Assembly: GCF_002795405.1 (NCBI RefSeq)
Contig: NZ_PHGZ01000021.1
Location: 1 to 64,000 of the forward strand
Direction: 5' to 3'
Length of the DNA: 64,000 nt
Source: Caviibacterium pharyngocola
GTDB taxonomy: Bacteria; Pseudomonadota; Gammaproteobacteria; Enterobacterales; Pasteurellaceae
Part shown: piece after piece, positions 1-64,000 of the stretch
Layout of the letters: each line of letters begins with the position of its first letter
How positions within the stretch are numbered: position 1 is the first letter of the stretch
The notes under the pieces: model-generated
What the model saw: the letters and a program-made list of their open reading frames with translations, nothing else
The model's database searches: none
What the model was told of the DNA's origin: nothing
Position numbers and translations under genes: made by a program

Positions 1-19
1 GAGCTGAGCTGAGCTGAGC
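1..19 (-). repeat. Pentanucleotide simple sequence repeat (GCTCA)n inside mod
   Basis: Nearly four units of GAGCT (GCTCA on the coding strand) are visible at the very edge, so the true length is unknown. Five-base units in a coding frame shift the frame with every unit gained or lost, which is the hallmark of phase-variable mod genes in host-adapted Pasteurellaceae. Confidence 0.75.
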
Positions 20-442
20 GTCCTTATTGCGTTCAAAATACACTTCTTTACTTTCTTCTGAACTTTGCCCCCCTTTTAACACGCAGTCTTTAAATGGAAA
101 ATCTAGCACAATATCACTACTATCTTTCAAAAAACGGTTACCGTCAGTTAAACCAATACGGTTTTTGTATTTGGTGTAAGAATGACTAACTTTGTTTTGC
201 GATAGAAAGAATTGGAAATCGGCTTTTTTGAAAACAAATACCCCAGCCACTTCTACAAAAAAACGGCGTTTTAGTTCAGCATCATTCAACAATGCAGTCA
301 TTATATCAGGATCGTATTTTTCTAATTTATCTAGCAATAAATTATGTGCTAATTCCATTTTATCATCATTAACCCAAATACCATCGCAAGGATACAAAGA
401 ATTTTTCAGGGTGGAAAGAAGTTTATTTTGTTTTTTGTTCAT
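1..442 (-). CDS. mod: Type III restriction-modification methyltransferase Mod, N-terminal part (runs off the window)
   Basis: The reverse strand is open from an ATG at 442 to the window edge (147 codons seen, 3' end missing). The N-terminal half is a helical region of the kind found in Mod subunits. Around residues 113-126 comes DFPFKDCVLKGGQ followed by an EVYFERN segment, a pattern I recognise from Mod (beta-class N6-adenine methyltransferase) proteins of type III systems in Haemophilus and relatives. The catalytic DPPY motif should lie outside the window. The frame runs straight into a pentanucleotide repeat at 1-19, so expression probably switches by slipped-strand mispairing. The start lies 17 bases downstream of the stop of the XRE regulator gene on the same strand, suggesting cotranscription. 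The family call is inferred from motif recall, not from an alignment. Confidence 0.75.
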   Translation of the reverse strand, partial: MNKKQNKLLSTLKNSLYPCDGIWVNDDKMELAHNLLLDKLEKYDPDIMTALLNDAELKRRFFVEVAGVFVFKKADFQFFLSQNKVSHSYTKYKNRIGLTDGNRFLKDSSDIVLDFPFKDCVLKGGQSSEESKEVYFERNKDAQLSSA

Positions 443-459
443 AATAAAATACTCTAAAT

Positions 460-789
460 TTATTCAGTTGAAATCGCTTTGAATGCTACCTTCATTGCAT
501 TTTGCACAATTCCGGGCATTAAACGATAGTAAGTAATCAGTTGGTTTTCTTCGTCTGAAAATGCATCTTTTGGTACGCCTTTAAATATTTCTCCTTCCCA
601 TGAAATCAACCAGTTTAGATCGACATTAAAGGTTTGACTAATTTTAGAAAGAGCTTCTAAGTTTGGTTCTCGCTCACCACGCACATAGTTGTACATTGAA
701 CGATAAGGAATATCGCATTGTTCTGCAAAATCTTTGATATTGAGCTGTTTCAACTCAATTAGTTGATTAAGGCGCTTTGAAATGTTCAA
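460..789 (-). CDS. XRE-family helix-turn-helix regulator
   Basis: This 109-residue protein has a Cro/CI-type helix-turn-helix at residues about 6-60: IKDFAEQCDIPYRSMYNYVRG supplies the two helices, followed by the typical P-(N)-L-x-x-L-x-K-I segment and a DLNWLI end. A C-terminal helical tail (about 70-109) may mediate dimerisation. It lies directly upstream of the type III mod gene on the same strand with a 17-bp gap, so it may control that operon or itself. The upstream region (825-862) carries repeated GGTAAC/GTTAC motifs suited to being its operators. It could be a phage-type repressor remnant, but no other phage genes are nearby. Confidence 0.8.
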   Translation of the reverse strand: MNISKRLNQLIELKQLNIKDFAEQCDIPYRSMYNYVRGEREPNLEALSKISQTFNVDLNWLISWEGEIFKGVPKDAFSDEENQLITYYRLMPGIVQNAMKVAFKAISTE

Positions 790-824
790 TTGAATAACTC
801 CACTTGATTTTATTTGTTCAATAT

Positions 825-862
825 GGTAACATTTTCTTAGATTGGTTACTCAATAAGGTAAC
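825..862. promoter_or_regulatory. Candidate operator repeats upstream of the XRE regulator
   Basis: GGTAAC occurs at 825-830, and the pair GTTAC (845-849) / GTAAC (858-862) forms an inverted repeat with an 8-base spacer. Spacing of about 33 bp between like motifs and a position just upstream of the repressor start fit autoregulation. This is inference from pattern only. Confidence 0.4.
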
Positions 863-917
863 TTGTTGGAGTTGTTATTCTATCTGATTATCACCTAATA
901 GCAAAGATGTATATTGT

Positions 918-1952
918 ATGGCTCAACACTTCCTCCTTTCCGCCAAAGCTCGCACGCTTTCGCCTATCAAGATAGCTCGTCTATCGGATAGCGAGGCCCA
1001 CGCTTGGCTTATGGAAGCACGTTGGGGTAGCACTACCGAGCAAATTTGTCCTCGCTGTGGCATAAAACATAAGGCTTATTTTATCTCAACTCGTAAACAA
1101 TGGCGATGCAAACATTGTAAACATACATTCAGTATTACATCGGGCACTATTTTTGCTAATCATAAGTTACCAATTCAAACATATTTGTTTGCTATTGCCT
1201 TGTTTGTCAATGCGGTAAAAGGCATTTCCGCCTGCCAACTATCAAGGGATTTATGCGTACAATATAAAACCGCTTATGTATTAGCCCATAAAATTCGTGA
1301 AAGCCTAATCATTCAACATGAGCTTTTTCCGTTATCTGGTGAAGTCCATATTGACGGCACTTATGTGCATTCAGCTCCTCGCCCTAAGAACAAAAAAGCT
1401 GACCGAGTAGATAGACGACGTAAAGAGCATGCTAATCCAAATAAACGAGCGGTATTAGTGATGCGTGAACGTTATTCAGCAGAAGAAACCACTCAAAACT
1501 TAGATTTAGTGGGTGCAAAGAAAACATTTACTTTCCCCATTTTATCTGAAAATACGATAACGGTAAATAAACTTGCAGAGACGTATATTCAACCCAATAG
1601 TCGCATTCACGCAGATGAAAATAGTGCTTATGATGAACTGCTTGTCTCCTACGATTTAAGACGAGTAAACCATCAAAAAGAGTACCGCAGTGATGAAGGT
1701 ATTACAAATAACCTTGCTGAAAGCTACTTTGCACGCTTTAAACGTATGTATTATGGACAGATTCATAAAATGGCAAACGTCTATTTAGATAATTACGCCA
1801 ATGAAATTGCCTATCGGGAAGATAACCGCCGTGTTGATAACCTTTCCCTATTTAAAGACGTTATTGAAAAATGTTTAACGACATCTTCTGATAATGACTG
1901 GAAAGGCTACTGGCAAGGGCATCATAGACAAGTAGAAAGGTTGGTAATGTAA
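918..1952 (+). CDS. IS1595-family transposase
   Basis: This 344-residue transposase begins with a zinc-ribbon (CPRCG near residue 44 and CKHCKHTF near 64) typical of IS1595-type elements. A DDE/N catalytic core follows, with the first Asp in VHIDGTYVH (about 145), the second in RIHADENSAYDEL (about 233) and a NNLAESYFARFKRM segment (about 265-280) that supplies the last acidic/Asn position. Length suits the family. The ATG of the next gene overlaps its stop by one base (TAATG), so the two are translationally coupled. I could not fix the terminal inverted repeats of the element, so its outer limits are left open. The gene appears intact. Confidence 0.85.
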   Translation: MAQHFLLSAKARTLSPIKIARLSDSEAHAWLMEARWGSTTEQICPRCGIKHKAYFISTRKQWRCKHCKHTFSITSGTIFANHKLPIQTYLFAIALFVNAVKGISACQLSRDLCVQYKTAYVLAHKIRESLIIQHELFPLSGEVHIDGTYVHSAPRPKNKKADRVDRRRKEHANPNKRAVLVMRERYSAEETTQNLDLVGAKKTFTFPILSENTITVNKLAETYIQPNSRIHADENSAYDELLVSYDLRRVNHQKEYRSDEGITNNLAESYFARFKRMYYGQIHKMANVYLDNYANEIAYREDNRRVDNLSLFKDVIEKCLTTSSDNDWKGYWQGHHRQVERLVM

Positions 1953-2398
1953 TGGCTGATTCAATTTATAAAACGCAAATTAAGCAGAAAATTGCGCAGT
2001 TTGAACGAGAAAAAGAACAAGTTTTGGCTCACCTTGATTTAGTTGAACGCCGTATTCTTTTATTGCAACAGGCTTTAGTTGCAATGGATGTAAAACCTAA
2101 CGATATTCAACAATACGATACAGAACACTACCAATATCGTGTGTATCGCAAACAATTTAATGGGAAAATCACACAACTTATTCAACGAGTAATGAAATCT
2201 GAACCTGAACGTTATTGGCGAGCTTTAGAACTTGCCGAATCGGTACTTATTATAGATAAACAACCTAATACCCCTGTATCTAAATATCATCTAAATAATA
2301 TTGGTAATGCCATGACCCGCTTAGTTAATAAAGGTATTGTAGAGCGTATTGTCGTGAAAAAACACAAGATTATTCAATGGAAGTGGAAACAAAAATAG
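1952..2398 (+). CDS. Passenger gene coupled to the IS1595 transposase (unknown function)
   Basis: This 148-residue basic protein has an N-terminal coiled coil (about 10-48, EREKEQVLAHLDLVERR) and a C-terminal region ending NAMTRLVNKGIVERIVVKK, which reads like a winged-helix DNA-binding fold. It starts within the stop of the transposase gene. IS1595-family elements are known to carry passenger genes. The protein is clearly related to the convergent gene at 2419-2895: same coiled-coil start with an ALVA motif near residue 45, and the same KGIVER segment near the end. I do not recognise a named function. A regulator of transposition or of a host target is possible but unproven. Confidence 0.7.
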   Translation: MADSIYKTQIKQKIAQFEREKEQVLAHLDLVERRILLLQQALVAMDVKPNDIQQYDTEHYQYRVYRKQFNGKITQLIQRVMKSEPERYWRALELAESVLIIDKQPNTPVSKYHLNNIGNAMTRLVNKGIVERIVVKKHKIIQWKWKQK

Positions 2399-2420
2399 CG
2401 GCAAACACCGCTATTTTTTT
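2394..2420. terminator. Bidirectional Rho-independent terminator
   Basis: AATAGCGG (2394-2401) and CCGCTATT (2408-2415) form a perfect 8-bp stem with a 6-base loop, followed by Ts on the plus strand and flanked by As upstream. It sits between two convergent, related genes and can end both transcripts. Confidence 0.85.
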
Positions 2421-2895
2421 ACATACCAATCTCTTTCAACCGCCACCGAATTACCTTCACTGACGGCTTTTCTCGCAACTCCTGCCGTTCAACAATTCCT
2501 TTCTCTTTCAATCGTCTTAGTGCGTGTGAAAATGCAGTTACAATCGAATGATGGTAAGATTTATGCTCTGTTTTCCCTTCAATTTCAAATGCCTTCCACA
2601 TCATCTCATTTGCAGACATCCATTGATTAGGGTAACGTTTAAAGACTTTTGCAATAAACTCACTGGAACGACGTGAGTAGGGCGAAATATCTACTGGGCG
2701 ATTCGGTACCTTTTCCCGTTTTATTACTTGCTTCATTGGGGTTGAAAATGGTTCTGCCCGTAATGCAACTAAAGCCTTACGTAAGATTACCTGCTGTTCT
2801 TTAGCCTGCTTAATACATTCTTCAAAGTGCATGATTTGATGATTAAGCTCCATAATCTTCTGTTGAATAATGGTTTCGCCACTGATTCTCGCCAT
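2419..2895 (-). CDS. Paralogue of the IS passenger protein, unknown function
   Basis: This 158-residue basic protein has the same build as the product of 1952-2398: an N-terminal coiled coil (HQIMHFEECIKQAKEQQ), an ALVALRAEP junction, a central NRPVDISPYSRRSSEF stretch, and a C-terminal winged-helix-like half ending RRLKEKGIVERQ. The start at 2895 is preceded by a hairpin that buries the only good Shine-Dalgarno (AAGGA), which implies translational control. The two paralogues face each other across a shared terminator. Whether it belongs to the same mobile element or to the host is unclear. Confidence 0.65.
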   Translation of the reverse strand: MARISGETIIQQKIMELNHQIMHFEECIKQAKEQQVILRKALVALRAEPFSTPMKQVIKREKVPNRPVDISPYSRRSSEFIAKVFKRYPNQWMSANEMMWKAFEIEGKTEHKSYHHSIVTAFSHALRRLKEKGIVERQELREKPSVKVIRWRLKEIGM

Positions 2896-2903
2896 AAATA
2901 AAA

Positions 2904-2936
2904 AATCCTTGTGATGTGAAAATACTCACAAGGATT
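2904..2936 (-). promoter_or_regulatory. Leader hairpin that hides the ribosome-binding site
   Basis: An 11-bp perfect inverted repeat (AATCCTTGTGA at 2904-2914 and TCACAAGGATT at 2926-2936) lies just upstream of the reverse-strand start at 2895. In the mRNA the AAGGA Shine-Dalgarno is in the 3' arm of the stem, and a T-run follows, so the structure could act as a translational switch or a leader terminator. Confidence 0.5.
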
Positions 2937-2955
2937 GTAATAGAATTGACTTAAT

Positions 2956-3985
2956 TGGTCTTTGTGCAACTGCTACATAATACCGTATAGTAAAAGCCTT
3001 TAACCCACTTTTTTGAAAATGAACAAAAAACTTGTCCTTTCTGCTCAACTGAGAATATAAAGAAAAATGGTATTAGAAATAATATCCAGCGCTATAAATG
3101 CACTAGCTGTAATAAAACGTTTACCCTCCAAACAAAATTAAATCCTGCAGACATTTGGTTTGATTATTCACAAGGAAAACAAACCTATAAAGAACTCGCT
3201 ATTAAATATAAATGCTCAACCAGAACCATTCAAAGATATATCGACAAAGCCCCTAAAACAGACTTAAAACCGCCAATTTCAAAAAGTTTAAAGATTATTA
3301 TGGATACAACTTTCTTTGGTCGAGAATTTGGTGTTTTAGTGATGATGGATAGCAATAGTGGTAAGGTGATTTATCATCAAATAGTCAAGACAGAACGAGA
3401 TGAGTATTATCAGAAAGTATTAAATAAACTACGAGAAAAAGGCTATAAAATTCAATCAATTACCAATGATGGACGCAGAGGGTTGTTGAAAGATATTTTT
3501 GATACGCCAATTCAAATGTGCCATTTTCATATGGTTGCGATGGTGATGAGAAAATTAAGAAAGAAGCATAAATCAGTTGCGGGGAAAGAACTCAAAATTA
3601 TCATAAAAACACTAAAAGAAAGCACAAAAAATGAGTTTTATCGTCGTTTTCATCAATGGTATTTAAAGCACAAAGATTATTTAGAAGAACGGTCAGATAA
3701 ACCAAATGAAAAGGGTAAATTTCCTTATAAACATAAAGGATTAAGAGGAGCTATAGCAAGTATAAAATACTATGAAAAATATTTATTTACGTTCGAGAAA
3801 TATGCTGAGTTAAATATTGAAAGGACGACAAATCGGTTGGAAGGATTATTTAGTGAACTTAAGCGAAAATTACGAAATCATAATGGATTAACCAAATATC
3901 GTAAGATTATGTTTATAAAGGATTTTTTAAATAAAAAGAGTTGCTAACAACTATCAAAAATAATTATTAGCAACCACTTTGTCCA
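2956..3985 (+). mobile_element. IS256-variant insertion sequence (about 1.03 kb)
   Basis: The left sequence TGGTCTTTGTGCAACTGCTA (from 2956) resembles the reverse complement of the right sequence at 3968-3985 (TGGACAAAGTGGTTGCTA), giving imperfect terminal inverted repeats around a single transposase gene. I could not identify a clear target duplication. The boundaries are therefore approximate. Confidence 0.5.
3019..3947 (+). pseudogene. IS256-variant (zinc-binding) transposase, frameshifted at its 5' end
   Basis: The reading frame carries an N-terminal zinc-finger (CPFC then CTSC, about 3033-3110), a helix-turn-helix (YKELAIKYKCSTRTIQRY) and a DDE-type core (MDTTFFG, TNDGRRG, and a C-terminal NRLEGLFSELKRKLR with the acidic residue). 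No ATG, GTG or TTG exists in this frame before the ATG at 3300, which would delete the zinc finger. The ATG at 3019 reads four codons into an A6 run and then hits a stop near 3058; with seven As it would continue straight into the zinc finger and give 309 residues. The tract A-AAA-AAC also matches a classic -1 slippery heptamer, so programmed frameshifting is an alternative to decay or a sequencing error. Confidence 0.65.
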
Positions 3986-4007
3986 CATGAACGTGTTTTG
4001 GGCAAAA

Positions 4008-4025
4008 TAGCAACCATTTTGTCCA
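4008..4025. repeat. Second copy of the insertion-sequence end motif
   Basis: TAGCAACCATTTTGTCCA repeats the motif at 3968-3985 with one difference, 40 bp further on. It may be the end of a previous insertion or a duplicated terminus. The rest of 3986-4184 holds only one uptake signal (4081-4090) and the promoter region of def. Confidence 0.45.
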
Positions 4026-4184
4026 TTACACCGAAAAGTAGAATTTCGGGTTCGGAAAGAAGAAAACTTGTTTAAAAATCACCGCACTTTTCTGAACATT
4101 GATTATTTTATCTACGCTTCTTAAAAAAGAAAGTAAAAACAGGTAGAATAACGCAACCATATTTTAACAATTTATAAGGATCTT

Positions 4185-4697
4185 ATGGCATTACTAAACG
4201 TACTGGTTTACCCTGATGAAAGACTGAAAATAATAGCGAAACCTGTTGAGGTTTTTGATGCACAGTTGAACCAATTTATCGACGATATGTTTGAGACAAT
4301 GTATCAAGAAGAAGGTATCGGTTTGGCTGCGACACAAGTCGATGTGCATAAACGCGTTATAACTATTGATATCGAAGGTACAAAAGAAAATCAATTAGTG
4401 CTGATTAATCCGGAAATCATAGAAAGTTGCGGAGAGACCGGCATTGAAGAAGGTTGTCTTTCTCTGCCCGGGTTAAGAGGTTTTGTGCCGCGTAAAGAAA
4501 AAGTGACCGTAAAAGCCCTTAATCGGCAGGGTGAAGAATTTACTTTAGAAGCGGATGGGTTATTGGCTATTTGTATTCAGCACGAAATCGATCACTTAAA
4601 CGGTATCGTATTTGCCGATTATCTTTCGCCGTTAAAACGCCAACGAATAAAAGAAAAATTGACCAAATTGCAAAAACAGTTGGCAAAACAACGATAA
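4185..4697 (+). CDS. def: Peptide deformylase
   Basis: This enzyme removes the formyl group from the initiator methionine of new proteins, using a metal-activated water. All three signature motifs are present: [10 protein letters not shown] (about 43-52), EEGCLSLP (about 87-94, metal-binding Cys) and QHEIDHLNG (about 131-139, two metal-binding His and the catalytic Glu). The 170 residues match the family. An AAGGA Shine-Dalgarno precedes the ATG. It starts a run of co-oriented genes with fmt and rsmB downstream, the common bacterial pairing of the enzymes that formylate Met-tRNA and deformylate its product. Confidence 0.97.
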
Positions 4698-4752
4698 AAT
4701 TGCCAAGATTTTTATCGAACGGAATTCAATTTTATTTTAAACGCAGAACATT

Positions 4753-5712
4753 ATGATGAAACCATTAAAAATTATTTTTGCCGGCACGCCTGATTTTGCC
4801 GCTCGCCATTTACAAGCGCTTATTGATTCTCCTCACGAAATCGTTGCGGTTTATACCCAACCGGATAAACCTGCCGGACGCGGAAAAAAATTGCAGGCAA
4901 GTGCGGTGAAAATTCTTGCGGAACAACATCAATTACCGGTTTATCAACCGAAATCTTTACGCCAAGAAGCGGCGCAAGCCGAGTTAAACGCATTAAATGC
5001 CGATGTAATGATTGTTGTGGCTTATGGTCTGATTTTGCCGAAAGCGGTATTAGATGCGCCGCGTTTGGGTTGCTTAAATGTGCACGGCTCCTTGCTCCCG
5101 CGTTGGCGCGGTGCGGCGCCGATTCAACGTGCGATTTGGGCGGGTGATGAACAAACCGGCGTCACCATTATGCAAATGAATGAAGGTTTGGATACCGGTG
5201 ATATGTTGTATAAAGCGACTTGTGACATTGCGCCGGACGAAACCTCGGCGAGTTTATATGCTAAATTGGCGGAAATAGCGCCGGAAGCTTTGTTGCGCGT
5301 ATTGAACGGGTTAGAAAATAATGAATTTCCTGCTGAAGTTCAAGATGAAAATCTGACGAATTATGCGGAGAAACTCTCCAAGGACGAAGCAAAATTAAAT
5401 TGGAATTTATCGGCGCAGCAATTAGAACGCTGTATTCGCGCGTTTAATCCTTGGCCGATCAGTTATTTCACCACGGACGATCCGCAAGGGAATGCGCAAA
5501 CCTTAAAAGTTTACCAAGCGGAAGTATTGCCGCACCAAGATCACGCACCCGGAACCTTAATTCGTGCGGATAAGAACGGGATTCAAATCGCCACGGCGCA
5601 AGGCGTATTAAACCTGTTGCAATTACAACCTTCCGGAAAAAAACCGATGGCGGTCAAGGATTTACTGAATGGTCGCGCGGATTGGTTCCAAGCAGGTAAG
5701 GTGTTGGCATAA
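4753..5712 (+). CDS. fmt: Methionyl-tRNA formyltransferase
   Basis: The enzyme transfers a formyl group from 10-formyl-THF to Met-tRNAfMet. The N-terminal half holds the formyltransferase fold with [12 protein letters not shown] (about 9-20), the [17 protein letters not shown] motif (about 109-125, catalytic Asn/His region) and [15 protein letters not shown]. The C-terminal domain is the OB-fold that binds tRNA. Length 319 is standard. Two adjacent Met codons (4753 and 4756) could start it. Its TAA overlaps the ATG of rsmB by one base, so the two are coupled. Confidence 0.96.
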
Positions 5713-7073
5713 TGCAAAAAAAAGCACAAAAAAAGGTCGAAAAAACCACCGCACTTTCAACCCGTGCCGCCGCCGCACAAATTTTGTTGCAAGTGCTCGA
5801 TCAAGGAAAATCCTTATCTGCTTTGATTCCCGATTATCAACAACGCATTAAAACGCAAGATTTCGCCTTATTACAAGAAATTTGTTTCGGCGTTTGTCGC
5901 GTCTTGCCGCGTTTAGAGCGCGTGATTAGCGAGTTGGTCGAAAAGCCGCTAAAAGGTAAAACCCGAATTGTTCATTGCTTATTATTGGTCGGATTATATC
6001 AAATCCTCTACACGCGCATTCCGTCTCACGCCGCCGTGGATGAAGCGGTAAATGCCGCGACGAAATTGAACGTACCAAGTTTTCGCGGATTGCTGAACGC
6101 CGTATTGCGTCGTTTTCTGCGTGAACAAGAAGGATTACTGGCGAAGGCGGATAAACATTGGCAAACCTTGCATCCGGAATGGTTGGTCAATTTGCTGAAA
6201 AAAAGCTATCCGAATTGGCGCGAGATTATCGAAGCGAATAATCGCAAACCGCCGATGTGGTTGCGCGTTAATATACGATATTGTCACACGGAAGATTATC
6301 GTGCCTTGCTAAATGCGCAAACGCTTGAGGCGGAATCGAATACGCATCCGCAAGCGTTGCGTTTGTCAAAACCAAGTGCGGTTGAATTATTACCGCACTT
6401 TGCGGACGGTTGGGTGAGCGTACAAGACTTACACGCACAATGGGCGGCGCTTTTATTAGATGCACAAAACGGCGAATTGATTTTAGATGCCTGCGCGGCG
6501 CCCGGCGGAAAAACGACACATATTTTAGAACGCGCACCGCAAGCGAATGTGATTGCATTGGACGTGGAATCCGCCCGCTTGCAACGCGTGCAGGAAAATT
6601 TGACGCGAATGAAACAACGCGCCCAAGTGATTTGCGGCGACGCTTCTTTACCGGAAACTTGGTTGCCGCAAATTTGCACCACTAACGGCGAAAGTGCGGT
6701 GCAATTTGACCGCATTTTATTGGATGCGCCTTGTTCGGCAACCGGCGTTATTCGTCGCCATCCGGATATCAAATGGTTGCGCAAAGCCGAGGATATTCCC
6801 GCGTTAGTCGAATTACAAGCGAAAATTTTGACCGCACTTTGGCAAAAATTAAAACCGAATGGCATTTTATTGTACGCAACCTGTTCTTTGTTGCCGGAAG
6901 AAAATTCGCAGCAAATTACTCGCTTCTTGCAACAACATTCCGATGCGCATTTAGAAACCTTGCCTTTCGGCGAACAAGCGAACGCGCCGGGACACCAGTT
7001 TATTCCGACGGAAAACGGCGGCGACGGGTTTTATTATGCTAAATTGAGAAAATTACCGCAGGATGAACAATGA
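5712..7073 (+). CDS. rsmB: 16S rRNA (cytosine-967-C5)-methyltransferase
   Basis: RsmB (Sun/Fmu) methylates C967 of 16S rRNA with SAM. Residues about 15-150 are the NusB-like RNA-binding domain. The C-terminal Rossmann domain shows [15 protein letters not shown] (SAM site, about 257-271), [14 protein letters not shown] with the PC motif Cys (about 343) and [11 protein letters not shown] with the TC motif Cys that is the catalytic nucleophile (about 396). At 453 residues it is slightly longer than the E. coli protein, with a Lys/Ala-rich N-terminus. It overlaps fmt upstream by one base and the glycosyltransferase gene downstream by 4 (ATGA), so all are one operon. Confidence 0.95.
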
Positions 7074-7882
7074 CGTCTTTTCCCAATATTGATGTGATTA
7101 TTCCTTGCTACAACTGCGCTGCAACATTGGGGCGCGCGGTGGAATCCGTCTTGCAGCAGCCGAATTTAGGGCGTTTATATTTGGTTGACGATGCGTCAAC
7201 GGATAACACGCGCGAGTTAGCCGAGCAGTTTGTGCGACGATTTCCGGATAAAATTCGGTTGGAAATATTGCCTTACAACGGCGGGGTGGCAAAAGCGCGA
7301 AATTGGGGCGCATTACAAAGTAACGCCGAATTTATCGCTTTTCTTGATGCGGACGACGCCTATGAATTCGGCGCATTGGAGGCTGCCGCGTCGATATTTT
7401 ATTTTCGTCCGCAGGTGAGCGTGGTCAGATTGGCGCTAAAACCGGTCGATCTTGCCGAACGTTATCGGACTCACCCGAATATCGATCACGCGTGGCAATA
7501 TATGCGGATGACGTGCGGCGGCAACGTTGTGTTTAATCGCGCGTTTTTCTTCGCTTGCGGTGGGTTTCCTCAAGATCCGTTATTTTGCGAACTCGGCGGT
7601 GAGGATGGCGCATTAGGCATTGCGACCACCAAATTGGGCGCGATCGCCACCTTGTTCGAGGATGTCGGCGTGTTGCATTATTGCCGCGAAGGAATGCACG
7701 CGGAACGATTATTAGATGCCGTATTATTCGGCAAAAACGATGAACGCGTAACGGCGGAAAAAATGGCGCAGGCAAATCAGGTCACGGATGAAATTTGCCG
7801 TCGCGTCAATCAGTTAAAGTGCGGTCTAAATACCGAGCAAATCGGGATTCAGCCGCTACGCCTTGAGAGGGCAGAAGGATGA
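7070..7882 (+). CDS. Family 2 glycosyltransferase of unknown acceptor
   Basis: This 270-residue GT-A protein shows the nucleotide-sugar-binding start [20 protein letters not shown] (about 8-27), [10 protein letters not shown] (about 38-47), and the metal-binding FLDADDAYE (about 90-98). A possible acceptor or catalytic region lies around [10 protein letters not shown] (about 174-183). There is no signal peptide or membrane helix, so it is cytoplasmic or peripheral. It overlaps rsmB by 4 bases and trkA by 4 bases, so it is translated as a coupled middle gene. The def-fmt-rsmB-trkA-mscL order otherwise matches H. influenzae as I recall it, which makes this gene look like a clean insertion in the operon. 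Donor and acceptor sugars cannot be told. Confidence 0.85.
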
Positions 7883-9255
7883 AAATCATTATATTGGGCG
7901 CCGGACAAGTCGGCACGACTTTAGCGGAAAGTTTAGTCAGCGAAGACAACGATATCACCTTGGTGGACAACGAAAATGATCGCTTGGAACTGTTGCAGGA
8001 CAAACACGATTTACGCGTCGTGAAAGGAGCCGCTTCCTCACCGCAAGTGCTGCGCGAATCCGGTGCGCCGGACGCAGATTTATTGGTGGCAGTGACCAGT
8101 TCGGACGAAACCAATATGGTCGCCTGTCAGGTGGCTTATACCCTGTTTAATATTCCGACCAAAATCGCGCGAATTCGCAGCGCCGACTATTTGCGCGAAA
8201 AAGACAAATTATTTCAACCGGATGTGGTGCCGATCGACCACATTATCTCACCGGAAAAACTGGTAACCGACGAAATCACTCGATTGATTGATTACCCCGG
8301 CGCGTTGCAAGTGGCGCATTTTGCCGACGGACGAATTAGTATCGTCGTGGTGAAAGCTTATTACGGCGGGCCTTTGGTGGGTTATGCGCTTTCCGCATTA
8401 AAAGAACATATGCCGCATATCGATTGCCGCGTCGTGTCGATTTTACGCCAAGATAAAGTGATTCGCCCGCAAGGTTCGACCATTGTGGAAGCCGGCGACG
8501 AAGTCACCTTTATTTGCGCCACCATTCACATTAAAGCGGTGATGAGCGAGTTGCAACGCTTGGAAAAACCTTATAAACGCTTAATGATTATCGGCGGCGG
8601 AAATATCGGAATGGGCGTAGCGAAGCGCTTGGAAGAACAATGTACGGTCAAATTAATCGAACGTAATCCCGAACGTGCGACCGCCTTGGCGGAGCGCTTG
8701 GGCAAAACCTTAGTGTTTTGCGGCGATGCCTCCGATCAGTCTTTATTATTTGAAGAACATATTGAAAACATTGATGTTTTTCTTTCGTTAACCAGTGACG
8801 ACGAAGCCAATATTATGTCGGCGTTATTAGCCAAACGCTTGGGCGCGAAAAAAGCAATGGTGCTGATTCAACGTATGGCATACATTAATTTGATTCAAGG
8901 CGGCACGATTGATATTGCGGTTTCGCCGCAGCAAGCCACGATCTCGGCATTGCTCGGGCATATTCGCAAAGGCGATGTCGCCAATGTAGTCACCTTGCGT
9001 CACGGTATTGCCGAAGCCTTGGAAATTATCGTTCACGGCGATGAAAATACCTCCAATGTTATCGGGCGACGCATTGCGGATTTAAAATTACCGGTAGGCG
9101 CGATTATCGGCGCCGTGTTGCGCGGCGAAGAAGTGATTATTGCGAAGAAAAATTTATTGATTAATGAAAAAGATCACGTCATTGTTTATGTGAGCGATAA
9201 AAAGCACATTGCGGAAATCGAAAAGTTGTTCCAACCGAGCGCTTTTTTTGTTTAA
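7879..9255 (+). CDS. trkA: Trk potassium uptake system NAD-binding protein
   Basis: TrkA is the cytoplasmic gating subunit of the Trk K+ transporter. It contains two tandem RCK_N/RCK_C repeats: first Rossmann motif [16 protein letters not shown] (about 4-19) ending with the NAD-ribose acidic pair VDNEND, and a second [16 protein letters not shown] (about 237-252). Length 458 equals that of E. coli TrkA. It starts inside the stop of the glycosyltransferase gene (ATGA overlap). The membrane subunit TrkH is not in the window, as is usual for this group. Confidence 0.96.
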
Positions 9256-9337
9256 AGATGTGTAAAAATGCTGTACTTCTCCGCTTTAGTTTCTATAATG
9301 TGCAACTTAGTTAAGTTGATTAATCTTGGAGCATTTT

Positions 9338-9727
9338 ATGAGTTTTATTAAAGAATTCCGCGAATTTGCAATGCGCGGTAATGTAGTCGATATGGCAGTC
9401 GGTGTGATCATCGGCGGTGCGTTCGGTAAAATCGTCAGTTCATTAGTTGCCGATGTGGTAATGCCGGTTCTTGGCATATTAACCGGCGGCGTAGATTTCA
9501 AAGATCTTAACATTGTCTTGAAAGAAGCGGTTGGTGAAGTGCCGGCAGTGACTTTAAATTACGGCGCGTTTATTCAAAATATTTTTGATTTCGTAATTAT
9601 CGCCTTTGCAATTTTCTTAATGATTAAAGGCATTAACAAATTGAAAAAACCGGTAGAAGAAGCGCCGGCGGAGCCGTCAAACGAAGAAAAATTATTAAGC
9701 GAAATTCGTGATTTATTGAAAAAATAA
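9338..9727 (+). CDS. mscL: Large-conductance mechanosensitive channel
   Basis: MscL forms a homopentamer that opens under membrane tension to release solutes in hypo-osmotic shock. It begins with the amphipathic [20 protein letters not shown] helix, then TM1 (about 15-45, [18 protein letters not shown] with the gate), a periplasmic loop (about 46-70), TM2 (about 73-98) and a charged cytoplasmic bundle ending [11 protein letters not shown]. The ATG at 9338 is chosen over an upstream TTG because TTGGAG lies just before it as Shine-Dalgarno and the protein start matches the family. At 129 residues it is typical. Confidence 0.96.
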
Positions 9728-9747
9728 TTTTCGCGGACTGCTAGAAA

Positions 9748-9776
9748 AATCTTCTCTCAATGAGAAGATTTTTTTT
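9748..9776 (+). terminator. Rho-independent terminator after mscL
   Basis: AATCTTCTC and GAGAAGATT form a perfect 9-bp stem with a 5-base loop, followed by a run of Ts. Confidence 0.9.
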
Positions 9777-9829
9777 CGTTAAAAATGCTACAATGCGAGC
9801 AATATCGATAACCGAAAAGGGGAAATAAA

Positions 9830-10252
9830 ATGGCTAAAACAGCAGAATTACAAGCGGAAACCAGAGAGATTATCGCGGATTTACTTAACGACGGCAGCGA
9901 TCCGGACGCGTTGTATATTATCGAACATCACATTGCGCATTATGATTTCGATAAATTGGAAAAAGTAGCGGTGGAGGCATTCAAAGCCGGCTACGAAGTG
10001 TCGGAAGCGGAAGAATTTGAGGACGATAACGGTAAAGCGATTTTCTGTTTCGACATTATCAGCGAAGTGGCGTTAAAGGCAGAAATTATTGATGCACAAC
10101 AAAAAGAATTGCTCCCGTTAATTGAAAAATTCGGCGCGATTTATGACGGTTGGGGCACTTATTTTGAAGATCCCGATGCAACCGATGACGAATACGGCGA
10201 CGACGGCGAATTTTTTGACGATGAATTTGATGAGGACGAACGCATTCATTAA
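9830..10252 (+). CDS. rraB: Ribonuclease E inhibitor RraB
   Basis: RraB binds RNase E and dampens degradosome activity. The 140-residue, very acidic protein matches the family through [18 protein letters not shown] (about 18-35), the [17 protein letters not shown] helix and the [12 protein letters not shown] segment near 105-116. The tail is almost entirely Asp/Glu/Gly, as in other RraB proteins. It has its own GGGG-rich Shine-Dalgarno (aaggggaaata) and a USS-dyad terminator behind it. Confidence 0.92.
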
Positions 10253-10277
10253 TTCGGCAAAAACTCGTAAAAAAATC

Positions 10278-10331
10278 ACCGCACTTTTTGTTTTATCTCC
10301 GTCGGATAGCGCGAAAAGTGCGGTTTCTTTT
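10278..10331 (+). terminator. Terminator built from an uptake-signal inverted pair
   Basis: ACCGCACTTTT (10278-10288) and AAAAGTGCGGT (10314-10324) pair across a 25-base loop and are followed by a T-rich tail. Dyad uptake signals used as terminators are common in Pasteurellaceae. Confidence 0.7.
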
Positions 10332-10424
10332 TGAACTATTTTTTAATTTCAAAGCCTAAGAAAAAACAATTCCAACTCAATCATCCGCAATCATCGCGGA
10401 ATTTTAACCATAAGGTAGATTTCA

Positions 10425-11120
10425 ATGAAATTAAAACATATTGTTCTTGCCGTTTTAGCATTTCCGCTTGTTGCCACTGCGCAACCGGCGAATACCGACA
10501 CAGTGATTAGTTTCGGCACGGAAGTGGAAAAAGAAGTGGCGCACGATTTGCTGCAAGTGACGCTATTTACTCAAACGGAAAACGCCGATTTGCAACAAGC
10601 CTCCAAAGAAGTAAACGAGAAAATTAATCGCGCTTTGGCGTTGGTGAAAACACAGCCCGTTGTACAAGTGAAAGATAACACGCGTTCGACCTATGTGCGT
10701 TACAATCCTTCCGGCAAGCAGAACGGCTGGGTGGCGCGCGGGCAACTGGTGTTACAAAGTACGGATAACGATATTTTGTCAAAAATGATCAACGAATTAA
10801 GCGGTATTTTAGCCATTGAATATGTGAATTCTTCCGTCTCTGCGGCGACGTTAAGCAATTTGGAAGACGAAATGATGCAAACTGCCTTAAAACAGGTGGA
10901 GCGCAAAGCGCAACTGATTCAGCAATCGTTGCAAGCGAAAAGTTATAAAATTTTGGATTTAACGATTAATTCACCGCGCGAGGACGGGCATTTTGCCCCG
11001 CGCGCCTATGCAATGGCAAAATCCAAAAGCTTTGACGAAGACGGAGATATGCAGCTCGGTAACGGTAAATCGAACGTGAAAACCCGAATCGACGCGCGTA
11101 TCGAGCTTGTGAAGGAATAA
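10425..11120 (+). CDS. SIMPL-domain (DUF541 / YggE-like) periplasmic protein
   Basis: The 231-residue protein starts with a signal peptide (MKLKHIVLAVLAFPLVATAQ, cleavage after the Ala-rich end) and continues as a SIMPL domain: ISFGTEVEKEVAHDLLQVTLF near the start, a central GWVARGQLVLQS strand and repeated alpha/beta elements. E. coli YggE is linked to oxidative stress tolerance. The exact role is unknown. It has a Shine-Dalgarno (aaggt) and stands as its own unit before slyD. Confidence 0.85.
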   Translation: MKLKHIVLAVLAFPLVATAQPANTDTVISFGTEVEKEVAHDLLQVTLFTQTENADLQQASKEVNEKINRALALVKTQPVVQVKDNTRSTYVRYNPSGKQNGWVARGQLVLQSTDNDILSKMINELSGILAIEYVNSSVSAATLSNLEDEMMQTALKQVERKAQLIQQSLQAKSYKILDLTINSPREDGHFAPRAYAMAKSKSFDEDGDMQLGNGKSNVKTRIDARIELVKE

Positions 11121-11182
11121 TGACAGCCTTTTATATTTCCTATACAATGGAACCACTTTTTTAACCAGCAATGAGGTAATGA

Positions 11183-11800
11183 ATGAAAGTTGCAAAAAAT
11201 GTTGTGGTGAGCATCGCTTACCAAGTGCGCACGGAAGACGGCGTATTAGTGGACGAAGCGCCGGCGAATCAACCGTTGGAATATTTACAGGGACATAATA
11301 ATTTGGTTATCGGTCTTGAAAACGCGTTGGAAGGTAAATCCGTCGGTGATAAATTCGAAGTGCGCGTTAAACCGGAAGAAGGCTACGGCGAATATAATGA
11401 AAATATGGTACAACGCGTACCGAAAGACGTATTTGTCGGCGTGGACGAATTAGTGGTCGGAATGCGTTTTATCGCCGATACCGACATCGGCCCGTTACCT
11501 GTCGTGATCACCGAAGTGGGCGAGAACGACGTCGTGGTGGACGGCAACCATATGTTAGCCGGTCAAGAATTGTTATTTACCGTCGAAGTGGTGGCAACAC
11601 GCGAAGCGACCCTTGAAGAAATCGCGCACGGTCATATTCACCAAGAAGGCGGTTGCTGCGGCGGACATCATCACGACAGCGATGAAGAAGGTCATCACGG
11701 TTGCGGTTGCGGCGGTCATCATCACCATCATCACGATCATCACCACGAACACGGTGAACACGAAGGTTGTTGCGGCGGTAAAGGCGGCTGCAAGCACTAA
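11183..11800 (+). CDS. slyD: FKBP-type peptidyl-prolyl isomerase / nickel metallochaperone SlyD
   Basis: SlyD is a cytoplasmic prolyl isomerase and chaperone that also hands nickel to hydrogenase or urease maturation. The FKBP half is split by the insert-in-flap chaperone domain: the start is VVSIAYQVRTEDGVLVDE, then LEYLQGHNNLVIGLE, and the return strand is HMLAGQELLFTVEVV (about 118-132). The C-terminus (about 145-205) is a metal-binding tail of His, Cys and Gly with an uninterrupted six-His stretch. Overlapping reading frames in this tail are by-products of its low complexity. A USS-dyad terminator follows. Confidence 0.95.
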   Translation: MKVAKNVVVSIAYQVRTEDGVLVDEAPANQPLEYLQGHNNLVIGLENALEGKSVGDKFEVRVKPEEGYGEYNENMVQRVPKDVFVGVDELVVGMRFIADTDIGPLPVVITEVGENDVVVDGNHMLAGQELLFTVEVVATREATLEEIAHGHIHQEGGCCGGHHHDSDEEGHHGCGCGGHHHHHHDHHHEHGEHEGCCGGKGGCKH

Positions 11801-11821
11801 TCAAAACCGAGGAAAAAACAG

Positions 11822-11854
11822 ACCGCACTTTATCAAAAAGTGCGGTATTTTTTT
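11822..11854 (+). terminator. USS-dyad terminator after slyD
   Basis: ACCGCACTTT (11822-11831) and AAAGTGCGGT (11837-11846) make a perfect 10-bp stem with a 5-base loop, followed by A and eight Ts. Confidence 0.9.
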
Positions 11855-11954
11855 GTCGAGAATTTGTTCTTTACATTGATTTAACCTGTACGCATCGCCT
11901 TTTTTATGGAAATTCTGTACAATTAAGCGTTTGAGTGATGATTGAGATTTTTTT

Positions 11955-13286
11955 ATGAGTTTAACGCCGAATATTGGTTTTATTAGTTTAGGTTGCCCGA
12001 AAAATTTAGTGGATTCGGAGCGCATTTTAACGGAATTACGTTCCGACGGTTACAACATTATTTCTAGCTATGAAAACGCAGATCTTGTGATTGTCAACAC
12101 CTGCGGATTTATCGACAGTGCGGTGCAAGAATCGCTGGAAGCGATCGGCGAAGCCTTGGAAGAAAACGGCAAAGTGATCGTGACCGGCTGTTTGGGCGCG
12201 AAAGAAGATCGCATTCGCGAAGTGCACCCGAAAGTGCTGGAAGTCAGCGGACCGCACAGTTATGAAACGGTAATGGAGCAAGTGCATAAATATGTACCAA
12301 AACCGGCTTACAACCCTTATGTGAATATCGTGCCGGCACAAGGCGTAAAACTGACACCGAAACATTATGCCTATTTGAAAATTTCGGAAGGTTGCGATCA
12401 TCGTTGCACCTTCTGCATTATTCCGTCTTTACGCGGTGATTTGGACAGTCGTCCGATTACACAAATTTTAGATGAAGCAAAACGCTTGGCGGACGCGGGC
12501 GTGAAAGAATTGTTGGTGGTATCGCAAGATACTTCGGCGTATGCACTGGATCAAAGCAAAGAAAACCAAAATAAAACTGTTTTTTGGAACGGTAAACCGA
12601 TTAAAAATAATTTAATGAGCCTGTGCGAAGAACTCGGCTCCCTCGGCATTTGGGTGAGATTGCATTATGTTTATCCTTATCCGCACGTGGACGATTTAAT
12701 TCCGCTAATGGCGCAAGGCAAAATTTTGCCGTATTTGGATATTCCGCTCCAGCACGCCAGCCCGAAAATCTTAAAAGCGATGAAACGACCGGGGTCGATT
12801 GAACGTACCTTGGAACGGATTAAAAAATGGCGCGAAATTTGCCCGCACTTAACTTTGCGTTCTACCTTTATCGTTGGTTTTCCGGGCGAAACGGAAGAGG
12901 ATTTCCAACTATTGCTCGACTTTTTACAAGAAGCCCAATTAGATCGCGTCGGTTGTTTTAAATTCAGTCCGGTGGACGGCGCGGTCGCAACGGATATGCC
13001 GGATCAAGTGCCGGAAGAGGTAAAAGAAGCTCGTTTTCATCGCTTTATGCAGCTACAACAACAAATTTCGGCGGCTCGTCTGCAACAAAAAATCGGGCAA
13101 ACCTTGGACGTGATTGTAGATGAAATTGACGAAGAAGGCATTATCGGGCGTTCAATGGCGGATGCGCCGGAAATCGACGGCGTGGTGTATGTGGATAATC
13201 TATCGAATCTAGCTGTAAAAGTCGGTCAAATTATTCCGGTGACTATAACCCAAGCAGATGACTATGATCTGTGGGGGACTTGTTAA
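11955..13286 (+). CDS. rimO: Ribosomal protein S12 methylthiotransferase
   Basis: RimO is a radical-SAM enzyme that adds a methylthio group to Asp-89 (E. coli numbering) of ribosomal protein S12. The N-terminal UPF0004 domain holds three cluster-binding Cys (SLGCPKN, NTCGF, TGCLG). The radical-SAM triad is in CDHRCTFC (about 150-157). The C-terminus is the TRAM domain that contacts S12. Length 443 is typical. The glycosyltransferase gene follows after 18 bases, so they are probably cotranscribed. The same rimO-ngt pairing is known in Actinobacillus pleuropneumoniae. Confidence 0.96.
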
Positions 13287-13304
13287 TTATCTAAGGGAAA
13301 AATT

Positions 13305-15203
13305 ATGTCGGAAACGAAACAACCCAACGTAAGTCGTTTTGAGCAACTGGTTGCAGAAAAACAATATGAACAAGCCTGCACCGAGTTATTGGATATTTTA
13401 GGTAAAATAGACGGTAATTTCGGCGGTATTCAGAACATCGAATTAGAGGTTCCGGAGCAAATCGAGCAGTTGGAAGATGATAAAATCCGTTATTTCTGTA
13501 CGCGAATGGCAGTGGCGATCACCGAATTATTTGTTGATCCGAAATTGGAAATTTCACTGAGCGGTGCGCAACGTTTCTTTAGTTTCCAACGTTGGATTGC
13601 GTTAATTTTCGCCACATCGCCTTATATTAACGCCGATCATATTCTGCGCACTTATAATCGCAATCCGGATAATGCGAGCTTAACGGATATTCAAATCGAG
13701 CCGACGAAAGCCGCGTTGATCAAATTCTGTATTCTGTATTTACCAGAATCCAATGTGGATTTAAATTTAGATGCCATTTGGAATATTGATCCGGAAATTT
13801 GCGCGTCATTATGTTTCGCGTTGCAATCGCCGCGCTTTATCGGTACGCCGGCGGCATTTAATAAACGCGCCACCATATTGCAATGGTTCCCTGAAAAATT
13901 GGCGACGTTGAAAAACCTAAATAACGTCCCAAGTAGCATTTCGCACGACGTGTATATGCATTGCAGTTATGATATTGCCGAAAATAAGCACAATGTGAAA
14001 AAAGCGCTGAATCAGGTAATTCGTCGTCATTTGCTGGAAGGCGGTTGGCAGGATCGCGATGTGAGCAAGATCGGTTATCGCCATAATAAACCGATAATGG
14101 TGGTGTTGTTGGAACATTTCCATTCGGCACATTCCATTTATCGCACGCATTCCACCTCAATGATCGCCGCGCGTGAACATTTCCATTTGATCGGTTTAGG
14201 CAGCGAAGCTGTGGATGAAGCGGGACGTAAGGTTTTCGATGAATTTCATCTGGTTAAAGGCAACAATATGTTGGAAAAACTCGCCTTTATTAAAGATATT
14301 TGCGAACAAAACGGCGCAGCGATTTTCTATATGCCGAGTATCGGAATGGATTTAGTCACCATTTTTGCCAGCAATACCCGATTAGCGCCGATTCAAGCGG
14401 TGGCGTTGGGACATCCCGGCACAACCCATTCCGATTTTATCGAATATGTGGTGGTAGAGGACGATTACGTTGGTTCCGAGGAATGTTTCAGCGAAACCTT
14501 ATTGCGTTTGCCGAAAGACGCCTTGCCTTATGTGCCTTCCGCCCTTGCGCCGCAAAGCGTGGAATATCGTTTGCGCGAAAATCCGGAAGTGGTGAATATC
14601 GGTATTGCCTCAACCACAATGAAATTGAACCCGTATTTCTTAGCGGCATTGCAGGCGATTCGCGATCGTGCCAAAGTGAAAGTGCATTTCCATTTTGCTT
14701 TGGGACAATCCAGCGGCATTACGCATCCTTATGTGGCGCGCTTTATTAAAAGCTATTTGGGCGATTCGGCGACGGCACACGCGCACACGCCGTATCATCA
14801 ATATCTTTCGATTTTGCATAACTGCGATATGATGGTGAACCCGTTCCCGTTCGGCAATACCAACGGCATTATCGATATGGTCACCTTGGGCTTGGTGGGC
14901 GTGTGTAAAACCGGTCCGGAAGTACACGAGCATATTGACGAAGGCTTGTTCAAACGTTTAGGTTTACCGGAATGGCTCATCGCCGACACGGTGGATGATT
15001 ATGTCGAACGGGCGATTCGTTTGGCGGAAAATCATCAAGAACGCTTGGAATTGCGCCGTCATATTATTGAAAATAATGGATTAGCCACTTTATTTAGCGG
15101 TGATCCGCGTCCGATGGGACAACGCTTTATGGAAAAACTCACGGATTGGGCGCAACAGCACAATATTACGCTGCAAACGCCGGAAAGTGCGGTTGAAAAT
15201 TAA
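13305..15203 (+). CDS. ngt: HMW1C-like cytoplasmic N-glycosyltransferase
   Basis: Members of this GT41 group transfer glucose (or galactose) from UDP/GDP-hexose to Asn in NX(S/T) sequons of adhesins and other proteins, in the cytoplasm. The 632 residues are close to A. pleuropneumoniae NGT (about 620). The N-terminal all-helical domain covers about 1-240; the GT-B half contains HSAHSIYRTHS (about 268-278), VKVHFHFALGQSSGITHPY (about 452-470) and the nucleotide-sugar motif NPFPFGNTNGIIDM (about 511-524). No signal peptide. It is 18 bases behind rimO. No HMW-type adhesin (substrate) and no polymerising agt-like glucosyltransferase are next to it, so its substrates must be encoded elsewhere. Confidence 0.9.
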   Translation: MSETKQPNVSRFEQLVAEKQYEQACTELLDILGKIDGNFGGIQNIELEVPEQIEQLEDDKIRYFCTRMAVAITELFVDPKLEISLSGAQRFFSFQRWIALIFATSPYINADHILRTYNRNPDNASLTDIQIEPTKAALIKFCILYLPESNVDLNLDAIWNIDPEICASLCFALQSPRFIGTPAAFNKRATILQWFPEKLATLKNLNNVPSSISHDVYMHCSYDIAENKHNVKKALNQVIRRHLLEGGWQDRDVSKIGYRHNKPIMVVLLEHFHSAHSIYRTHSTSMIAAREHFHLIGLGSEAVDEAGRKVFDEFHLVKGNNMLEKLAFIKDICEQNGAAIFYMPSIGMDLVTIFASNTRLAPIQAVALGHPGTTHSDFIEYVVVEDDYVGSEECFSETLLRLPKDALPYVPSALAPQSVEYRLRENPEVVNIGIASTTMKLNPYFLAALQAIRDRAKVKVHFHFALGQSSGITHPYVARFIKSYLGDSATAHAHTPYHQYLSILHNCDMMVNPFPFGNTNGIIDMVTLGLVGVCKTGPEVHEHIDEGLFKRLGLPEWLIADTVDDYVERAIRLAENHQERLELRRHIIENNGLATLFSGDPRPMGQRFMEKLTDWAQQHNITLQTPESAVEN

Positions 15204-15219
15204 TAAGTTTTGAGAGAAA

Positions 15220-15245
15220 TAAAAATCCCCGTTCGGGGATTTTTT
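15220..15245 (+). terminator. Terminator between ngt and the phosphatase gene
   Basis: AATCCCC and GGGGATT (around a GTTC loop, 15224-15241) form a strong stem, followed by a T-run that ends just before the next Shine-Dalgarno. Confidence 0.9.
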
Positions 15246-15258
15246 GTCGGGAGGAAAA

Positions 15259-15735
15259 ATGAACGAACCTATTCGAATTTTGTTTGTGTGCCTCGGAAAT
15301 ATTTGCCGCTCGCCGATGGCGGAATATATAATGCGGGAAAAAATTCGCCGCGCGGGCTTAGAAAAACGCATTATCACCGCAAGTGCCGGCACCTCCGGCT
15401 GGCACGACGGTGAAGGAATGCATTGCGGTACCGCGGAAATTTTAGAATTACATAATATTGCCGATAATGGCTTTATCAGTCGAAAAGTGCGGTCGAAAGA
15501 TTGGCAGAATTTTGATTATTTAGTGGCGATGGATAACGAAAATCTACGCGATTTGGAAGCATTATTCGGTCATCATCCGCAAAAATTATTTCAAATCGCC
15601 ACATTGTGCCCGACGCTGGAAGTCGATCATATTCCCGATCCTTGGTACACCAAAAACTTCGCGCAAACCTATGCGCTTTTGGATCAATGTTGCGATGCTC
15701 TGTTAGATAAGATTCGCCGCGAGCAACATTTTTAG
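15259..15735 (+). CDS. Low-molecular-weight protein tyrosine phosphatase
   Basis: This 158-residue cytoplasmic phosphatase carries the P-loop VCLGNICRSPMAE (C-x5-R, about 9-21; catalytic Cys and Arg) and the general-acid loop DPWYTKNF (about 132-139). The ATG at 15259 follows GAGGA at a good distance; an upstream in-frame codon would lack the signal and overlap the terminator. No tyrosine-kinase or capsule gene is nearby, so this looks like a housekeeping family member rather than a Wzb-type regulator of polysaccharide export. Confidence 0.93.
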   Translation: MNEPIRILFVCLGNICRSPMAEYIMREKIRRAGLEKRIITASAGTSGWHDGEGMHCGTAEILELHNIADNGFISRKVRSKDWQNFDYLVAMDNENLRDLEALFGHHPQKLFQIATLCPTLEVDHIPDPWYTKNFAQTYALLDQCCDALLDKIRREQHF

Positions 15736-15783
15736 ATTTTGTGATCCCCGCCGCATTTCTTTGCCGTCTATTTCGATAAGATG

Positions 15784-15815
15784 AGAACGTATAACAGTGG
15801 TTATACGTTCTTTTA
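15784..15815 (+). terminator. Hairpin between the phosphatase gene and the YdcH-like gene
   Basis: AGAACGTATAA (15784-15794) and TTATACGTTCT (15801-15811) form a perfect 11-bp stem with a 6-base loop, followed by three further Ts and then the AAGGAG Shine-Dalgarno of the next gene. It may be a terminator or a leader attenuator. Confidence 0.65.
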
Positions 15816-15828
15816 TAAGGAGAAAACA

Positions 15829-16044
15829 ATGTTTCCTGAATTTCGTGATTTAATCACTCAGTTAAAAACCACAGACGCTCATTTTTCTAATTTATTCGAT
15901 AAACATAACGAGCTGGATCAACGGATCAAAAATATTGAAGCCAATATCGAATTGGCGACTCATACCGAGGTGGAAAATCTGAAAAAAGAAAAATTACGTT
16001 TAAAAGACGAGATCTATACGATATTGAAACATCATAATAAGTGA
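15829..16044 (+). CDS. YdcH family (DUF465) small protein
   Basis: The 71-residue protein is nearly all helix and starts MFPEFRDLITQLKTTDAHF, followed by the heptad-rich LFDKHNELDQRIKNIEA and a KLRLKDEIYTIL end, the pattern of YdcH/DUF465 proteins. Function unknown in the family. AAGGAG lies 8 bases before the ATG at 15829. A longer in-frame start exists upstream inside the hairpin but is unlikely. Confidence 0.85.
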   Translation: MFPEFRDLITQLKTTDAHFSNLFDKHNELDQRIKNIEANIELATHTEVENLKKEKLRLKDEIYTILKHHNK

Positions 16045-16073
16045 AAAAGTGCGGTGAAAATCACCGCACTTTT
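16045..16073. terminator. Bidirectional USS-dyad terminator (ydcH-like / udp)
   Basis: AAAAGTGCGGTGA (16045-16057) pairs with TCACCGCACTTTT (16061-16073) around a 3-base loop. It separates two convergent genes. Confidence 0.88.
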
Positions 16074-16076
16074 GCG

Positions 16077-16835
16077 TTAAACCAATAGCGCCGACGCTTT
16101 AACCACGATCTCAATGGCTTTTTGTTCCGTTTGATGAATCGTGCTCTCGTTCGGAATTTCTTGCTGGGTGCGATTGACAATCGCACCGGAGACCATTCCG
16201 GCGCGTAGTCCCAACGCCGAACACATTGTAAACAGCGTAGCGCTTTCCATTTCATAATTCATCACGTTCAGATCTTGCCATTGCTTGAGCGAACCTTGAT
16301 ATTGCCGGCAAACTTTCCCTCTGTAAGTATCATAGCGTTCTTGACCCGGATAAAAGGTATCGGAAGATGCCGTGATTCCGATATGCACCTTCGCTTGCGG
16401 ATCTTCGCTTGCTACTTTATACAGCGCGGAAGTACAAGCGAAATCAGCGACGGCAGGGTATTCGAGCGGTGCGAAGTGTCGGCTTGCACCGTCTAATCGC
16501 ACGGCACCGGTGGTGATTAAAATGTCGCCTACGTTAATGTGCGGCTGAATCGCACCGGTTGTGCCTATGCGCAAAAACGTGCGCACTCCCAGCTGCGCCA
16601 ATTCTTCCACCGCAATGGAAACGGACGGCCCGCCGATTCCGGTGGAGCATACGACAACGGCTTGCTCTTCGATATAACCGAGCCAAGAGGTAAATTCTCT
16701 GGTGGAAACCAAAAACTTCGGCTTATCCAACAAGCGTGCGATACGTTCCACTCTTTCCGGCGCGCCGGGTACAATCGCAAGCGTCGCGCCCTCTAACATC
16801 GCTTTGCTCAAGCCGAGATGAAATACATCCGACAT
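16077..16835 (-). CDS. udp: Uridine phosphorylase
   Basis: Udp splits uridine with phosphate into uracil and ribose-1-phosphate (pyrimidine salvage). The 252 residues match the hexameric NP-I family: [11 protein letters not shown] at the start, [10 protein letters not shown] (phosphate-binding, about 24-33), [20 protein letters not shown] (about 61-80), RIGTTGAIQ (about 87-95) and [10 protein letters not shown] (about 192-201) with the ribose-binding Glu-Met-Glu. It lies 13 bp behind asnC on the same strand and may be partly cotranscribed. Confidence 0.95.
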
Positions 16836-16848
16836 AAATCGTCCTCAA

Positions 16849-17307
16849 TTAAGGTTTAATATCGCGCAGAATCGGATTTTGCATCGAAATTAAGGTTTCG
16901 GTGGACTGAATTTCTTCAATTAATTGAATTTTGGTCGCCAAAACGGAATGTAATTCCGCAATGGTATGCGTCATCACCTTAATAAAAATCGAATAATTAC
17001 CGGTTGTGTAATAGGCTTCCACAACTTCGTCGAATCCTTCTAACTGCTTGATCACTTTATCGTAATCTTTCGCACTTTTTAAAATGATACCGATAAAACA
17101 GCAAACATCATATCCGAGTTTTCGCTCGTCAATACGAATTTTTGTCCCCTGAATAATACCGGATTGACGCATTTTCTCTACGCGAACGTGAATCGTACCG
17201 GGACTTACACCGAAACTTTTTGCCATTTCGGCATAAGGTGTACGCGCGTCTTTAATTAAAACGCGCAAAATTTGTTGATCTAAGCTATCAATATTATACA
17301 TATTCAA
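16849..17307 (-). CDS. asnC: Lrp/AsnC family regulator AsnC
   Basis: The 152-residue regulator has the N-terminal winged helix (LDQQILRVLIKDARTPYAEMAKSFGVS..TIHVRVEKM, about 8-50) and the C-terminal RAM ligand domain (about 68-150). It is divergent from asnA across 152 bp, the classic arrangement in which AsnC activates asnA and senses asparagine. The intergenic region is very AT-rich, as expected for the shared control region. Alternative family members exist, but the neighbourhood supports AsnC. Confidence 0.93.
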   Translation of the reverse strand: MNMYNIDSLDQQILRVLIKDARTPYAEMAKSFGVSPGTIHVRVEKMRQSGIIQGTKIRIDERKLGYDVCCFIGIILKSAKDYDKVIKQLEGFDEVVEAYYTTGNYSIFIKVMTHTIAELHSVLATKIQLIEEIQSTETLISMQNPILRDIKP

Positions 17308-17459
17308 CCTTATTTTATATTTTTTCGAAAAAATGAACTTCTTTTTTTTATAAAAAACAATCTACAACTTGTTTTTTCTGAAAAGCATTGAGTTTTAATT
17401 CTGTTTCATTAAATAATATGTAACGAAAAATAAAAACAACATATTTAAGGTTATAAATA

Positions 17460-18452
17460 ATGAAAAAGTCATTCATTTTACAACAACAAGAAATTAGTTT
17501 TGCTAAAAATACATTTACGGACAAACTAGCAGAACATTTGGGTATTATTGAAGTCCAAGGTCCTATCCTAAGCCAAGTCGGTAATGGTATTCAAGATAAT
17601 CTTTCAGGAACGGAGAAAGCCGTTCAAGTAAATGTGAAACAGATCACAAATGCAACCTTCGAAGTGGTGCATTCTTTAGCCAAATGGAAACGTCATACTT
17701 TAGCACGTTTCGGCTTTGCTGAAAACGAAGGATTATTCGTTCATATGAAAGCGTTACGTCCGGATGAAGATAGCCTCGATCAAACACACTCCGTTTTCGT
17801 CGATCAATGGGACTGGGAAAAAGTAATTCCGGCAGGTCGCCGCAATCTTGCATTCTTAAAAGAAACCGTGCGTTCTATCTATCAAGCGATTTTAGAAACG
17901 GAAGAAGAAGTCAGCAAAAAATACGGATTGGCGAAATTCTTACCGCAAGAAATTTCCTTTGTGCATAGCGAAGATTTAGTTCAACGTTTTCCGGGAATGA
18001 CCGATAAAGAACGCGAAAACGCGATTTGTAAAGAGCTCGGCGCCGTATTCCTTATCGGCATCGGCGGTGCATTATCCGACGGCAAACCGCACGATATGCG
18101 CGCACCGGATTATGACGACTGGACAACCGTTTCCGAAGGTGAATACAAAGGCTTAAACGGCGATATCTTAGTTTGGAACCCAGTATTAAACCGCGCCTTT
18201 GAGCTTTCCTCAATGGGTATCCGTGTTGATGAAACCGCACTACGCAAACAGCTCGCAATCACCGGCGACGAAGACCGCCTAAAATTCGACTGGCACCAAG
18301 ATTTAGTCAATGGCCGCTTACCACTTTCTATCGGCGGCGGCATCGGACAATCCCGTATGGTAATGTTACTACTACAGAAAAAACACATCGGCGAAGTCCA
18401 ATCCAGCGTCTGGCCAACCTCCGTAATGGAAGAATTCGAAAATATTTTATAA
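17460..18452 (+). CDS. asnA: Aspartate-ammonia ligase (AMP-forming asparagine synthetase A)
   Basis: AsnA makes asparagine from aspartate, ammonia and ATP. The 330-residue protein is related to class II tRNA synthetases: it starts [20 protein letters not shown], carries [17 protein letters not shown] (about 70-86, motif 2-like Arg), [12 protein letters not shown] (about 110-122) and the C-terminal [20 protein letters not shown] motif 3 (about 291-310). It is divergent from asnC. The trailing USS pair (18461-18487) is imperfect. Confidence 0.97.
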
Positions 18453-18460
18453 CCGAATGA

Positions 18461-18487
18461 AAAGTGCAGTGGAAATCACCGCACTTT
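18461..18487 (+). terminator. Imperfect USS-dyad hairpin after asnA
   Basis: AAAGTGCAGTG (18461-18471) pairs with CACCGCACTTT (18477-18487) with one mismatch (A in place of G in the left USS core). There is no long T-run, so termination strength is uncertain. Confidence 0.5.
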
Positions 18488-18560
18488 CAGACGAATCATT
18501 ATCTCTAGGACTGATTTCACCTTGCGTTGAAGTCAGTCCTTTTGTTTGGTCAAAATTTAT

Positions 18561-20402
18561 CTACATTCCCTCACTCAAAAAACCGCCGCTTTGGTGTTGC
18601 CAAAGTTTGGCGTATAGTCCGTTTTGGGCGAGTAGTTCGCTGTGGGAGCCTTGTTCGACGATGCGGCCTTTGTCTAATACAATCAAGCGATCCATTGCGG
18701 CGATGGTGGATAAGCGGTGGGCAATGGCGATGACGGTTTTGTTTTCCATCATTTTATCCAAGCTTTCTTGAATAGCGGCTTCCACTTCCGAATCCAGTGC
18801 GCTGGTGGCTTCGTCGAGTAGCAAAATCGGTGCGTCTTTGAGCATTACGCGTGCGATAGCGATACGTTGGCGTTGTCCGCCGGATAATTTTACCCCGCGT
18901 TCGCCGACGTGGGCGTCATAGCCGCGGCGTCCTTGTGCGTCACTTAAAAATGGAATGAATTCCGCTGCTTCGGCGCGTTCTGCGGCGCGGATCATTTCGT
19001 CGTCCGTGGCGTTCGGGCGTCCGTAAATAATGTTGTCGCGCACCGAACGGTGTAATAACGAAGTATCTTGCGTCACCAAGCCGATTTGACTGCGTAAACT
19101 TTCTTGTGTCACGTCGCAGACGTTTTGTCCGTCGATAGTAATTGTTCCTTGCGTGCTTTCGTAAAAACGTAGTAATAAATTCACGATTGTGGATTTTCCC
19201 GCACCGGAGCGACCGATTAAACCGACTTTTTCGCCCGGTTTAATGGTTAAGTTGAAATCCGTTAACAGCGCTTTGGTCGGATCATAAGAAAAATTCACGT
19301 TTTCAAAACGAATTTCTCCTTGCGTGACTTGTAATGGCTGTGCTTGTGCTTTATCCACAATGGTATGCGGTTTGGTTAAAGTGCTCATTCCGTCATTTAC
19401 CGTCCCGATGTTTTCAAATAAACGGGCGGATTCCCACATAATCCAGCGCGATAAACCGTTTACGCGCAATGCCATTGCAACCGCCGTGGCGATTGCGCCG
19501 ACGCCGACCAATCCTGCTTGCCATAACACAATACCCAGTATCGCCGTGCTTAAGGTCAACGCGATGTTCGTTGCATAGGTTAAGGTGTCTAAAGAGGTTG
19601 CCAAGCGCATTTGCGCGTGTACGGTGATCATAAATTCTTCCATCGAACGTTTGGCATAAGCGGCTTCGCGTGCGCCGTGCGAGAATAATTTCACCGTGGA
19701 AATATTGGAATATGCGTCCGTAATTCGACCGGTCATCAGCGAACGAGCGTCTGCTTGGCGTTCGGCGGTTTTGGCTAATTTTGGAATCACAACATATAAA
19801 ATGCCGACGAATAAAATAATCCAAATCACAAACGGAACCAATAACCAAAGATCCAACGCCGCCAAAACAATGCCGGAGGTAATAAAATACACCACCACAT
19901 ACACCATCATATCCGCCAGCGTTAGCACGGTATCGCGCACCGCCAATGCGGTTTGCATTACTTTTGCCGAGACTCTGCCGGCAAATTCATCTTGATAAAA
20001 ACTTAAACTTTGATTGAGCATTAAACGATGAAAATTCCAACGTAAGCGCATCGGAAAAACCCCTTGCAGGGTTTGTAGTCGTACCGTTGAGGCAAGGAAA
20101 GACCAAAGAATACTGACTAGCAACAACACCAACATTGCACTGAGCCAGTGACCTTTTTCTTGCCATAATGTCGCCGGTGTGAACGCGCCCAGCCAATCGA
20201 CTAATAAGCCCATAAATTGGAACAACACGGCTTCCATTACGCCCGTGCCGATCGTTAAAATCGCCAGTAAAAAGATCCAGCGTTTCATTCCGTCCAAAGA
20301 AGACCAAATAAATTTAATCAATCCTTTTTCCGGCGTTTTCGGCGCTTGCGGCGGATAAGGATTTAATCGGTTTTCAAACCACGAAAAAATTTTACTAAAC
20401 AT
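18561..20402 (-). CDS. ABC exporter, fused membrane and ATPase domains
   Basis: The 613-residue half-transporter has six predicted membrane helices (about 40-330) and a C-terminal ATPase with Walker A GLIGRSGAGKSTIVNLLL (about 391-408), Q-loop LVTQDTSLLH, signature LSGGQRQRIAIAR (about 502-514), Walker B ILLLDEATSALD and the H-loop AIAHRLSTI. It is an MsbA/multidrug-type exporter and would work as a homodimer or with a partner. Its substrate is unknown. It lies 82 bp downstream of opsX on the same strand. Confidence 0.9.
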   Translation of the reverse strand: MFSKIFSWFENRLNPYPPQAPKTPEKGLIKFIWSSLDGMKRWIFLLAILTIGTGVMEAVLFQFMGLLVDWLGAFTPATLWQEKGHWLSAMLVLLLVSILWSFLASTVRLQTLQGVFPMRLRWNFHRLMLNQSLSFYQDEFAGRVSAKVMQTALAVRDTVLTLADMMVYVVVYFITSGIVLAALDLWLLVPFVIWIILFVGILYVVIPKLAKTAERQADARSLMTGRITDAYSNISTVKLFSHGAREAAYAKRSMEEFMITVHAQMRLATSLDTLTYATNIALTLSTAILGIVLWQAGLVGVGAIATAVAMALRVNGLSRWIMWESARLFENIGTVNDGMSTLTKPHTIVDKAQAQPLQVTQGEIRFENVNFSYDPTKALLTDFNLTIKPGEKVGLIGRSGAGKSTIVNLLLRFYESTQGTITIDGQNVCDVTQESLRSQIGLVTQDTSLLHRSVRDNIIYGRPNATDDEMIRAAERAEAAEFIPFLSDAQGRRGYDAHVGERGVKLSGGQRQRIAIARVMLKDAPILLLDEATSALDSEVEAAIQESLDKMMENKTVIAIAHRLSTIAAMDRLIVLDKGRIVEQGSHSELLAQNGLYAKLWQHQSGGFLSEGM

Positions 20403-20484
20403 TGCTTACCTACTGTTAAAAACAAAAGGCAACCTATTGTTGCCTTAAAATTGTGCATATTATAACGGATTCCGCGCCGTTGTT

Positions 20485-21546
20485 TTACTGTTTTTTCGTC
20501 GCGGAAAGAAAACCGAGGCGATGCATTTGCTCGGCGACCGAATCGACTTGGATTTCCGCCATTAAATTTTTACCTTTTAATTTGGTTGCCCAAGGTAATT
20601 CCGACCAAGGTTTGCCGAATTCTTTCAAGGCGTTTTGCGCATAAACGGACACGACATTTTGCAAATTATTATAAGGCCCGGTACGCAACGGATTGTGATA
20701 GGCATACAGCCCGATGACCGGCGTGCCTTGCGTGGTGGCGATGTGCGCCGGGCCGCTGTCGGGCGCGATAACCAAATCTGCCGCGCCGATAAGTGCGGTC
20801 AATTCTGTGAGAGTTGTTTGTCCGCAGGCATTCACCGGCGTGAAGTGGCACAATGCCATAATCCGCGCAACCATTTCCCTTTCCCGCTTTGCCGGCGAAC
20901 CACATAAAATCACATTCATATCCTGTTGATGTGCCAAATCGGCGATTTGCGCGTATCCTTCCGCCAACCAATCTTTTTCCGCTTTGCTGGAACAAGGCGA
21001 AATTAACAGATTTTTCTTATCGGGTGCCAGAAAAGTGCGAGCTTTCGCATTATCTTCCTCGGTTACGGGCAAATCCCAACAAGGCGCTTGAACCGGCACG
21101 CCTAAATATTGTACGAACGCCAGAAAACCGTCCAAAACGTGCGGCGTTTGCGGATCGGTGATTCGGCGATTAACAAAGAATCGCTGACCTTCGCGCGAAC
21201 GTTGTTGCCCGAAACCGACTTTATAACGTGCTTGAATACCGAGCGAAAGAATCGACGCGCGAAAAGCGGTTTGCATATTCAACAACACATCGAATTGTTG
21301 TCCGCGTAATTGTTTCCATAGCGCGAGTACGCCTTTCCAGCCGCTTTTCTTATCATATGTCACAAAGCGAATTCCCGGCACGTTGGCAAAAAGTTGCGCT
21401 TCGGTTTTGCCGATAATCCAAGTAATTTCCGTTTGGCGCCAATGGCGTTGAATTTGCTGCACTGCCGCCAAGGCGTGACACACGTCGCCGATGGCGGACA
21501 AACGCAAAATACAAACGGATTTCGGCGGCTGAGAAAAAAGCGTCAT
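20485..21546 (-). CDS. opsX: Glycosyltransferase 9 family heptosyltransferase (OpsX type)
   Basis: The 353-residue GT-B protein begins VCILRLSAIGDVCHALAAV (about 11-29), the heptosyltransferase N-terminal signature, and has LIGAADLVIAPDSGPAHIAT (about 252-271), the ADP-heptose-binding motif with DSGPAH. These enzymes add L-glycero-D-manno-heptose to the Kdo of the LPS core. In H. influenzae OpsX adds the first heptose and sits next to kdkA, which is the divergent neighbour here. That gene pairing supports the assignment to the first-heptose step rather than to WaaF. Confidence 0.88.
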   Translation of the reverse strand: MTLFSQPPKSVCILRLSAIGDVCHALAAVQQIQRHWRQTEITWIIGKTEAQLFANVPGIRFVTYDKKSGWKGVLALWKQLRGQQFDVLLNMQTAFRASILSLGIQARYKVGFGQQRSREGQRFFVNRRITDPQTPHVLDGFLAFVQYLGVPVQAPCWDLPVTEEDNAKARTFLAPDKKNLLISPCSSKAEKDWLAEGYAQIADLAHQQDMNVILCGSPAKREREMVARIMALCHFTPVNACGQTTLTELTALIGAADLVIAPDSGPAHIATTQGTPVIGLYAYHNPLRTGPYNNLQNVVSVYAQNALKEFGKPWSELPWATKLKGKNLMAEIQVDSVAEQMHRLGFLSATKKQ

Positions 21547-21620
21547 ATTATTTCCCTTTGATGAGTGGCATTCTTGCGGTTTTTCAGTAGAATGGTCGAA
21601 CGAAGTCTATTTTATAAGAA

Positions 21621-22355
21621 ATGAACCATATGCTTGAATTACAGCAAAATAATGCCCGTTTTATTTTTAATTATTCTACACCCTTCGCGCAACAAACGCG
21701 ATTTTTTGACCCGCACTTTTGGCAGGAACAGCAGCGAATCATCGGCTCGGCGCAAGGGCGCGGCACGACGTGGTTTATTCAATCGCAGGATTTATTCGGA
21801 ATGAACTGCGCATTGCGCCATTATTATCGCGGCGGATTGTGGGGAAAATTGAATAAAGATCGCTATGTTTTCGACAAATTGGAAAATACGCGAAGTTTTG
21901 CCGAATTTGCCTTGTTGAATCGTTTGCATCAAGCGGGATTACCGGTGCCGAAACCCTTGGCGGCAAAAATCGAATTGTGTGGTTTCGGTTGTTATCGCGC
22001 TGACATTTTAACCGAAAAGATCGAAAATGCGCAGGATTTGACCGCACTTTTACAAACCGCCGCGTTAACGGAATCCGCTTGGCAGCAAATCGGTAAATTG
22101 ATTCGTCGTTTGCACGATCTGCAAATTTGCCACACGGATTTGAACGCGCATAATATTTTGGTGCAGCATTTTGGCACGCCGGCGGAAAAATATTGGTTAC
22201 TGGATTTTGATAAGTGCGGTGAAAAATCCGGAGAAAATTGGAAGGCGGAAAACTTACAGCGTTTGCACCGCTCTTTTCAGAAAGAAATCGGGCGAATGCA
22301 CATTCGGTTTGAGGATGAAAATTGGCGACAATTACTTGCCGCCTATCAAGCATAG
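21621..22355 (+). CDS. kdkA: 3-deoxy-D-manno-octulosonic acid (Kdo) kinase
   Basis: KdkA phosphorylates the single Kdo of Haemophilus-type LPS at O-4. The 244-residue protein kinase-like fold shows the family start around RGTTWFIQ, the YRGGLWGKLNKDRY loop (about 69-82) and the catalytic ICHTDLNAHNILV (about 173-185) with Asp and Asn, followed by LLDFDKCG (the DFD metal-binding motif). It is divergent from opsX and convergent with coaD. Two nearby Met codons (21621, 21630) are possible starts. Confidence 0.94.
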   Translation: MNHMLELQQNNARFIFNYSTPFAQQTRFFDPHFWQEQQRIIGSAQGRGTTWFIQSQDLFGMNCALRHYYRGGLWGKLNKDRYVFDKLENTRSFAEFALLNRLHQAGLPVPKPLAAKIELCGFGCYRADILTEKIENAQDLTALLQTAALTESAWQQIGKLIRRLHDLQICHTDLNAHNILVQHFGTPAEKYWLLDFDKCGEKSGENWKAENLQRLHRSFQKEIGRMHIRFEDENWRQLLAAYQA

Positions 22356-22362
22356 CGTCGCG

Positions 22363-22836
22363 TTATTGCCGTTGCATTAAGGCAGCAAGCACCGGTGGCG
22401 GTACGAATCGGCTGACATCGCCTTGATGTCGATAAATCTCCCGCACGATGGTGGAGGAAACAAACGCCCACTGTTCGCTCGGCGGTAAAAAAAGGCTTTC
22501 TACGCCGTCGGTCAATACGCGATTTAAATATGCCAGTTGTAATTCGTATTCGAAATCGGCGGTGGTGCGCACGCCGCGAATAATGGCGTCGATATGATTA
22601 TCGCGCACCACTTTCGCTAATAACTCGGCAAAGCCGATAACGCGCACATTCGGCAAATGAGCGACGGATTGTTTAATCAGCTCGACGCGTTCATCTAGGC
22701 TAAATAACGGCTGTTTACTCGGATTAACCGCCACCGCCACAATAACCTGCGAAAATAACACCGCACTTCGTTCGATAATATCCAAATGTCCGTTGGTAAT
22801 GGGATCAAAGGTACCCGGATAAATCACGGTTTTCAT
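22363..22836 (-). CDS. coaD: Phosphopantetheine adenylyltransferase
   Basis: CoaD makes dephospho-CoA from 4'-phosphopantetheine and ATP. The 157-residue nucleotidyltransferase shows [16 protein letters not shown] (TxxH motif, about 6-21), the [20 protein letters not shown] segment (about 88-107) and [12 protein letters not shown] (the ISSTxxR equivalent, about 123-134). It begins one base after the stop of waaA, the same kdtA-coaD (kdtB) pairing as in enterobacteria. Confidence 0.96.
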
Positions 22837-22837
22837 T

Positions 22838-24115
22838 TTATTTCTCCAAATAAGGGCGCAATAAATTAAATAAACGTAACAAGGCGCCGCGATTTTCCAC
22901 TAACACCGCATATCCGGCTTCGCCGTATCGATCACGCAACGCAAGCGAGCGTAGAAAAATTCCCACCGCGCGCGCTAATGCTTGTTCATTCTCATTGATT
23001 TCCAACGCGCCTTGCACTTCGATGAGTTTGCGGAATACTTCCGGAAAATTAAAGGTGTATTTGCCGCTAATCACCGGAATCTTAAATGCCAGAGGTTCCA
23101 ACGGATTATGTCCGCCGTGTTTGACCAAACTGCCGCCCACAAAGGCGATATCGGAAATACCGTACATTAACATTAATTCGCCCATCGTATCGCCCAGCAC
23201 CACTTGCGTTTCCGCCGTTGGAGACATATTTTCACTGCGGCGAACGTAATTAAATTTTTGTTTGGTAATAAGCTCAGCGACTTGGTTAAAGCGTTCGGGA
23301 TGACGCGGCACTAAAATTAACAGTAGATCCGGAAATTGTGCCAACAATAAACGATGAGCGGCTAAAATAATTTCTTCTTCGCCTTCGTGCGTGCTTGCCG
23401 CGATCCAAACCGGTCGGTCGTTCACCCAACTTTCGTGCAACGATTTGATTTTATTGCGCAATTCGCTGTTTAACACTAAATCGTATTTAATATTGCCGGT
23501 TAATTTCAGCTTATTCGGATTATAACCCAAGGCTAAATAACGTTTTCCGCTAATCTCGTCTTGCGGCGCAATCAGTACGATTTCACGCAGCATATTTTGC
23601 AGTTTGCTTTTAATCCAGCCGTAACGTTTGGCGGAACGGGAAGAAAGGCGCGCGTTGGCGATAATAAAAGGAACGCCGCGTAGGTAAAGTTGATGAATTA
23701 AATTCGGCCAAATTTCCGTTTCGATCACAATGCAGGCTTTAGGACGAATAAAATGAATGAAACGAACCAACGCATCCGGCAAGTCATAAGGCAGATAAAC
23801 GTGCGTGACTTTATCGCCGAATGCAGCACGCACGCGATCAGAACCCGTCGGCGTGACAGTGGTTAAAGTGATCGGTAAATCGGGATATTGTTGTTGAATG
23901 TGTTTCACTAGCGGTGTCGCCGCGATCACCTCGCCGACGGAGGCGGCGTGAATAACAATGCCGTTTGCTTCGGGCGCGGCTAAATTGCCGTAAAATCCGT
24001 ATCGTTCGCGAATTCGTTTACGATAATTCGGGGCTTTTATGCTGCGGATCAGCATAAAAAACAGAATGAACGGTTGGAGAAAATACATCAATAATGTGTA
24101 TAAAAAGCGCCACAT
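22838..24115 (-). CDS. waaA: Kdo transferase
   Basis: WaaA (KdtA) moves Kdo from CMP-Kdo to lipid IVA at the inner face of the cytoplasmic membrane. The 425-residue GT-B enzyme has an N-terminal membrane anchor (about 1-25), [19 protein letters not shown] (about 52-70, catalytic Glu), the [14 protein letters not shown] motif (about 131-144) and [20 protein letters not shown] near the C-terminus (about 336-355). Haemophilus-type enzymes are monofunctional and work with KdkA, which is next door here. Confidence 0.95.
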
Positions 24116-24164
24116 AGGAATCCATTGGAAATAAAACGAATGATATTAGTTACTCGCCATAAAG

Positions 24165-24191
24165 AAAGTGCGGTAAAAATTACCGCACTTT
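24165..24191. terminator. USS-dyad terminator after tpiA
   Basis: AAAGTGCGGTAA (24165-24176) and TTACCGCACTTT (24180-24191) form a 12-bp stem with a 3-base loop. It lies between tpiA and waaA, both on the reverse strand, so it separates their transcripts. Confidence 0.85.
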
Positions 24192-24217
24192 TTACATTAA
24201 TCAAAGTGTATTTTTAA

Positions 24218-24985
24218 TTAATTTTTCGCTTTCGCCGCCGCTTTAACGATAACGGCAAAGGCTGGTGCTTTTAATGATGCGCCGCCGACTAATGCGCCGT
24301 CGATATCCGGTTGAGTGAATAATTCCGCCGCATTCGCATCGTTTACGGAACCGCCGTATTGAATGATCACTTGATCCGCAACCGCTTGTGATTTCGCCGC
24401 GATGTGACCGCGAATAAATGCGTGAACCGCTTGTGCTTGCGCCGGAGTTGCAGATTTGCCGGTACCGATCGCCCAAATCGGTTCATATGCGATTACCGCG
24501 CCGTTGAAAGCTTCAACGCCTAAGGCATTGATAACTGCGTCGATTTGACGTGCGCAAACTTCTTCGGTTTTACCCGCTTCATTTTCCGCTTCGCTTTCAC
24601 CGATACATAACACCGGCACTAAGCCCGCTTCTTTTAACGCACCGAATTTTTGTGCGACGAATTCATCGCTTTCTTTGTGATAAGTGCGACGTTCGGAGTG
24701 ACCGATAATAATGTATTTCGCACCGAAATCTTTTAACATTGCGGTAGAAATGTCACCGGTAAAGGCGCCTTGAACGTTAACGTCCACATTTTGTGAACCC
24801 AATGCGATTGCGCTGCCGGCAAGTGCGGCTTCCGCTTCGGCTAAATACATTACCGGCGGTGCGATTGCCACATCACAACCTTCCACGCCGGCTAATTCCG
24901 CTTTTAAGCCTGCGATAAGTTCTTTGGTGAACGCTTTGCTACCATTTAATTTCCAGTTACCCATAACTAAAGGACGACGTGCCAT
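24218..24985 (-). CDS. tpiA: Triose-phosphate isomerase
   Basis: TpiA interconverts dihydroxyacetone phosphate and glyceraldehyde-3-phosphate. The 255-residue TIM barrel has the N-terminal GNWKLNGS (catalytic Lys, about 9-16), [11 protein letters not shown] (catalytic His, about 92-102), [17 protein letters not shown] (catalytic Glu and loop 6, about 163-179) and the phosphate-binding GGSVNDAN and GALVGGASL near the C-terminus. It has a strong GGAG Shine-Dalgarno and is transcribed away from the acetyltransferase gene. Confidence 0.98.
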
Positions 24986-25163
24986 TTGTTTTTCTCCATA
25001 TTAATTAATAATAAAAATTACTCGGCTACTATACCAAATTTTTCGATTTTTTCGGCAACTTTTCGCGCGATTTGAAAAAATTTTTTTCGGAAAAGGTGAT
25101 TATTTCGCATTAAAAAGATACAATCTACTGTATAGAATTAATAAAAAATAACCGATTTATCCT

Positions 25164-25601
25164 ATGAAAATTTTTAAAGCCGAACAATGGAACTTGGAAA
25201 ATCTGCATCCGTTATTTGAAACCTACCGAACGGCGCAAGGAATGAGCGAAAATCCCGAACGCACGCTCACTTTTCTCACCAATCGTATTCGTTTTAACGA
25301 AAGTATTTTTTTTATCGCCGTGAATCGGCAAGAACAAGCGGTCGGCTTTATTCAACTTTATCCGCGCTTATCCTCTTTGCAATTACAACGTTATTGGCAA
25401 CTTACCGACATTTTCGTGCAAGATGTGCCGGAAAAAAACGAAATTTACACCGCACTTATCGCCAAGGCGAAAGAATTCGTTCGCTATACGCAATCCACGC
25501 GTTTAGTCACGGAACAAAGCTCTTTGCAACAAGATTTGTTGGAACAAGAAGGCTTTAAAATCAATCGCAAAAAACATTTTTTCGAATTAACCTTGGCGTA
25601 A
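25164..25601 (+). CDS. GNAT-family acetyltransferase
   Basis: The 145-residue protein fits a single GNAT domain: strands around IFFIAVNRQEQAVGFIQLYP (about 50-69), LTDIFVQDVPEKNEIYTALIAKA (about 87-109, acetyl-CoA-binding region, in which the usual Q/RxxGxG/A loop is degenerate) and a C-terminal LEQEGFKINRKKHFFEL. Substrate unknown. It is divergent from tpiA and has a perfect terminator after it. Confidence 0.75.
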   Translation: MKIFKAEQWNLENLHPLFETYRTAQGMSENPERTLTFLTNRIRFNESIFFIAVNRQEQAVGFIQLYPRLSSLQLQRYWQLTDIFVQDVPEKNEIYTALIAKAKEFVRYTQSTRLVTEQSSLQQDLLEQEGFKINRKKHFFELTLA

Positions 25602-25626
25602 TCGCAGCGAATAACAGAAACAAAAA

Positions 25627-25656
25627 AACCGATTTCATTGAAATCGGTTCTTTTTT
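25627..25656. terminator. Terminator shared by the acetyltransferase and YfcZ-like genes
   Basis: AACCGATTTC (25627-25636) and GAAATCGGTT (25640-25649) form a perfect 10-bp stem with a 3-base loop and a T-run; As on the other side allow use from both directions. Confidence 0.92.
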
Positions 25657-25669
25657 GCCGTTTGAATAA

Positions 25670-25954
25670 TTAACGCGTCGCTAATTCAAAAATCAATGAT
25701 TCGGCTTGGCAGCTGAAGGTGAAATCGGCAGTAAGACGGAAACCGTTTTCCACCGCTTGAATGTCCGAGCGAATTTCGCAAGGATCGGTTTCGGCGTTGC
25801 GGGCTTTTTGGGTATATACGGCTAATGCCGCTTCGGCTTCCGCTTGGGTCGGATAATATTTTTCGATGTGAGATGTGCAATCGCTGTTGTCGATAATAGT
25901 GCCGACGTCAAATGTATTGCAGCCGACGCATTCGATCGGTTGATCCTGTTTCAT
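25670..25954 (-). CDS. YfcZ/YiiS family (DUF406) protein
   Basis: This 94-residue protein matches the small YfcZ/YiiS family: an early CVGCNTFDVGTIIDN with two Cys, the FxxxAEAEAAL helix ([18 protein letters not shown]) and a strand-rich C-terminus ending FSCQAESLIFELATR. Function is unknown in the family. A GGAG-type Shine-Dalgarno (aaggagtc) precedes the ATG. Confidence 0.85.
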   Translation of the reverse strand: MKQDQPIECVGCNTFDVGTIIDNSDCTSHIEKYYPTQAEAEAALAVYTQKARNAETDPCEIRSDIQAVENGFRLTADFTFSCQAESLIFELATR

Positions 25955-26120
25955 AAAGACTCCTTAATTTAATGAATGATTTTTCACCGCACTTTTAGCG
26001 GTTCGATTTCAGTGAATCAATAAATTTATTATACATCATAATGCTGAAAAGAGGTACGCGCGATAAGATCATCGCAAAGCAAAGGCAAATGTTATGCGTC
26101 ATTTTTGAAATGGAGAAGGG

Positions 26121-26148
26121 AAAGTGCGGTCATTTTTAACCGCACTTT
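26121..26148. terminator. USS-dyad terminator after gnd
   Basis: AAAGTGCGGT (26121-26130) and ACCGCACTTT (26139-26148) form a 10-bp stem with an 8-base loop. The adjoining 25955-26120 holds the short promoter region of the YfcZ-like gene and another single uptake signal near 25986. Confidence 0.8.
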
Positions 26149-26165
26149 GGGCGCTTGTGCGCTAA

Positions 26166-27620
26166 TTACACATCATAGGTGGTGGAAGCGGTATTTCCGC
26201 CGCGACCCGTCCAGTTGGTGTGGAAAAATTCGCCGCGCGGTTTGTCGGTGCGTTCGTAAGTGTGCGCGCCGAAATAATCGCGTTGAGCTTGAAGAAGATT
26301 TGCCGGCACGCGTTCTGAGGTATAACCGTCCAAGAAGGTGATCGCAGACGCCATACAAGGCATTGGGATTCCTACTTCGATGGATTTTGCTACCACTTTA
26401 CGCCAGTCGCCTAGAGCGTTCTCTAAAATGCCTTTGAAGTAGCTGTCCGAACCTAAGAAAACAAGATCAGGGTTCGCTTCATAGGCATCGCGGATATTGC
26501 CTAAGAAACGGCTACGGATGATACAACCTTCGCGCCATAAAAGTGCGGTGGCGCCGTAGTTAATATCCCAGCCGAAGTTTTCGGAGGCTTCGCGAATCAG
26601 CATAAAACCTTGTGCATAGGAGATAATTTTTGAGGCAAGTAACGCTTTGCGTACCGCTTCAATCCAAACTTTTTTATCGCCTTCAACCGGAGCGATGGTT
26701 TTGTTGAACAGTTTTGACGCTGCAACACGTTGATCTTTAAATGAAGAAACGCAACGCGCAAAGACGGATTCCGTAATTAAAGTTAACGGAATACCGAAAT
26801 CTAACGCGTTGATACCTGTCCATTTACCCGTGCCTTTTTGACCTGCGGTGTCGAGGATTTTTTCTACTAACGGTTCACCATCAGCATCTTTATAGGCAAG
26901 AATATCTGTTGTAATATCAACAAGATAGCTATCTAATTCGGTTTTTTTCCATTCTTTAAAGATTTCGTGCATTTCATCATAAGATAAACCTAAACCGTCT
27001 TTTAAGAATTGGTAGGCTTCGCAGATAAGCTGCATATCGCCGTATTCGATACCGTTGTGTACCATTTTCACGAAATGACCGGCGCCTTCTTTGCCCACCC
27101 AGTCGCAACAAGGCTCGCCTTTGTCGGTTTTTGCCGAAATCGCTTGCAGAATCGGTTTAACATATTGCCAAGCTTCAATGTTACCGCCCGGCATAATAGA
27201 CGGCCCGTGGCGCGCACCTTCTTCACCGCCGGAAACGCCGGAACCGATAAAACGAATGCCTTTTTCCGCTAATGCTTTTACACGGCGATTTGTGTCAGGA
27301 TAATTTGAGTTACCGCCGTCGATAATGATATCGCCTTGCTCTAAGTGCGGTAGTAATGCCTCAATAAATTGATCCACCACATCGCCTGCACGCACCATTA
27401 ACATCACTTTGCGCGGTTTTTCCAATTTCGCCGCTAAATCTTCAAGGGAATAAGCCCCGATAATATTCGTGCCTTTCGCTGCTCCTTCTAAAAATTCATC
27501 CACTTTAGAAGTGGTACGGTTATATGCAACGACTTTAAAACCGTTGTCGTTCATATTTAAAATTAAGTTTTGACCCATTACCGCTAAACCGATAACGCCG
27601 ATATCGCCTTTAATTGACAT
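26166..27620 (-). CDS. gnd: 6-phosphogluconate dehydrogenase (decarboxylating)
   Basis: Gnd converts 6-phosphogluconate to ribulose-5-phosphate, CO2 and NADPH. The 484 residues start IGVIGLAVMGQNLILNMNDNGF (Rossmann, about 8-29), then GSGVSGGEEGARHGPSIMPGG (about 127-147), the catalytic KMVHNGIEYGDMQL (about 184-197) and the C-terminal tail with RTDKPRGEFFHTNWTGRGG that reaches into the partner subunit. The two upstream same-strand genes encode a possible small nuclease and a DUF1304 protein, but pgl and zwf lie only 2-4 kb away, keeping the oxidative pentose phosphate genes together. Confidence 0.98.
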   Translation of the reverse strand: MSIKGDIGVIGLAVMGQNLILNMNDNGFKVVAYNRTTSKVDEFLEGAAKGTNIIGAYSLEDLAAKLEKPRKVMLMVRAGDVVDQFIEALLPHLEQGDIIIDGGNSNYPDTNRRVKALAEKGIRFIGSGVSGGEEGARHGPSIMPGGNIEAWQYVKPILQAISAKTDKGEPCCDWVGKEGAGHFVKMVHNGIEYGDMQLICEAYQFLKDGLGLSYDEMHEIFKEWKKTELDSYLVDITTDILAYKDADGEPLVEKILDTAGQKGTGKWTGINALDFGIPLTLITESVFARCVSSFKDQRVAASKLFNKTIAPVEGDKKVWIEAVRKALLASKIISYAQGFMLIREASENFGWDINYGATALLWREGCIIRSRFLGNIRDAYEANPDLVFLGSDSYFKGILENALGDWRKVVAKSIEVGIPMPCMASAITFLDGYTSERVPANLLQAQRDYFGAHTYERTDKPRGEFFHTNWTGRGGNTASTTYDV

Positions 27621-27647
27621 TGTTTTCTCCTGTTGAGATTGTGAATT

Positions 27648-27708
27648 TGTAGGGTGGACTTAAGTCCACCTTTTGTTTAAATTTTTGGCGAATTTATATT
27701 CGCCCTAC
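27648..27708. repeat. REPIN-like palindromic element, degenerate copy
   Basis: The element starts GTAGGG and contains a perfect 18-bp palindrome GGTGGACTTAAGTCCACC (27653-27670); its far end is GGCGAAT..ATTCGCC followed by CCCTAC, so the outer ends are again GTAGGG/CCCTAC. It resembles the cleaner copy at 30450-30512. Confidence 0.6.
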
Positions 27709-27715
27709 TAATACT

Positions 27716-28126
27716 TTAAGAAATGATATATTTCTCTAAAAGTGGCAATAATTTTTGTGGCACTTGCGGCGGGTGACGCATTCCGTCTTCCGCCCAACTT
27801 TTTGAATCAAGCCAATTCGTATTTTCTTCTATTAATCGAACTAATTTATCGTGTTCAATTAAGCACCAATGGTTTTCGATTGGAAATAGCATATAAAGAT
27901 CTTTATTTAAATATTTACGCGCTATCGCTAATCGAGCTTTTAGCTGTATTTTTAATGTTAATTCGCCGTCTTTATGAACCGCCAGAAAATCCGCCCCGTT
28001 CCAATCATCCGCCAGTTTTATACAATTAAAACCATAATCTGCCAATATAGCAGCTACTTTCTGATAGTTATAGATCTCTTTTTGTTTTGCATTGAGATCA
28101 TTGTAATTAATTCTGGTTAGTTTCAT
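27716..28126 (-). CDS. Hypothetical protein, possible PD-(D/E)XK-like fold
   Basis: The 136-residue protein is not one I recognise. It opens with a helical N-terminus (YNDLNAKQKEIYNYQKVAAILADYGF) and then NGADFLAVHKDGELTLKIQLKARLAI (about 43-68), in which the Asp and the Q-x-K spacing resemble a PD-(D/E)XK nuclease core. The rest (YMLFPIENHWCLIEHDKLV) looks like the closing strands of the same sheet. It lies between gnd and a DUF1304 gene on the same strand, close to a REPIN-like repeat. The nuclease idea is inference and could be wrong. Confidence 0.55.
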   Translation of the reverse strand: MKLTRINYNDLNAKQKEIYNYQKVAAILADYGFNCIKLADDWNGADFLAVHKDGELTLKIQLKARLAIARKYLNKDLYMLFPIENHWCLIEHDKLVRLIEENTNWLDSKSWAEDGMRHPPQVPQKLLPLLEKYIIS

Positions 28127-28172
28127 TTTTTATCTCTGCAAACGGTGAGTTTTGCAAATCTTATCGTTTGTA

Positions 28173-28526
28173 CTAAATTCCGAACAAATGTGCTAGCAAC
28201 GCTAAAATCGCTGGTAACCCTTGTTTAATCAATATCCCTTTATTTGAGGTTACAGCACCATAAATTGCAGCAACCACCACACAACTTAAAAAGAAATAAG
28301 TTACCGAAATTTGCCCGATTGCATAAGAAAACAAAATTCCCGCGGCTAAAAATCCGTTATACAGCCCTTGATTGGCAAACAAGATTTTGGTTTTAGGATT
28401 TGTGACATCTTGCTCGGTTAAATTAAAAATCTTTTTCGCCTTTTCTGTATTTAACGCAAACATTTCCAAATAAAGAATGTAGAAATGTTCAAGGGCGACA
28501 AGAATGGTGAGGGCGGTTGCTATCAT
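28173..28526 (-). CDS. DUF1304 family membrane protein
   Basis: The 117-residue protein has four hydrophobic segments (about 1-22, 52-70, 74-92 and 96-116) with LVALEHFYILYLEMF near the start and NQGLYNGFLAAG in the second helix, which are the typical DUF1304 signatures. It is an inner-membrane protein of unknown role. It starts 9 bp after the stop of the DUF1016 gene on the same strand and is probably cotranscribed with it. Confidence 0.85.
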   Translation of the reverse strand: MIATALTILVALEHFYILYLEMFALNTEKAKKIFNLTEQDVTNPKTKILFANQGLYNGFLAAGILFSYAIGQISVTYFFLSCVVVAAIYGAVTSNKGILIKQGLPAILALLAHLFGI

Positions 28527-28535
28527 TTTTACCTT

Positions 28536-29591
28536 TTACTCAAACTGTTGCTCAAAAATAATTTTTTGTTGTTCAATTTCTCGAATAAGATCTTCTTCAC
28601 TTGGTAAATATGCCATATATTTGCTCGCAAATAGCTGTTTATTATCATTTAATACAGAATATTTTGCGATAATACTATCAGTCTCTGTGCACAGTAATAA
28701 GCCAACCGTTGGATTGTCGTCCGATCGTTTTTGTAAATCATCATACATTCGCACATACATATCCAGTTGTCCGATATCTTGATGTGTCAGCTTTTCTGTT
28801 TTCAGCTCAACAATCACAAAACATTTTAAAATGTAGTTGTAAAAAACTAAATCAATAAAGAAATCAGAGGTTTCTGTTCGAATACATTGCTGGCGAGCAA
28901 CAAATGCAAAGCCTTTTCCTAATTCCAGCATAAATTGCTGTAAGTTATCAATTAACGCTTTCTCTAATTCTGCTTCTGTATAAGCCAAATTTGTCGGTAA
29001 GTTTAAAAACTCCAAAACCGTTGGTGATTTAATAAAATCACTTGCTTTTAAGTCTTGAGTTTTCTCTTGCATTTCTGCTTGTACAAGCTGCTTATCTTTA
29101 CTTGCTAACAATCTTTCATAGTAAAGTGTTGAGATATTGCGATCTAAAGTACGCACCGACCAATGATTTTCAGCCGCCTCGGTTAAATAATAGAGCCGAG
29201 CGTTTTCATTAGTTAACTTTAATGTGCGTTGAAAATGTGACCAACTCAATTTGGCGAACAGTGTTCGCCATTTTTGAAAATCAGGAAATAATAAGTAAAA
29301 TTGCCTAATCTCTCTTAATGAGCGATAGCTAAAACCCTTCCCAAATTCCTTAGTCAATTCAAGGGAAAGTTTCTGTAAAATCTCTTTTCCATAAGCCGCT
29401 CTATCTTTCCCATTCTGTTCTTCCACGACGATACGTTCGCCAATTTTCCAATAAGCCTCGATCATTGCAGAATTCACAGCTACATAGGCCTGTTGGCGTG
29501 CTGAGTGAAGGATATATTTCACATCGGAAAGGTAAGATATTGTGCTGTTTTCTATCATTGATGTTGTTACATTTTGAATTAACTCATTCAT
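28536..29591 (-). CDS. yhcG: PDDEXK nuclease domain protein (DUF1016 / YhcG family)
   Basis: The 351-residue protein begins with the N-terminal DUF1016 helical domain (VKYILHSARQQAYVAVNSAM, YGKEILQKLSLELTKEFGKGF, SWSHFQRTL) and ends with the PDDEXK nuclease domain: FIDLVFYNYILKCFVIVELK (about 257-276) supplies the catalytic Asp and E-x-K, and QLDMYVRMYDD follows. The family is related to restriction/Holliday-junction nucleases and often travels with defence genes. The ATG at 29591 is chosen because AAGGAGGA lies just before it; an upstream in-frame start would run through the operator palindrome. Confidence 0.9.
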   Translation of the reverse strand: MNELIQNVTTSMIENSTISYLSDVKYILHSARQQAYVAVNSAMIEAYWKIGERIVVEEQNGKDRAAYGKEILQKLSLELTKEFGKGFSYRSLREIRQFYLLFPDFQKWRTLFAKLSWSHFQRTLKLTNENARLYYLTEAAENHWSVRTLDRNISTLYYERLLASKDKQLVQAEMQEKTQDLKASDFIKSPTVLEFLNLPTNLAYTEAELEKALIDNLQQFMLELGKGFAFVARQQCIRTETSDFFIDLVFYNYILKCFVIVELKTEKLTHQDIGQLDMYVRMYDDLQKRSDDNPTVGLLLCTETDSIIAKYSVLNDNKQLFASKYMAYLPSEEDLIREIEQQKIIFEQQFE

Positions 29592-29604
29592 ATTTCCTCC
29601 TTGT

Positions 29605-29629
29605 TTAAGGTCACAAATTGTGACCTTAA
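29605..29629. promoter_or_regulatory. Perfect palindrome upstream of the DUF1016 nuclease gene
   Basis: TTAAGGTCACAA and TTGTGACCTTAA flank one central base (12-bp arms), 14 bp before the start codon. A second, looser palindrome (TTTGAGATCA..TGATTTCAAA) follows to about 29663. They look like operator sites or a REP-like unit in the leader. Confidence 0.5.
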
Positions 29630-29733
29630 AGCTCATTTGAGATCATAGTTTGTGATTTCAAATAGAGGCATATTAGTGAGTTCTTTAAATTTTATCTAAA
29701 AATCCTCTTTATTTTTCGACAGAGATCGCAAAA

Positions 29734-30432
29734 TTACAACAACGCTCCTGCCTCTTTATCCAAATACCACTCCGTAATTCCGTTGCGGCTTTGGATTTTC
29801 GCTGCCGGATAAGGTAAATCTTGCGGAAGTGCGGTCTGAATTTCTTTTAAAATTTGCGCTTTTGAGCCGCCGGTGACTAAATAGGTAATGCGTTTTGCCC
29901 GTTCGATTAATTTTGCCGTTTTGGAAATGCGGATTTGTCCGCTTTCCGGATGTTTGGCGATGACTGCCACATTTTCATCGGCAAAATTGGTTTGATGCGG
30001 GAAAAGCGAGGCGGTGTGTCCGTCGGCGCCCATTCCTAAAATAATCCAATCAAATTCAAGATTTGGCACGCAATCTTTTAATTCTTGGCTGAATCTCTCC
30101 AGTTCCTGTTCAACCGGCGCTTCGCCGCGAATACGATGAATATTTTCCGCCGGAATTTGAATGTGATCGAACAATAATTTTTGCACTTCGCCGTAATTGC
30201 TTTCCGGATCTTGCGGTGCGACCATACGATCATCGCCCCACCAAAAATGTAAATTTTTCCACCGCACTTCGGTATTAAAAGGCGCTTGCGCTAAGGTTTC
30301 AAACAGCAATTTTGGCGTTGATCCGCCGGAAAGGGAAATATGCACCGGACGATTTTGTCGGCTGTATTCCACAAATTCTTGAGCAATTTTTTCTACTGCA
30401 TCTTGAGCGGTATTGAAGATTGTTGTGTTCAT
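29734..30432 (-). CDS. pgl: 6-phosphogluconolactonase
   Basis: Pgl hydrolyses 6-phosphogluconolactone. The 232-residue protein matches the DevB/SOL family: HISLSGGSTPKLLFETLA (about 31-48, phosphate-binding), WWGDDRMVAPQDPESNYG (about 64-81) and DWIILGMGADGHTASLFPH (about 125-143, catalytic His). It lies between gnd and zwf in the pentose phosphate cluster. A REPIN-like repeat separates it from zwf. Confidence 0.96.
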   Translation of the reverse strand: MNTTIFNTAQDAVEKIAQEFVEYSRQNRPVHISLSGGSTPKLLFETLAQAPFNTEVRWKNLHFWWGDDRMVAPQDPESNYGEVQKLLFDHIQIPAENIHRIRGEAPVEQELERFSQELKDCVPNLEFDWIILGMGADGHTASLFPHQTNFADENVAVIAKHPESGQIRISKTAKLIERAKRITYLVTGGSKAQILKEIQTALPQDLPYPAAKIQSRNGITEWYLDKEAGALL

Positions 30433-30449
30433 TATATTATCCTTGATAA

Positions 30450-30512
30450 TTGTAGGGTGGGCTTTAGCCCACCAAGATATTTATATTGCACTGGTGGGCT
30501 AAAGCCCACCCT
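30450..30512. repeat. REPIN-like element: two inverted 22-bp palindromic repeats
   Basis: GTAGGGTGGGCTTTAGCCCA (30450-30471 in full) is repeated as an exact reverse complement at 30491-30512, with a 19-bp AT-rich spacer. Each arm is itself nearly palindromic (GGTGGGCT..AGCCCACC), the layout of a REPIN. It fills the pgl-zwf gap. Confidence 0.8.
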
Positions 30513-30518
30513 ACTTTT

Positions 30519-32009
30519 TTAAACCTTCTTCTTCATCATTCCACTTGGTTTACGCCAAACGCGCCCGGTTTTGGCGATAAGCTTGTCCGCTTCCGTCGGT
30601 CCCCAAGTGCCGGCTTCGTATTCATAAACGCGTCCGCGTTCTGCTTTATAATCTAAAATCGGTTGCACGAATTTCCAGCACGCGTGAACTGCGTCGGTGC
30701 GTGCGAATAAGGTTGCGTCGCCTTTCATTGCATCCAATAACAAGCGATCGTAAGCGCTTAGCAAACTCGGCGTGGCAAGATCGGCATAACGGAAATCCAT
30801 CGATACTTCTTTGGCTTCAAAGCCGGCACCCGGTTTTTTCAAACCGAAACGCATTGAAATGCCTTCGTCCGGTTGAATGCGAATAATCAATTTGTTTTCC
30901 GGTGCTTTTTGGCTGAAGACCGGATGCGGCGTGGTTTTGAAATGGATGACCACTTCCGTCACGCGTGTCGGTAAGCGTTTGCCCGTGCGCACATAAAACG
31001 GCACGCCCGCCCAGCGCCAGTTGTCGATTTCGCAACGTAGCGCCATATAGGTTTCGGTGGTGGAATCCGCCGGCACGCCTTTTTCTTGGGTATAGCCTTT
31101 AACCGTTTCGCCGTGAATGTCGCTACTGACGTATTGTCCTAACACCAAATTATTTTTCACATCCTCTTCGCTTAACGGATGCAAACAATGCAGCACTTTC
31201 GCCACTTCGTCACGCATTGAATCGGCGTTGATAATCGCCGGCGGTTCCATCGCCACCATCGCCAATACTTGCAATAAATGGTTTTGGAACATATCGCGCA
31301 TCGCGCCGGAGCCGTCATAATAACCGCCGCGTTCTTCCACGCCGATAGATTCCGCGCCGGTGATTTCGATGTAATCGATGAAATTACGGTTCCATAACGG
31401 CTCGAATAAGCCGTTGGAGAAACGCAACACTAAAAGATTTTGCACGGTTTCTTTGCCTAAATAATGATCGATACGGTAGATTTGGTGTTCTTCAAAGAAA
31501 CGATGAATTTGTACGTCCAAGGCTTTGGCAGTTTTGCTATCATAACCGAAAGGTTTTTCCACGATAATGCGTTTCCAGCCGTATTCTTCCGTGTTGAGCC
31601 CGTGCGCGGCGAGACATTCCGGAATCACGCCGTATAGGCTCGGCGGCGTGGACATATAATATAAGGTGTTGCCGCAGGTTTGATATTTATCGTGTAATTC
31701 GTCCAAACGCGGAATCAGTTTGCCGTAATCCGTCGAGTCGGAGGTATTAACCGCTTGATAATATAAGTGACTACAGAATTTTTCTAAGGTTTCCCCTTCG
31801 GCTTTTTCCGAACGAATTAATGCCTCACGCATTTTTTGGCGAAAGTCTTCGTCGTTTAATTCGGTGCGTGCGACGCCTAAAACGGAAAAATGTTCGGTTA
31901 AACGCCCGATTTGATATAAATTGTACAGCGCCGGAATGAGTTTGCGATGGGTTAAATCGCCGGATGCGCCGAAAATGACAATACAATTATTTTCTGCATT
32001 TACGTTCAT
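30519..32009 (-). CDS. zwf: Glucose-6-phosphate 1-dehydrogenase
   Basis: Zwf oxidises glucose-6-phosphate with NADP+, the entry to the pentose phosphate route. The 496-residue protein shows [20 protein letters not shown] (NADP site, about 9-28), IVEKPFGYD (about 145-153) and the active-site RIDHYLGKE (about 175-183, catalytic His in the RIDHYLGKE motif). I choose the ATG at 32009 because it follows AGGAA and begins the conserved domain; a longer in-frame start at 32072 would add 21 unrelated residues. Confidence 0.97.
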
Positions 32010-32075
32010 ATTGTTCCTAATGTGATTTGTTAAATATTTGTAATAATATGCGCAATTCGCGCAAATTACCAATAG

Positions 32076-32888
32076 TTACGGTGAATTAAAGCGAAAGATT
32101 TTTTCCCAGTGGAATTGCCGATCGCCGCCCATAATAAAATCCGGATTAATCAAGCTTTCCCGTTGATTATAAGTCAGCGGTCGAAATCGCGTATCGTAAA
32201 TGATTCCGCCGCTTTCGGCTAATAAAATTTCCGCCGCTGCAGTATCCCATTCGCCGGTTTGCCCCAAGCGAATATAACAATCGGCAACGCCTTCCGCTAC
32301 CAGCGCGCTTTTTAATCCGCTGGAGCCGTAAAGTTGAAATTCATAATGAAAATTCGGGTTTAAAATCGACCGCACTTTTTCCGCCGCTGCAGCGGAACCG
32401 ACGATAATGTTTAACGGACGTGTCGGATCAAGTCGGCGCGGTTGCAAGCGTCGGGTTTGTTCCGCCGTTTGTTTATAGGCGCCGAAACCTTGCATTGCGT
32501 AATAGGTTTTGCCTAATGTCGGCGAGTGAATAATGCCTAACACGGGACGATTTTGATGCACCAAAGCGATGAGCACGGAAAATTGATCGGTGCGCCGAAT
32601 AAATTGCTGCGTGCCGTCTAAGGGATCGATTAACCAATAAGTTTGCCAGCGATTTCGAACGGCAAGCGGAATATCACAGCTTTCTTCGGACAACACCGGA
32701 AATTGCGGCGTAAGTGCGGTCAGTTTTTCGCTTAAAAAACGGCTGACGAACAAATCCGCCTGCGTCACCGGCGTATTATCGCTTTTGGTTTGCACTTGAA
32801 GCGGTTGGTGATAAAAACGGATTAAATGCGCGCCGGCGTCAAACGCAATTTCTAAAGCGGCGTGTAAAAGTTGCGGTGTCAGTTGCAA
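32076..32888 (-). CDS. cysQ: 3'(2'),5'-bisphosphate nucleotidase CysQ
   Basis: CysQ removes the 3'-phosphate from PAP(S) and belongs to the inositol-phosphatase fold. The 270 residues contain the metal-binding PVLSEESCDIP (about 59-69), WLIDPLDGTQQFIRR (DPLDGT motif, about 85-99) and GEWDTAAAEILLAESGG (about 212-228). The gene is upstream of zwf on the same strand, ending 67 bp before it, and downstream of the OPT transporter gene, matching the pgl-zwf-cysQ grouping in Haemophilus. Confidence 0.94.
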   Translation of the reverse strand: MQLTPQLLHAALEIAFDAGAHLIRFYHQPLQVQTKSDNTPVTQADLFVSRFLSEKLTALTPQFPVLSEESCDIPLAVRNRWQTYWLIDPLDGTQQFIRRTDQFSVLIALVHQNRPVLGIIHSPTLGKTYYAMQGFGAYKQTAEQTRRLQPRRLDPTRPLNIIVGSAAAAEKVRSILNPNFHYEFQLYGSSGLKSALVAEGVADCYIRLGQTGEWDTAAAEILLAESGGIIYDTRFRPLTYNQRESLINPDFIMGGDRQFHWEKIFRFNSP

Positions 32889-32933
32889 GGCGGCGTCTCC
32901 GTAAAGCTGGTGGTGGCTTATTATAACAAAAGA

Positions 32934-32962
32934 AAGAAAAAAGGGTGCATTTGCGCACCCTT
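32934..32962 (-). terminator. Terminator of the OPT transporter gene
   Basis: In the reverse direction AAGGGTGC and GCACCCTT (arms 32955-32962 and 32941-32948) form an 8-bp stem followed by a T-run. Confidence 0.85.
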
Positions 32963-32975
32963 CGATTCGATAAAA

Positions 32976-35000
32976 TTACTGTTTGGCTTTTAATACGCGC
33001 AAGGCGAAGATACCGATCCCTGCGACGAAAACGATCAAGCCTAACACTTCGGCGATACCGCCCCAGTTTTCCAAGTTTAAGGCTAACGGTGCGTCGGAGC
33101 CGCCGGAAGTCACGGACGCGGCGATGATAAACGCAAGGATAACGCCAATTAAACTTTCACCGACAATTAACCCGGCGGCGAATAAAGTGCCGTAGCGTTC
33201 CGCTTTTTTCTTCACATCCGCGAGATTTTTACCGTTATTTAATGCGTAACGTTCCAAATGACGATTAATCAACCAAGCCAAAACGGAACCGATAATAATC
33301 GGCATATTAATTGACGGTGGTAAATAAATCCCCATTCCCACCGCAAGCGCCGGTAAGGCGAAACGGTTTTTGCTGGTGCGTTTTAATAAGGTGTCAACAC
33401 AAATCAGCGCTAACCCTAAAACGATTCCCATAAAGATATAAGTCCATTCCAAATTATCGGAGAAAATACCTTTGGCAATGGTGGTCATTAAGGTTGCTTG
33501 CGGTGCGGAAAGCGCTTGGCTCGGATCCATATCCGGACGTGGCATTGCGCCGCTAAAGCCGTAAGCGTGGTATAAAATTTCCAATACCGGCGCGATGACG
33601 AAGGCGCCGACGATACAGCCGATAATCAAGGCAACTTGTTGACGCCAAGGTGTGGCTTCCACCAATAAACCGGTTTTTAAATCTTGTAGGTTATCGTTCG
33701 AAATCGCTGCGGTGCTGACCACGATCGAGCCGGAGAAAATGGTAAGTGCGGTCAAAAATTGTTGACCTTCCGCGCTTTCCAACAAACCGGACATTTTGCC
33801 GATAAACATTAAGGTTAACGAAATCAACACCACGGAAATAATTCCGATACCGGAAATCGGGCTGGAGGAAGAACCGACCAATCCCGCCATATATCCGCAA
33901 GCCGCCGCGACGAAGAAACCGATAAACACGGCAAGTGCGGTACAAACAACGATTAATAATACGGCAAGTTCGCTGGAAATCGGTGCATTTTCAACGAAAT
34001 GCGATAATGCCAAAGCAATGAGCGCAATAGCGGCAAGAGTGACCAAAATCATTGTTTTCGGTGATAAATCTTGCTGCGTGCGGTCGGTGGCGAGCGCCGT
34101 CGGATCTTTAAGCGTGCGGAAAGATTGCGCCATTCCTTGGATCATCGGTTTCATTAACACCAATAACGTCCAAATCGCCGCAATCCCGATGGTGCCGACG
34201 CCGATAAAGCGCACTTTGCTTTTCCAAACGGACATTGCATAGCCGATCATATCCATATCCGCCGGCATTGCGGATGTGGCGGTGAAATACGGCACGGCGA
34301 TGCCCCAAGTTAAGAAAATGCCCAATAAAATCGCCAAACCGCCGACGATACCGACCAAATAACCGGCACCGAGCAACGCTAAAGAAAAGCCCATCGGCAC
34401 TTGAAACACCGCGCTGCCGCCTTTAAACCAAAGGCTCGCACCGTCGGCAATGACGCGCAAGCCGTTGGTTAAAAAGCCGATTGTCGCGGCGATAATTCCG
34501 CCTGCGGCGATTTCTTTAATGCCGCTTTCGGCGCTTTGATCTTGTTCGTGATTGCCTGCTTTAAGAATTTCTGCCGCTGCCACACCTTCAGGATAAGGCA
34601 AGTCGCTTTTTACCACCATAACGTGGCGTAACGGAATGGTGAAAATCACCCCTAAGATCCCGCCGGCGGTACAAATGAGTAAAGTTTGCCAAAACGGAAA
34701 ATCTTGCCAATAACCCATCATTAATAAGCCGGGAATAACGAAAATCACCGAAGAAAGCGTGCCCGCGGAGGACGCTTGGGTTTGCACCATATTGTTTTCC
34801 AGAATATTGGAGCCGGAAAACATTTTTAATACCGCCATTGAAATTACGGCGGCGGGAATGGATGACGCAAAGGTCAAACCGACTTTTAAACCGAGATACA
34901 CGTTAGACGCGGTAAATACCACGGTAATTAATGCGCCTAAAAACATCCCCCGAAATGTTAATTCTTGCAAAGAAGGTGCAAGATGAGTGGATTTTTGCAT
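32976..35000 (-). CDS. OPT-family oligopeptide transporter
   Basis: The 674-residue protein has many hydrophobic segments (about 14-16 membrane helices), starting TFRGMFLGALITVVFTASNVYLGLKVG (about 14-40), the OPT signature NVYLGLKVGL. It has a long soluble loop near 300-330 (FRTLKDPTALATDRTQQ). Members of this family take up oligopeptides or metal chelates; the substrate here is unknown. It ends with its own terminator, so it is probably transcribed apart from cysQ. Confidence 0.92.
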   Translation of the reverse strand: MQKSTHLAPSLQELTFRGMFLGALITVVFTASNVYLGLKVGLTFASSIPAAVISMAVLKMFSGSNILENNMVQTQASSAGTLSSVIFVIPGLLMMGYWQDFPFWQTLLICTAGGILGVIFTIPLRHVMVVKSDLPYPEGVAAAEILKAGNHEQDQSAESGIKEIAAGGIIAATIGFLTNGLRVIADGASLWFKGGSAVFQVPMGFSLALLGAGYLVGIVGGLAILLGIFLTWGIAVPYFTATSAMPADMDMIGYAMSVWKSKVRFIGVGTIGIAAIWTLLVLMKPMIQGMAQSFRTLKDPTALATDRTQQDLSPKTMILVTLAAIALIALALSHFVENAPISSELAVLLIVVCTALAVFIGFFVAAACGYMAGLVGSSSSPISGIGIISVVLISLTLMFIGKMSGLLESAEGQQFLTALTIFSGSIVVSTAAISNDNLQDLKTGLLVEATPWRQQVALIIGCIVGAFVIAPVLEILYHAYGFSGAMPRPDMDPSQALSAPQATLMTTIAKGIFSDNLEWTYIFMGIVLGLALICVDTLLKRTSKNRFALPALAVGMGIYLPPSINMPIIIGSVLAWLINRHLERYALNNGKNLADVKKKAERYGTLFAAGLIVGESLIGVILAFIIAASVTSGGSDAPLALNLENWGGIAEVLGLIVFVAGIGIFALRVLKAKQ

Positions 35001-35092
35001 AATATGCCTCTGTTGTAGTTATAAAATCGGCTGTGATTCTACCCTAAACCGCCTAATATGGGTAAAGGATATTTGTTTTTTGTCGCAAAAAA

Positions 35093-35127
35093 AGGATGAA
35101 AATTGCCGACTTTGCAAAAATCATCCT
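35093..35127 (-). terminator. Terminator after nudE
   Basis: Reading the reverse strand, AGGATGA (35127-35121) and TCATCCT (35099-35093) pair across a loop of 21 bases and are followed by a T-run. Confidence 0.7.
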
Positions 35128-35141
35128 ATTATTTCGCATTT

Positions 35142-35699
35142 TTAGTAGGTTGTAGGTAAATTTAAGTAATCTCGCAAGCAATAAAGTGCGGTCAAATTTC
35201 GCGTCTCGCAGAAATCGGGATCGTGCAACAGACGATGAATATCGTTCAATGGCACGCGCACCAGTTGTAACGGTTCCGGCTCGTCGCCTTCCAATTTGCA
35301 CGGATAAAAATCTTGCGCGAGAAAAATATGCATCGGATTATTCATAAAACTCGGCGCGGTGTTTACCGTGCGCAAATGCACGAATTTTCGCGCGCCCAAA
35401 CCAATTTCTTCTTTTAATTCACGATCGGCGCTTTGCTCCGGCGTTTCGTTCGGATCCATTAAACCTTTCGGAAAACCGAGTTCGTAACGTTCCGTGCCGA
35501 CGGCATACTCGCGCACCATCAACAGCTCTTCCCCGTCCACCGGCAGAATCAACACGGCGGCGCGATGGCCGGGTTTAAGGCGTTCATAAACGCGTTGCTC
35601 GCCGTTGGAAAATTGCAATTCGACCGCTTGCACCTCAAAAATACGGGATTTCGCCGCGCGCGAAACGGATAAAATTGTTGGCTTTCTCAATTCTTGCAT
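35142..35699 (-). CDS. nudE: Nudix hydrolase NudE (ADP compounds hydrolase)
   Basis: NudE hydrolyses ADP-ribose, NADH and Ap3A. The 185-residue protein holds the Nudix box GFPKGLMDPNETPEQSADRE (about 87-106) continuing LKEEIG, with the catalytic Glu residues intact, and the NudE-type YAVGTERYELGF just before it and LEGDEPEPLQLVRVPL after. The ATG at 35699 is preferred since the protein start (MQELRKPTILSVS) lines up with E. coli NudE; an earlier start adds 35 hydrophobic residues. It is divergent from yrfG, as in the E. coli nudE-yrfG-hslR-hslO-pckA region. Confidence 0.93.
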   Translation of the reverse strand: MQELRKPTILSVSRAAKSRIFEVQAVELQFSNGEQRVYERLKPGHRAAVLILPVDGEELLMVREYAVGTERYELGFPKGLMDPNETPEQSADRELKEEIGLGARKFVHLRTVNTAPSFMNNPMHIFLAQDFYPCKLEGDEPEPLQLVRVPLNDIHRLLHDPDFCETRNLTALYCLRDYLNLPTTY

Positions 35700-35772
35700 A
35701 AACACCTCTTTTACAAATCGAAGGAATAACGATACCATAAACCCGAATAAGAAAGAACGCAAAGGCAAGCGA

Positions 35773-36429
35773 ATGACAAAATTAAATTGGCGACAAATAG
35801 ACACGGTGATTTTGGATTTGGACGGTACATTGATCGATCTGCATTTCGATCATCATTTTTGGCGCAACAGCGTGCCGCAAGCCTATGCCGAAAAATTCGG
35901 CTTAAGCTTGGCGCAAAGTCGAGAATTGCTCAAAGCGCGTTATGATGAAATCGAACACAGTATGAATTGGTACAGTATCGATTTTTGGGCGGAAAATCTG
36001 GAATTACCCTTGCGCGAATTGTTAACCGAACAAGGCGCAATGACAAAAGTGCGGTCGGATGTGTATCCGTTTTTAACCGCGTTGAAAGCGCAAAATAAAC
36101 GCCTGATTCTGCTTACCGACAGTCATCCGTTCAGCTTGCAATTAAAATTAAAACATTGCGATTTAGCACCGCACTTTGAGTTGTGTTTATCCAGTCATCA
36201 ATTCTGTGCGCCGAAAGTGGAACAAACCTTGTGGAAAAATTTGCAAGCCCGTTATTATTTCGAACCGGCGAAAACCTTGTTTATCGATGATACCGAAAGC
36301 GTGCTGGACAGCGCGGCGCAATTCGGTATCGCTTACACCGTCGGCGTGGAAAATCCGGACAGCACGCAGCCGGCAAAAACATTCGAACGACATTTCTCGG
36401 TAAATAATTACCGCACTTTATTGGATTAA
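35773..36429 (+). CDS. yrfG: GMP/IMP nucleotidase YrfG (HAD family)
   Basis: YrfG is a haloacid-dehalogenase-type 5'-nucleotidase acting on GMP and IMP. The 218 residues start with VILDLDGTLIDLHFDHHFW (motif I DxDGT, about 12-30), then ILLTDSH (motif II), and LFIDDTESVLDSAAQFG (motif IV acidic pair, about 172-188). The ATG at 35773 aligns with the family start. hslR follows after 3 bases and is in the same operon. Confidence 0.92.
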   Translation: MTKLNWRQIDTVILDLDGTLIDLHFDHHFWRNSVPQAYAEKFGLSLAQSRELLKARYDEIEHSMNWYSIDFWAENLELPLRELLTEQGAMTKVRSDVYPFLTALKAQNKRLILLTDSHPFSLQLKLKHCDLAPHFELCLSSHQFCAPKVEQTLWKNLQARYYFEPAKTLFIDDTESVLDSAAQFGIAYTVGVENPDSTQPAKTFERHFSVNNYRTLLD

Positions 36430-36432
36430 TTT

Positions 36433-36846
36433 ATGGCGAAACAAACGGATAAACAGCAGACGCAAGAGGATGTCACGCGCTTGGATAAATGGCTTTGGGC
36501 GGCGCGATTTTATAAAACCCGCACCATTGCGAAAGAAATGATCGACGGCGGCAAAGTGCATTATAACGGACAACGCACCAAACCGAACAAATCGGTGGAA
36601 ATCGGCGCGACTATTAAATTACGCCAAGGCAACGACGAAAAAGAAATTATTGTGACCGCACTTTCGACCCAACGCCGCGGCGCGCCGGAAGCGCAATTAT
36701 TGTATTGCGAAACGGAAAAAAGCATTGAAAATCGCGAGAAAAATGCTATCGCGCGTAAGAATAACGCCTTATCGATGCCGCATCCGGATCGGCGTCCGAA
36801 TAAAAAAGAACGCCGTGATCTGATTAAATTCAAATATCAAGAATAG
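36433..36846 (+). CDS. hslR: Ribosome-associated heat shock protein Hsp15
   Basis: HslR rescues stalled 50S subunits carrying nascent chain-tRNA. The 137-residue protein carries an S4 RNA-binding domain (TRLDKWLWAARFYKTRTIAK, about 15-34, and GKVHYNGQRTKPN) and a highly basic C-terminus (HPDRRPNKKERRDL). It lies between yrfG and hslO, exactly as in enterobacteria. Confidence 0.95.
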   Translation: MAKQTDKQQTQEDVTRLDKWLWAARFYKTRTIAKEMIDGGKVHYNGQRTKPNKSVEIGATIKLRQGNDEKEIIVTALSTQRRGAPEAQLLYCETEKSIENREKNAIARKNNALSMPHPDRRPNKKERRDLIKFKYQE

Positions 36847-36937
36847 ACTTGTGATTTGCCGATTCGGCGCAATATATCGCTTATCATTCTTTGTGCGGCA
36901 TTTCGCAATGTCGCCGTAACAAACATTAGGAAACAAA

Positions 36938-37807
36938 ATGGATTATCAAACCGACAACGACAAACTTTATCGCTATCTATTCAACAATCGCGCGGTGCGC
37001 GGCGAATGGGTGCGCTTAAACCAGACTTTTGCGGATACTTTAAATACGCACCATTACCCGAAACCGGTACAAAATTTATTGGGCGAAATGATGGTGGCGA
37101 CCAATTTGCTCACCGCGACGCTGAAATTTAACGGCAATATCACGGTGCAAATTCAAGGCGACGGGCCGTTAAAATTAGCCCTGGTCAACGGCAGCGACAG
37201 CCAACAAATTCGCGCTTTGGCACGTTTACAAGGCGATATTGCCGAGGGAATGTCGCTGACCGAAATGGTCGGCAAGGGCGTGTTGGTGATTACTATCGCT
37301 CCGACGGAAGGCGAACGCTATCAAGGCGTGATTGCCTTGGACAAACCGACCGTCACCGAATGTTTGGAGGATTATTTTATTCGCTCCGAACAATTACAAA
37401 CCCAGTTGTTAATTCGTACCGGCGAGTATAACGGCAAAGCGGTTGCGGCGGGAATGTTGTTACAAATAATGCCGGACGGTTCGGGCTCGCCGCAAGATTT
37501 CGAACATTTGGCGACCTTGGCGGCAACGGTGAAAGACGAAGAATTATTCAGCTTAAGCGCGGAAGAATTGTTATATCGTTTATATCACGAAGAAACCGTG
37601 GAAATTTTTGCTCCGCAAGCCGTTTCTTTCCACTGCGGCTGCTCGGCGGAACGTTCCGGCTCGGCGTTATTATTGCTTGATGAAGCGGAAATCGATGAAA
37701 TCTTGGCGGAACACCAAGGCAGTATCGATATGCAATGCGAATGTTGCGGCACCCATTATTTCTTCAATAAGCAAGCCATTGAAAAATTAAAACGCGACGC
37801 ACAATAA
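36938..37807 (+). CDS. hslO: Redox-regulated chaperone Hsp33
   Basis: Hsp33 is a holdase switched on by oxidative unfolding of its zinc centre. The 289 residues include LYRYLFNNRAVRGEWVRLN at the start and the C-terminal zinc-binding site: HCGC (about 232-235) and CECCG (about 267-271), supplying four Cys ligands. A clear AGGAAA Shine-Dalgarno precedes the ATG. It follows hslR by 91 bp. Confidence 0.96.
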   Translation: MDYQTDNDKLYRYLFNNRAVRGEWVRLNQTFADTLNTHHYPKPVQNLLGEMMVATNLLTATLKFNGNITVQIQGDGPLKLALVNGSDSQQIRALARLQGDIAEGMSLTEMVGKGVLVITIAPTEGERYQGVIALDKPTVTECLEDYFIRSEQLQTQLLIRTGEYNGKAVAAGMLLQIMPDGSGSPQDFEHLATLAATVKDEELFSLSAEELLYRLYHEETVEIFAPQAVSFHCGCSAERSGSALLLLDEAEIDEILAEHQGSIDMQCECCGTHYFFNKQAIEKLKRDAQ

Positions 37808-37823
37808 TTTGCCTCTTTTGTTG

Positions 37824-37853
37824 AATAAGCACGAAATATTGTGCTTATTTTTT
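37824..37853 (+). terminator. Terminator after hslO
   Basis: AATAAGCAC (37824-37832) and GTGCTTATT (37841-37849) form a 9-bp stem and are followed by Ts. The remaining 37854-38038 is the AT-rich leader of pckA; I see no firm operator there. Confidence 0.9.
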
Positions 37854-38038
37854 GCGCTTTATTCTTTCGTCAAGCCTGTTTTTTTGATTTGAGTCATAAA
37901 TTTCAACTATTTTTAGAAACTTTCCGCTTTTTTTTCAAAAGTGAGATCAACCTAACATTTTTTTTCTGCGGATTTACATAGAATAGACGACAATTTTTCG
38001 TTTCTAATTTCAATATTAACTTTCAATCGAGGTGTATT

Positions 38039-39655
38039 ATGACAGATGTAAACAAAGTAATCGGCGAACTTGGCGAACTTGGTATCTATGATGTTAAAGA
38101 AGTGGTTTATAATCCGAGTTATGAACAATTATTCGAAGAAGAAACCAAACCGGGTTTAGAAGGTTTTGAAAAAGGTATCGTAACTCAATCCGGCGCGGTT
38201 GCCGTGGATACCGGTATTTTCACCGGTCGTTCGCCGAAAGATAAATATATCGTTTTAGACGAAAAAACCAAAGACACCGTGTGGTGGACAAGCGACGCGG
38301 CGAAAAACGACAACAAACCGATGAACCAATCCACTTGGCAAAGCCTAAAAGAATTGGTAACCAAACAACTTTCCGGCAAACGTTTATTCGTTGTCGATGC
38401 GTTCTGCGGTGCAAACCCTGATACTCGTTTAGCGGTGCGTATCGTGACCGAAGTGGCGTGGCAAGCGCACTTTGTGACCAATATGTTCATCCGTCCTTCC
38501 GCACAAGAATTAGAAGGTTTCAAACCGGATTTCGTGGTAATGAACGGTTCTAAAGTAACTAACCCGAACTGGAAAGAACAAGGCTTGAACTCCGAAAACT
38601 TCGTAGCGTTCAACATCACCGAAGGCGTACAATTAATCGGCGGTACTTGGTACGGCGGCGAAATGAAAAAAGGTATGTTCTCAATGATGAACTACTTCCT
38701 TCCGTTAAAAGGCATCGCGTCAATGCACTGTTCTGCTAACGTGGGCGCAGAAGGCGACGTTGCGGTATTCTTCGGCTTGTCCGGTACAGGTAAAACTACG
38801 CTTTCAACCGATCCTAAACGTCAATTAATCGGTGACGACGAACACGGTTGGGACGACGACGGCGTATTCAACTACGAAGGCGGTTGCTACGCGAAAACCA
38901 TTAAACTTTCCGAAGAAAGCGAGCCGGATATTTATCGTGCAATTAAACGTGATGCGTTATTAGAAAACGTTGTGGTGCGCGCAGACGGTTCCGTTGATTA
39001 CGACGACGGTTCAAAAACTGAAAATACTCGCGTTTCTTATCCGATTTATCACATTGATAACATCGTTAAACCGGTTTCTAAAGCGGGTCACGCGAAAAAA
39101 GTGATCTTCTTAAGTGCAGACGCATTCGGCGTATTACCACCAGTTTCTAAATTAACACCGGAACAAACCAAATACTACTTCTTGTCCGGCTTCACCGCGA
39201 AATTAGCGGGTACCGAACGCGGTATCACCGAACCTACTCCGACGTTCTCCGCGTGCTTCGGTGCAGCATTCTTAAGCTTACACCCGACTCAATATGCGGA
39301 AGTGTTGGTTAAACGTATGGAAGCAGCAGGTGCGGAAGCTTACTTAGTGAACACTGGTTGGAACGGCACAGGTAAACGTATTTCCATTAAAGATACCCGC
39401 GGTATCATTGATGCAATCTTAGACGGTTCAATCGATAAAGCGGAAATGTCCGAATTACCAATCTTCAACTTGGCGATTCCGACTGCTTTACCGGGCGTTG
39501 ATCCTGCGATCTTAGATCCGCGCGATACTTATGCGGACAAAGCGCAATGGCAAGCGAAAGCGGAAGACTTAGCAGGTCGTTTCGCGAAAAACTTCGAAAA
39601 ATATGCGACCAACGAAGAAGGTAAAGCATTAATCGCAGCAGGCCCTAAAGCCTAA
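38039..39655 (+). CDS. pckA: Phosphoenolpyruvate carboxykinase (ATP)
   Basis: PckA converts oxaloacetate and ATP to PEP, ADP and CO2; in capnophilic Pasteurellaceae it can run in the carboxylating direction. The 538 residues contain [11 protein letters not shown] (about 62-72), the PEPCK-specific [10 protein letters not shown], kinase-1a [11 protein letters not shown] (about 248-258) and the kinase-2 [13 protein letters not shown] (about 264-276). Codon use is strongly biased to A/T-ending major codons, as for a highly expressed gene. A USS-dyad terminator follows. Confidence 0.98.
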
Positions 39656-39679
39656 TCTCGCAAAAACTCGATAAAATTT

Positions 39680-39721
39680 AACCGCACTTTGATTCTTCCT
39701 TCAAAGTGCGGTTTGTTTTTT
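39680..39721 (+). terminator. USS-dyad terminator after pckA
   Basis: AACCGCACTTTGA (39680-39692) and TCAAAGTGCGGTT (39701-39713) form a 13-bp stem with an 8-base loop, then a T-rich tail. Confidence 0.92.
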
Positions 39722-39809
39722 CCTCAAATTGTCCAATCTTCAACGGTTAATCTGGCTTTAATTTATAGAAAATCTTGAATGTTCACACTCGTTCCGACAA
39801 TAGCGACTT

Positions 39810-40232
39810 TCATTGCGGTTCAAATGGATTGATTATTTTGACATTAAAATGGGCGAAATCTTTTATATTTCGAGTAACGAGAATTTTACCCTGTTCGATA
39901 GCTGTTGCAGCAATAAAAGAATCAATCATTGCCGCAGGATTCGGAACGTGCAATTTGGCAGTTTGTAGCGCAACCATTGGTGATACAGGAATTAGGCGTT
40001 GTGAAAATTCTGGCTTTAATACATTTTCAAACCAATGACGTAAAATTTTCCCTTGTGCCACATCTTGTCGCTCTTTGCGTAAAATCCCCATTTCTACTTC
40101 AAACCAACTCATCGTAGAAAGATAGCATAAATCTAAATTAATACTTTCCAACCATTTAACAAATTGCGCTGATCGCTGACTAGTATTCGCTTTACGCATT
40201 TCACTTACGATATTGGTATCAAGTAAATACAT
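39810..40232 (-). CDS. vapC: VapC-type PIN-domain toxin
   Basis: The 140-residue PIN-domain ribonuclease has the N-terminal YLLDTNIVSEM (first Asp), a central WFEVEMGILRKER (Glu, about 62-74) and the C-terminal DSFIAATAIEQ..VTRNIKDF (two further Asp). These enzymes cut RNA (often initiator tRNA). Its ATG overlaps the stop of the antitoxin gene by one base (TAATG), the usual coupling of a type II toxin to its antitoxin. Confidence 0.93.
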   Translation of the reverse strand: MYLLDTNIVSEMRKANTSQRSAQFVKWLESINLDLCYLSTMSWFEVEMGILRKERQDVAQGKILRHWFENVLKPEFSQRLIPVSPMVALQTAKLHVPNPAAMIDSFIAATAIEQGKILVTRNIKDFAHFNVKIINPFEPQ

Positions 40233-40489
40233 TAGAAAACTTCCTCACGTTCGGCGATTTCGACTCGTTCAAATTCAAAATCCGCATCTATTTTGGCAAT
40301 TTCTGCTTCACTCATACTAACACGCTGCGCATTGGTTTTTTGTTGCTGATGAAATTGACGATACATTGCATAATTCATTAATACATAAGAAAGCTCGCCA
40401 CGGTCGGTAATAAAAACAGGTTCGCTATCGGCAAGATGTTTGGCTTTTGCCACATTTTGATTGAAATCACGGCTACTGATCGTATTCAT
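40232..40489 (-). CDS. Phd/YefM-type antitoxin
   Basis: The 85-residue protein begins with the Phd/YefM DNA-binding pattern (MNTISSRDFNQNVAKAKHLA) and SEPVFITDRGELSYVLMNY (about 27-45), which is the dimer strand region, and ends with an acidic disordered tail (FEFERVEIAEREEVF) suited to cover the toxin. It precedes the PIN toxin gene and probably represses the shared promoter in 40490-40560. Confidence 0.92.
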   Translation of the reverse strand: MNTISSRDFNQNVAKAKHLADSEPVFITDRGELSYVLMNYAMYRQFHQQQKTNAQRVSMSEAEIAKIDADFEFERVEIAEREEVF

Positions 40490-40555
40490 TCTTTGCTCCT
40501 TTTATTTGTAGCAACTTATGTACATTCTAAGCTCTATAAAATAAAAATACAATGA

Positions 40556-41107
<552 letters not shown>

Positions 41108-41122
41108 AAACAGGATGACAAA

Positions 41123-41737
41123 ATGAGCGAAATTAGTTTGAATTATCATAAAACCCGCTTTTTAACCAGCGCTCCGAATATTAAAGCCTTGCCTGAGGAC
41201 AGCGGCATTGAAATCGCTTTTGCCGGACGATCAAATGCGGGAAAATCCACTGCACTGAACGCCTTGACGAATCAAAAAAACTTGGCGCGAACCTCTAAAA
41301 CACCCGGTCGCACGCAGTTAATCAATTTATTTGAGGCGGAAGCACAGTGTAAATTGGTGGATTTGCCCGGTTACGGTTATGCGGCGGTGCCGGAACAAGT
41401 TAAACGCCAATGGCAACATTCTCTCGGCGAATATTTACAAAAACGCCAATGTTTGAAAGGCGTAGTGATCTTAATGGACATTCGTCATCCGTTGAAAGAT
41501 TTGGATCAACAAATGGTGGAATGGTCGGTTTCGGCGCAGTTGCCGGTACTGATTTTGTTGACTAAAGCGGACAAATTAAGCCAAAGCGCACGCAGCAAGC
41601 AAGTCAAAATGGTGCGTGAGGCAATTTTGCCTTTTCAAGGCGATGTGCAAGTGGAAGCATTTTCCGCGCAAAATAGAATCGGTATCGATCGCTTAGCGGC
41701 AAAACTAGACGCGTGGTTTGCACCGAATTTCGGCTAA
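41123..41737 (+). CDS. engB: Ribosome biogenesis GTPase EngB (YihA/YsxC)
   Basis: EngB assists assembly of the large ribosomal subunit. The 204-residue GTPase has G1 [13 protein letters not shown] (about 34-46), G3 [10 protein letters not shown] (about 78-87), G4 LLTKADK (about 146-152) and a G5 SAQN-type loop. Engb-comM adjacency matches H. influenzae. Confidence 0.96.
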
Positions 41738-41766
41738 AAATTTATTATTTTTACGACAAGGATCGC

Positions 41767-41808
41767 AAAAAAGTGCGGTGTAAATTTAAATTACACCGCA
41801 CTTTTTTT
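41767..41808. terminator. USS-dyad terminator between engB and comM
   Basis: AAAAAAGTGCGGTGTAA (41767-41783) and TTACACCGCACTTTTTT (41791-41807) form a 17-bp perfect stem with a 7-base loop, ending in Ts. Confidence 0.93.
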
Positions 41809-41878
41809 ATAGTGACCGCCTAATTCATCGAGCTCACGTTGATGAGATCTCGTATCACAATATTATTAGGAATGTCGG

Positions 41879-42739
41879 ATGTCATTAGCCATCGTTTATA
41901 GTCGCGCGTCAATGGGCGTTCAAGCGCCGTTAGTGACGATAGAAGTGCATTTAAGCAACGGAAAACCGGGATTCACCTTAGTCGGTTTACCGGAAAAAAC
42001 CGTAAAAGAAGCGCAAGATCGCGTGCGCAGCGCCTTGCTCAACGCGAATTTTAAATACCCGCCGAAACGAATCACAGTCAATTTAGCGCCGGCGGATTTG
42101 CCGAAAGAAGGCGGGCGTTTCGATTTGCCGATTGCCATCGGCATTCTTGCCGCCTCGGATCAACTCGACGGCAAAGCCTTAGCCGGTTTCGAATTGCTTG
42201 GTGAATTGGCGCTCACCGGCAATTTGCGCGGCGTGCACGGTGTAATTCCGGCTATTTTGGCGGCAAAAGCAGCAAAACGAAATTTGATCATCGCCAAACA
42301 AAATGCCAATGAAGCAGCGTTGGTGGCGGATCAAGATTCGTATTTCGCCGAATCTTTACTGGAAGTCGTGCAATTTTTTAATCGCCAAGCTACCTTACCG
42401 CTTGCGGCGAGTACAGCCGTGCCCGATATGCCGACGGGCATTTTGCCGAATCAACCGAATTTAACCGATATTATCGGGCAACAGCACGCCAAACGCGCAT
42501 TGACGATTGCCGCCGCAGGGCAACACAATTTGCTGTTTCTCGGTCCGCCCGGCACGGGAAAAACAATGTTGGCAAGCCGTTTAACCGCACTTTTGCCAGA
42601 AATGACCGAGCAAGAAGCGATTGAAACGGCAGCAGTCACCAGCTTGGTGCAAAACGAATTAAATTTTCACAACTGGAAACAACGTCCGTTTCGCGCGCCG
42701 CACCACAGCGCGTCCATTGCCGCGTTAGTAGGTGGTGGC
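41879..42739 (+). pseudogene. comM: comM, 5' half (split by the transposon)
   Basis: ComM (YifB) is an AAA+ helicase that drives branch migration during natural transformation. The first 287 codons are intact: the Lon-protease-like N-terminal domain (LAIVYSRASMGVQAPLVTIE, LPKEGGRFDLPIAIGILA) and the Mg-chelatase-type ATPase up to Walker A (LFLGPPGTGKTMLASR, about 221-236) and RAPHHSASIAALVGGG. Reading on into the transposon adds Cys and a stop (GGC TGT TAA), giving a truncated product. The matching 3' half is at 61575-62246; together they encode 510 residues, the normal ComM length. Confidence 0.96.
42735..42739. repeat. Target-site duplication, left copy (GTGGC)
   Basis: GTGGC directly precedes the TGT end of the transposon and is repeated exactly at 61570-61574 after the ACA end, giving the 5-bp duplication typical of Tn7-like insertion. 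Confidence 0.95.
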
Positions 42740-42783
42740 TGTTAAAGATACAAATAAGTGTCAAAAGATACAAATAAATGTCA
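42740..42783. repeat. Left end: terminal inverted repeat plus second TnsB-type site
   Basis: Two copies of AAAGATACAAATAA(A/G)TGTCA lie in tandem (about 42744-42763 and 42764-42783). They match the sites at the right end in the opposite orientation and are best explained as transposase-binding sites. A TATAAT box (42788-42793) follows at once and may drive the left gene. Confidence 0.88.
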
Positions 42784-42822
42784 CTATTATAATCTACCAA
42801 ACACCATGAAAAGGACAAAATT

Positions 42823-44556
42823 ATGTCATACTTCGATGAAAATAACCTCCTTAGAGTTAACTGGCGTTGCTCACTCAATTTGATTAAATTCTTCAAATCC
42901 CCAATTCGAGGATATTTTGATTCTGAGGCTGAGTATGTTGTAACTTGGTACGATAAAAGGCTTTCATCTGGTAATGGTGAATCTAGGACATTTGTTGACA
43001 TTAATCTTATCAACCTCTCCAATCCAACTTATCAAACCCCAAATGAACTTCTCCAAAGTTTTATTGTTATTCAAGTTCCTATTAATTATTTACATAAAAT
43101 TCCCTTTGGTAGTATTTGGGAAGGAGGTAAATCTAAAGAGAAATTCCAATGCGAAGAATTTGAGGTAAAATTCAGTAAAGATAATAATCTATTTTACCTT
43201 CCTCTTTGGAAAGAAAACCATCCTTTCGAATGTGATAAATACGTTCACACATCTGATTTAGAGAGATTCAGGAAAGATGGTAATAACCTTTTGGTAATCA
43301 AACACGATAATCTATCTTGCATTATCCATCCCTTACATTTCTTTATGGCTCATTACGGATACTCAAGTGAGTTAAAACGTATTTTGTCAGTTTATAATTG
43401 GAGCGAGGTAATAAAGCATCTTTGTATTGGGGAAAATCCTACTAGTAATGACGAGAGAGTTATTGTCTTACCTCGCAATTTATCCGATAAAGATGCAGTA
43501 TTTTTATATCACTTAAAATACGATAATTATTCCAAAGCAGTAATTCAAAGAGTATCTGATCGTATTGTTAGCTCCAAAAATCCTTTTAACTCAAATAATT
43601 GCTATCAAATTTCATGCTGGCATACTCAAGAAATTACATTGTCCTTTTACGGTATTCGTTTAGGAAATTCCGTACTTTGCTGTCAGATCACAGGAATCAG
43701 CCAGCCACAGGGAGAGCCAATAACCTTGGCTCTGCCACCACTTGTAACTCCAAATAAGAATGCCAAAGAAGTAGAAAACGAAGAACAGCAGTATCGCATA
43801 ATTAAAAAAGAGCGAGAACATGACCTAGAGCAGTTAGATATAGCACTTAACCCAGTCAATAATCTTGTTACAGTAGATGTGATTGAAAAACTAAAACTAC
43901 TCGGCGAAGCTCGTGAAATAAATAAAATTCGAACAAGCCAAGAAGCCTCTCATACTAGTAATACAAAATTTCTGAATTATGATGATCCAACAGATTTTAG
44001 CGTAGGCGACAGAATAGGAAAGACTGGTCTCACAGGAATTGCAAATTGCCTTTATGAAATTGAATACGATAGCAAAGATAGGAACTCTCGCCTTGATACG
44101 GTTTGGGAACATGCAACTCGTTTACGTGCAGAAATGGGAGCAAGTGTATTTTGGTGGACTCCAAAATTAGGCTTTAGAGAAGAGCATAAATTTAAGCTTA
44201 TTTCTCTAATAGATGTCTGCAATAGTGCGAAGAAAAGCTATCCAGAGTCAACCTTAATCTTACGTATTGATGTTCGGGGAAAAACATTCTTTACCTTTAG
44301 TTTTCCTGAAAGAAATAATAATACCAGTTTTAGCAGTATAGTCTATGAACCTGCCAATATTTTAGAATTTTTATCCTTTGATGTAGAGGATGGAGTTTTC
44401 AACTTTCTCAAGCTACTTATTGAAGTTATTTCATTGCAAAGCATAAGTAGCGACTACGTTGATTATAAGAATGGGAGAATGGCAACTTTTAAACATAGGA
44501 TAGCGAGGAATAATGATAATAACTGGGTTTGGAACGGAATAAAAAAACTACTCTAA
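42823..44556 (+). CDS. Possible TnsE-like protein
   Basis: This 577-residue protein is encoded alone at the left end, starting 83 bp inside the transposon with AAAAGGAC as Shine-Dalgarno. I see no catalytic motif of a nuclease, kinase or ATPase. Features that recall Tn7 TnsE are a mid-protein HFFMAHYGYSSELKRIL helix (about 167-183), a QITGISQPQGEPITLALP strand-turn (about 290-307), a charged linker (about 315-350), and a C-terminal alpha/beta domain (LDTVWEHATRLRAEMGASVF, then LILRIDVRGKTFFTFSF). TnsE steers Tn7 to replicating lagging strands and conjugal plasmids. The match is from memory of overall pattern only; the alternative is an unrelated cargo protein. Confidence 0.4.
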   Translation: MSYFDENNLLRVNWRCSLNLIKFFKSPIRGYFDSEAEYVVTWYDKRLSSGNGESRTFVDINLINLSNPTYQTPNELLQSFIVIQVPINYLHKIPFGSIWEGGKSKEKFQCEEFEVKFSKDNNLFYLPLWKENHPFECDKYVHTSDLERFRKDGNNLLVIKHDNLSCIIHPLHFFMAHYGYSSELKRILSVYNWSEVIKHLCIGENPTSNDERVIVLPRNLSDKDAVFLYHLKYDNYSKAVIQRVSDRIVSSKNPFNSNNCYQISCWHTQEITLSFYGIRLGNSVLCCQITGISQPQGEPITLALPPLVTPNKNAKEVENEEQQYRIIKKEREHDLEQLDIALNPVNNLVTVDVIEKLKLLGEAREINKIRTSQEASHTSNTKFLNYDDPTDFSVGDRIGKTGLTGIANCLYEIEYDSKDRNSRLDTVWEHATRLRAEMGASVFWWTPKLGFREEHKFKLISLIDVCNSAKKSYPESTLILRIDVRGKTFFTFSFPERNNNTSFSSIVYEPANILEFLSFDVEDGVFNFLKLLIEVISLQSISSDYVDYKNGRMATFKHRIARNNDNNWVWNGIKKLL

Positions 44557-44572
44557 AATTTAGGAAGTCAAA

Positions 44573-44923
44573 ATGAATAAAATTATTACGCTATTAACAT
44601 TAACTCTTTCTGGGTTTGGCTACTCCAATTACGGTAATCAATATAATAGTTCCCAATATGGGAGTACAAGCATACATCAAGACCCTCGTTATATGTATAA
44701 CTACCGACTCGGTAATTCTGGGCCTTATACCTACAATTATGATGTAGAAGATATAAATGGTTCAGGTGCTTATGGAGACTGTACGATGACGGGAAAATAT
44801 GGCGATTGCACAATCATCAATGAATATGGCGACGAGGTGTACGCTGATGCTGAATGGATTCGTAATGGAGTGATGATTGTAACTGATGAAGATGGCAATG
44901 AATATGAAATGGAAGCTCAATAA
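44573..44923 (+). CDS. Small exported protein with repeated YGDC motif
   Basis: The 116-residue product starts with a probable signal peptide (MNKIITLLTLTLSGFGYS) followed by a Tyr/Asn/Gly/Ser-rich segment (about 19-60) and two YGDC repeats (GAYGDCTMTG and KYGDCTIINEYGDE), then a short strand-rich acidic end. I do not recognise it. AGGAAG precedes the ATG, 16 bases behind the TnsE-like gene. Two Cys in a secreted product suggest a disulfide. Its presence in a defence cargo block is odd. Confidence 0.65.
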   Translation: MNKIITLLTLTLSGFGYSNYGNQYNSSQYGSTSIHQDPRYMYNYRLGNSGPYTYNYDVEDINGSGAYGDCTMTGKYGDCTIINEYGDEVYADAEWIRNGVMIVTDEDGNEYEMEAQ

Positions 44924-44930
44924 TATAACA

Positions 44931-46034
44931 ATGATTATGAATAATCTAACTGGTAAGGATTATAGATTACAACAACTATTTGAAAATAAACATGAATTTG
45001 GCGTACCTTGCCACGAATTTATTTTACCCTTTGATGAGACCTTTAGAAAGAGTTCATATCATATATTTAAATGTTTTATTGAAAACCCTCTAAATAACAA
45101 TGCTATTTCCCTTTTGTTGAAAGGAAAGGAAGGTTGTCGTCGCGCAGAAGTATTGAATATTTTAGGGTTTAAAAAATGGATTATTGTATCAGACTACGTT
45201 TTTGATAAAAATAAGCCACAAGATGTAATTACATTTTCAATAATGCCACACGTTAAAGACTTTAATGAACTTAAAAACAAAATTAACACTTTACAAAAGA
45301 AAGATATTAAGCATTCTGATTCAATAAACCCTGAATTCATAAAATTTTTTCAGGAATTTCCAATTTTCAACATATCCATATCAATAAACAAGAAATTTAA
45401 ATTATTTACCGACGAGAAGCTTTTCTCAAACCAACAAATATCAGGATATATAAAACAAATAGAACATTGGATTGAGAATGAGAAAAACATTGAAAAATAT
45501 ATTAAACAAAAAGATTTGCTAATCAAATTATTAGAAAAATTAAATAGGAAAGAGCCTAGCTTTAAAGAAATAAGAAGAATATTCTTTATTGGTGCGATTA
45601 CTACTTATTTAATGTACCTAATTACTAGCTTTATACCAAAATTAGAAGTTATAGGTTGGTTTTCGGATAGAGATACTATCATTTATTACAAAGAGAAAGA
45701 ATTAGGTGGATATTTGATATTTCAATATATTCAAGATTTATACCATGTTTTTTGTGAATCAAAAAATCTAAAACAATCAAATATAGCTTTTGGATTACCA
45801 GAGGAGCAGGGTGAAATGTGGTTTGATGAATTAGTTAGACTACCTGATTTCATTGCAGGAACGCTAGCTGATTATAATAAAGAAGAAAATGAATTTTCTC
45901 ATGATAAATTCATTCCTTTATTTGAAAAAGTATTTACAAATGAAAATAAAAATTTAATATTTAATGTTTTTATTGGAAATAACAATAACAGCTTTGAAAT
46001 GAGAGTAACTAGAGCAACTTTCGACAAAATATAA
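44931..46034 (+). CDS. Unknown protein of the defence cargo (first gene of a putative ABC-ATPase module)
   Basis: The 367-residue product is very AT-coded and rich in Lys, Asn and Ile. Nothing in it is a clear known domain. The second half holds EVIGWFSDRDTIIYYKE (about 235-252) and DELVRLPDFIAGTLADYN (about 300-317); an acidic residue in the first and the closing ADY pattern resemble RNase H-like DUF3800-type proteins, but that is weak. A longer start at 44886 would overlap the previous gene; the ATG at 44931 (or 44937) avoids this. Only 18 bp separate it from the Cap4-like nuclease gene, so they are likely one operon. Confidence 0.6.
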   Translation: MIMNNLTGKDYRLQQLFENKHEFGVPCHEFILPFDETFRKSSYHIFKCFIENPLNNNAISLLLKGKEGCRRAEVLNILGFKKWIIVSDYVFDKNKPQDVITFSIMPHVKDFNELKNKINTLQKKDIKHSDSINPEFIKFFQEFPIFNISISINKKFKLFTDEKLFSNQQISGYIKQIEHWIENEKNIEKYIKQKDLLIKLLEKLNRKEPSFKEIRRIFFIGAITTYLMYLITSFIPKLEVIGWFSDRDTIIYYKEKELGGYLIFQYIQDLYHVFCESKNLKQSNIAFGLPEEQGEMWFDELVRLPDFIAGTLADYNKEENEFSHDKFIPLFEKVFTNENKNLIFNVFIGNNNNSFEMRVTRATFDKI

Positions 46035-46052
46035 CTATGATAGTGAAACATT

Positions 46053-47099
46053 ATGCTAAATAAACTGAATAAAATAAAGCAACGAGAAACATCAGGTAGT
46101 GATACATTTAAAAACTATGACTATCAGTATCACTGGGCTATCTATACTCTTTTAGAAAATTCTAGAAAAAATGATGATATTGCTGTATTAGTTGAGTTTC
46201 ATGAAGATGTCATTTTAGTAGAAAACATATCTTCAGAAAATAATCAATTAAATTTCTTTCAAATTAAAGCAAATGATAAACATTTAACTCTAAGTGATAT
46301 AATTAAAAGAGAAAACGGAAACAAGTCTATTTTAGATAAATTAACACTAGGAAAAGAATATTTAGAAATATTAGATAATATAAAATCTATTAAACTAGTA
46401 TCTGCGAATGGTTTTTCCCCCAAGTTTTGTACTGATGAATCCAACTTTTACCAGTTATGCGATAAAGATAAGAAAAAAATAGAAGATAACTTGTTGCTTG
46501 AGATAGATAAATACTCTTTTTTAAGTAAACTTTATTTTTCCAAATCAAAACTACCAAAAACAAAATTTATCCAAACTGTAAAAGGAATATTATCAGAAAT
46601 TATTCAGGAAATACACCCTGATAAAAGAACAAATGTAAATGCTATTTATCTTGTTCTAAAAGATGATTTACACGATAAAGGAAAAAAAAGATTAACTGAT
46701 AAAGATGACCCTCTACAAGAAAAGGGAATAACCTTTTTTACTGTAAAAGAGGTGATTAAACGTTATACAGATATAGAAGATGATGATCTAACATCGGCAT
46801 TAAATATACTTAATGAAACATCTTACACTATAATCGAAAAACAGAAGATAAAGACAGAGTTATTAAAATATAGTACACATCATCTAAACTCAGGAAGTAT
46901 TCAAGCACAAATAAAATTAGATATATTAAGCTCTAACATACTTGATGATTTGATGTGTAGTGATGACAAACAACTTACTAAAATAATTGATAATTTCTGT
47001 TCAAACTTAAACTCAAAGTATGGTACTATAAGTACTGATCAAATGATCAAGTCAGGAGTGTTGTATGAGCTATCAAGATACATTAGAGAAACAGCGTAA
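46053..47099 (+). CDS. Cap4-like (DUF4297-type) dsDNA endonuclease
   Basis: The 348-residue protein begins with a region I read as a Cap4/DUF4297 nuclease: RETSGSDTFKNYDYQYHWAI (about 11-30), the acidic LVEFHEDVILVE (Glu48 to Glu57) and LNFFQIKA (Q70-x-K72), in the order needed for a PD-(D/E)XK centre. The remainder (about 170-348) is helical and may sense or oligomerise. Cap4-type nucleases are effectors in CBASS, Lamassu and ABC-three-component systems; the ATPase gene 54 bp downstream favours the last two. No cyclase gene is present, which argues against CBASS. Confidence 0.7.
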   Translation: MLNKLNKIKQRETSGSDTFKNYDYQYHWAIYTLLENSRKNDDIAVLVEFHEDVILVENISSENNQLNFFQIKANDKHLTLSDIIKRENGNKSILDKLTLGKEYLEILDNIKSIKLVSANGFSPKFCTDESNFYQLCDKDKKKIEDNLLLEIDKYSFLSKLYFSKSKLPKTKFIQTVKGILSEIIQEIHPDKRTNVNAIYLVLKDDLHDKGKKRLTDKDDPLQEKGITFFTVKEVIKRYTDIEDDDLTSALNILNETSYTIIEKQKIKTELLKYSTHHLNSGSIQAQIKLDILSSNILDDLMCSDDKQLTKIIDNFCSNLNSKYGTISTDQMIKSGVLYELSRYIRETA

Positions 47100-47199
47100 A
47101 TTATCGTCATATATGAAATTGATTCGTAATTTAAGAACTAGACCAATTAAAAATGAAAAGATTAATAATCAAGCAATTAGCAATCTTATCCAAAGATAA
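47065..47199 (+). CDS. 44-aa overlapping small ORF between nuclease and ATPase genes
   Basis: An ATG at 47065 with AGGAG six bases upstream opens a 44-codon frame that overlaps the end of the nuclease gene (by 35 bp) and the start of the ATPase gene (by 47 bp). The product is basic (TLEKQRKLSSYMKLIRNLRT). The downstream ATPase ATG lacks a Shine-Dalgarno of its own, so this ORF may couple the translation of the two, or be a residual or minimal middle component of a three-part system. It could also be non-functional. Confidence 0.5.
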   Translation: MSYQDTLEKQRKLSSYMKLIRNLRTRPIKNEKINNQAISNLIQR

Positions 47200-48763
47200 A
47201 GATGCGGGAAACCTGTTTACTTTTAGTGATGGAGTGAATTTTATTCTATCTGATAAGAACTCAGCAGGGAAAACCACACTATTGAGTTTAATGTATAGTG
47301 CACTAGGTTGTGTAGTAAAATTTAAAGATGAATGGATAAATTCATTTATTAGATTAGATATATCTATTGAAGAGGATTCTTACTCTCTTTACAAAACTCC
47401 AAATGGAATATATTACATATACGATAAAAATTCTCTAACAAAATATGAAGAAGAATCTGATTATCATAAAAGGCTGGCTGAAATTTTAGGATATAAAATA
47501 TATCTCAAAACTCATTCAGGCACACTTAAACTTGCCAGACCAGCTCACTTCTTCTTAACCAGCTATATTTCTCAAGCTAAAGGGTGGGATTCTTTTTTTC
47601 CAAATTCCTTTGAAAAACTAGGTGAATTTAAAAGGTTTCAAACTGATTTAGTAGAGCAATTCTGTAAAGTGAAAAGTGATAAAGAATTAGAGAATGAAGA
47701 AGAATTACAAAAAATAAAAGATAGTTTAGAACAGAAAAACAACGAAAAACAAGTTTTGAGTTTAACTAAAGAAAATCTTGAGCTAGAAGCTAATTCCAAT
47801 ATTAATAAGCTAAAGGAAACCGCTGAAGGCTATGAGAAGAACTTAAATCTATTACAAGAACAGTTATCCAATTTAGTTGTTGAACGGCAATTCTTACTTA
47901 ATGAAATCAACTTCGTTGCTCCAACAGTCAAAGAGCTTGATGAAGATTATCAAGAAGCACGTGGATATGGAGCTAAAATAGAATGTCCTTATTGCGGTAC
48001 TATTCACTCTAATACAATTACAGAAAAATCAGAGTTATTTTTTATAAAAACAAAATTGGAAGATGAATTAACCAATAATCAATCTCGAATAAAAGAAATT
48101 GATATAAAAATATCAGAAACTGAAAGAAAAATAATGGAACTATCAGAACTGATATATGATATAGATCCTATTATTACAGATAATACGAAACAATTAATAA
48201 ATGCAATAACAGCAAATGGAATATCTGAAATATTAGACAATATTGAAAACAAAATCATCCAATTTGGAGAACAAAAAAAACACATAAATAAAATAAAGAG
48301 AAAGAATAGAAAAGAATATCGAGAGCATGAAGAATCTGTTAATAATTTTTTTGTTACAAAATTAAAATATTATGCTGATAGATTATCCATTATATTTAAT
48401 GATTATGATGAAATCAAAAAAGTGACTAACTACCACAAAATTCTAAATGCTGTTAGAGGTGGTGCTGCCGATAGCAATCGTACTGTTTTAGCATACTATT
48501 TAGCTATTTATGCTACTGCAATAAATTTTAATACTAATATTCTTCCTCCGCTAGTGCTTGATACCCCTAATCAGAATGAGCAAGATAAAGAAAATTATAA
48601 ATCTATAATAAACACCTTAATACAAGAGAAAAACAAACAAATAATTATTTGTTTAATTAGAAGTGAGCATTCCGAAATATTAGCATCTATAAACAAAATC
48701 GAGGTTAATAGATTAATGAAAAATGGAGAGTATCATGAGTTTTTTAATGAGCTAGATATATAA
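47153..48763 (+). CDS. SMC/Rad50-like ABC ATPase with zinc-hook motif
   Basis: The 536-residue protein has Walker A NSAGKTT (36-42), a long coiled coil (about 175-260 and 290-400) with a CPYC zinc-hook motif (Cys278, Cys281) at its middle, a signature-like GGAADSNRTVLAYY (436-449) and Walker B PPLVLDTPNQNEQD (465-478). This is the build of the ATPase in Lamassu (LmuB) and ABC-three-component defence systems, which sense DNA ends or replication intermediates and release a nuclease effector. The adjacent Cap4-like gene fits as effector. No Shine-Dalgarno is visible at its start, so translation probably depends on the upstream reading frames. Confidence 0.8.
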   Translation: MKRLIIKQLAILSKDKDAGNLFTFSDGVNFILSDKNSAGKTTLLSLMYSALGCVVKFKDEWINSFIRLDISIEEDSYSLYKTPNGIYYIYDKNSLTKYEEESDYHKRLAEILGYKIYLKTHSGTLKLARPAHFFLTSYISQAKGWDSFFPNSFEKLGEFKRFQTDLVEQFCKVKSDKELENEEELQKIKDSLEQKNNEKQVLSLTKENLELEANSNINKLKETAEGYEKNLNLLQEQLSNLVVERQFLLNEINFVAPTVKELDEDYQEARGYGAKIECPYCGTIHSNTITEKSELFFIKTKLEDELTNNQSRIKEIDIKISETERKIMELSELIYDIDPIITDNTKQLINAITANGISEILDNIENKIIQFGEQKKHINKIKRKNRKEYREHEESVNNFFVTKLKYYADRLSIIFNDYDEIKKVTNYHKILNAVRGGAADSNRTVLAYYLAIYATAINFNTNILPPLVLDTPNQNEQDKENYKSIINTLIQEKNKQIIICLIRSEHSEILASINKIEVNRLMKNGEYHEFFNELDI

Positions 48764-48811
48764 AACGCAATTATATCGCAAATGAACAAGTACTAATCAC
48801 TTAAAATTACT

Positions 48812-48854
48812 AAAATCCTCGCAATACATTTTCTGATTACGGGGATTTTTTATA
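48812..48854. terminator. Terminator between the two cargo modules
   Basis: AAAATCCTCG and CGGGGATTTT can pair (one G-T pair) across a loop of about 18 bases, followed by Ts. It lies between the convergent ATPase gene and restriction operon. The rest of 48764-48959 is AT-rich with no feature I can name. Confidence 0.65.
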
Positions 48855-48959
48855 GCTCTAAGTTTCCTAATAAACTAGGAATAATTAAAGGGATAGTAAA
48901 AATTGATGAAATAAATTTAAAAAAGTGTAGGAGATCAGACTTAATCTTCTACATTTTAA

Positions 48960-49904
48960 TTACCACAATCTATCATCATTAAAGAGAGATTCAAAATTCC
49001 TAGATTTTGATATAGGGTAAGTCGCATAAATTGCATCTTTTGATTTATCTGAAGAGAAGTTCATGATGGTTAGGGGTTGGTAAAACTCATAACCTAAAAC
49101 ATAGCCAAGAAAGTAGCCTATAAAAATTGGTTTTCCATTATTTTTATCTATTTTTTTATCATCTATAAAAATTCTAGTATATAAATTTAGGGATTCGCTT
49201 ATTTCATAATCTAATATTTCTTTATCATTCTTTCCTTTCATAAATGAAATATTATCTTTCACCCATTGCAGATAGCTTTTAGTGTCATGTATTATAGAAC
49301 CGTTATTTCTTGTAAAAACTGGGTATTTAAAAAGATCCAATTTTTTCAATGAGCTTATGATATCTCTTTGAAAAGTGGTATTATTTAAATGTTTACTATA
49401 GTTTTTCTTTGCCTCATTATATATTTTATCAGGTATTTTTGATGACTTTATCTCAATCAAATACACTTTATGTTTTGTACAAAAATTTATAACACGTCCA
49501 TTTAATTTACCATACTTGTTGGTTGATATATATTCATTTATCTTATCTATTACTTCTTTAATATAAGGATTTCCTTGCCTGAATAACAAACCATCAAATG
49601 GAGCGTGCTTTTTAAATTCATCCTGTCTTATTTGATCGTAAGTTATATATTCTAATTTTATATTATTAGATATACTATTTTTATAATCAATTAAGTCTGC
49701 AAAAAATTCTTCAATTATTTTCCCTTGTTTGGTGTTTTTACTTATTTCATTTTTATCTCTATTCTTTTCCCATGTATTTTCGGTATGATTGATTATAATG
49801 GATTGGTTTAAATCTAATTCATTAAATTTTTCTTTAGGAGAAAAGATAATTATATCTTCATCTAAATAGATGAGTCTAAATCTACTTGTATTAATAATCT
49901 CCAT
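48960..49904 (-). CDS. Putative restriction endonuclease (PD-(D/E)XK)
   Basis: The 314-residue protein is the last gene of the restriction operon, starting 2 bp after the methyltransferase stop. A nuclease core is visible at HAPFDGLLFRQGN (about 100-112, Asp) and VYLIEIKSSKIPD (about 147-159, E-x-K), the spacing expected of type II enzymes. The C-terminal part (FIGYFLGYVLGYEFYQPLTIMNF) may bind DNA or dimerise. The recognition site is unknown. Confidence 0.75.
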   Translation of the reverse strand: MEIINTSRFRLIYLDEDIIIFSPKEKFNELDLNQSIIINHTENTWEKNRDKNEISKNTKQGKIIEEFFADLIDYKNSISNNIKLEYITYDQIRQDEFKKHAPFDGLLFRQGNPYIKEVIDKINEYISTNKYGKLNGRVINFCTKHKVYLIEIKSSKIPDKIYNEAKKNYSKHLNNTTFQRDIISSLKKLDLFKYPVFTRNNGSIIHDTKSYLQWVKDNISFMKGKNDKEILDYEISESLNLYTRIFIDDKKIDKNNGKPIFIGYFLGYVLGYEFYQPLTIMNFSSDKSKDAIYATYPISKSRNFESLFNDDRLW

Positions 49905-49906
49905 AT

Positions 49907-50944
49907 TTACTCCATAGTTTTTACGGTTTTCTCAATAAAACATACTTCATCTGTGTTAAGTTCATATTTTTTATATAACTGTAAGTCAATGTCTGAGATA
50001 GATAAACTCCAATCTATATCGGATTTATTAGTAAAATCTTGTAATGGAATCTTAGACCAAGTATTTTTAGACTGATTGTTTTGTGTGGTTTTCATTATGC
50101 CTAATAATGCTCTTGCAAATTTAGTTTTTATATATTTTAATAATGAATTAGCCTCAAATTCTGAATCAAATTTTCCTATACTCACAAAAGTTTGATTATG
50201 ACCTACAAATGGTTCTCCGACCACAGGTAAACTTAGCGTTTCTCCGAACGATCCCGTTCCATTAGCACCTGCTATAAATACTTTCCATTTATCTAAATTT
50301 AGATGTTCTGATAGATAATTTCTTTTTGTCCAAAAATAAACCCTTTCACCGTCTAACCGACCATAAATGCGAACATACTCTTCTTGTGATATTGGTTTTT
50401 CTTTAAAGAATATTTCAGGGTATCTCTTGAAAACGCTAGATGATACAGCTTTGGCGTGAGAGTCATCAGTTCTTCCTGTTAAATCAGGATTTTCAGAGAA
50501 GAGATTATTACTAAATCGATAGCTATCAGGACTAAAAACAATCTCTGAAAGATATGAGCTGCTTTTTTGTCTAATTTTATTGTAGATATTCCGCAATTGT
50601 TCAAATGCAATAAAAGTATCTATTTCACCAAAATTTTTATTTTTATCTCTTAATAAAACGACAACCCCTCCCTTAATTTCAGTATTAGGGAAAACTTCGT
50701 CGCTTTTAGAATTAAAATATTTAATGCTAAGATGCTTATCTGATAACATTTTTTTATTCCAAGCTTTGGGTGTAGCACCTTGATTTGCTAAAAATCTGGC
50801 TGGAGTAATCAAAATATACTTATCAGAACATTTTTCTGCTAGTTCATAGAAACGATGATACATAGGAACAGCTTGATTATTTTCACCTACATTAAGTTCT
50901 TGATATGGAGGATTTCCTACTACAACATCAAATTTCATTATCAT
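49907..50944 (-). CDS. N6-adenine methyltransferase, C-terminal part (NPPY-bearing)
   Basis: The 345-residue protein begins almost at the catalytic motif IV: FDVVVGNPPYQELN (about 4-17). The SAM-binding motif I that should come before is missing here and is found instead, in degenerate form, at the end of the upstream 1082-residue protein. The two genes overlap by 4 bases (ATGA). The remaining part (YFWTKRNYLSEHLNLDKWKVFIAG, GEPFVGHNQTFVSIG) resembles the target-recognition region of Eco57I-type enzymes. The gene may act with the upstream product as one split methyltransferase. Confidence 0.82.
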   Translation of the reverse strand: MIMKFDVVVGNPPYQELNVGENNQAVPMYHRFYELAEKCSDKYILITPARFLANQGATPKAWNKKMLSDKHLSIKYFNSKSDEVFPNTEIKGGVVVLLRDKNKNFGEIDTFIAFEQLRNIYNKIRQKSSSYLSEIVFSPDSYRFSNNLFSENPDLTGRTDDSHAKAVSSSVFKRYPEIFFKEKPISQEEYVRIYGRLDGERVYFWTKRNYLSEHLNLDKWKVFIAGANGTGSFGETLSLPVVGEPFVGHNQTFVSIGKFDSEFEANSLLKYIKTKFARALLGIMKTTQNNQSKNTWSKIPLQDFTNKSDIDWSLSISDIDLQLYKKYELNTDEVCFIEKTVKTME

Positions 50945-53900
50945 TTACCTCTAAATAATTCATCACATTTTTTCTCAAACTCATCACTTAACTCCTCTTT
51001 TGCGTAAGGTGTAGTATCTAAGTGAACGATATGAGACTGGTTAATATTTTTTGCTTTCTCATCAAAACCGAAAATAAAGTTTCTAGCAATGTTATAAATA
51101 ATCTCACTAGGTGCGAAACCATATATTTGATTTTCAAGAATATATTTTAATCGCTCGTCTGAATCAGCTATTTTTGCCTCAAGACCAACGTATAAACGTT
51201 TCACAATTTCAGTTAAATATAAGCCTGATTTTACATATAGATCTGCAAAAGTCTTATCAGGATCACTAAAAATATCAGGATTTTCCTCTTCCAGTTTATC
51301 AAGCATTAGCTTAACTACTTTTTTCGGTGTGAAGATCTGATTTGTTTTTTGAGCAGGAATATAGTCAAAAATATCTTCTTTTTGGCTTTCATCAAAATAG
51401 TTTGCTAATTCGCTACGCTTTCTTAAAAACTCTTGGACCGACTCATTAAATACGGTTTCATCGAAGAAGTTATAGGTATCTCTAAGCACTCTAAATTGTT
51501 CAAGAGTAATACCCGTTACTTCTTTGAATACTTCATCGTTAAGTGTTTGATCGAATGTAGCTAATGTTGTATCAGCCTCGCCATACGCCATTAAAAACGA
51601 TGGGATTGTTCGGGAGAAACCACGCAATCTTGCGCGTACGTCATCTTCTACTTGGTTTTTCTTGTTATCTTCAGCTTTTTCTAAAATTGTTTGCGTGGAT
51701 TGTTTCGCTATCTCTTTTGTTTCAGCTTCAACTGTTGAGAGTAATTCCTCTTTGAAATCATTTTCAATTTGTTGGCACTTTTCTTCAAAAGTAGCTTTGG
51801 CTTTCTCAATTTCATCTTGATTTTGAGTTGTTGCAATGACTTTTTCCAACGCTACTTTAGCTTCTGCTTTTTTGATTTCAGTTTGTTTCTGAATATACTC
51901 CACTTTTTTGGCAATAGTTTCCGCTGATTTCTGAACAACACGTTCAGCAAATTTAGCTGATACATCGTTGTCTTTTGCCAATTCTTTCATACCTTGAGTC
52001 GCTTCTTGCTTGAATCTTTCTGCAATAAGAGTAGATATATCACTTTCAGACGATTTAATAGCTTCTTCTGTTGCTGCTGTAATAGTTTGGTAAACCTTTT
52101 CTCCAAAACGAGCATCGGTTTGAGCGATTACAATGTCGCCATCAATAACAACTTCGCCATTATCATCTACCTCAACACCCTGCGTTTCAATTTCTTCATC
52201 AGTTTCTCGCGGCATTACTTTTCCTATATCAACAGGGTTAAGCTGTTCTAAAATTTCACGCACTTCTGATGATGCAAAAATACCTGAGATATTTTGGAAG
52301 AGTAAATTCGACATAAATCCACGACGAACAACTTCTTGAGCCTTAATTGCTTTAGGAATAGTTAGTACCTGATTTACATCAAGCTCGATCATTTTTCCTT
52401 CGTTATCTTCAGCGATAACAGGGAAGAAGTTGAGTAATAATTTGATGTTATCTTTGCGTGTTTCAGATGTGCCGCCACCATTTGCTGTATGGCTAAATAA
52501 ATTATTGGCAAATTCATCATAAATAATAAGAGTTCGTTCAGGTGCAAAGTCAAATACATACGCGTTTTGCTTTTGATAGACTTCACCATTCTGTTCGTAA
52601 TTCCATGCATTTTGAGCGCGAAATGCCGCTTGCATATATAAACTTGGAGAACGGCAATTAGTTAGCATTAAAACCGCTGTCCATTCAGGGATCGTAATCC
52701 CCGTTGTTAATTGTCCGACTGAAAGTGTAATAGTTTTATCGTTTTCTTTAATAGCTTGTTTAACACGCTCAAATGCTTTTTGATTTACAATCTGATCGTC
52801 TGTTTGCCCATCACCTGCGGCGAGTACAATTTTATAATTTTCAAAAACAGGGTGAGCTTCAAGCAATTTCTGTAATGCTTTTGCACTTGCTACACGATTA
52901 AGCAACCAAAATGTATGTTTTAATTCGTTACGCAGTTCTTTAGTCGAAAAAGGATATTTCTCATTTCTCGTTAAAGAATCCAGCCATTTTTTAACATCTT
53001 CCTCATGAAGGAATTTGCCATTTTCATTAGTCTCAAAAAACTCATTTAAATCGAAAGCATAATCAATATTTTGACCGTCAATTTTAGCCCCTTTGTTTAC
53101 CTCATTAGTAATCATTTGACTAATTTGATAAGAGAATAAATTTAGGCGAGGTAGATTTTCATAAGGGTTATTTTGTTCGACATTACTCCAATTTTCTTTT
53201 GCCGCTTGTTCATCAGCGTAACTCCAGTTAAAAATCTCATCTTCGTTAAATTTACCTGATGCCACAGCTTTAAACGGTGTTCCCGAAAGATGTAACGTAA
53301 AGTTGCGATTAATATTATCGAACGCAATATCGGTCTTAATGGTATCAACGCCTTCATGAGCTTCATCAATAACCAATAAATCCCAATTAAGCTCTTTCAC
53401 CCACGATAATTTGTTGTAGCTACCACCAAAAGAAATTCCGCCTTTTAAATCTTGTAATGAAATAAAAGCGATCATTCTTCGTTTACCAGTAGTATGTTGT
53501 TGCTCCAAAAACTCTTCTCGTGTAAGAATAGGACGATTTTTAAGGGAATCGCTGGTTGAAACAAAAGCAAAATCCGTTTGCCATGCAATGAATTTAGCAA
53601 AATCATCAAACCATGAGTTCGCAATAGCAGGGCGATTTGTAACAATGAGAACCTTTGATACATCCAACTTTCGCACTAAGTCGTAAGTAGTTAGCGTTTT
53701 ACCAAAGCGAGGTTTGGCATTCCATAAGAACTCACTGTTAGGATTGTTCTGTATATATTCTAAAGTCTTATTGACAGCATTCTGCTGTTCTTCTCTTAAC
53801 TGATAGTCAAGCTGTTCCTGACTTTGAACGAGTTGCTTACTGATAAAGTCATCAAAGTGCTGAAGAGAAAGGTTAGGTGTTCCGTTGTAGTAAAACCATT

Positions 53901-54189
53901 CTGTATTTGGACGCTGGGTAACTTTTTTGAAGTTTCGGAGATAGGTATGGAACTGTTTATCCTTAAACCACTCGTCTGAGTCTTTAAATTTTGCTGGGGC
54001 AGACCATAACTTGTTATATTTAAGGTTAATGGCTGCTGTTTTGGTTTGCTCAAGAATACGCTCATCCACATTCTGTCGTTCGGTATAACCAATTTTTAGC
54101 CATCCGTCATTATCAGAAATATCAGGGAGTGAATAAGCGTAGATTTGAGGATAGATGAATTTTGTAGTTTTGATTTCAGTGTTATTCAT
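50941..54189 (-). CDS. GIY-YIG / DEAD-helicase / methyltransferase N-part fusion
   Basis: The 1082-residue protein has (1) an N-terminal GIY-YIG-like (T5orf172-type) domain, YAYSLPD..WLKIGYTERQNVDERI (about 18-45); (2) a superfamily 2 helicase with WNAKPRFGKTLTTYD (Walker A, about 156-170), LLVIDEAHEG (DEAH, about 270-279) and a C-terminal helicase lobe with LTTGITIPEW (about 493-502); (3) a coiled-coil linker rich in Lys, Glu and Ala (about 715-860); and (4) an incomplete methyltransferase start, NQIFTPKKVVKLMLDKL and DLYVKSGLYLTEIVKRL (about 950-1005), with Gly-x-Gly of motif I replaced by Lys-Ser-Gly. It overlaps both neighbours, so the operon is tightly coupled. It is the motor of the restriction system. 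Confidence 0.85.
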   Translation of the reverse strand: MNNTEIKTTKFIYPQIYAYSLPDISDNDGWLKIGYTERQNVDERILEQTKTAAINLKYNKLWSAPAKFKDSDEWFKDKQFHTYLRNFKKVTQRPNTEWFYYNGTPNLSLQHFDDFISKQLVQSQEQLDYQLREEQQNAVNKTLEYIQNNPNSEFLWNAKPRFGKTLTTYDLVRKLDVSKVLIVTNRPAIANSWFDDFAKFIAWQTDFAFVSTSDSLKNRPILTREEFLEQQHTTGKRRMIAFISLQDLKGGISFGGSYNKLSWVKELNWDLLVIDEAHEGVDTIKTDIAFDNINRNFTLHLSGTPFKAVASGKFNEDEIFNWSYADEQAAKENWSNVEQNNPYENLPRLNLFSYQISQMITNEVNKGAKIDGQNIDYAFDLNEFFETNENGKFLHEEDVKKWLDSLTRNEKYPFSTKELRNELKHTFWLLNRVASAKALQKLLEAHPVFENYKIVLAAGDGQTDDQIVNQKAFERVKQAIKENDKTITLSVGQLTTGITIPEWTAVLMLTNCRSPSLYMQAAFRAQNAWNYEQNGEVYQKQNAYVFDFAPERTLIIYDEFANNLFSHTANGGGTSETRKDNIKLLLNFFPVIAEDNEGKMIELDVNQVLTIPKAIKAQEVVRRGFMSNLLFQNISGIFASSEVREILEQLNPVDIGKVMPRETDEEIETQGVEVDDNGEVVIDGDIVIAQTDARFGEKVYQTITAATEEAIKSSESDISTLIAERFKQEATQGMKELAKDNDVSAKFAERVVQKSAETIAKKVEYIQKQTEIKKAEAKVALEKVIATTQNQDEIEKAKATFEEKCQQIENDFKEELLSTVEAETKEIAKQSTQTILEKAEDNKKNQVEDDVRARLRGFSRTIPSFLMAYGEADTTLATFDQTLNDEVFKEVTGITLEQFRVLRDTYNFFDETVFNESVQEFLRKRSELANYFDESQKEDIFDYIPAQKTNQIFTPKKVVKLMLDKLEEENPDIFSDPDKTFADLYVKSGLYLTEIVKRLYVGLEAKIADSDERLKYILENQIYGFAPSEIIYNIARNFIFGFDEKAKNINQSHIVHLDTTPYAKEELSDEFEKKCDELFRGK

Positions 54190-55106
54190 TATGTACTTAT
54201 CTCTTTATCAAAAAACTCCATCTTTTTGGTGTGCCAATTCATTATTTTCACACGTTTTCCATTTGTGCGAGCTATAGCTTGTGATGGAGTTTTATCACCA
54301 AAAAGATCTGGTTGCAATTCTGATGCAACCGTTTCCGTATCAGATAAAGGAATAATATACTTAATACCATCCATTTGAAATATATTGTAGCTTATAATTT
54401 CAGCAATATATTTAAATTTGTCAAAAGATGGTTCTTCTTGCCATTTTTCAAGATAATAATCACGGTAAGTATAAAGCAAATTTTCGCGAGCTAAGAGAAG
54501 AGAATCACCGTTCCACTCAAAACCATAAGATGCTTGATAAGCAAGAACAGCAAGGGTGTGCCATTCAGATTTATCATTCACCTCAGATGAAATTCGCTTT
54601 AATTTTCGATCTATGAAGCCTTCTCGTTCATTAATAGGTAAGATTTTCCCTGTTCCCATATCATAGCGAGTAGCCATGTAAGGTGCTTCACCACAAGTGA
54701 TCTCTAACCATGTTCGAGATATGTACGTTTTTAGATCATCATTTAAATAATCTTGTTCTGCGGCATCATTTTGTTTTTTGACAATCCATGTTGGGGTAAA
54801 TACCTCAGCTTTAGATCTAGTTCTTTCTTTTTGAATTTCTTGTGATTTTAAGGCTCTTGGCATAATAAGACACTCCATCTTACCCGTAATAAGAGCAGGC
54901 TTAATTTGAGCTGTTGGAGCGTAATATCTAGCACTATGTTTAGTATAGTTATTATTAGCCCAAATAATATTTTTGGTCGTTTTCTTAGTTGATTTGGTTC
55001 TATCAATCAGCAACAATTCAAGAATTTCAGGCATTTTTTCGCGAATGAAGTTTTCTGAAATATCTGCTGATGTTTCGTTATTTAAGCTAATAATTTTATC
55101 TAACAT
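54189..55106 (-). CDS. Restriction-system M-type subunit
   Basis: The 305-residue protein carries KAEVFTPTWIVKKQND (about 99-114), similar to the TPxx(I/V)V start of type I/Eco57I methyltransferases, followed by WLEITCGEAPYMATRYDMG (about 132-150) and INEREGFIDRKLKRI. No NPPY motif is visible, so it is unlikely to methylate by itself; it may be a modified methyltransferase or a specificity/accessory subunit. Its TAA overlaps the ATG of the helicase gene by one base. Confidence 0.68.
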   Translation of the reverse strand: MLDKIISLNNETSADISENFIREKMPEILELLLIDRTKSTKKTTKNIIWANNNYTKHSARYYAPTAQIKPALITGKMECLIMPRALKSQEIQKERTRSKAEVFTPTWIVKKQNDAAEQDYLNDDLKTYISRTWLEITCGEAPYMATRYDMGTGKILPINEREGFIDRKLKRISSEVNDKSEWHTLAVLAYQASYGFEWNGDSLLLARENLLYTYRDYYLEKWQEEPSFDKFKYIAEIISYNIFQMDGIKYIIPLSDTETVASELQPDLFGDKTPSQAIARTNGKRVKIMNWHTKKMEFFDKEIST

Positions 55107-55108
55107 AA

Positions 55109-55342
55109 TTAATTTTTATATCCGAAAAGTTCTCTATCTATACGAAAAGCTTCACGCCATTCACGCAGATAATGTTTCTCAAATTGATTACCTTTAATGA
55201 TTGCAAGTCGGCGATCAAACCGTCTTAAAATATGTGGAATCGTTGCAAAGGCAATCATTTCATCATCTTTTTGCTCTTGTTCAAGCCATAGCTTAAATTG
55301 TTGTTTAAGAGACAAGGTAGATTCGCTGTTTGTACTGTTCAT
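55109..55342 (-). CDS. Small first gene of the restriction operon
   Basis: The 77-residue basic/acidic helical protein (SLKQQFKLWLEQEQKDDEMIAF, HILRRFDRRLAIIKG, YLREWREAFRID) ends 2 bp before the M-type gene. I do not recognise it. It could be a regulator or a recognition/accessory subunit. The 55343-55461 gap upstream holds the operon promoter region and a small GC-rich palindrome (ACCGC TGA GCGGT). Confidence 0.62.
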   Translation of the reverse strand: MNSTNSESTLSLKQQFKLWLEQEQKDDEMIAFATIPHILRRFDRRLAIIKGNQFEKHYLREWREAFRIDRELFGYKN

Positions 55343-55461
55343 ATAAGCTCCAGTTAGTTTGATGGTTAATAACTGGGTGCTACTTTAACCGCTGAGCGGT
55401 TTCTGTCGAGAAATGAGTTTCAATTTTTCGAGCGAGATCGCAAAAATAGAATTTTTTCTCG

Positions 55462-56880
55462 TCAAAACTGCGGTTTTATACGCAGATAGATGTCTTGTGG
55501 AAGGAAATAATCCTTCATGTTGTCACGGTAATAAGCTACACCATCTATCAGTACAATGACATCAAATTTTGTTTTTTTGATTTCGATACCGTGCAAACTA
55601 TATAACACAACTGAAAGCAGATCCATCTGTTCAGCAGTAGTTAATTCTGTTTGCTTGTAGAGTTCAACTAAACGTTGCGAATAACGCTTTTTAAGCCGTT
55701 TAGCTTTCATCTGTTGAATAAGTTTGCGGTCAATATCTAACTTGCAGTGATATACCGATTTCAGGTGGTTGATAAAACCTGTAATTGCCGCAATTTGACC
55801 TGTTTTCTCGCTCAAGTAATGGTTTAACTGTTCCTGTGTAGGATAGTCTGTAACCGCTTGAGAACTGATTAAGTCGATAGCTGGTTGTAAAGCTAACCGA
55901 ACAGATTTTAGTGAAGTTTTACCATCATCATATCGTCTTTGTAAAAGTTTATAGTAACTTGCTATACAAGGTACAGATTCTTTAAGTTTATTAAAAAGGG
56001 ATTGTATGCGTTGCATTTCAGCTAAGTCGTCTTTTAAAGCTTCATCTACAACTACTTGATTCGTATCAAGTAACCAGCGTAATACAGTTAAATTTGCACG
56101 CAAGCCGTTTGGCTTGAAGTGCGTAACCAACTCCGCATAATCAGGAATTTTCTGCCAAATATCATCGCAATCAATGAAGAAACGCATAAAATCCGAGCCT
56201 TTATGCAAAACAACGCTGATACCACATTTTTGCATATACCAAAAGATGAATTTCTTGTAGGCAGTTTTTACTGCCTTATTGCGAAAGATATGCACATTTA
56301 GGCGAATCATATTGAATAATAAAGTTCGTCTCGCACAATCAGGACAAATATTACCATAACCTGAAGCCATTTCCGCTTTGCACTTAGGGCAAGTTGAAAG
56401 TAACTGTTCATCACATTTTTTGCATAACTGCTTTTCTTGATTATGAATTTTGCGATAACGGCTACAATTCTTACACGTTGCAAAGGTGTATCGTCGATAG
56501 CAAGAAAGGCATATGGATTCTTTTGTGATTGGTGAACGATATCTATCTCGGGTCATATTGCCACATTCTGAACACATTTGTTCTTCACGGAAATAACGAA
56601 CACATGATGAACATACGGCTCCGTAATTCGTTACTATTCCTACATTAAATGTACCAGCTTCTTTCCCACAACGAACACAATCCGTCAAACGTTCGCACTC
56701 AAGGCAAAATTCGCCATCACGATGAATACGCTTTAATTGACCACATGACTTACAGGTTTTCTTTTTAAACCATTGAGCGTAACAATTCGCACAATAGTAT
56801 TCCTCTCGGAATTTGCGTGTAACTGGTGTTTTTCCACAAATAGAACAACTATTTTGCGAACGAATTTGGGTTATCTTCAT
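55462..56880 (-). CDS. tniE: TniE-like zinc-ribbon-rich transposition protein
   Basis: The 472-residue protein begins with about nine tandem zinc-ribbon-like units (CSICG, CANCY, CKSCG, CVRCG, CSECG, CKNCS, CKKCD, CPKCK and CPDCA), then a helical C-terminal half (about 200-472) with KHLK-type basic patches that looks like the core-binding fold of a recombinase. Its ATG at 56880 overlaps the stop of tniQ by 4 bases. In the AbaR/Tn6022 group the fifth gene after tniQ (tniD) is tniE, of unknown function; position, size and Cys richness match that. Confidence 0.68.
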   Translation of the reverse strand: MKITQIRSQNSCSICGKTPVTRKFREEYYCANCYAQWFKKKTCKSCGQLKRIHRDGEFCLECERLTDCVRCGKEAGTFNVGIVTNYGAVCSSCVRYFREEQMCSECGNMTRDRYRSPITKESICLSCYRRYTFATCKNCSRYRKIHNQEKQLCKKCDEQLLSTCPKCKAEMASGYGNICPDCARRTLLFNMIRLNVHIFRNKAVKTAYKKFIFWYMQKCGISVVLHKGSDFMRFFIDCDDIWQKIPDYAELVTHFKPNGLRANLTVLRWLLDTNQVVVDEALKDDLAEMQRIQSLFNKLKESVPCIASYYKLLQRRYDDGKTSLKSVRLALQPAIDLISSQAVTDYPTQEQLNHYLSEKTGQIAAITGFINHLKSVYHCKLDIDRKLIQQMKAKRLKKRYSQRLVELYKQTELTTAEQMDLLSVVLYSLHGIEIKKTKFDVIVLIDGVAYYRDNMKDYFLPQDIYLRIKPQF

Positions 56881-57995
56881 ACTGCAATTTGTAATTGTCG
56901 TTTTAGTCGTTCCCATTGACGGCTTAAACTTAAAACAGAATCGGTCTTAGGTTTATTAATTATCGTCTTACGGCTTGTTGTTTTTCCTTCAATGGCGTAT
57001 TTAAAGAGGTTATCAAGCTCCGTAGGATAACGTTCAAAAGCGAACGCTTTTTGGGTAATACCGCTTTGTTTAATAGCTTGAATAAAATCCTTACTTGATA
57101 ATTTCAGGATTTTTCCCGCATTTACCAGTAAATTCTTACGTTCTTCAACAGGAAGTTGCTCAAACGCAAGGGCTGTTCTGGTTTGACATATTTCTACTTG
57201 CGAAATACCACATTGTTCTACAAATCTTGAAAAAGAATGAGTAGATTTTGCAATCGCAGCACGTCGAGTAAAATTGATAAAGTAGCGTAATATAGCAAAG
57301 TACACTTGCGAATCTACACATTTCCCGAAACATTCACCTGAATTAGTTGTAAACACGTTATCAAGCATTTCCATCGTTGCAATTTCTACTTCATTAAGCG
57401 GTGTAGTAATGACCTGTAATTTCTCACCGCATTGATGACAGTAGTTTAGCTGTCGCTTCTCTGCTGAAAGCAAATGCGGTTGATACAGTCCGCCACAACA
57501 AGAGCATTTAGATTCAAATAGAACCTTATGTTTCAAACAACCAAAGTGCCATGCAAAACGCCATTCATTACGCAAATAAGGAGTTTCTTCTAAGCAGCAA
57601 GGACAATAAGATTGACCGACACGAAATGAACGATTACGTGAACCTCTTGAAAGCACCCACTTAGCTTGACCTTTAATGAGAGTATTTTTGCCGTTAATCG
57701 GTCTCAATACGGAATAAAGCGAATGATTCACTAAGTTTACCTGCTGATTAAGCGATAATTCGGTAATATCAGCATAAATATGCTGTGCAATTGGTTCAAA
57801 CCCTCTATCTAAATCATACGTCCATAATCGCCATTTATTCCAATAAAACCCTGTAAACGTAATCGGCTCTGTACCACAATCTAGGGCAGCACGAATAAGC
57901 CATGAACTAATACTTTCATTCGAGTAGAGTGGTGTTCTGATAACACCTGATTTTATCCGATAATTTTTCGGAAGCCCTGCGTTGGTTGTACCCAT
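56877..57995 (-). CDS. tniQ: TniQ/TnsD-family target-selection protein
   Basis: The 372-residue protein starts with the TniQ N-terminal pattern VIRTPLYSNESISSWLIRAAL (about 18-38), a zinc-binding part with CPCC (about 137-140), CLKHKVLFESKCSCCGG and CHQCG, and a helix-turn-helix-rich C-terminus. In Tn7-like elements this family binds the attachment site; here that site is in comM. The gene overlaps tnsC by 43 bases; no better later start was visible. Confidence 0.87.
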   Translation of the reverse strand: MGTTNAGLPKNYRIKSGVIRTPLYSNESISSWLIRAALDCGTEPITFTGFYWNKWRLWTYDLDRGFEPIAQHIYADITELSLNQQVNLVNHSLYSVLRPINGKNTLIKGQAKWVLSRGSRNRSFRVGQSYCPCCLEETPYLRNEWRFAWHFGCLKHKVLFESKCSCCGGLYQPHLLSAEKRQLNYCHQCGEKLQVITTPLNEVEIATMEMLDNVFTTNSGECFGKCVDSQVYFAILRYFINFTRRAAIAKSTHSFSRFVEQCGISQVEICQTRTALAFEQLPVEERKNLLVNAGKILKLSSKDFIQAIKQSGITQKAFAFERYPTELDNLFKYAIEGKTTSRKTIINKPKTDSVLSLSRQWERLKRQLQIAV

Positions 57996-58846
57996 GAATT
58001 TTTCTCGATAATGTCTAACGTAATTTGCTCAGTACCTGATGTAATTGCTTCTACTGCACACGCAGTCAATAAACGATGTACATTCCCTAGATTTCCACCT
58101 GAAATCGTATGAATTTTAGTAGCGAGTTCAGGTGATTGTAGGTTAGAGCATTTCTTCAATGGCAAAACACCCTGAAATTGGAAAAGTAACTTTTGAAAGT
58201 CCTTATCCAGCTTCCACGTTGGCAATTCAGCAACATCAAAACGACTGGCATGTTGTGGATCTGTATGTAATACCCGAATAGCATCACGAGTACCAACACC
58301 GATAATTGGAATTTGTAGTTCGTTACAAAGCATCTTAATTGCGTTCATCACCTGTCGTTGTAAGCGTGGTGTACCAACCAACAGAGAATGAAACTCGTCA
58401 ATGATCAACATTTTTACCTTATACTCTCGGAATAAATGTACCGTTTGATAACGCAGCTTTGCTACACTATCTGTCGATTTATATGGCACATAGAACCGTT
58501 CCAATAGCGAGATATACAATTCTTTTTCATTTGCACTTGGAGGGGATTCTGCCAGAATGACTGGTCGCACTCCCTCTGATTGACTATTAACAAAAGATTG
58601 CCCGTATAAGCTATAAAAATGGCGAATCAACGTGGTTTTACCATTATTAGAATCACCCACAACTAATAAATTAAACATTCGTGGACGCTTCGGTTTATTC
58701 ATTAGCGAAACCAAGTTTTCAATAATTTGATTGGCAACAGGGTAGCCAATCCAACGTGGTTCATCTAAAAACTCAATTCGTTCTTGATTACTAGCATTAA
58801 CAAGATGACGGAACTTTTCATGAATGTATTCATATTGCTTGCTCAT
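57953..58846 (-). CDS. tnsC: TnsC-family AAA+ regulator (TniB type)
   Basis: The 297-residue AAA+ ATPase shows Walker A VVGDSNNGKTTLIRHF (about 62-77), Walker B KMLIIDEFHSLL (about 144-155), sensor I GVGTRDAIR (about 186-194) and a C-terminal HTISGGNLGNVHRLL arginine-sensor region. It links target-bound TniQ to the transposase. Its ATG overlaps the tnsB stop by one base. Confidence 0.9.
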   Translation of the reverse strand: MSKQYEYIHEKFRHLVNASNQERIEFLDEPRWIGYPVANQIIENLVSLMNKPKRPRMFNLLVVGDSNNGKTTLIRHFYSLYGQSFVNSQSEGVRPVILAESPPSANEKELYISLLERFYVPYKSTDSVAKLRYQTVHLFREYKVKMLIIDEFHSLLVGTPRLQRQVMNAIKMLCNELQIPIIGVGTRDAIRVLHTDPQHASRFDVAELPTWKLDKDFQKLLFQFQGVLPLKKCSNLQSPELATKIHTISGGNLGNVHRLLTACAVEAITSGTEQITLDIIEKNSWVQPTQGFRKIIG

Positions 58847-60756
58847 TATTCAATCTCCCCAAAAGTAAATTCGCTGTCTGAAAGTAAATGAGATGTAGGT
58901 ACTTTCACTGTTTCTATTGCATTGCTGTCTGGTATAGCCGTTGGGATTACCACCTCACTTTTAGCATGAACTTTTTGTCTTTGGGCTTGCCTACGTGCCT
59001 TCTTCGTTAGTTGAGCTGACCTTTCTACTCTCTCACGCATTTCAGTCAAAGCATCGTGGATCTGCTGCGAATGAATCAACTTCTCGTCTTTATTTTTTAG
59101 GAATTGACGAACTTGCTTGTATTCCCAAATACTCATATCAGGTAAAGACTGATCTGCAAACGGGATAGGAAAATAGCGTTTTAGCTTTGGATCGTAGAAC
59201 CAAATACGCCCAATATTTCTAGGATCGTAACGGAATAAGAACTCTTTGCTTTTACCTTTTTCATCCGAATCATTGATATGCATATTCAATGCAACATCGT
59301 AGTAACGTAACCCATCAATAGTTACACCATTATGTTGAATAGTCCGTTTTTTACTTGGGAGAAAATCCAGCAATAAAGTCTGCTCATCTTTAGGTAATTG
59401 AGGATAGCCACAACCGACATGATCTTTATCTCCAAAAATACCTAACCGCCATTTTTGGACTGGAGACACCCCCAAAGCAGAGTGAGTACGCTTATGATAA
59501 ACATTGACAATATAGTTAAGTAACCACGCTTCAAATTCATCTAATGTCATAACCGCTTCTGATTCTGAATTGTAATTGTCTTTCTGTTTAATATTCGAGA
59601 ATGTTGTGCCACTTAAGCCATGAACTTCCTTCATAAACGTACCAATTACACGTTCGATATGTCCGCCAAATTCTGGTCGGCCAACAGGCCTAAACTCCAA
59701 GGCAATATTATGGGCTTCACAGGATTTTGAAAGATCAAGTGAACGGAAGTCTGCTCCATTATCAACATGGATCTTGTTTGGGTAGCCAAAGACATTCCAT
59801 TCGCCTTTTACATTGTGATCTAGTAGCAACCTCTCTTTTGGCAAAATACTACGAGCAATACACATTGCTACAGATGTAACCGAAGGTTCATCCAATGACA
59901 GGTAATATCCCGTAATCATTCGGCTGTATATATCCATTGCTAAAGTTAAATATGGTCGCCCAATCGGTTTGCGATATTTATTATCTACAATGATTAAATC
60001 AACAGGTGTATGGTCAATTTGAATAACACTCAGCGGAAAATCAACATTTGGAAAATGGTTTGGCTTAGGTGTAAATTTATTTTTCGCTTTTTCTTTTTGT
60101 CCACGTTTACGTAATCGTTCTTCTTCCGAAATGCTTAAAATTCGTTTGCGAATTGTACGGCGAGACGGGCTTTCAATCCCTTTTAAATTTGCAACACGTT
60201 GCACTTCTCGGATAGTTTGCTCAATAGATGGGCGTTGTTTATGCAGATAAAAATCATTAATTACCTGATTAACCAATTCATTTTGCTCTTTATTTAAGCG
60301 AGAATTACCCTCAGACCAACCTCGTTTGCGATCTACTAATCCTGCAACAGAACCAATCGAATTATATGCTTGAATCCAACGATATAATGTACGTTTGCTA
60401 ACACCTATTTTCTCTGCATGAGCTTCAACCGAAGTAGGGTCATATTGTTCTTCATTAAGTAAAGGTTTTATCGCTTCATATTTTTTAAGTGCCTTATTCC
60501 AGTATTCATCTCCAATTTCACTTAAATCAATAGAAAGATCTTCCCGTTCATTAACCACTACATTATCAAGCTGATGAATACTTGCTATTTTGCTCTGTTG
60601 AGTGTGAATGTTTCGGATCAGGACTTGTGAATCTTCATCAAGGTACTCAATTAATTGATATTGCTCGCCATCTTCTCGATTTATATAAAGAAAGCCTGTT
60701 TGTAAGCGAATACGGCCTCGCTGTAATCCTCTTTCAACTGAAAAACCTTTATTCAT
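58846..60756 (-). CDS. tnsB: TnsB-family DDE transposase (TniA type)
   Basis: The 636-residue transposase has N-terminal helix-turn-helix DNA-binding domains (VSKRTLYRWIQAYNSIG, about 118-134), a DDE core with VIQIDHTPVDLIIVD (about 243-257), KIHVDNGADFRSL (about 327-339) and RPEFGGHIERVIGTF (Glu, about 363-377), and a C-terminal Lys/Arg/Gln-rich tail that would contact TnsC. The ATG at 60756 is chosen for its GGAG Shine-Dalgarno; an in-frame ATG at 60798 would extend into tnsA by 50 bases. TnsB cuts the 3' ends and joins them to target DNA. Confidence 0.92.
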   Translation of the reverse strand: MNKGFSVERGLQRGRIRLQTGFLYINREDGEQYQLIEYLDEDSQVLIRNIHTQQSKIASIHQLDNVVVNEREDLSIDLSEIGDEYWNKALKKYEAIKPLLNEEQYDPTSVEAHAEKIGVSKRTLYRWIQAYNSIGSVAGLVDRKRGWSEGNSRLNKEQNELVNQVINDFYLHKQRPSIEQTIREVQRVANLKGIESPSRRTIRKRILSISEEERLRKRGQKEKAKNKFTPKPNHFPNVDFPLSVIQIDHTPVDLIIVDNKYRKPIGRPYLTLAMDIYSRMITGYYLSLDEPSVTSVAMCIARSILPKERLLLDHNVKGEWNVFGYPNKIHVDNGADFRSLDLSKSCEAHNIALEFRPVGRPEFGGHIERVIGTFMKEVHGLSGTTFSNIKQKDNYNSESEAVMTLDEFEAWLLNYIVNVYHKRTHSALGVSPVQKWRLGIFGDKDHVGCGYPQLPKDEQTLLLDFLPSKKRTIQHNGVTIDGLRYYDVALNMHINDSDEKGKSKEFLFRYDPRNIGRIWFYDPKLKRYFPIPFADQSLPDMSIWEYKQVRQFLKNKDEKLIHSQQIHDALTEMRERVERSAQLTKKARRQAQRQKVHAKSEVVIPTAIPDSNAIETVKVPTSHLLSDSEFTFGEIE

Positions 60757-61411
60757 TGTTATAGCTCCATACTTGAGTAAATTCTGAGAGAGGTTCAAAC
60801 CAATTACAGGTTAATTGTTTTGTTGCTAACAAGTGATAGATAACTTGCAATCCTTTCGCCCTATAGAGTGAACCAGAAAAGAAACGAGTAAGCAGGTAAT
60901 CAATTGTGGTTATCTCCATTAAGCGAACCTGACTTAATATTGCTTCAACATCTTCTTTTTCTACAAGTAAACGTTTATACCGTTGCACAGCATTGATATT
61001 GAATAATGCAAGATGACGGATTTTGTCCTCATCATAAATATGGAACACACAGTCATTTTGCTTGCAAAATTTCATCGCAGCTTTCCATTTCTGTTTCCAT
61101 TCATGCCAATGAGCTTGCCATTTAGCTTTAGGCTTTACTTCAATTAGCATGCTTTTTCGGTCATCATTAAACCTGACAAAGAAATCGGGTGTGTAAGGAT
61201 AAGTTATTCCATTTTTAGTAAAAGAGAGTCGAATAGGTTGTGGAATAATATCTTCTGCTATTGGAAGATATGTGAAGTACATTAAGAAATCACGTTCCAA
61301 AGTGGACTCATAAGGAATGCTTACACCATCCTTAAAAGGTAAGTGGCCTGAGACACTCATTCGGGTTGGTTTGATTTTTCTAACCTGCTGAAAGTGATAA
61401 TTTTTACTCAT
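60749..61411 (-). CDS. tnsA: TnsA-family endonuclease
   Basis: TnsA cuts the 5' ends during cut-and-paste transposition. The 220-residue protein has ESTLERDFLMYFTY (Glu, about 34-47), YPYTPDFFVRFND (Asp, about 71-83) and SMLIEVKPKAKW (about 88-99), the E-D-x-K nuclease centre. A C-terminal winged-helix-like half follows. The ATG at 61411 lies only 7 bases inside the innermost TnsB-type site, so binding of the transposase could block its expression. Confidence 0.9.
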   Translation of the reverse strand: MSKNYHFQQVRKIKPTRMSVSGHLPFKDGVSIPYESTLERDFLMYFTYLPIAEDIIPQPIRLSFTKNGITYPYTPDFFVRFNDDRKSMLIEVKPKAKWQAHWHEWKQKWKAAMKFCKQNDCVFHIYDEDKIRHLALFNINAVQRYKRLLVEKEDVEAILSQVRLMEITTIDYLLTRFFSGSLYRAKGLQVIYHLLATKQLTCNWFEPLSEFTQVWSYNNE

Positions 61412-61418
61412 AATAATT

Positions 61419-61569
61419 TGACACCTATTTATATCTTTTAAAATAAATTGACAGCTATTTGTATCTTTTGTGCCATCTATTTGTATCTTTTAATGGCAAA
61501 AAATAGGGCAAAGCCTTATTCTTTCGTTTCAATGTTGAAACATTATGACATTTATTTGTATCTTTGACA
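61419..61569. repeat. Right end: four TnsB-type sites and terminal inverted repeat
   Basis: Copies of TGACAnnTATTTGTATCTTTT stand at 61419-61439 (one change), 61449-61469, 61471-61491 (one change) and 61546-61569 (the terminal copy, ending TTTGACA). The left end has two copies, so site number differs between ends as in Tn7. A small palindrome GTTTCAA-TG-TTGAAAC (61526-61541) lies in the gap. Confidence 0.88.
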
Positions 61570-61574
61570 GTGGC
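61570..61574. repeat. Target-site duplication, right copy (GTGGC)
   Basis: GTGGC follows the ACA terminus directly and repeats the left copy at 42735-42739. Confidence 0.95.
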
Positions 61575-62246
61575 ACGATTCCGAAACCGGGCGAAATTTC
61601 GCTTGCCCATAACGGCGTGCTATTTCTGGACGAATTACCCGAGTTCGAGCGCAAGGTGTTGGACGCACTTCGCCAGCCCTTGGAAAGCGGCGAAATCGCG
61701 ATTTCACGCGCCAACGCGAAAATTAGTTTTCCGGCGAAATTTCAATTAGTGGCGGCAATGAATCCCAGCCCGACGGGGCATTATTCGGGAATGCACAACC
61801 GTACTTCGCCGCAGCAAGTTATGCGCTATTTGAATCGCTTATCCGGCCCGTTTTTGGATCGATTCGATTTGTCTATCGAAGTGCCTTTGTTGCCGCAAGG
61901 CAGTTTACAGCAAAGCGGCGAACGCGGCGAAACCAGCGAACAAGTGCGGTCGAAAATTTTAAAGGTTCGTGAAATTCAGTTAAGTCGGGCTGGAAAAATC
62001 AACGCCCATTTAAACGCCAAAGAAATCGAGCGGGATTGCCGCATTTCCGCCGAAGATGCGGTTTTCTTGGAAAATGCCTTAACCAAACTCGGCTTGTCAG
62101 TTCGGGCGTATCATCGCATTTTAAAAGTGTCCCGCACCATTGCCGATTTAAATAATGACAGCGCGATTAACCGGCAACATTTGGCGGAAGCCTTGGGGTA
62201 TCGAGCGATGGATCGTCTATTGCGCAAATTGTCGTCACAAGTGTAA
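61575..62246 (+). pseudogene. comM: comM, 3' half
   Basis: The remaining 223 codons resume the frame with TIPKPGEISLAHNGVLFLDE, which holds Walker B (VLFLDELPEF), then the AAA+ core (LVAAMNPSPTGHYSGMHNRT), sensor and arginine-finger segments (FLDRFDLSIEVPL) and the helical lid (SARAYHRI..AEALGYRAMDRL-type). An open frame starts at 61545 in the transposon end and would fuse ten extra residues, but lacks a ribosome-binding site. Splitting Walker A from Walker B means neither part can hydrolyse ATP. Confidence 0.96.
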
Positions 62247-62255
62247 TTGTCATTA

Positions 62256-63098
62256 TTACGGCACACCGCGAAGCAAGGGCACGTCCTCGAAAGGCGCGAC
62301 GGAAGTGGGCGCCGGTTTATCGTTAAACAGCATAATGAACGGTTTCGGCGGGATGACTTTTTCTTTACGCCATAGGCTGCCCATTCCGACTAATTGAATA
62401 TCTTGCGGCAGATTTTTTAAACCGGCTTGCAATACGGCGACGGTATTTTTACGCGGATGACCGATCACAATCGCCGTGCCGTGTTTACGAGCGTATTGCA
62501 GTGAAAGTTGAAATTGGCGCTGAACATCGGCGAATTCATCGCTATCGTCGAGAAAAATATGGCGATCCAGCGAGTTGACGCCTTGTTGCTTAGCGATTTT
62601 GCCGGCAACGGAACGCCCGATGGTACGACTGTCTAAAAAGAACAAATGTTGTTCGCGCAAAACGTTCATTAACTTGAGCATTAAATCGCTGTCGGCGGTG
62701 GCGGCGCTGCCCATATGATTATTCATCCCGATGGCGTGCGATACAATGGCTTTGGAATTTTTGACCCGTTGCGCCACTTCTTCTTGGCTCATTCCTAAGC
62801 GAATGCCGCCTTCTTCGATTTTCTGTTGGCTTAAGGGTTGCATCGGTAAATGAATTAAAATATCACGATTTTGTTGTTTCGCCTGCTGGTTGCGCTGTTT
62901 GGCGTAAGGCGCGGAAGGAATAATCGCCACGGAAATTTCTTTCGGTATTGCCAAAATCGCAGCGTCTTCTTTCGGGTGATAGCCGATATCATCAATCACA
63001 ATGGCAAGGCGCGCCGGTTGCGCCGCGCTGAAAATCGGGAAAAGTGCGGTGGAAAAAAATAAAATTTTCACCGCACTTTTTAGACGTTGCGCAATCAT
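62256..63098 (-). CDS. yibQ: Divergent polysaccharide deacetylase family protein YibQ
   Basis: The 280-residue exported protein has a signal peptide (VKILFFSTALFPIFSAAQP) and the divergent deacetylase domain: LAIVIDDIGYHPKEDAAIL (about 30-48), DILIHLPMQPL (about 82-92), GMNNHMGSAAT (about 126-136) and FLDSRTIGRSVA (about 155-166). Function in cell-envelope upkeep is likely but undefined. The ATG at 63098 overlaps the envC stop by 4 bases (ATGA), so it is cotranscribed with it; a slightly longer start at 63107 is possible. It is convergent with comM. Confidence 0.9.
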   Translation of the reverse strand: MIAQRLKSAVKILFFSTALFPIFSAAQPARLAIVIDDIGYHPKEDAAILAIPKEISVAIIPSAPYAKQRNQQAKQQNRDILIHLPMQPLSQQKIEEGGIRLGMSQEEVAQRVKNSKAIVSHAIGMNNHMGSAATADSDLMLKLMNVLREQHLFFLDSRTIGRSVAGKIAKQQGVNSLDRHIFLDDSDEFADVQRQFQLSLQYARKHGTAIVIGHPRKNTVAVLQAGLKNLPQDIQLVGMGSLWRKEKVIPPKPFIMLFNDKPAPTSVAPFEDVPLLRGVP

Positions 63099-64000
63099 TT
63101 CAGCCAACCTGTCGGATTGACGGCAATCCCTTTGCGGCGAATTTCAAAATACAAACCGGAACGGGATTGCCCGCCGGAAGTTCCTACTTCGGCGATTTTT
63201 TGTCCCGCTTTCACTTGCTGACCTTCGCGCACGCTGACGGATTGATTATAGCCGTAAAGACTGAGATCGCTTTCACCGTGTTTGATGATGACCATTAAAC
63301 CGTAACCTTGCAACCAGCCGGCAAGAATCACCCGCCCGTCGGCAATGGCTTTCACCGCCGAACCGCCGCTTGCGCCGATGACGATGCCTTTCCATTTTAA
63401 CTCACCCATTTGCACCGAACCGTAGCTGTTTAAAATCTTTCCGGCGACCGGATAAGCATATTGTTTTTTCGGCTGACCTAACCCGCTGGTGCCGGCGATT
63501 AATTGTTTTTCTTGCGCGGTCGGTGTGTAAGGGCGTTGATTGTCTTTTTCCGCTTGTTGTTTCTTCTGTGCCAAAGCTTCGCGCTCGCGTTTTTCCTGCT
63601 CGCGTGCGGCTTGTTCGGCGCGTTGAATTTGTTGACGCAAGGCGTTTTCATTGGCTTTGAGGGTGTCTAATTTATTTTGATCCCGCTGTAAGCTTTGGTT
63701 CAGTTGATTCAGCGTCGATTGTCGTTCGCGCTGAACTTTTTGCAAATCCTGTTGTTGTTTTTTTTGCGCATTTAATTGATTTTGATGATCTTTTTGTTGA
63801 GATCGAATCAATTCTTTATCTTTGCGCAGCTGATCTTGTGTGGCTTTTAATTCTTCGATTAACACCAAACGTGCTTGATTCATATGATCGTAATAAGCTT
63901 TCATTCTCTCCGCTTTTTGTGCGTCTTCGGAAAATAATTTTTCCAGCACCGACGGATTAATGCCCGAACGATACATCGCATCCAACTGTTTCGCCAGCTT
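63095..64000 (-). CDS. envC: Murein hydrolase activator EnvC, C-terminal part (window edge)
   Basis: The reverse frame is open from the window end to the stop at 63095; the N-terminus and signal peptide are missing. It begins LAKQLDAMYRSG and continues as a long coiled coil (about 20-145 of the visible part) with many Gln, Lys and Glu, then the LytM (M23-like) domain: YPVAGKILNSYGSVQMGELKWKG and GLYFEIRRKGIAVNPTGWLK at the end. In EnvC the LytM metal site is degenerate, so it activates AmiA/AmiB amidases instead of cutting itself. It pairs with yibQ. Confidence 0.93.
   Translation of the reverse strand, partial: KLAKQLDAMYRSGINPSVLEKLFSEDAQKAERMKAYYDHMNQARLVLIEELKATQDQLRKDKELIRSQQKDHQNQLNAQKKQQQDLQKVQRERQSTLNQLNQSLQRDQNKLDTLKANENALRQQIQRAEQAAREQEKREREALAQKKQQAEKDNQRPYTPTAQEKQLIAGTSGLGQPKKQYAYPVAGKILNSYGSVQMGELKWKGIVIGASGGSAVKAIADGRVILAGWLQGYGLMVIIKHGESDLSLYGYNQSVSVREGQQVKAGQKIAEVGTSGGQSRSGLYFEIRRKGIAVNPTGWLK

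Follow-up and report, generated by a model that had tools for sequence, protein, structure and literature searches.

In the window, the whole 64-kb stretch of DNA that was analysed, comM is interrupted by an 18,830-bp element (42740-61569) with TGT...ACA ends. We assign this element to the Tn6022/TnsF group of Tn7-like transposons and propose that TnsF guided it into comM, a reading to which we give a probability of about 0.93. An exact GTGGC duplication flanks the element on the plus strand (42735..42739 and 61570..61574), with a left junction of ...GGTGGTGGC|TGTTAAAGATAC and a right junction of ...TATCTTTGACA|GTGGCACGATT. The left copy belongs to the comM 5' part (287 codons, 41879..42739, plus strand; Pfam ChlI and the N part of Mg_chelatase), and the right copy begins the 3' part, which runs to the stop codon (61570..62246, plus strand; Pfam Mg_chelatase and Mg_chelatase_C). 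Joining these flanks minus one GTGGC copy gives 510 codons that translate without a stop. Walker A (GPPGTGKT) of the rejoined ComM starts at residue 222 and Walker B (LFLDE) at residue 303, and the insertion point follows residue 287, so the cut lies between both motifs. The first-pass annotation had described this insertion with its ends, duplications, restorable 510-codon gene and position between the Walker motifs, and the sequence bears out each part. It also holds for empty sites: among intact comM genes from relatives, the 30 with the highest scores all encode VGGGT across the insertion point, and one of these 30 has GTGGC itself.

Ends and transposition genes

Both ends of the element carry 20-bp repeats that are likely TnsB sites. 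At the left end (42740..42782, plus strand), a terminal TGTT accompanies two repeats, at 42743 and 42763, and the right end (61420..61569, minus strand) has four, at 61420, 61450, 61472 and 61547, and a terminal ACA. Each repeat scores 19-20 of 20 against a consensus derived from the same six repeats, with three free positions, and no further place in the 64-kb window scores above 16. Tn7 likewise has asymmetric multi-site ends and leaves a 5-bp duplication. The absence of the uptake sequence from the element is mildly new.

The backbone genes all lie on the minus strand in the order tnsA-tnsB-tnsC-tniQ-tnsF. The gene tnsA (tniC; 60749..61411) encodes a 220-aa endonuclease with Pfam Tn7_TnsA-like_N and Tn7_Tnp_TnsA_C domains, tnsB (tniA; 58846..60798) a 650-aa DDE transposase that matches Pfam Mu-transpos_C and PDB TnsB chains including Tn7 TnsB (7pik) and an I-F3 TnsB, and tnsC (tniB; 57953..58846) a 297-aa AAA regulator (Pfam TniB, 1.4e-70). 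The 372-aa product of tniQ (tniD; 56877..57995; Pfam TniQ, 1.3e-16) is about 28-32% identical to TniQ of Acinetobacter loci, and a tblastn search with it (E 1e-3) found nothing in reference loci L128-L131, four in number. The last gene, tnsF (tniE; 55462..56916), encodes a 484-aa target selector whose N-terminal part contains zinc ribbons. This order of tnsA, tnsB, tnsC and a short tniQ is characteristic of the Tn6022/TnsF group, as are insertion into comM at a Walker B-adjacent site and a zinc-ribbon tnsF downstream of tniQ; here tniQ and tnsF overlap by 40 bp, and such an overlap is described in the accessible text of PMC10293859. The tniCABDE-like backbone proposed earlier is thus upheld by gene content and order, and the proposed kinship with Tn6022/AbaR by tniE (TnsF) homology and comparison with Acinetobacter loci.

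A canonical Tn7 identity (TnsD, glmS) was rejected on the comM target and the TniQ of only 372 aa; the element shares TnsA, TnsB, TnsC and a TniQ-family protein with Tn7, but TnsF and a short TniQ replace the long TnsD, and it sits in comM rather than glmS. We also rejected a CRISPR-associated transposon: no Cas family was found among the Pfam and NCBIfam matches of the scanned ORFs or by PADLOC on ten cargo-side ORFs.

TnsF and the comM target

Among the matches listed, TnsF is 28-30% identical over 92-96% to Acinetobacter tniE/TnsF. Across 23 sequences, 22 of its cysteines are invariant and 2 more are nearly so. Its AF2 model is helical (mean pLDDT 83.6) and had no significant Foldseek match, the best recombinase being 2a3v at E 0.36; a PDB profile search of TnsF likewise gave no significant match. 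The helical part of TnsF has been related to tyrosine recombinases in published work. In the accessible text of PMC10293859 (2023), which sets out the comM-targeting mechanism, TnsF is the comM selector of Tn6022; the tests given there found that it is essential and binds comM, and that the Walker B stretch is required. Given this published role and the tniE homology found here, the element belongs to the Tn6022/TnsF group and represents it in Pasteurellaceae. It matches Tn6022/AjTn6022 and AbaR of Acinetobacter in gene order, comM codon, 5-bp duplication and TGT/ACA ends, but its proteins are about 28-52% identical to theirs and its end repeats are its own. The Tsy elements, which pair a tyrosine recombinase with TnsF, share the comM target and the TnsF relationship (PMC10293859, accessible text), but have no tns genes and use a recombinase mechanism.

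From published AjTn6022 and AbaR work we infer how the insertion may have arisen. TnsF, with its zinc ribbons and helical part, would recognise comM by the conserved sequence around Walker B, and TniQ would couple it to TnsC. TnsA and TnsB would free the element by cutting at the TGT/ACA termini and insert it within VGGG, 45 bp upstream of the codons for Walker B, which would give rise to the 5-bp duplication. With comM broken, transformation should be lower, and the element would therefore be shielded from replacement by recombination. Curing of AbaR has been found to raise transformation about 300- to 1000-fold (PMC7508600, accessible text).

A different route into comM would be that of a TnsD-guided Tn7 relative that reached the gene by chance or via TnsE at the replication fork. 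A TnsE-like gene is present and copies exist in other genes, both in keeping with such an origin. The short TniQ (372 aa) argues against it, as does the fact that elements with TnsF have inserted at one and the same comM codon time and again across families. In a TnsB tree built after dropping seven rows thought to be near-duplicates, the 11 Pasteurellaceae rows formed a single clade (SH-aLRT 100), in an unresolved fork with an Acinetobacter clade, a Halomonadaceae clade and two mer-type tniA; the outgroup, two Tn7-like rows that carry TnsE, was far from the Pasteurellaceae clade, and this distance also speaks against a TnsD-guided relative. We regard that origin as extremely improbable and retain guidance by TnsF.

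Constancy of the site across hosts

TnsF matches were found in 15 of 140 Pasteurellaceae genomes, and comM is broken at the same place in at least 12 of these 15. Among the comM matches listed, that of G098 was weak only, G036 had none and G024 none better than 4.7e-91. Duplications match at both ends in seven of the 12 comM carriers (the window, G002, G018, G020, G042, G054 and G117). No matching duplication was found in the other five: the ends of G030 differ, comM is deleted beside the left end in G015, G021 and G108, and the left end of G014 was not found. In G108, moreover, tnsB is split in two and tnsF has a premature stop codon. The loss of comM sequence next to the left end in these three genomes (G015, G021 and G108) is mildly new. 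TnsB is 79-84% identical to that of the window in nine of 11 Pasteurellaceae loci and 70% identical in two Rodentibacter loci, and the distance between comM halves ranges from 11 to 34 kb (8 measured).

The junction is also constant beyond the family. Among 38 named loci with TnsF, the comM 3' part is present in 26, with an ACA|GNGGN junction in 24 of them, spanning Pasteurellaceae to Acinetobacter and Halomonadaceae; the examined stretch contained no comM in the remaining 12. Both ends are present with matching duplications in Acinetobacter tandoii and Vreelandella titanicae.

Within Pasteurellaceae, a single old insertion inherited by descent could also place the element at one site in many genomes, and the single TnsB clade and the five carriers that belong to one genus (g5) fit this. 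Yet g5 has five TnsB-matching genomes and retains full-length comM in G016, G017, G019 and G022, and the duplications track each host's own comM bases. We thus consider inheritance from one insertion very unlikely and favour repeated targeting. Two genomes with comM broken near the site (G046 and G047) were considered as excision footprints and rejected, as the frameshift lies downstream of the site.

The first-pass annotation had also presented the insertion as a new extension of comM targeting to a competent, uptake-sequence-dependent family. This novelty does not hold, because comM islands of Pasteurellaceae are already in print: the accessible texts describe in 2006 a 17-kb insertion that interrupts comM of Mannheimia succiniciproducens (PMC1626085), comM islands in Aggregatibacter actinomycetemcomitans in 2011 (PMC3139650), and in 2016 a link between Pasteurellaceae islands and those of Acinetobacter and others at the orthologous place (PMC4774983). 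The window element shares the comM site with the islands of A. actinomycetemcomitans and other Pasteurellaceae, but cargo and size differ, and three of those islands delete into comM. What it adds is to join two threads that are treated separately in the accessible texts, the long-noted Pasteurellaceae comM islands and the TnsF selector from an Acinetobacter element. This indicates that the same selector acts at one codon in a naturally competent family; apart from that, the insertion is as expected.

Left-end gene and copies outside comM

Near the left end, on the strand opposite to the backbone, lies a gene for a 577-aa protein (42823..44556, plus strand), and the accessible text of PMC10293859 places a gene of Tn6022 likewise. 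We consider it probably a remote TnsE of the Tn6022 group, on the basis of profile matches, hhalign and a weak Foldseek hit. Its profile matches Halomonadaceae and Acinetobacter loci, and hhalign gave 85% against a 598-aa gene from the plasmid-borne element in ATCC 17978, a gene that neither BLAST (best E 0.077) nor an iterated profile matched. By analogy with published AjTn6022/AbaR work, it would probably serve, in the manner of TnsE, as a second selector that directs the element to targets other than comM.

The gene might instead be ordinary cargo: Pfam gave nothing for the protein even at E 10, hhalign did not match it to the Tn7-like TnsE from L131, a sequence search of the PDB did not link it to TnsE, and its AF2 model is of low confidence (pLDDT 48.5). 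Unlike in Tn7, a TnsE of the window element, if there is one, is not recognisable by sequence. However, relatives occur in 17 of 140 Pasteurellaceae genomes, 13 of which have a TnsB match, and adjoin left-end sequence in at least 14; another lies just inside the comM 5' part in Vreelandella titanicae. The reach of the profile to Acinetobacter also argues against ordinary cargo, as does Foldseek, which listed TnsE structures 5d17 and 5d16 weakly and gave 5d17 the top probability (0.35) among the best 50 rows, though at E about 0.9 and from a poor model. We therefore hold ordinary cargo to be unlikely, if well short of negligible, and prefer a remote TnsE.

Copies outside comM, which are mildly new, bear on such a role. 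A Mannheimia element lies in a Sel1-repeat gene with a clean GGTAT duplication and has tnsF in two pieces. Rodentibacter has a second copy in hsdR with tnsF intact; both its flanks belong to hsdR, yet they are not contiguous, and there is no duplication. Tentatively, and with considerable doubt, the Pasteurellaceae clade may be a two-route element, in which TnsF directs insertion into comM and the TnsE-like protein insertion elsewhere, as in these two genes; adjacent deletions would later erode comM from the left end and so make its loss irreversible. These copies offer natural tests for a working TnsE route in the Tn6022/TnsF group.

Defence cargo

Neither the left-end gene nor the defence cargo was in the first-pass annotation. 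On the plus strand, two genes with no family match (116 aa, 44573..44923; 382 aa, 44886..46034) precede lmuA, which encodes an LmuA-like Cap4 nuclease (46053..47099; Pfam Cap4_nuclease 1.9e-30, PADLOC LmuA 4.1e-60). Beside it lies a gene for an LmuB-like ATPase (47153..48763; PADLOC LmuB 5.6e-80, PDB LmuB 9ux7 1.6e-12), and this adjacent pair is the mark of Lamassu defence; no third Lamassu subunit was identified. The PDB search found no relative of solved structure for the 382-aa protein, LmuA or the 1082-aa protein below.

A restriction-modification cluster follows on the minus strand. It begins with a 77-aa gene (55109..55342) and continues with a type II methyltransferase-like protein (305 aa, 54189..55106; PADLOC MTase_II 6.9e-76, no Pfam match), a 1082-aa restriction protein (50941..54189) with T5orf172, a ResIII helicase and a type IIG middle part (Pfam, PADLOC), and an Eco57I-type methylase part (345 aa, 49907..50944; Pfam Eco57I, PADLOC MTase_II, type IIG profile positions 1010-1359). 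Family scans (Pfam, PADLOC, NCBIfam) gave no family for the 77-aa protein or for a 314-aa protein also on this strand (48960..49904). In contrast to locus L086, the scanned ORFs of the window element include no usp or sulP, and it carries Lamassu-like and restriction-modification cargo instead, which may defend the cell.

Insertion in comM and kinship with Tn6022

The transposon, 18,830 bp long (42740-61569) and bounded by two copies of GTGGC, lies within a gene that reads as comM, and its flanks minus one GTGGC copy give 510 codons, with Walker A from residue 222, Walker B from residue 303, and the insertion after residue 287. The element carries two 20-bp repeats at its left end and four at its right, and the ends of Tn7 are asymmetric in a like manner. 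The duplicated GTGGC and the restored comM bear out the insertion proposed in the first-pass annotation, and the gene set and Acinetobacter relatives of TnsF uphold its claimed kinship with the Tn6022 group. The minus-strand backbone comprises tnsA, tnsB, tnsC, and tniQ, then a gene for a 484-aa zinc-ribbon protein that matches 69 plasmid records, 51 of them from Acinetobacter; a TniQ-family protein is annotated under the same match in 18 of the 25 matches listed. Passages of PMC10293859 name this type of protein TnsF (formerly tniE) and report that it is essential for transposition of AjTn6022 into comM, for which a 10-bp Walker B stretch is also required. The window element is a further member of this already known Tn6022/TnsF kind.

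The annotation also presented comM targeting as newly extended to Pasteurellaceae, a claim that does not hold, since comM islands are already known there. Parts of earlier papers describe a 17-kb comM insertion in Mannheimia succiniciproducens (PMC1626085), islands of 14-25 kb in A. actinomycetemcomitans comM (PMC3139650), and comM islands at the orthologous place across genera (PMC4774983), with further prior art on comM in the family in sections of PMC6963875 (11-28 kb), PMC4943601 (strain NI1060), and PMC11472951. The word "Pasteurellaceae" is absent from the main text of PMC10293859, in whose tree elements of the family may still stand.

A quick-method TnsB tree of 37 rows, rooted on two TnsE-bearing Tn7-like rows and with long branches flagged, united the 11 Pasteurellaceae rows as a single clade (SH-aLRT 100), within which the window TnsB lies beside nine of the others (a 10-row set, support 98). 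One unresolved fork joined the clades of Pasteurellaceae, Acinetobacter, and Halomonadaceae with two mer-type tniA; these tniA group with a Massilia row (support 92).

Distribution and constancy of the site

Across 140 Pasteurellaceae genomes, we detected TnsB in 18, TnsF in 15, and ComM in at least 139 (among the matches listed). Twelve of the 15 TnsF genomes have a comM 3' part starting at about residues 285-287: that of the window, G002, G014, G015, G018, G020, G021, G030, G042, G054, G108, and G117, except that in G020 the match extends into the element and so begins earlier, at residue 274. The other three hold TnsF in two pieces (G094) or only remnants (G096, G104). The association of TnsF with broken comM (12/0 against 3/125; Fisher, 6e-15 among the comM matches listed) is far from chance, with the caveat that related genomes are not independent. 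In two genomes with no TnsF match (G046, locus L132, and G047, locus L133), comM is broken by a frameshift just 3' of the insertion site.

We fetched 38 named loci carrying a relative of TnsF, including loci from Glaesserella australis, Rodentibacter caecimuris, Pasteurella bettyae, Aggregatibacter actinomycetemcomitans, A. kilianii, A. segnis, and Actinobacillus capsulatus. The comM 3' part lay within the fetched stretch in 26, and in 24 of these the junction reads ACA followed by GNGGN; L122 departs, and the bases printed for L102 do not settle its junction. The other 12 gave no comM match within the fetched stretch, among them an hsdR copy (L092), a Mannheimia element (L099), and a locus on a short contig (L100).

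Matching duplications were present at both ends in 7 of the 12 genomes with TnsF and a broken comM (in G117 across two copies), and those of G030 do not match. Three genomes have lost comM sequence next to the left end of the element, back to residue 126 in G015 (L137), 231 in G021 (L134), and 270 in G108 (L052); the left end in G014 was looked for and not found. In Mannheimia sp. USDA-ARS-USMARC-1261 (L099), comM is full-length and the element, with tnsF in two pieces, lies in a Sel1-repeat gene and runs from about 5.3 kb to about 19.4 kb, with GGTAT at both ends. Rodentibacter caecimuris (L091, L092, L049, L055) has two copies, and its comM halves adjoin the ends of different copies, as after inversion between them; the second-copy flanks are in hsdR, without duplication.

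Candidate TnsE and cargo

The 577-aa gene at the left end (42823-44556, on the strand opposite to tns) likely encodes a TnsE; parts of PMC10293859 describe Tn6022 elements as having, close to their left end, a remote TnsE recognised by structure. Relatives occur in 17 of the 140 genomes, and a profile built from 13 relatives matched a Vreelandella titanicae gene just inside the comM 5' part (3.4e-90) and, more weakly, Acinetobacter rathckeae (1.6e-20) and A. indicus (1.5e-11), in frames cut by the stretch end. In the plasmid element of ATCC 17978, a gene of 598 aa matched it by hhalign (85%, E 5.8e-06). Foldseek with a poor model (pLDDT 48.5) placed TnsE 5d17 or 5d16 at ranks 6, 7, 21, 44, and 48 of the best 50 listed, with E of 0.94 to 2.7 and a probability of 0.35, the highest among those 50. 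Left ends with a TnsE-like gene also occur outside comM in G011, G012, and G051 (L042, L046, L050), genomes with no TnsF match.

The cargo includes an LmuA-like Cap4 nuclease, an LmuB-like ATPase, and a restriction-modification cluster (48960-55342) of two methylase genes and a gene for a 1082-aa T5orf172-helicase protein. The last overlaps one of the methylase genes, which encodes a 345-aa Eco57I-type enzyme, and as a pair the two look like a type IIG enzyme divided between two genes. Defence genes are already known as cargo of Tn7-like elements, as stated in part of PMC8649781.

ComEC, DprA, and TfoX/Sxy families were found in open frames. The window contains 48 copies of the uptake sequence AAGTGCGGT, none of them within the element, which makes up 29% of the window (p about 5e-8 under random placement), and GC is 0.33 in the element versus 0.44 in the rest of the window.
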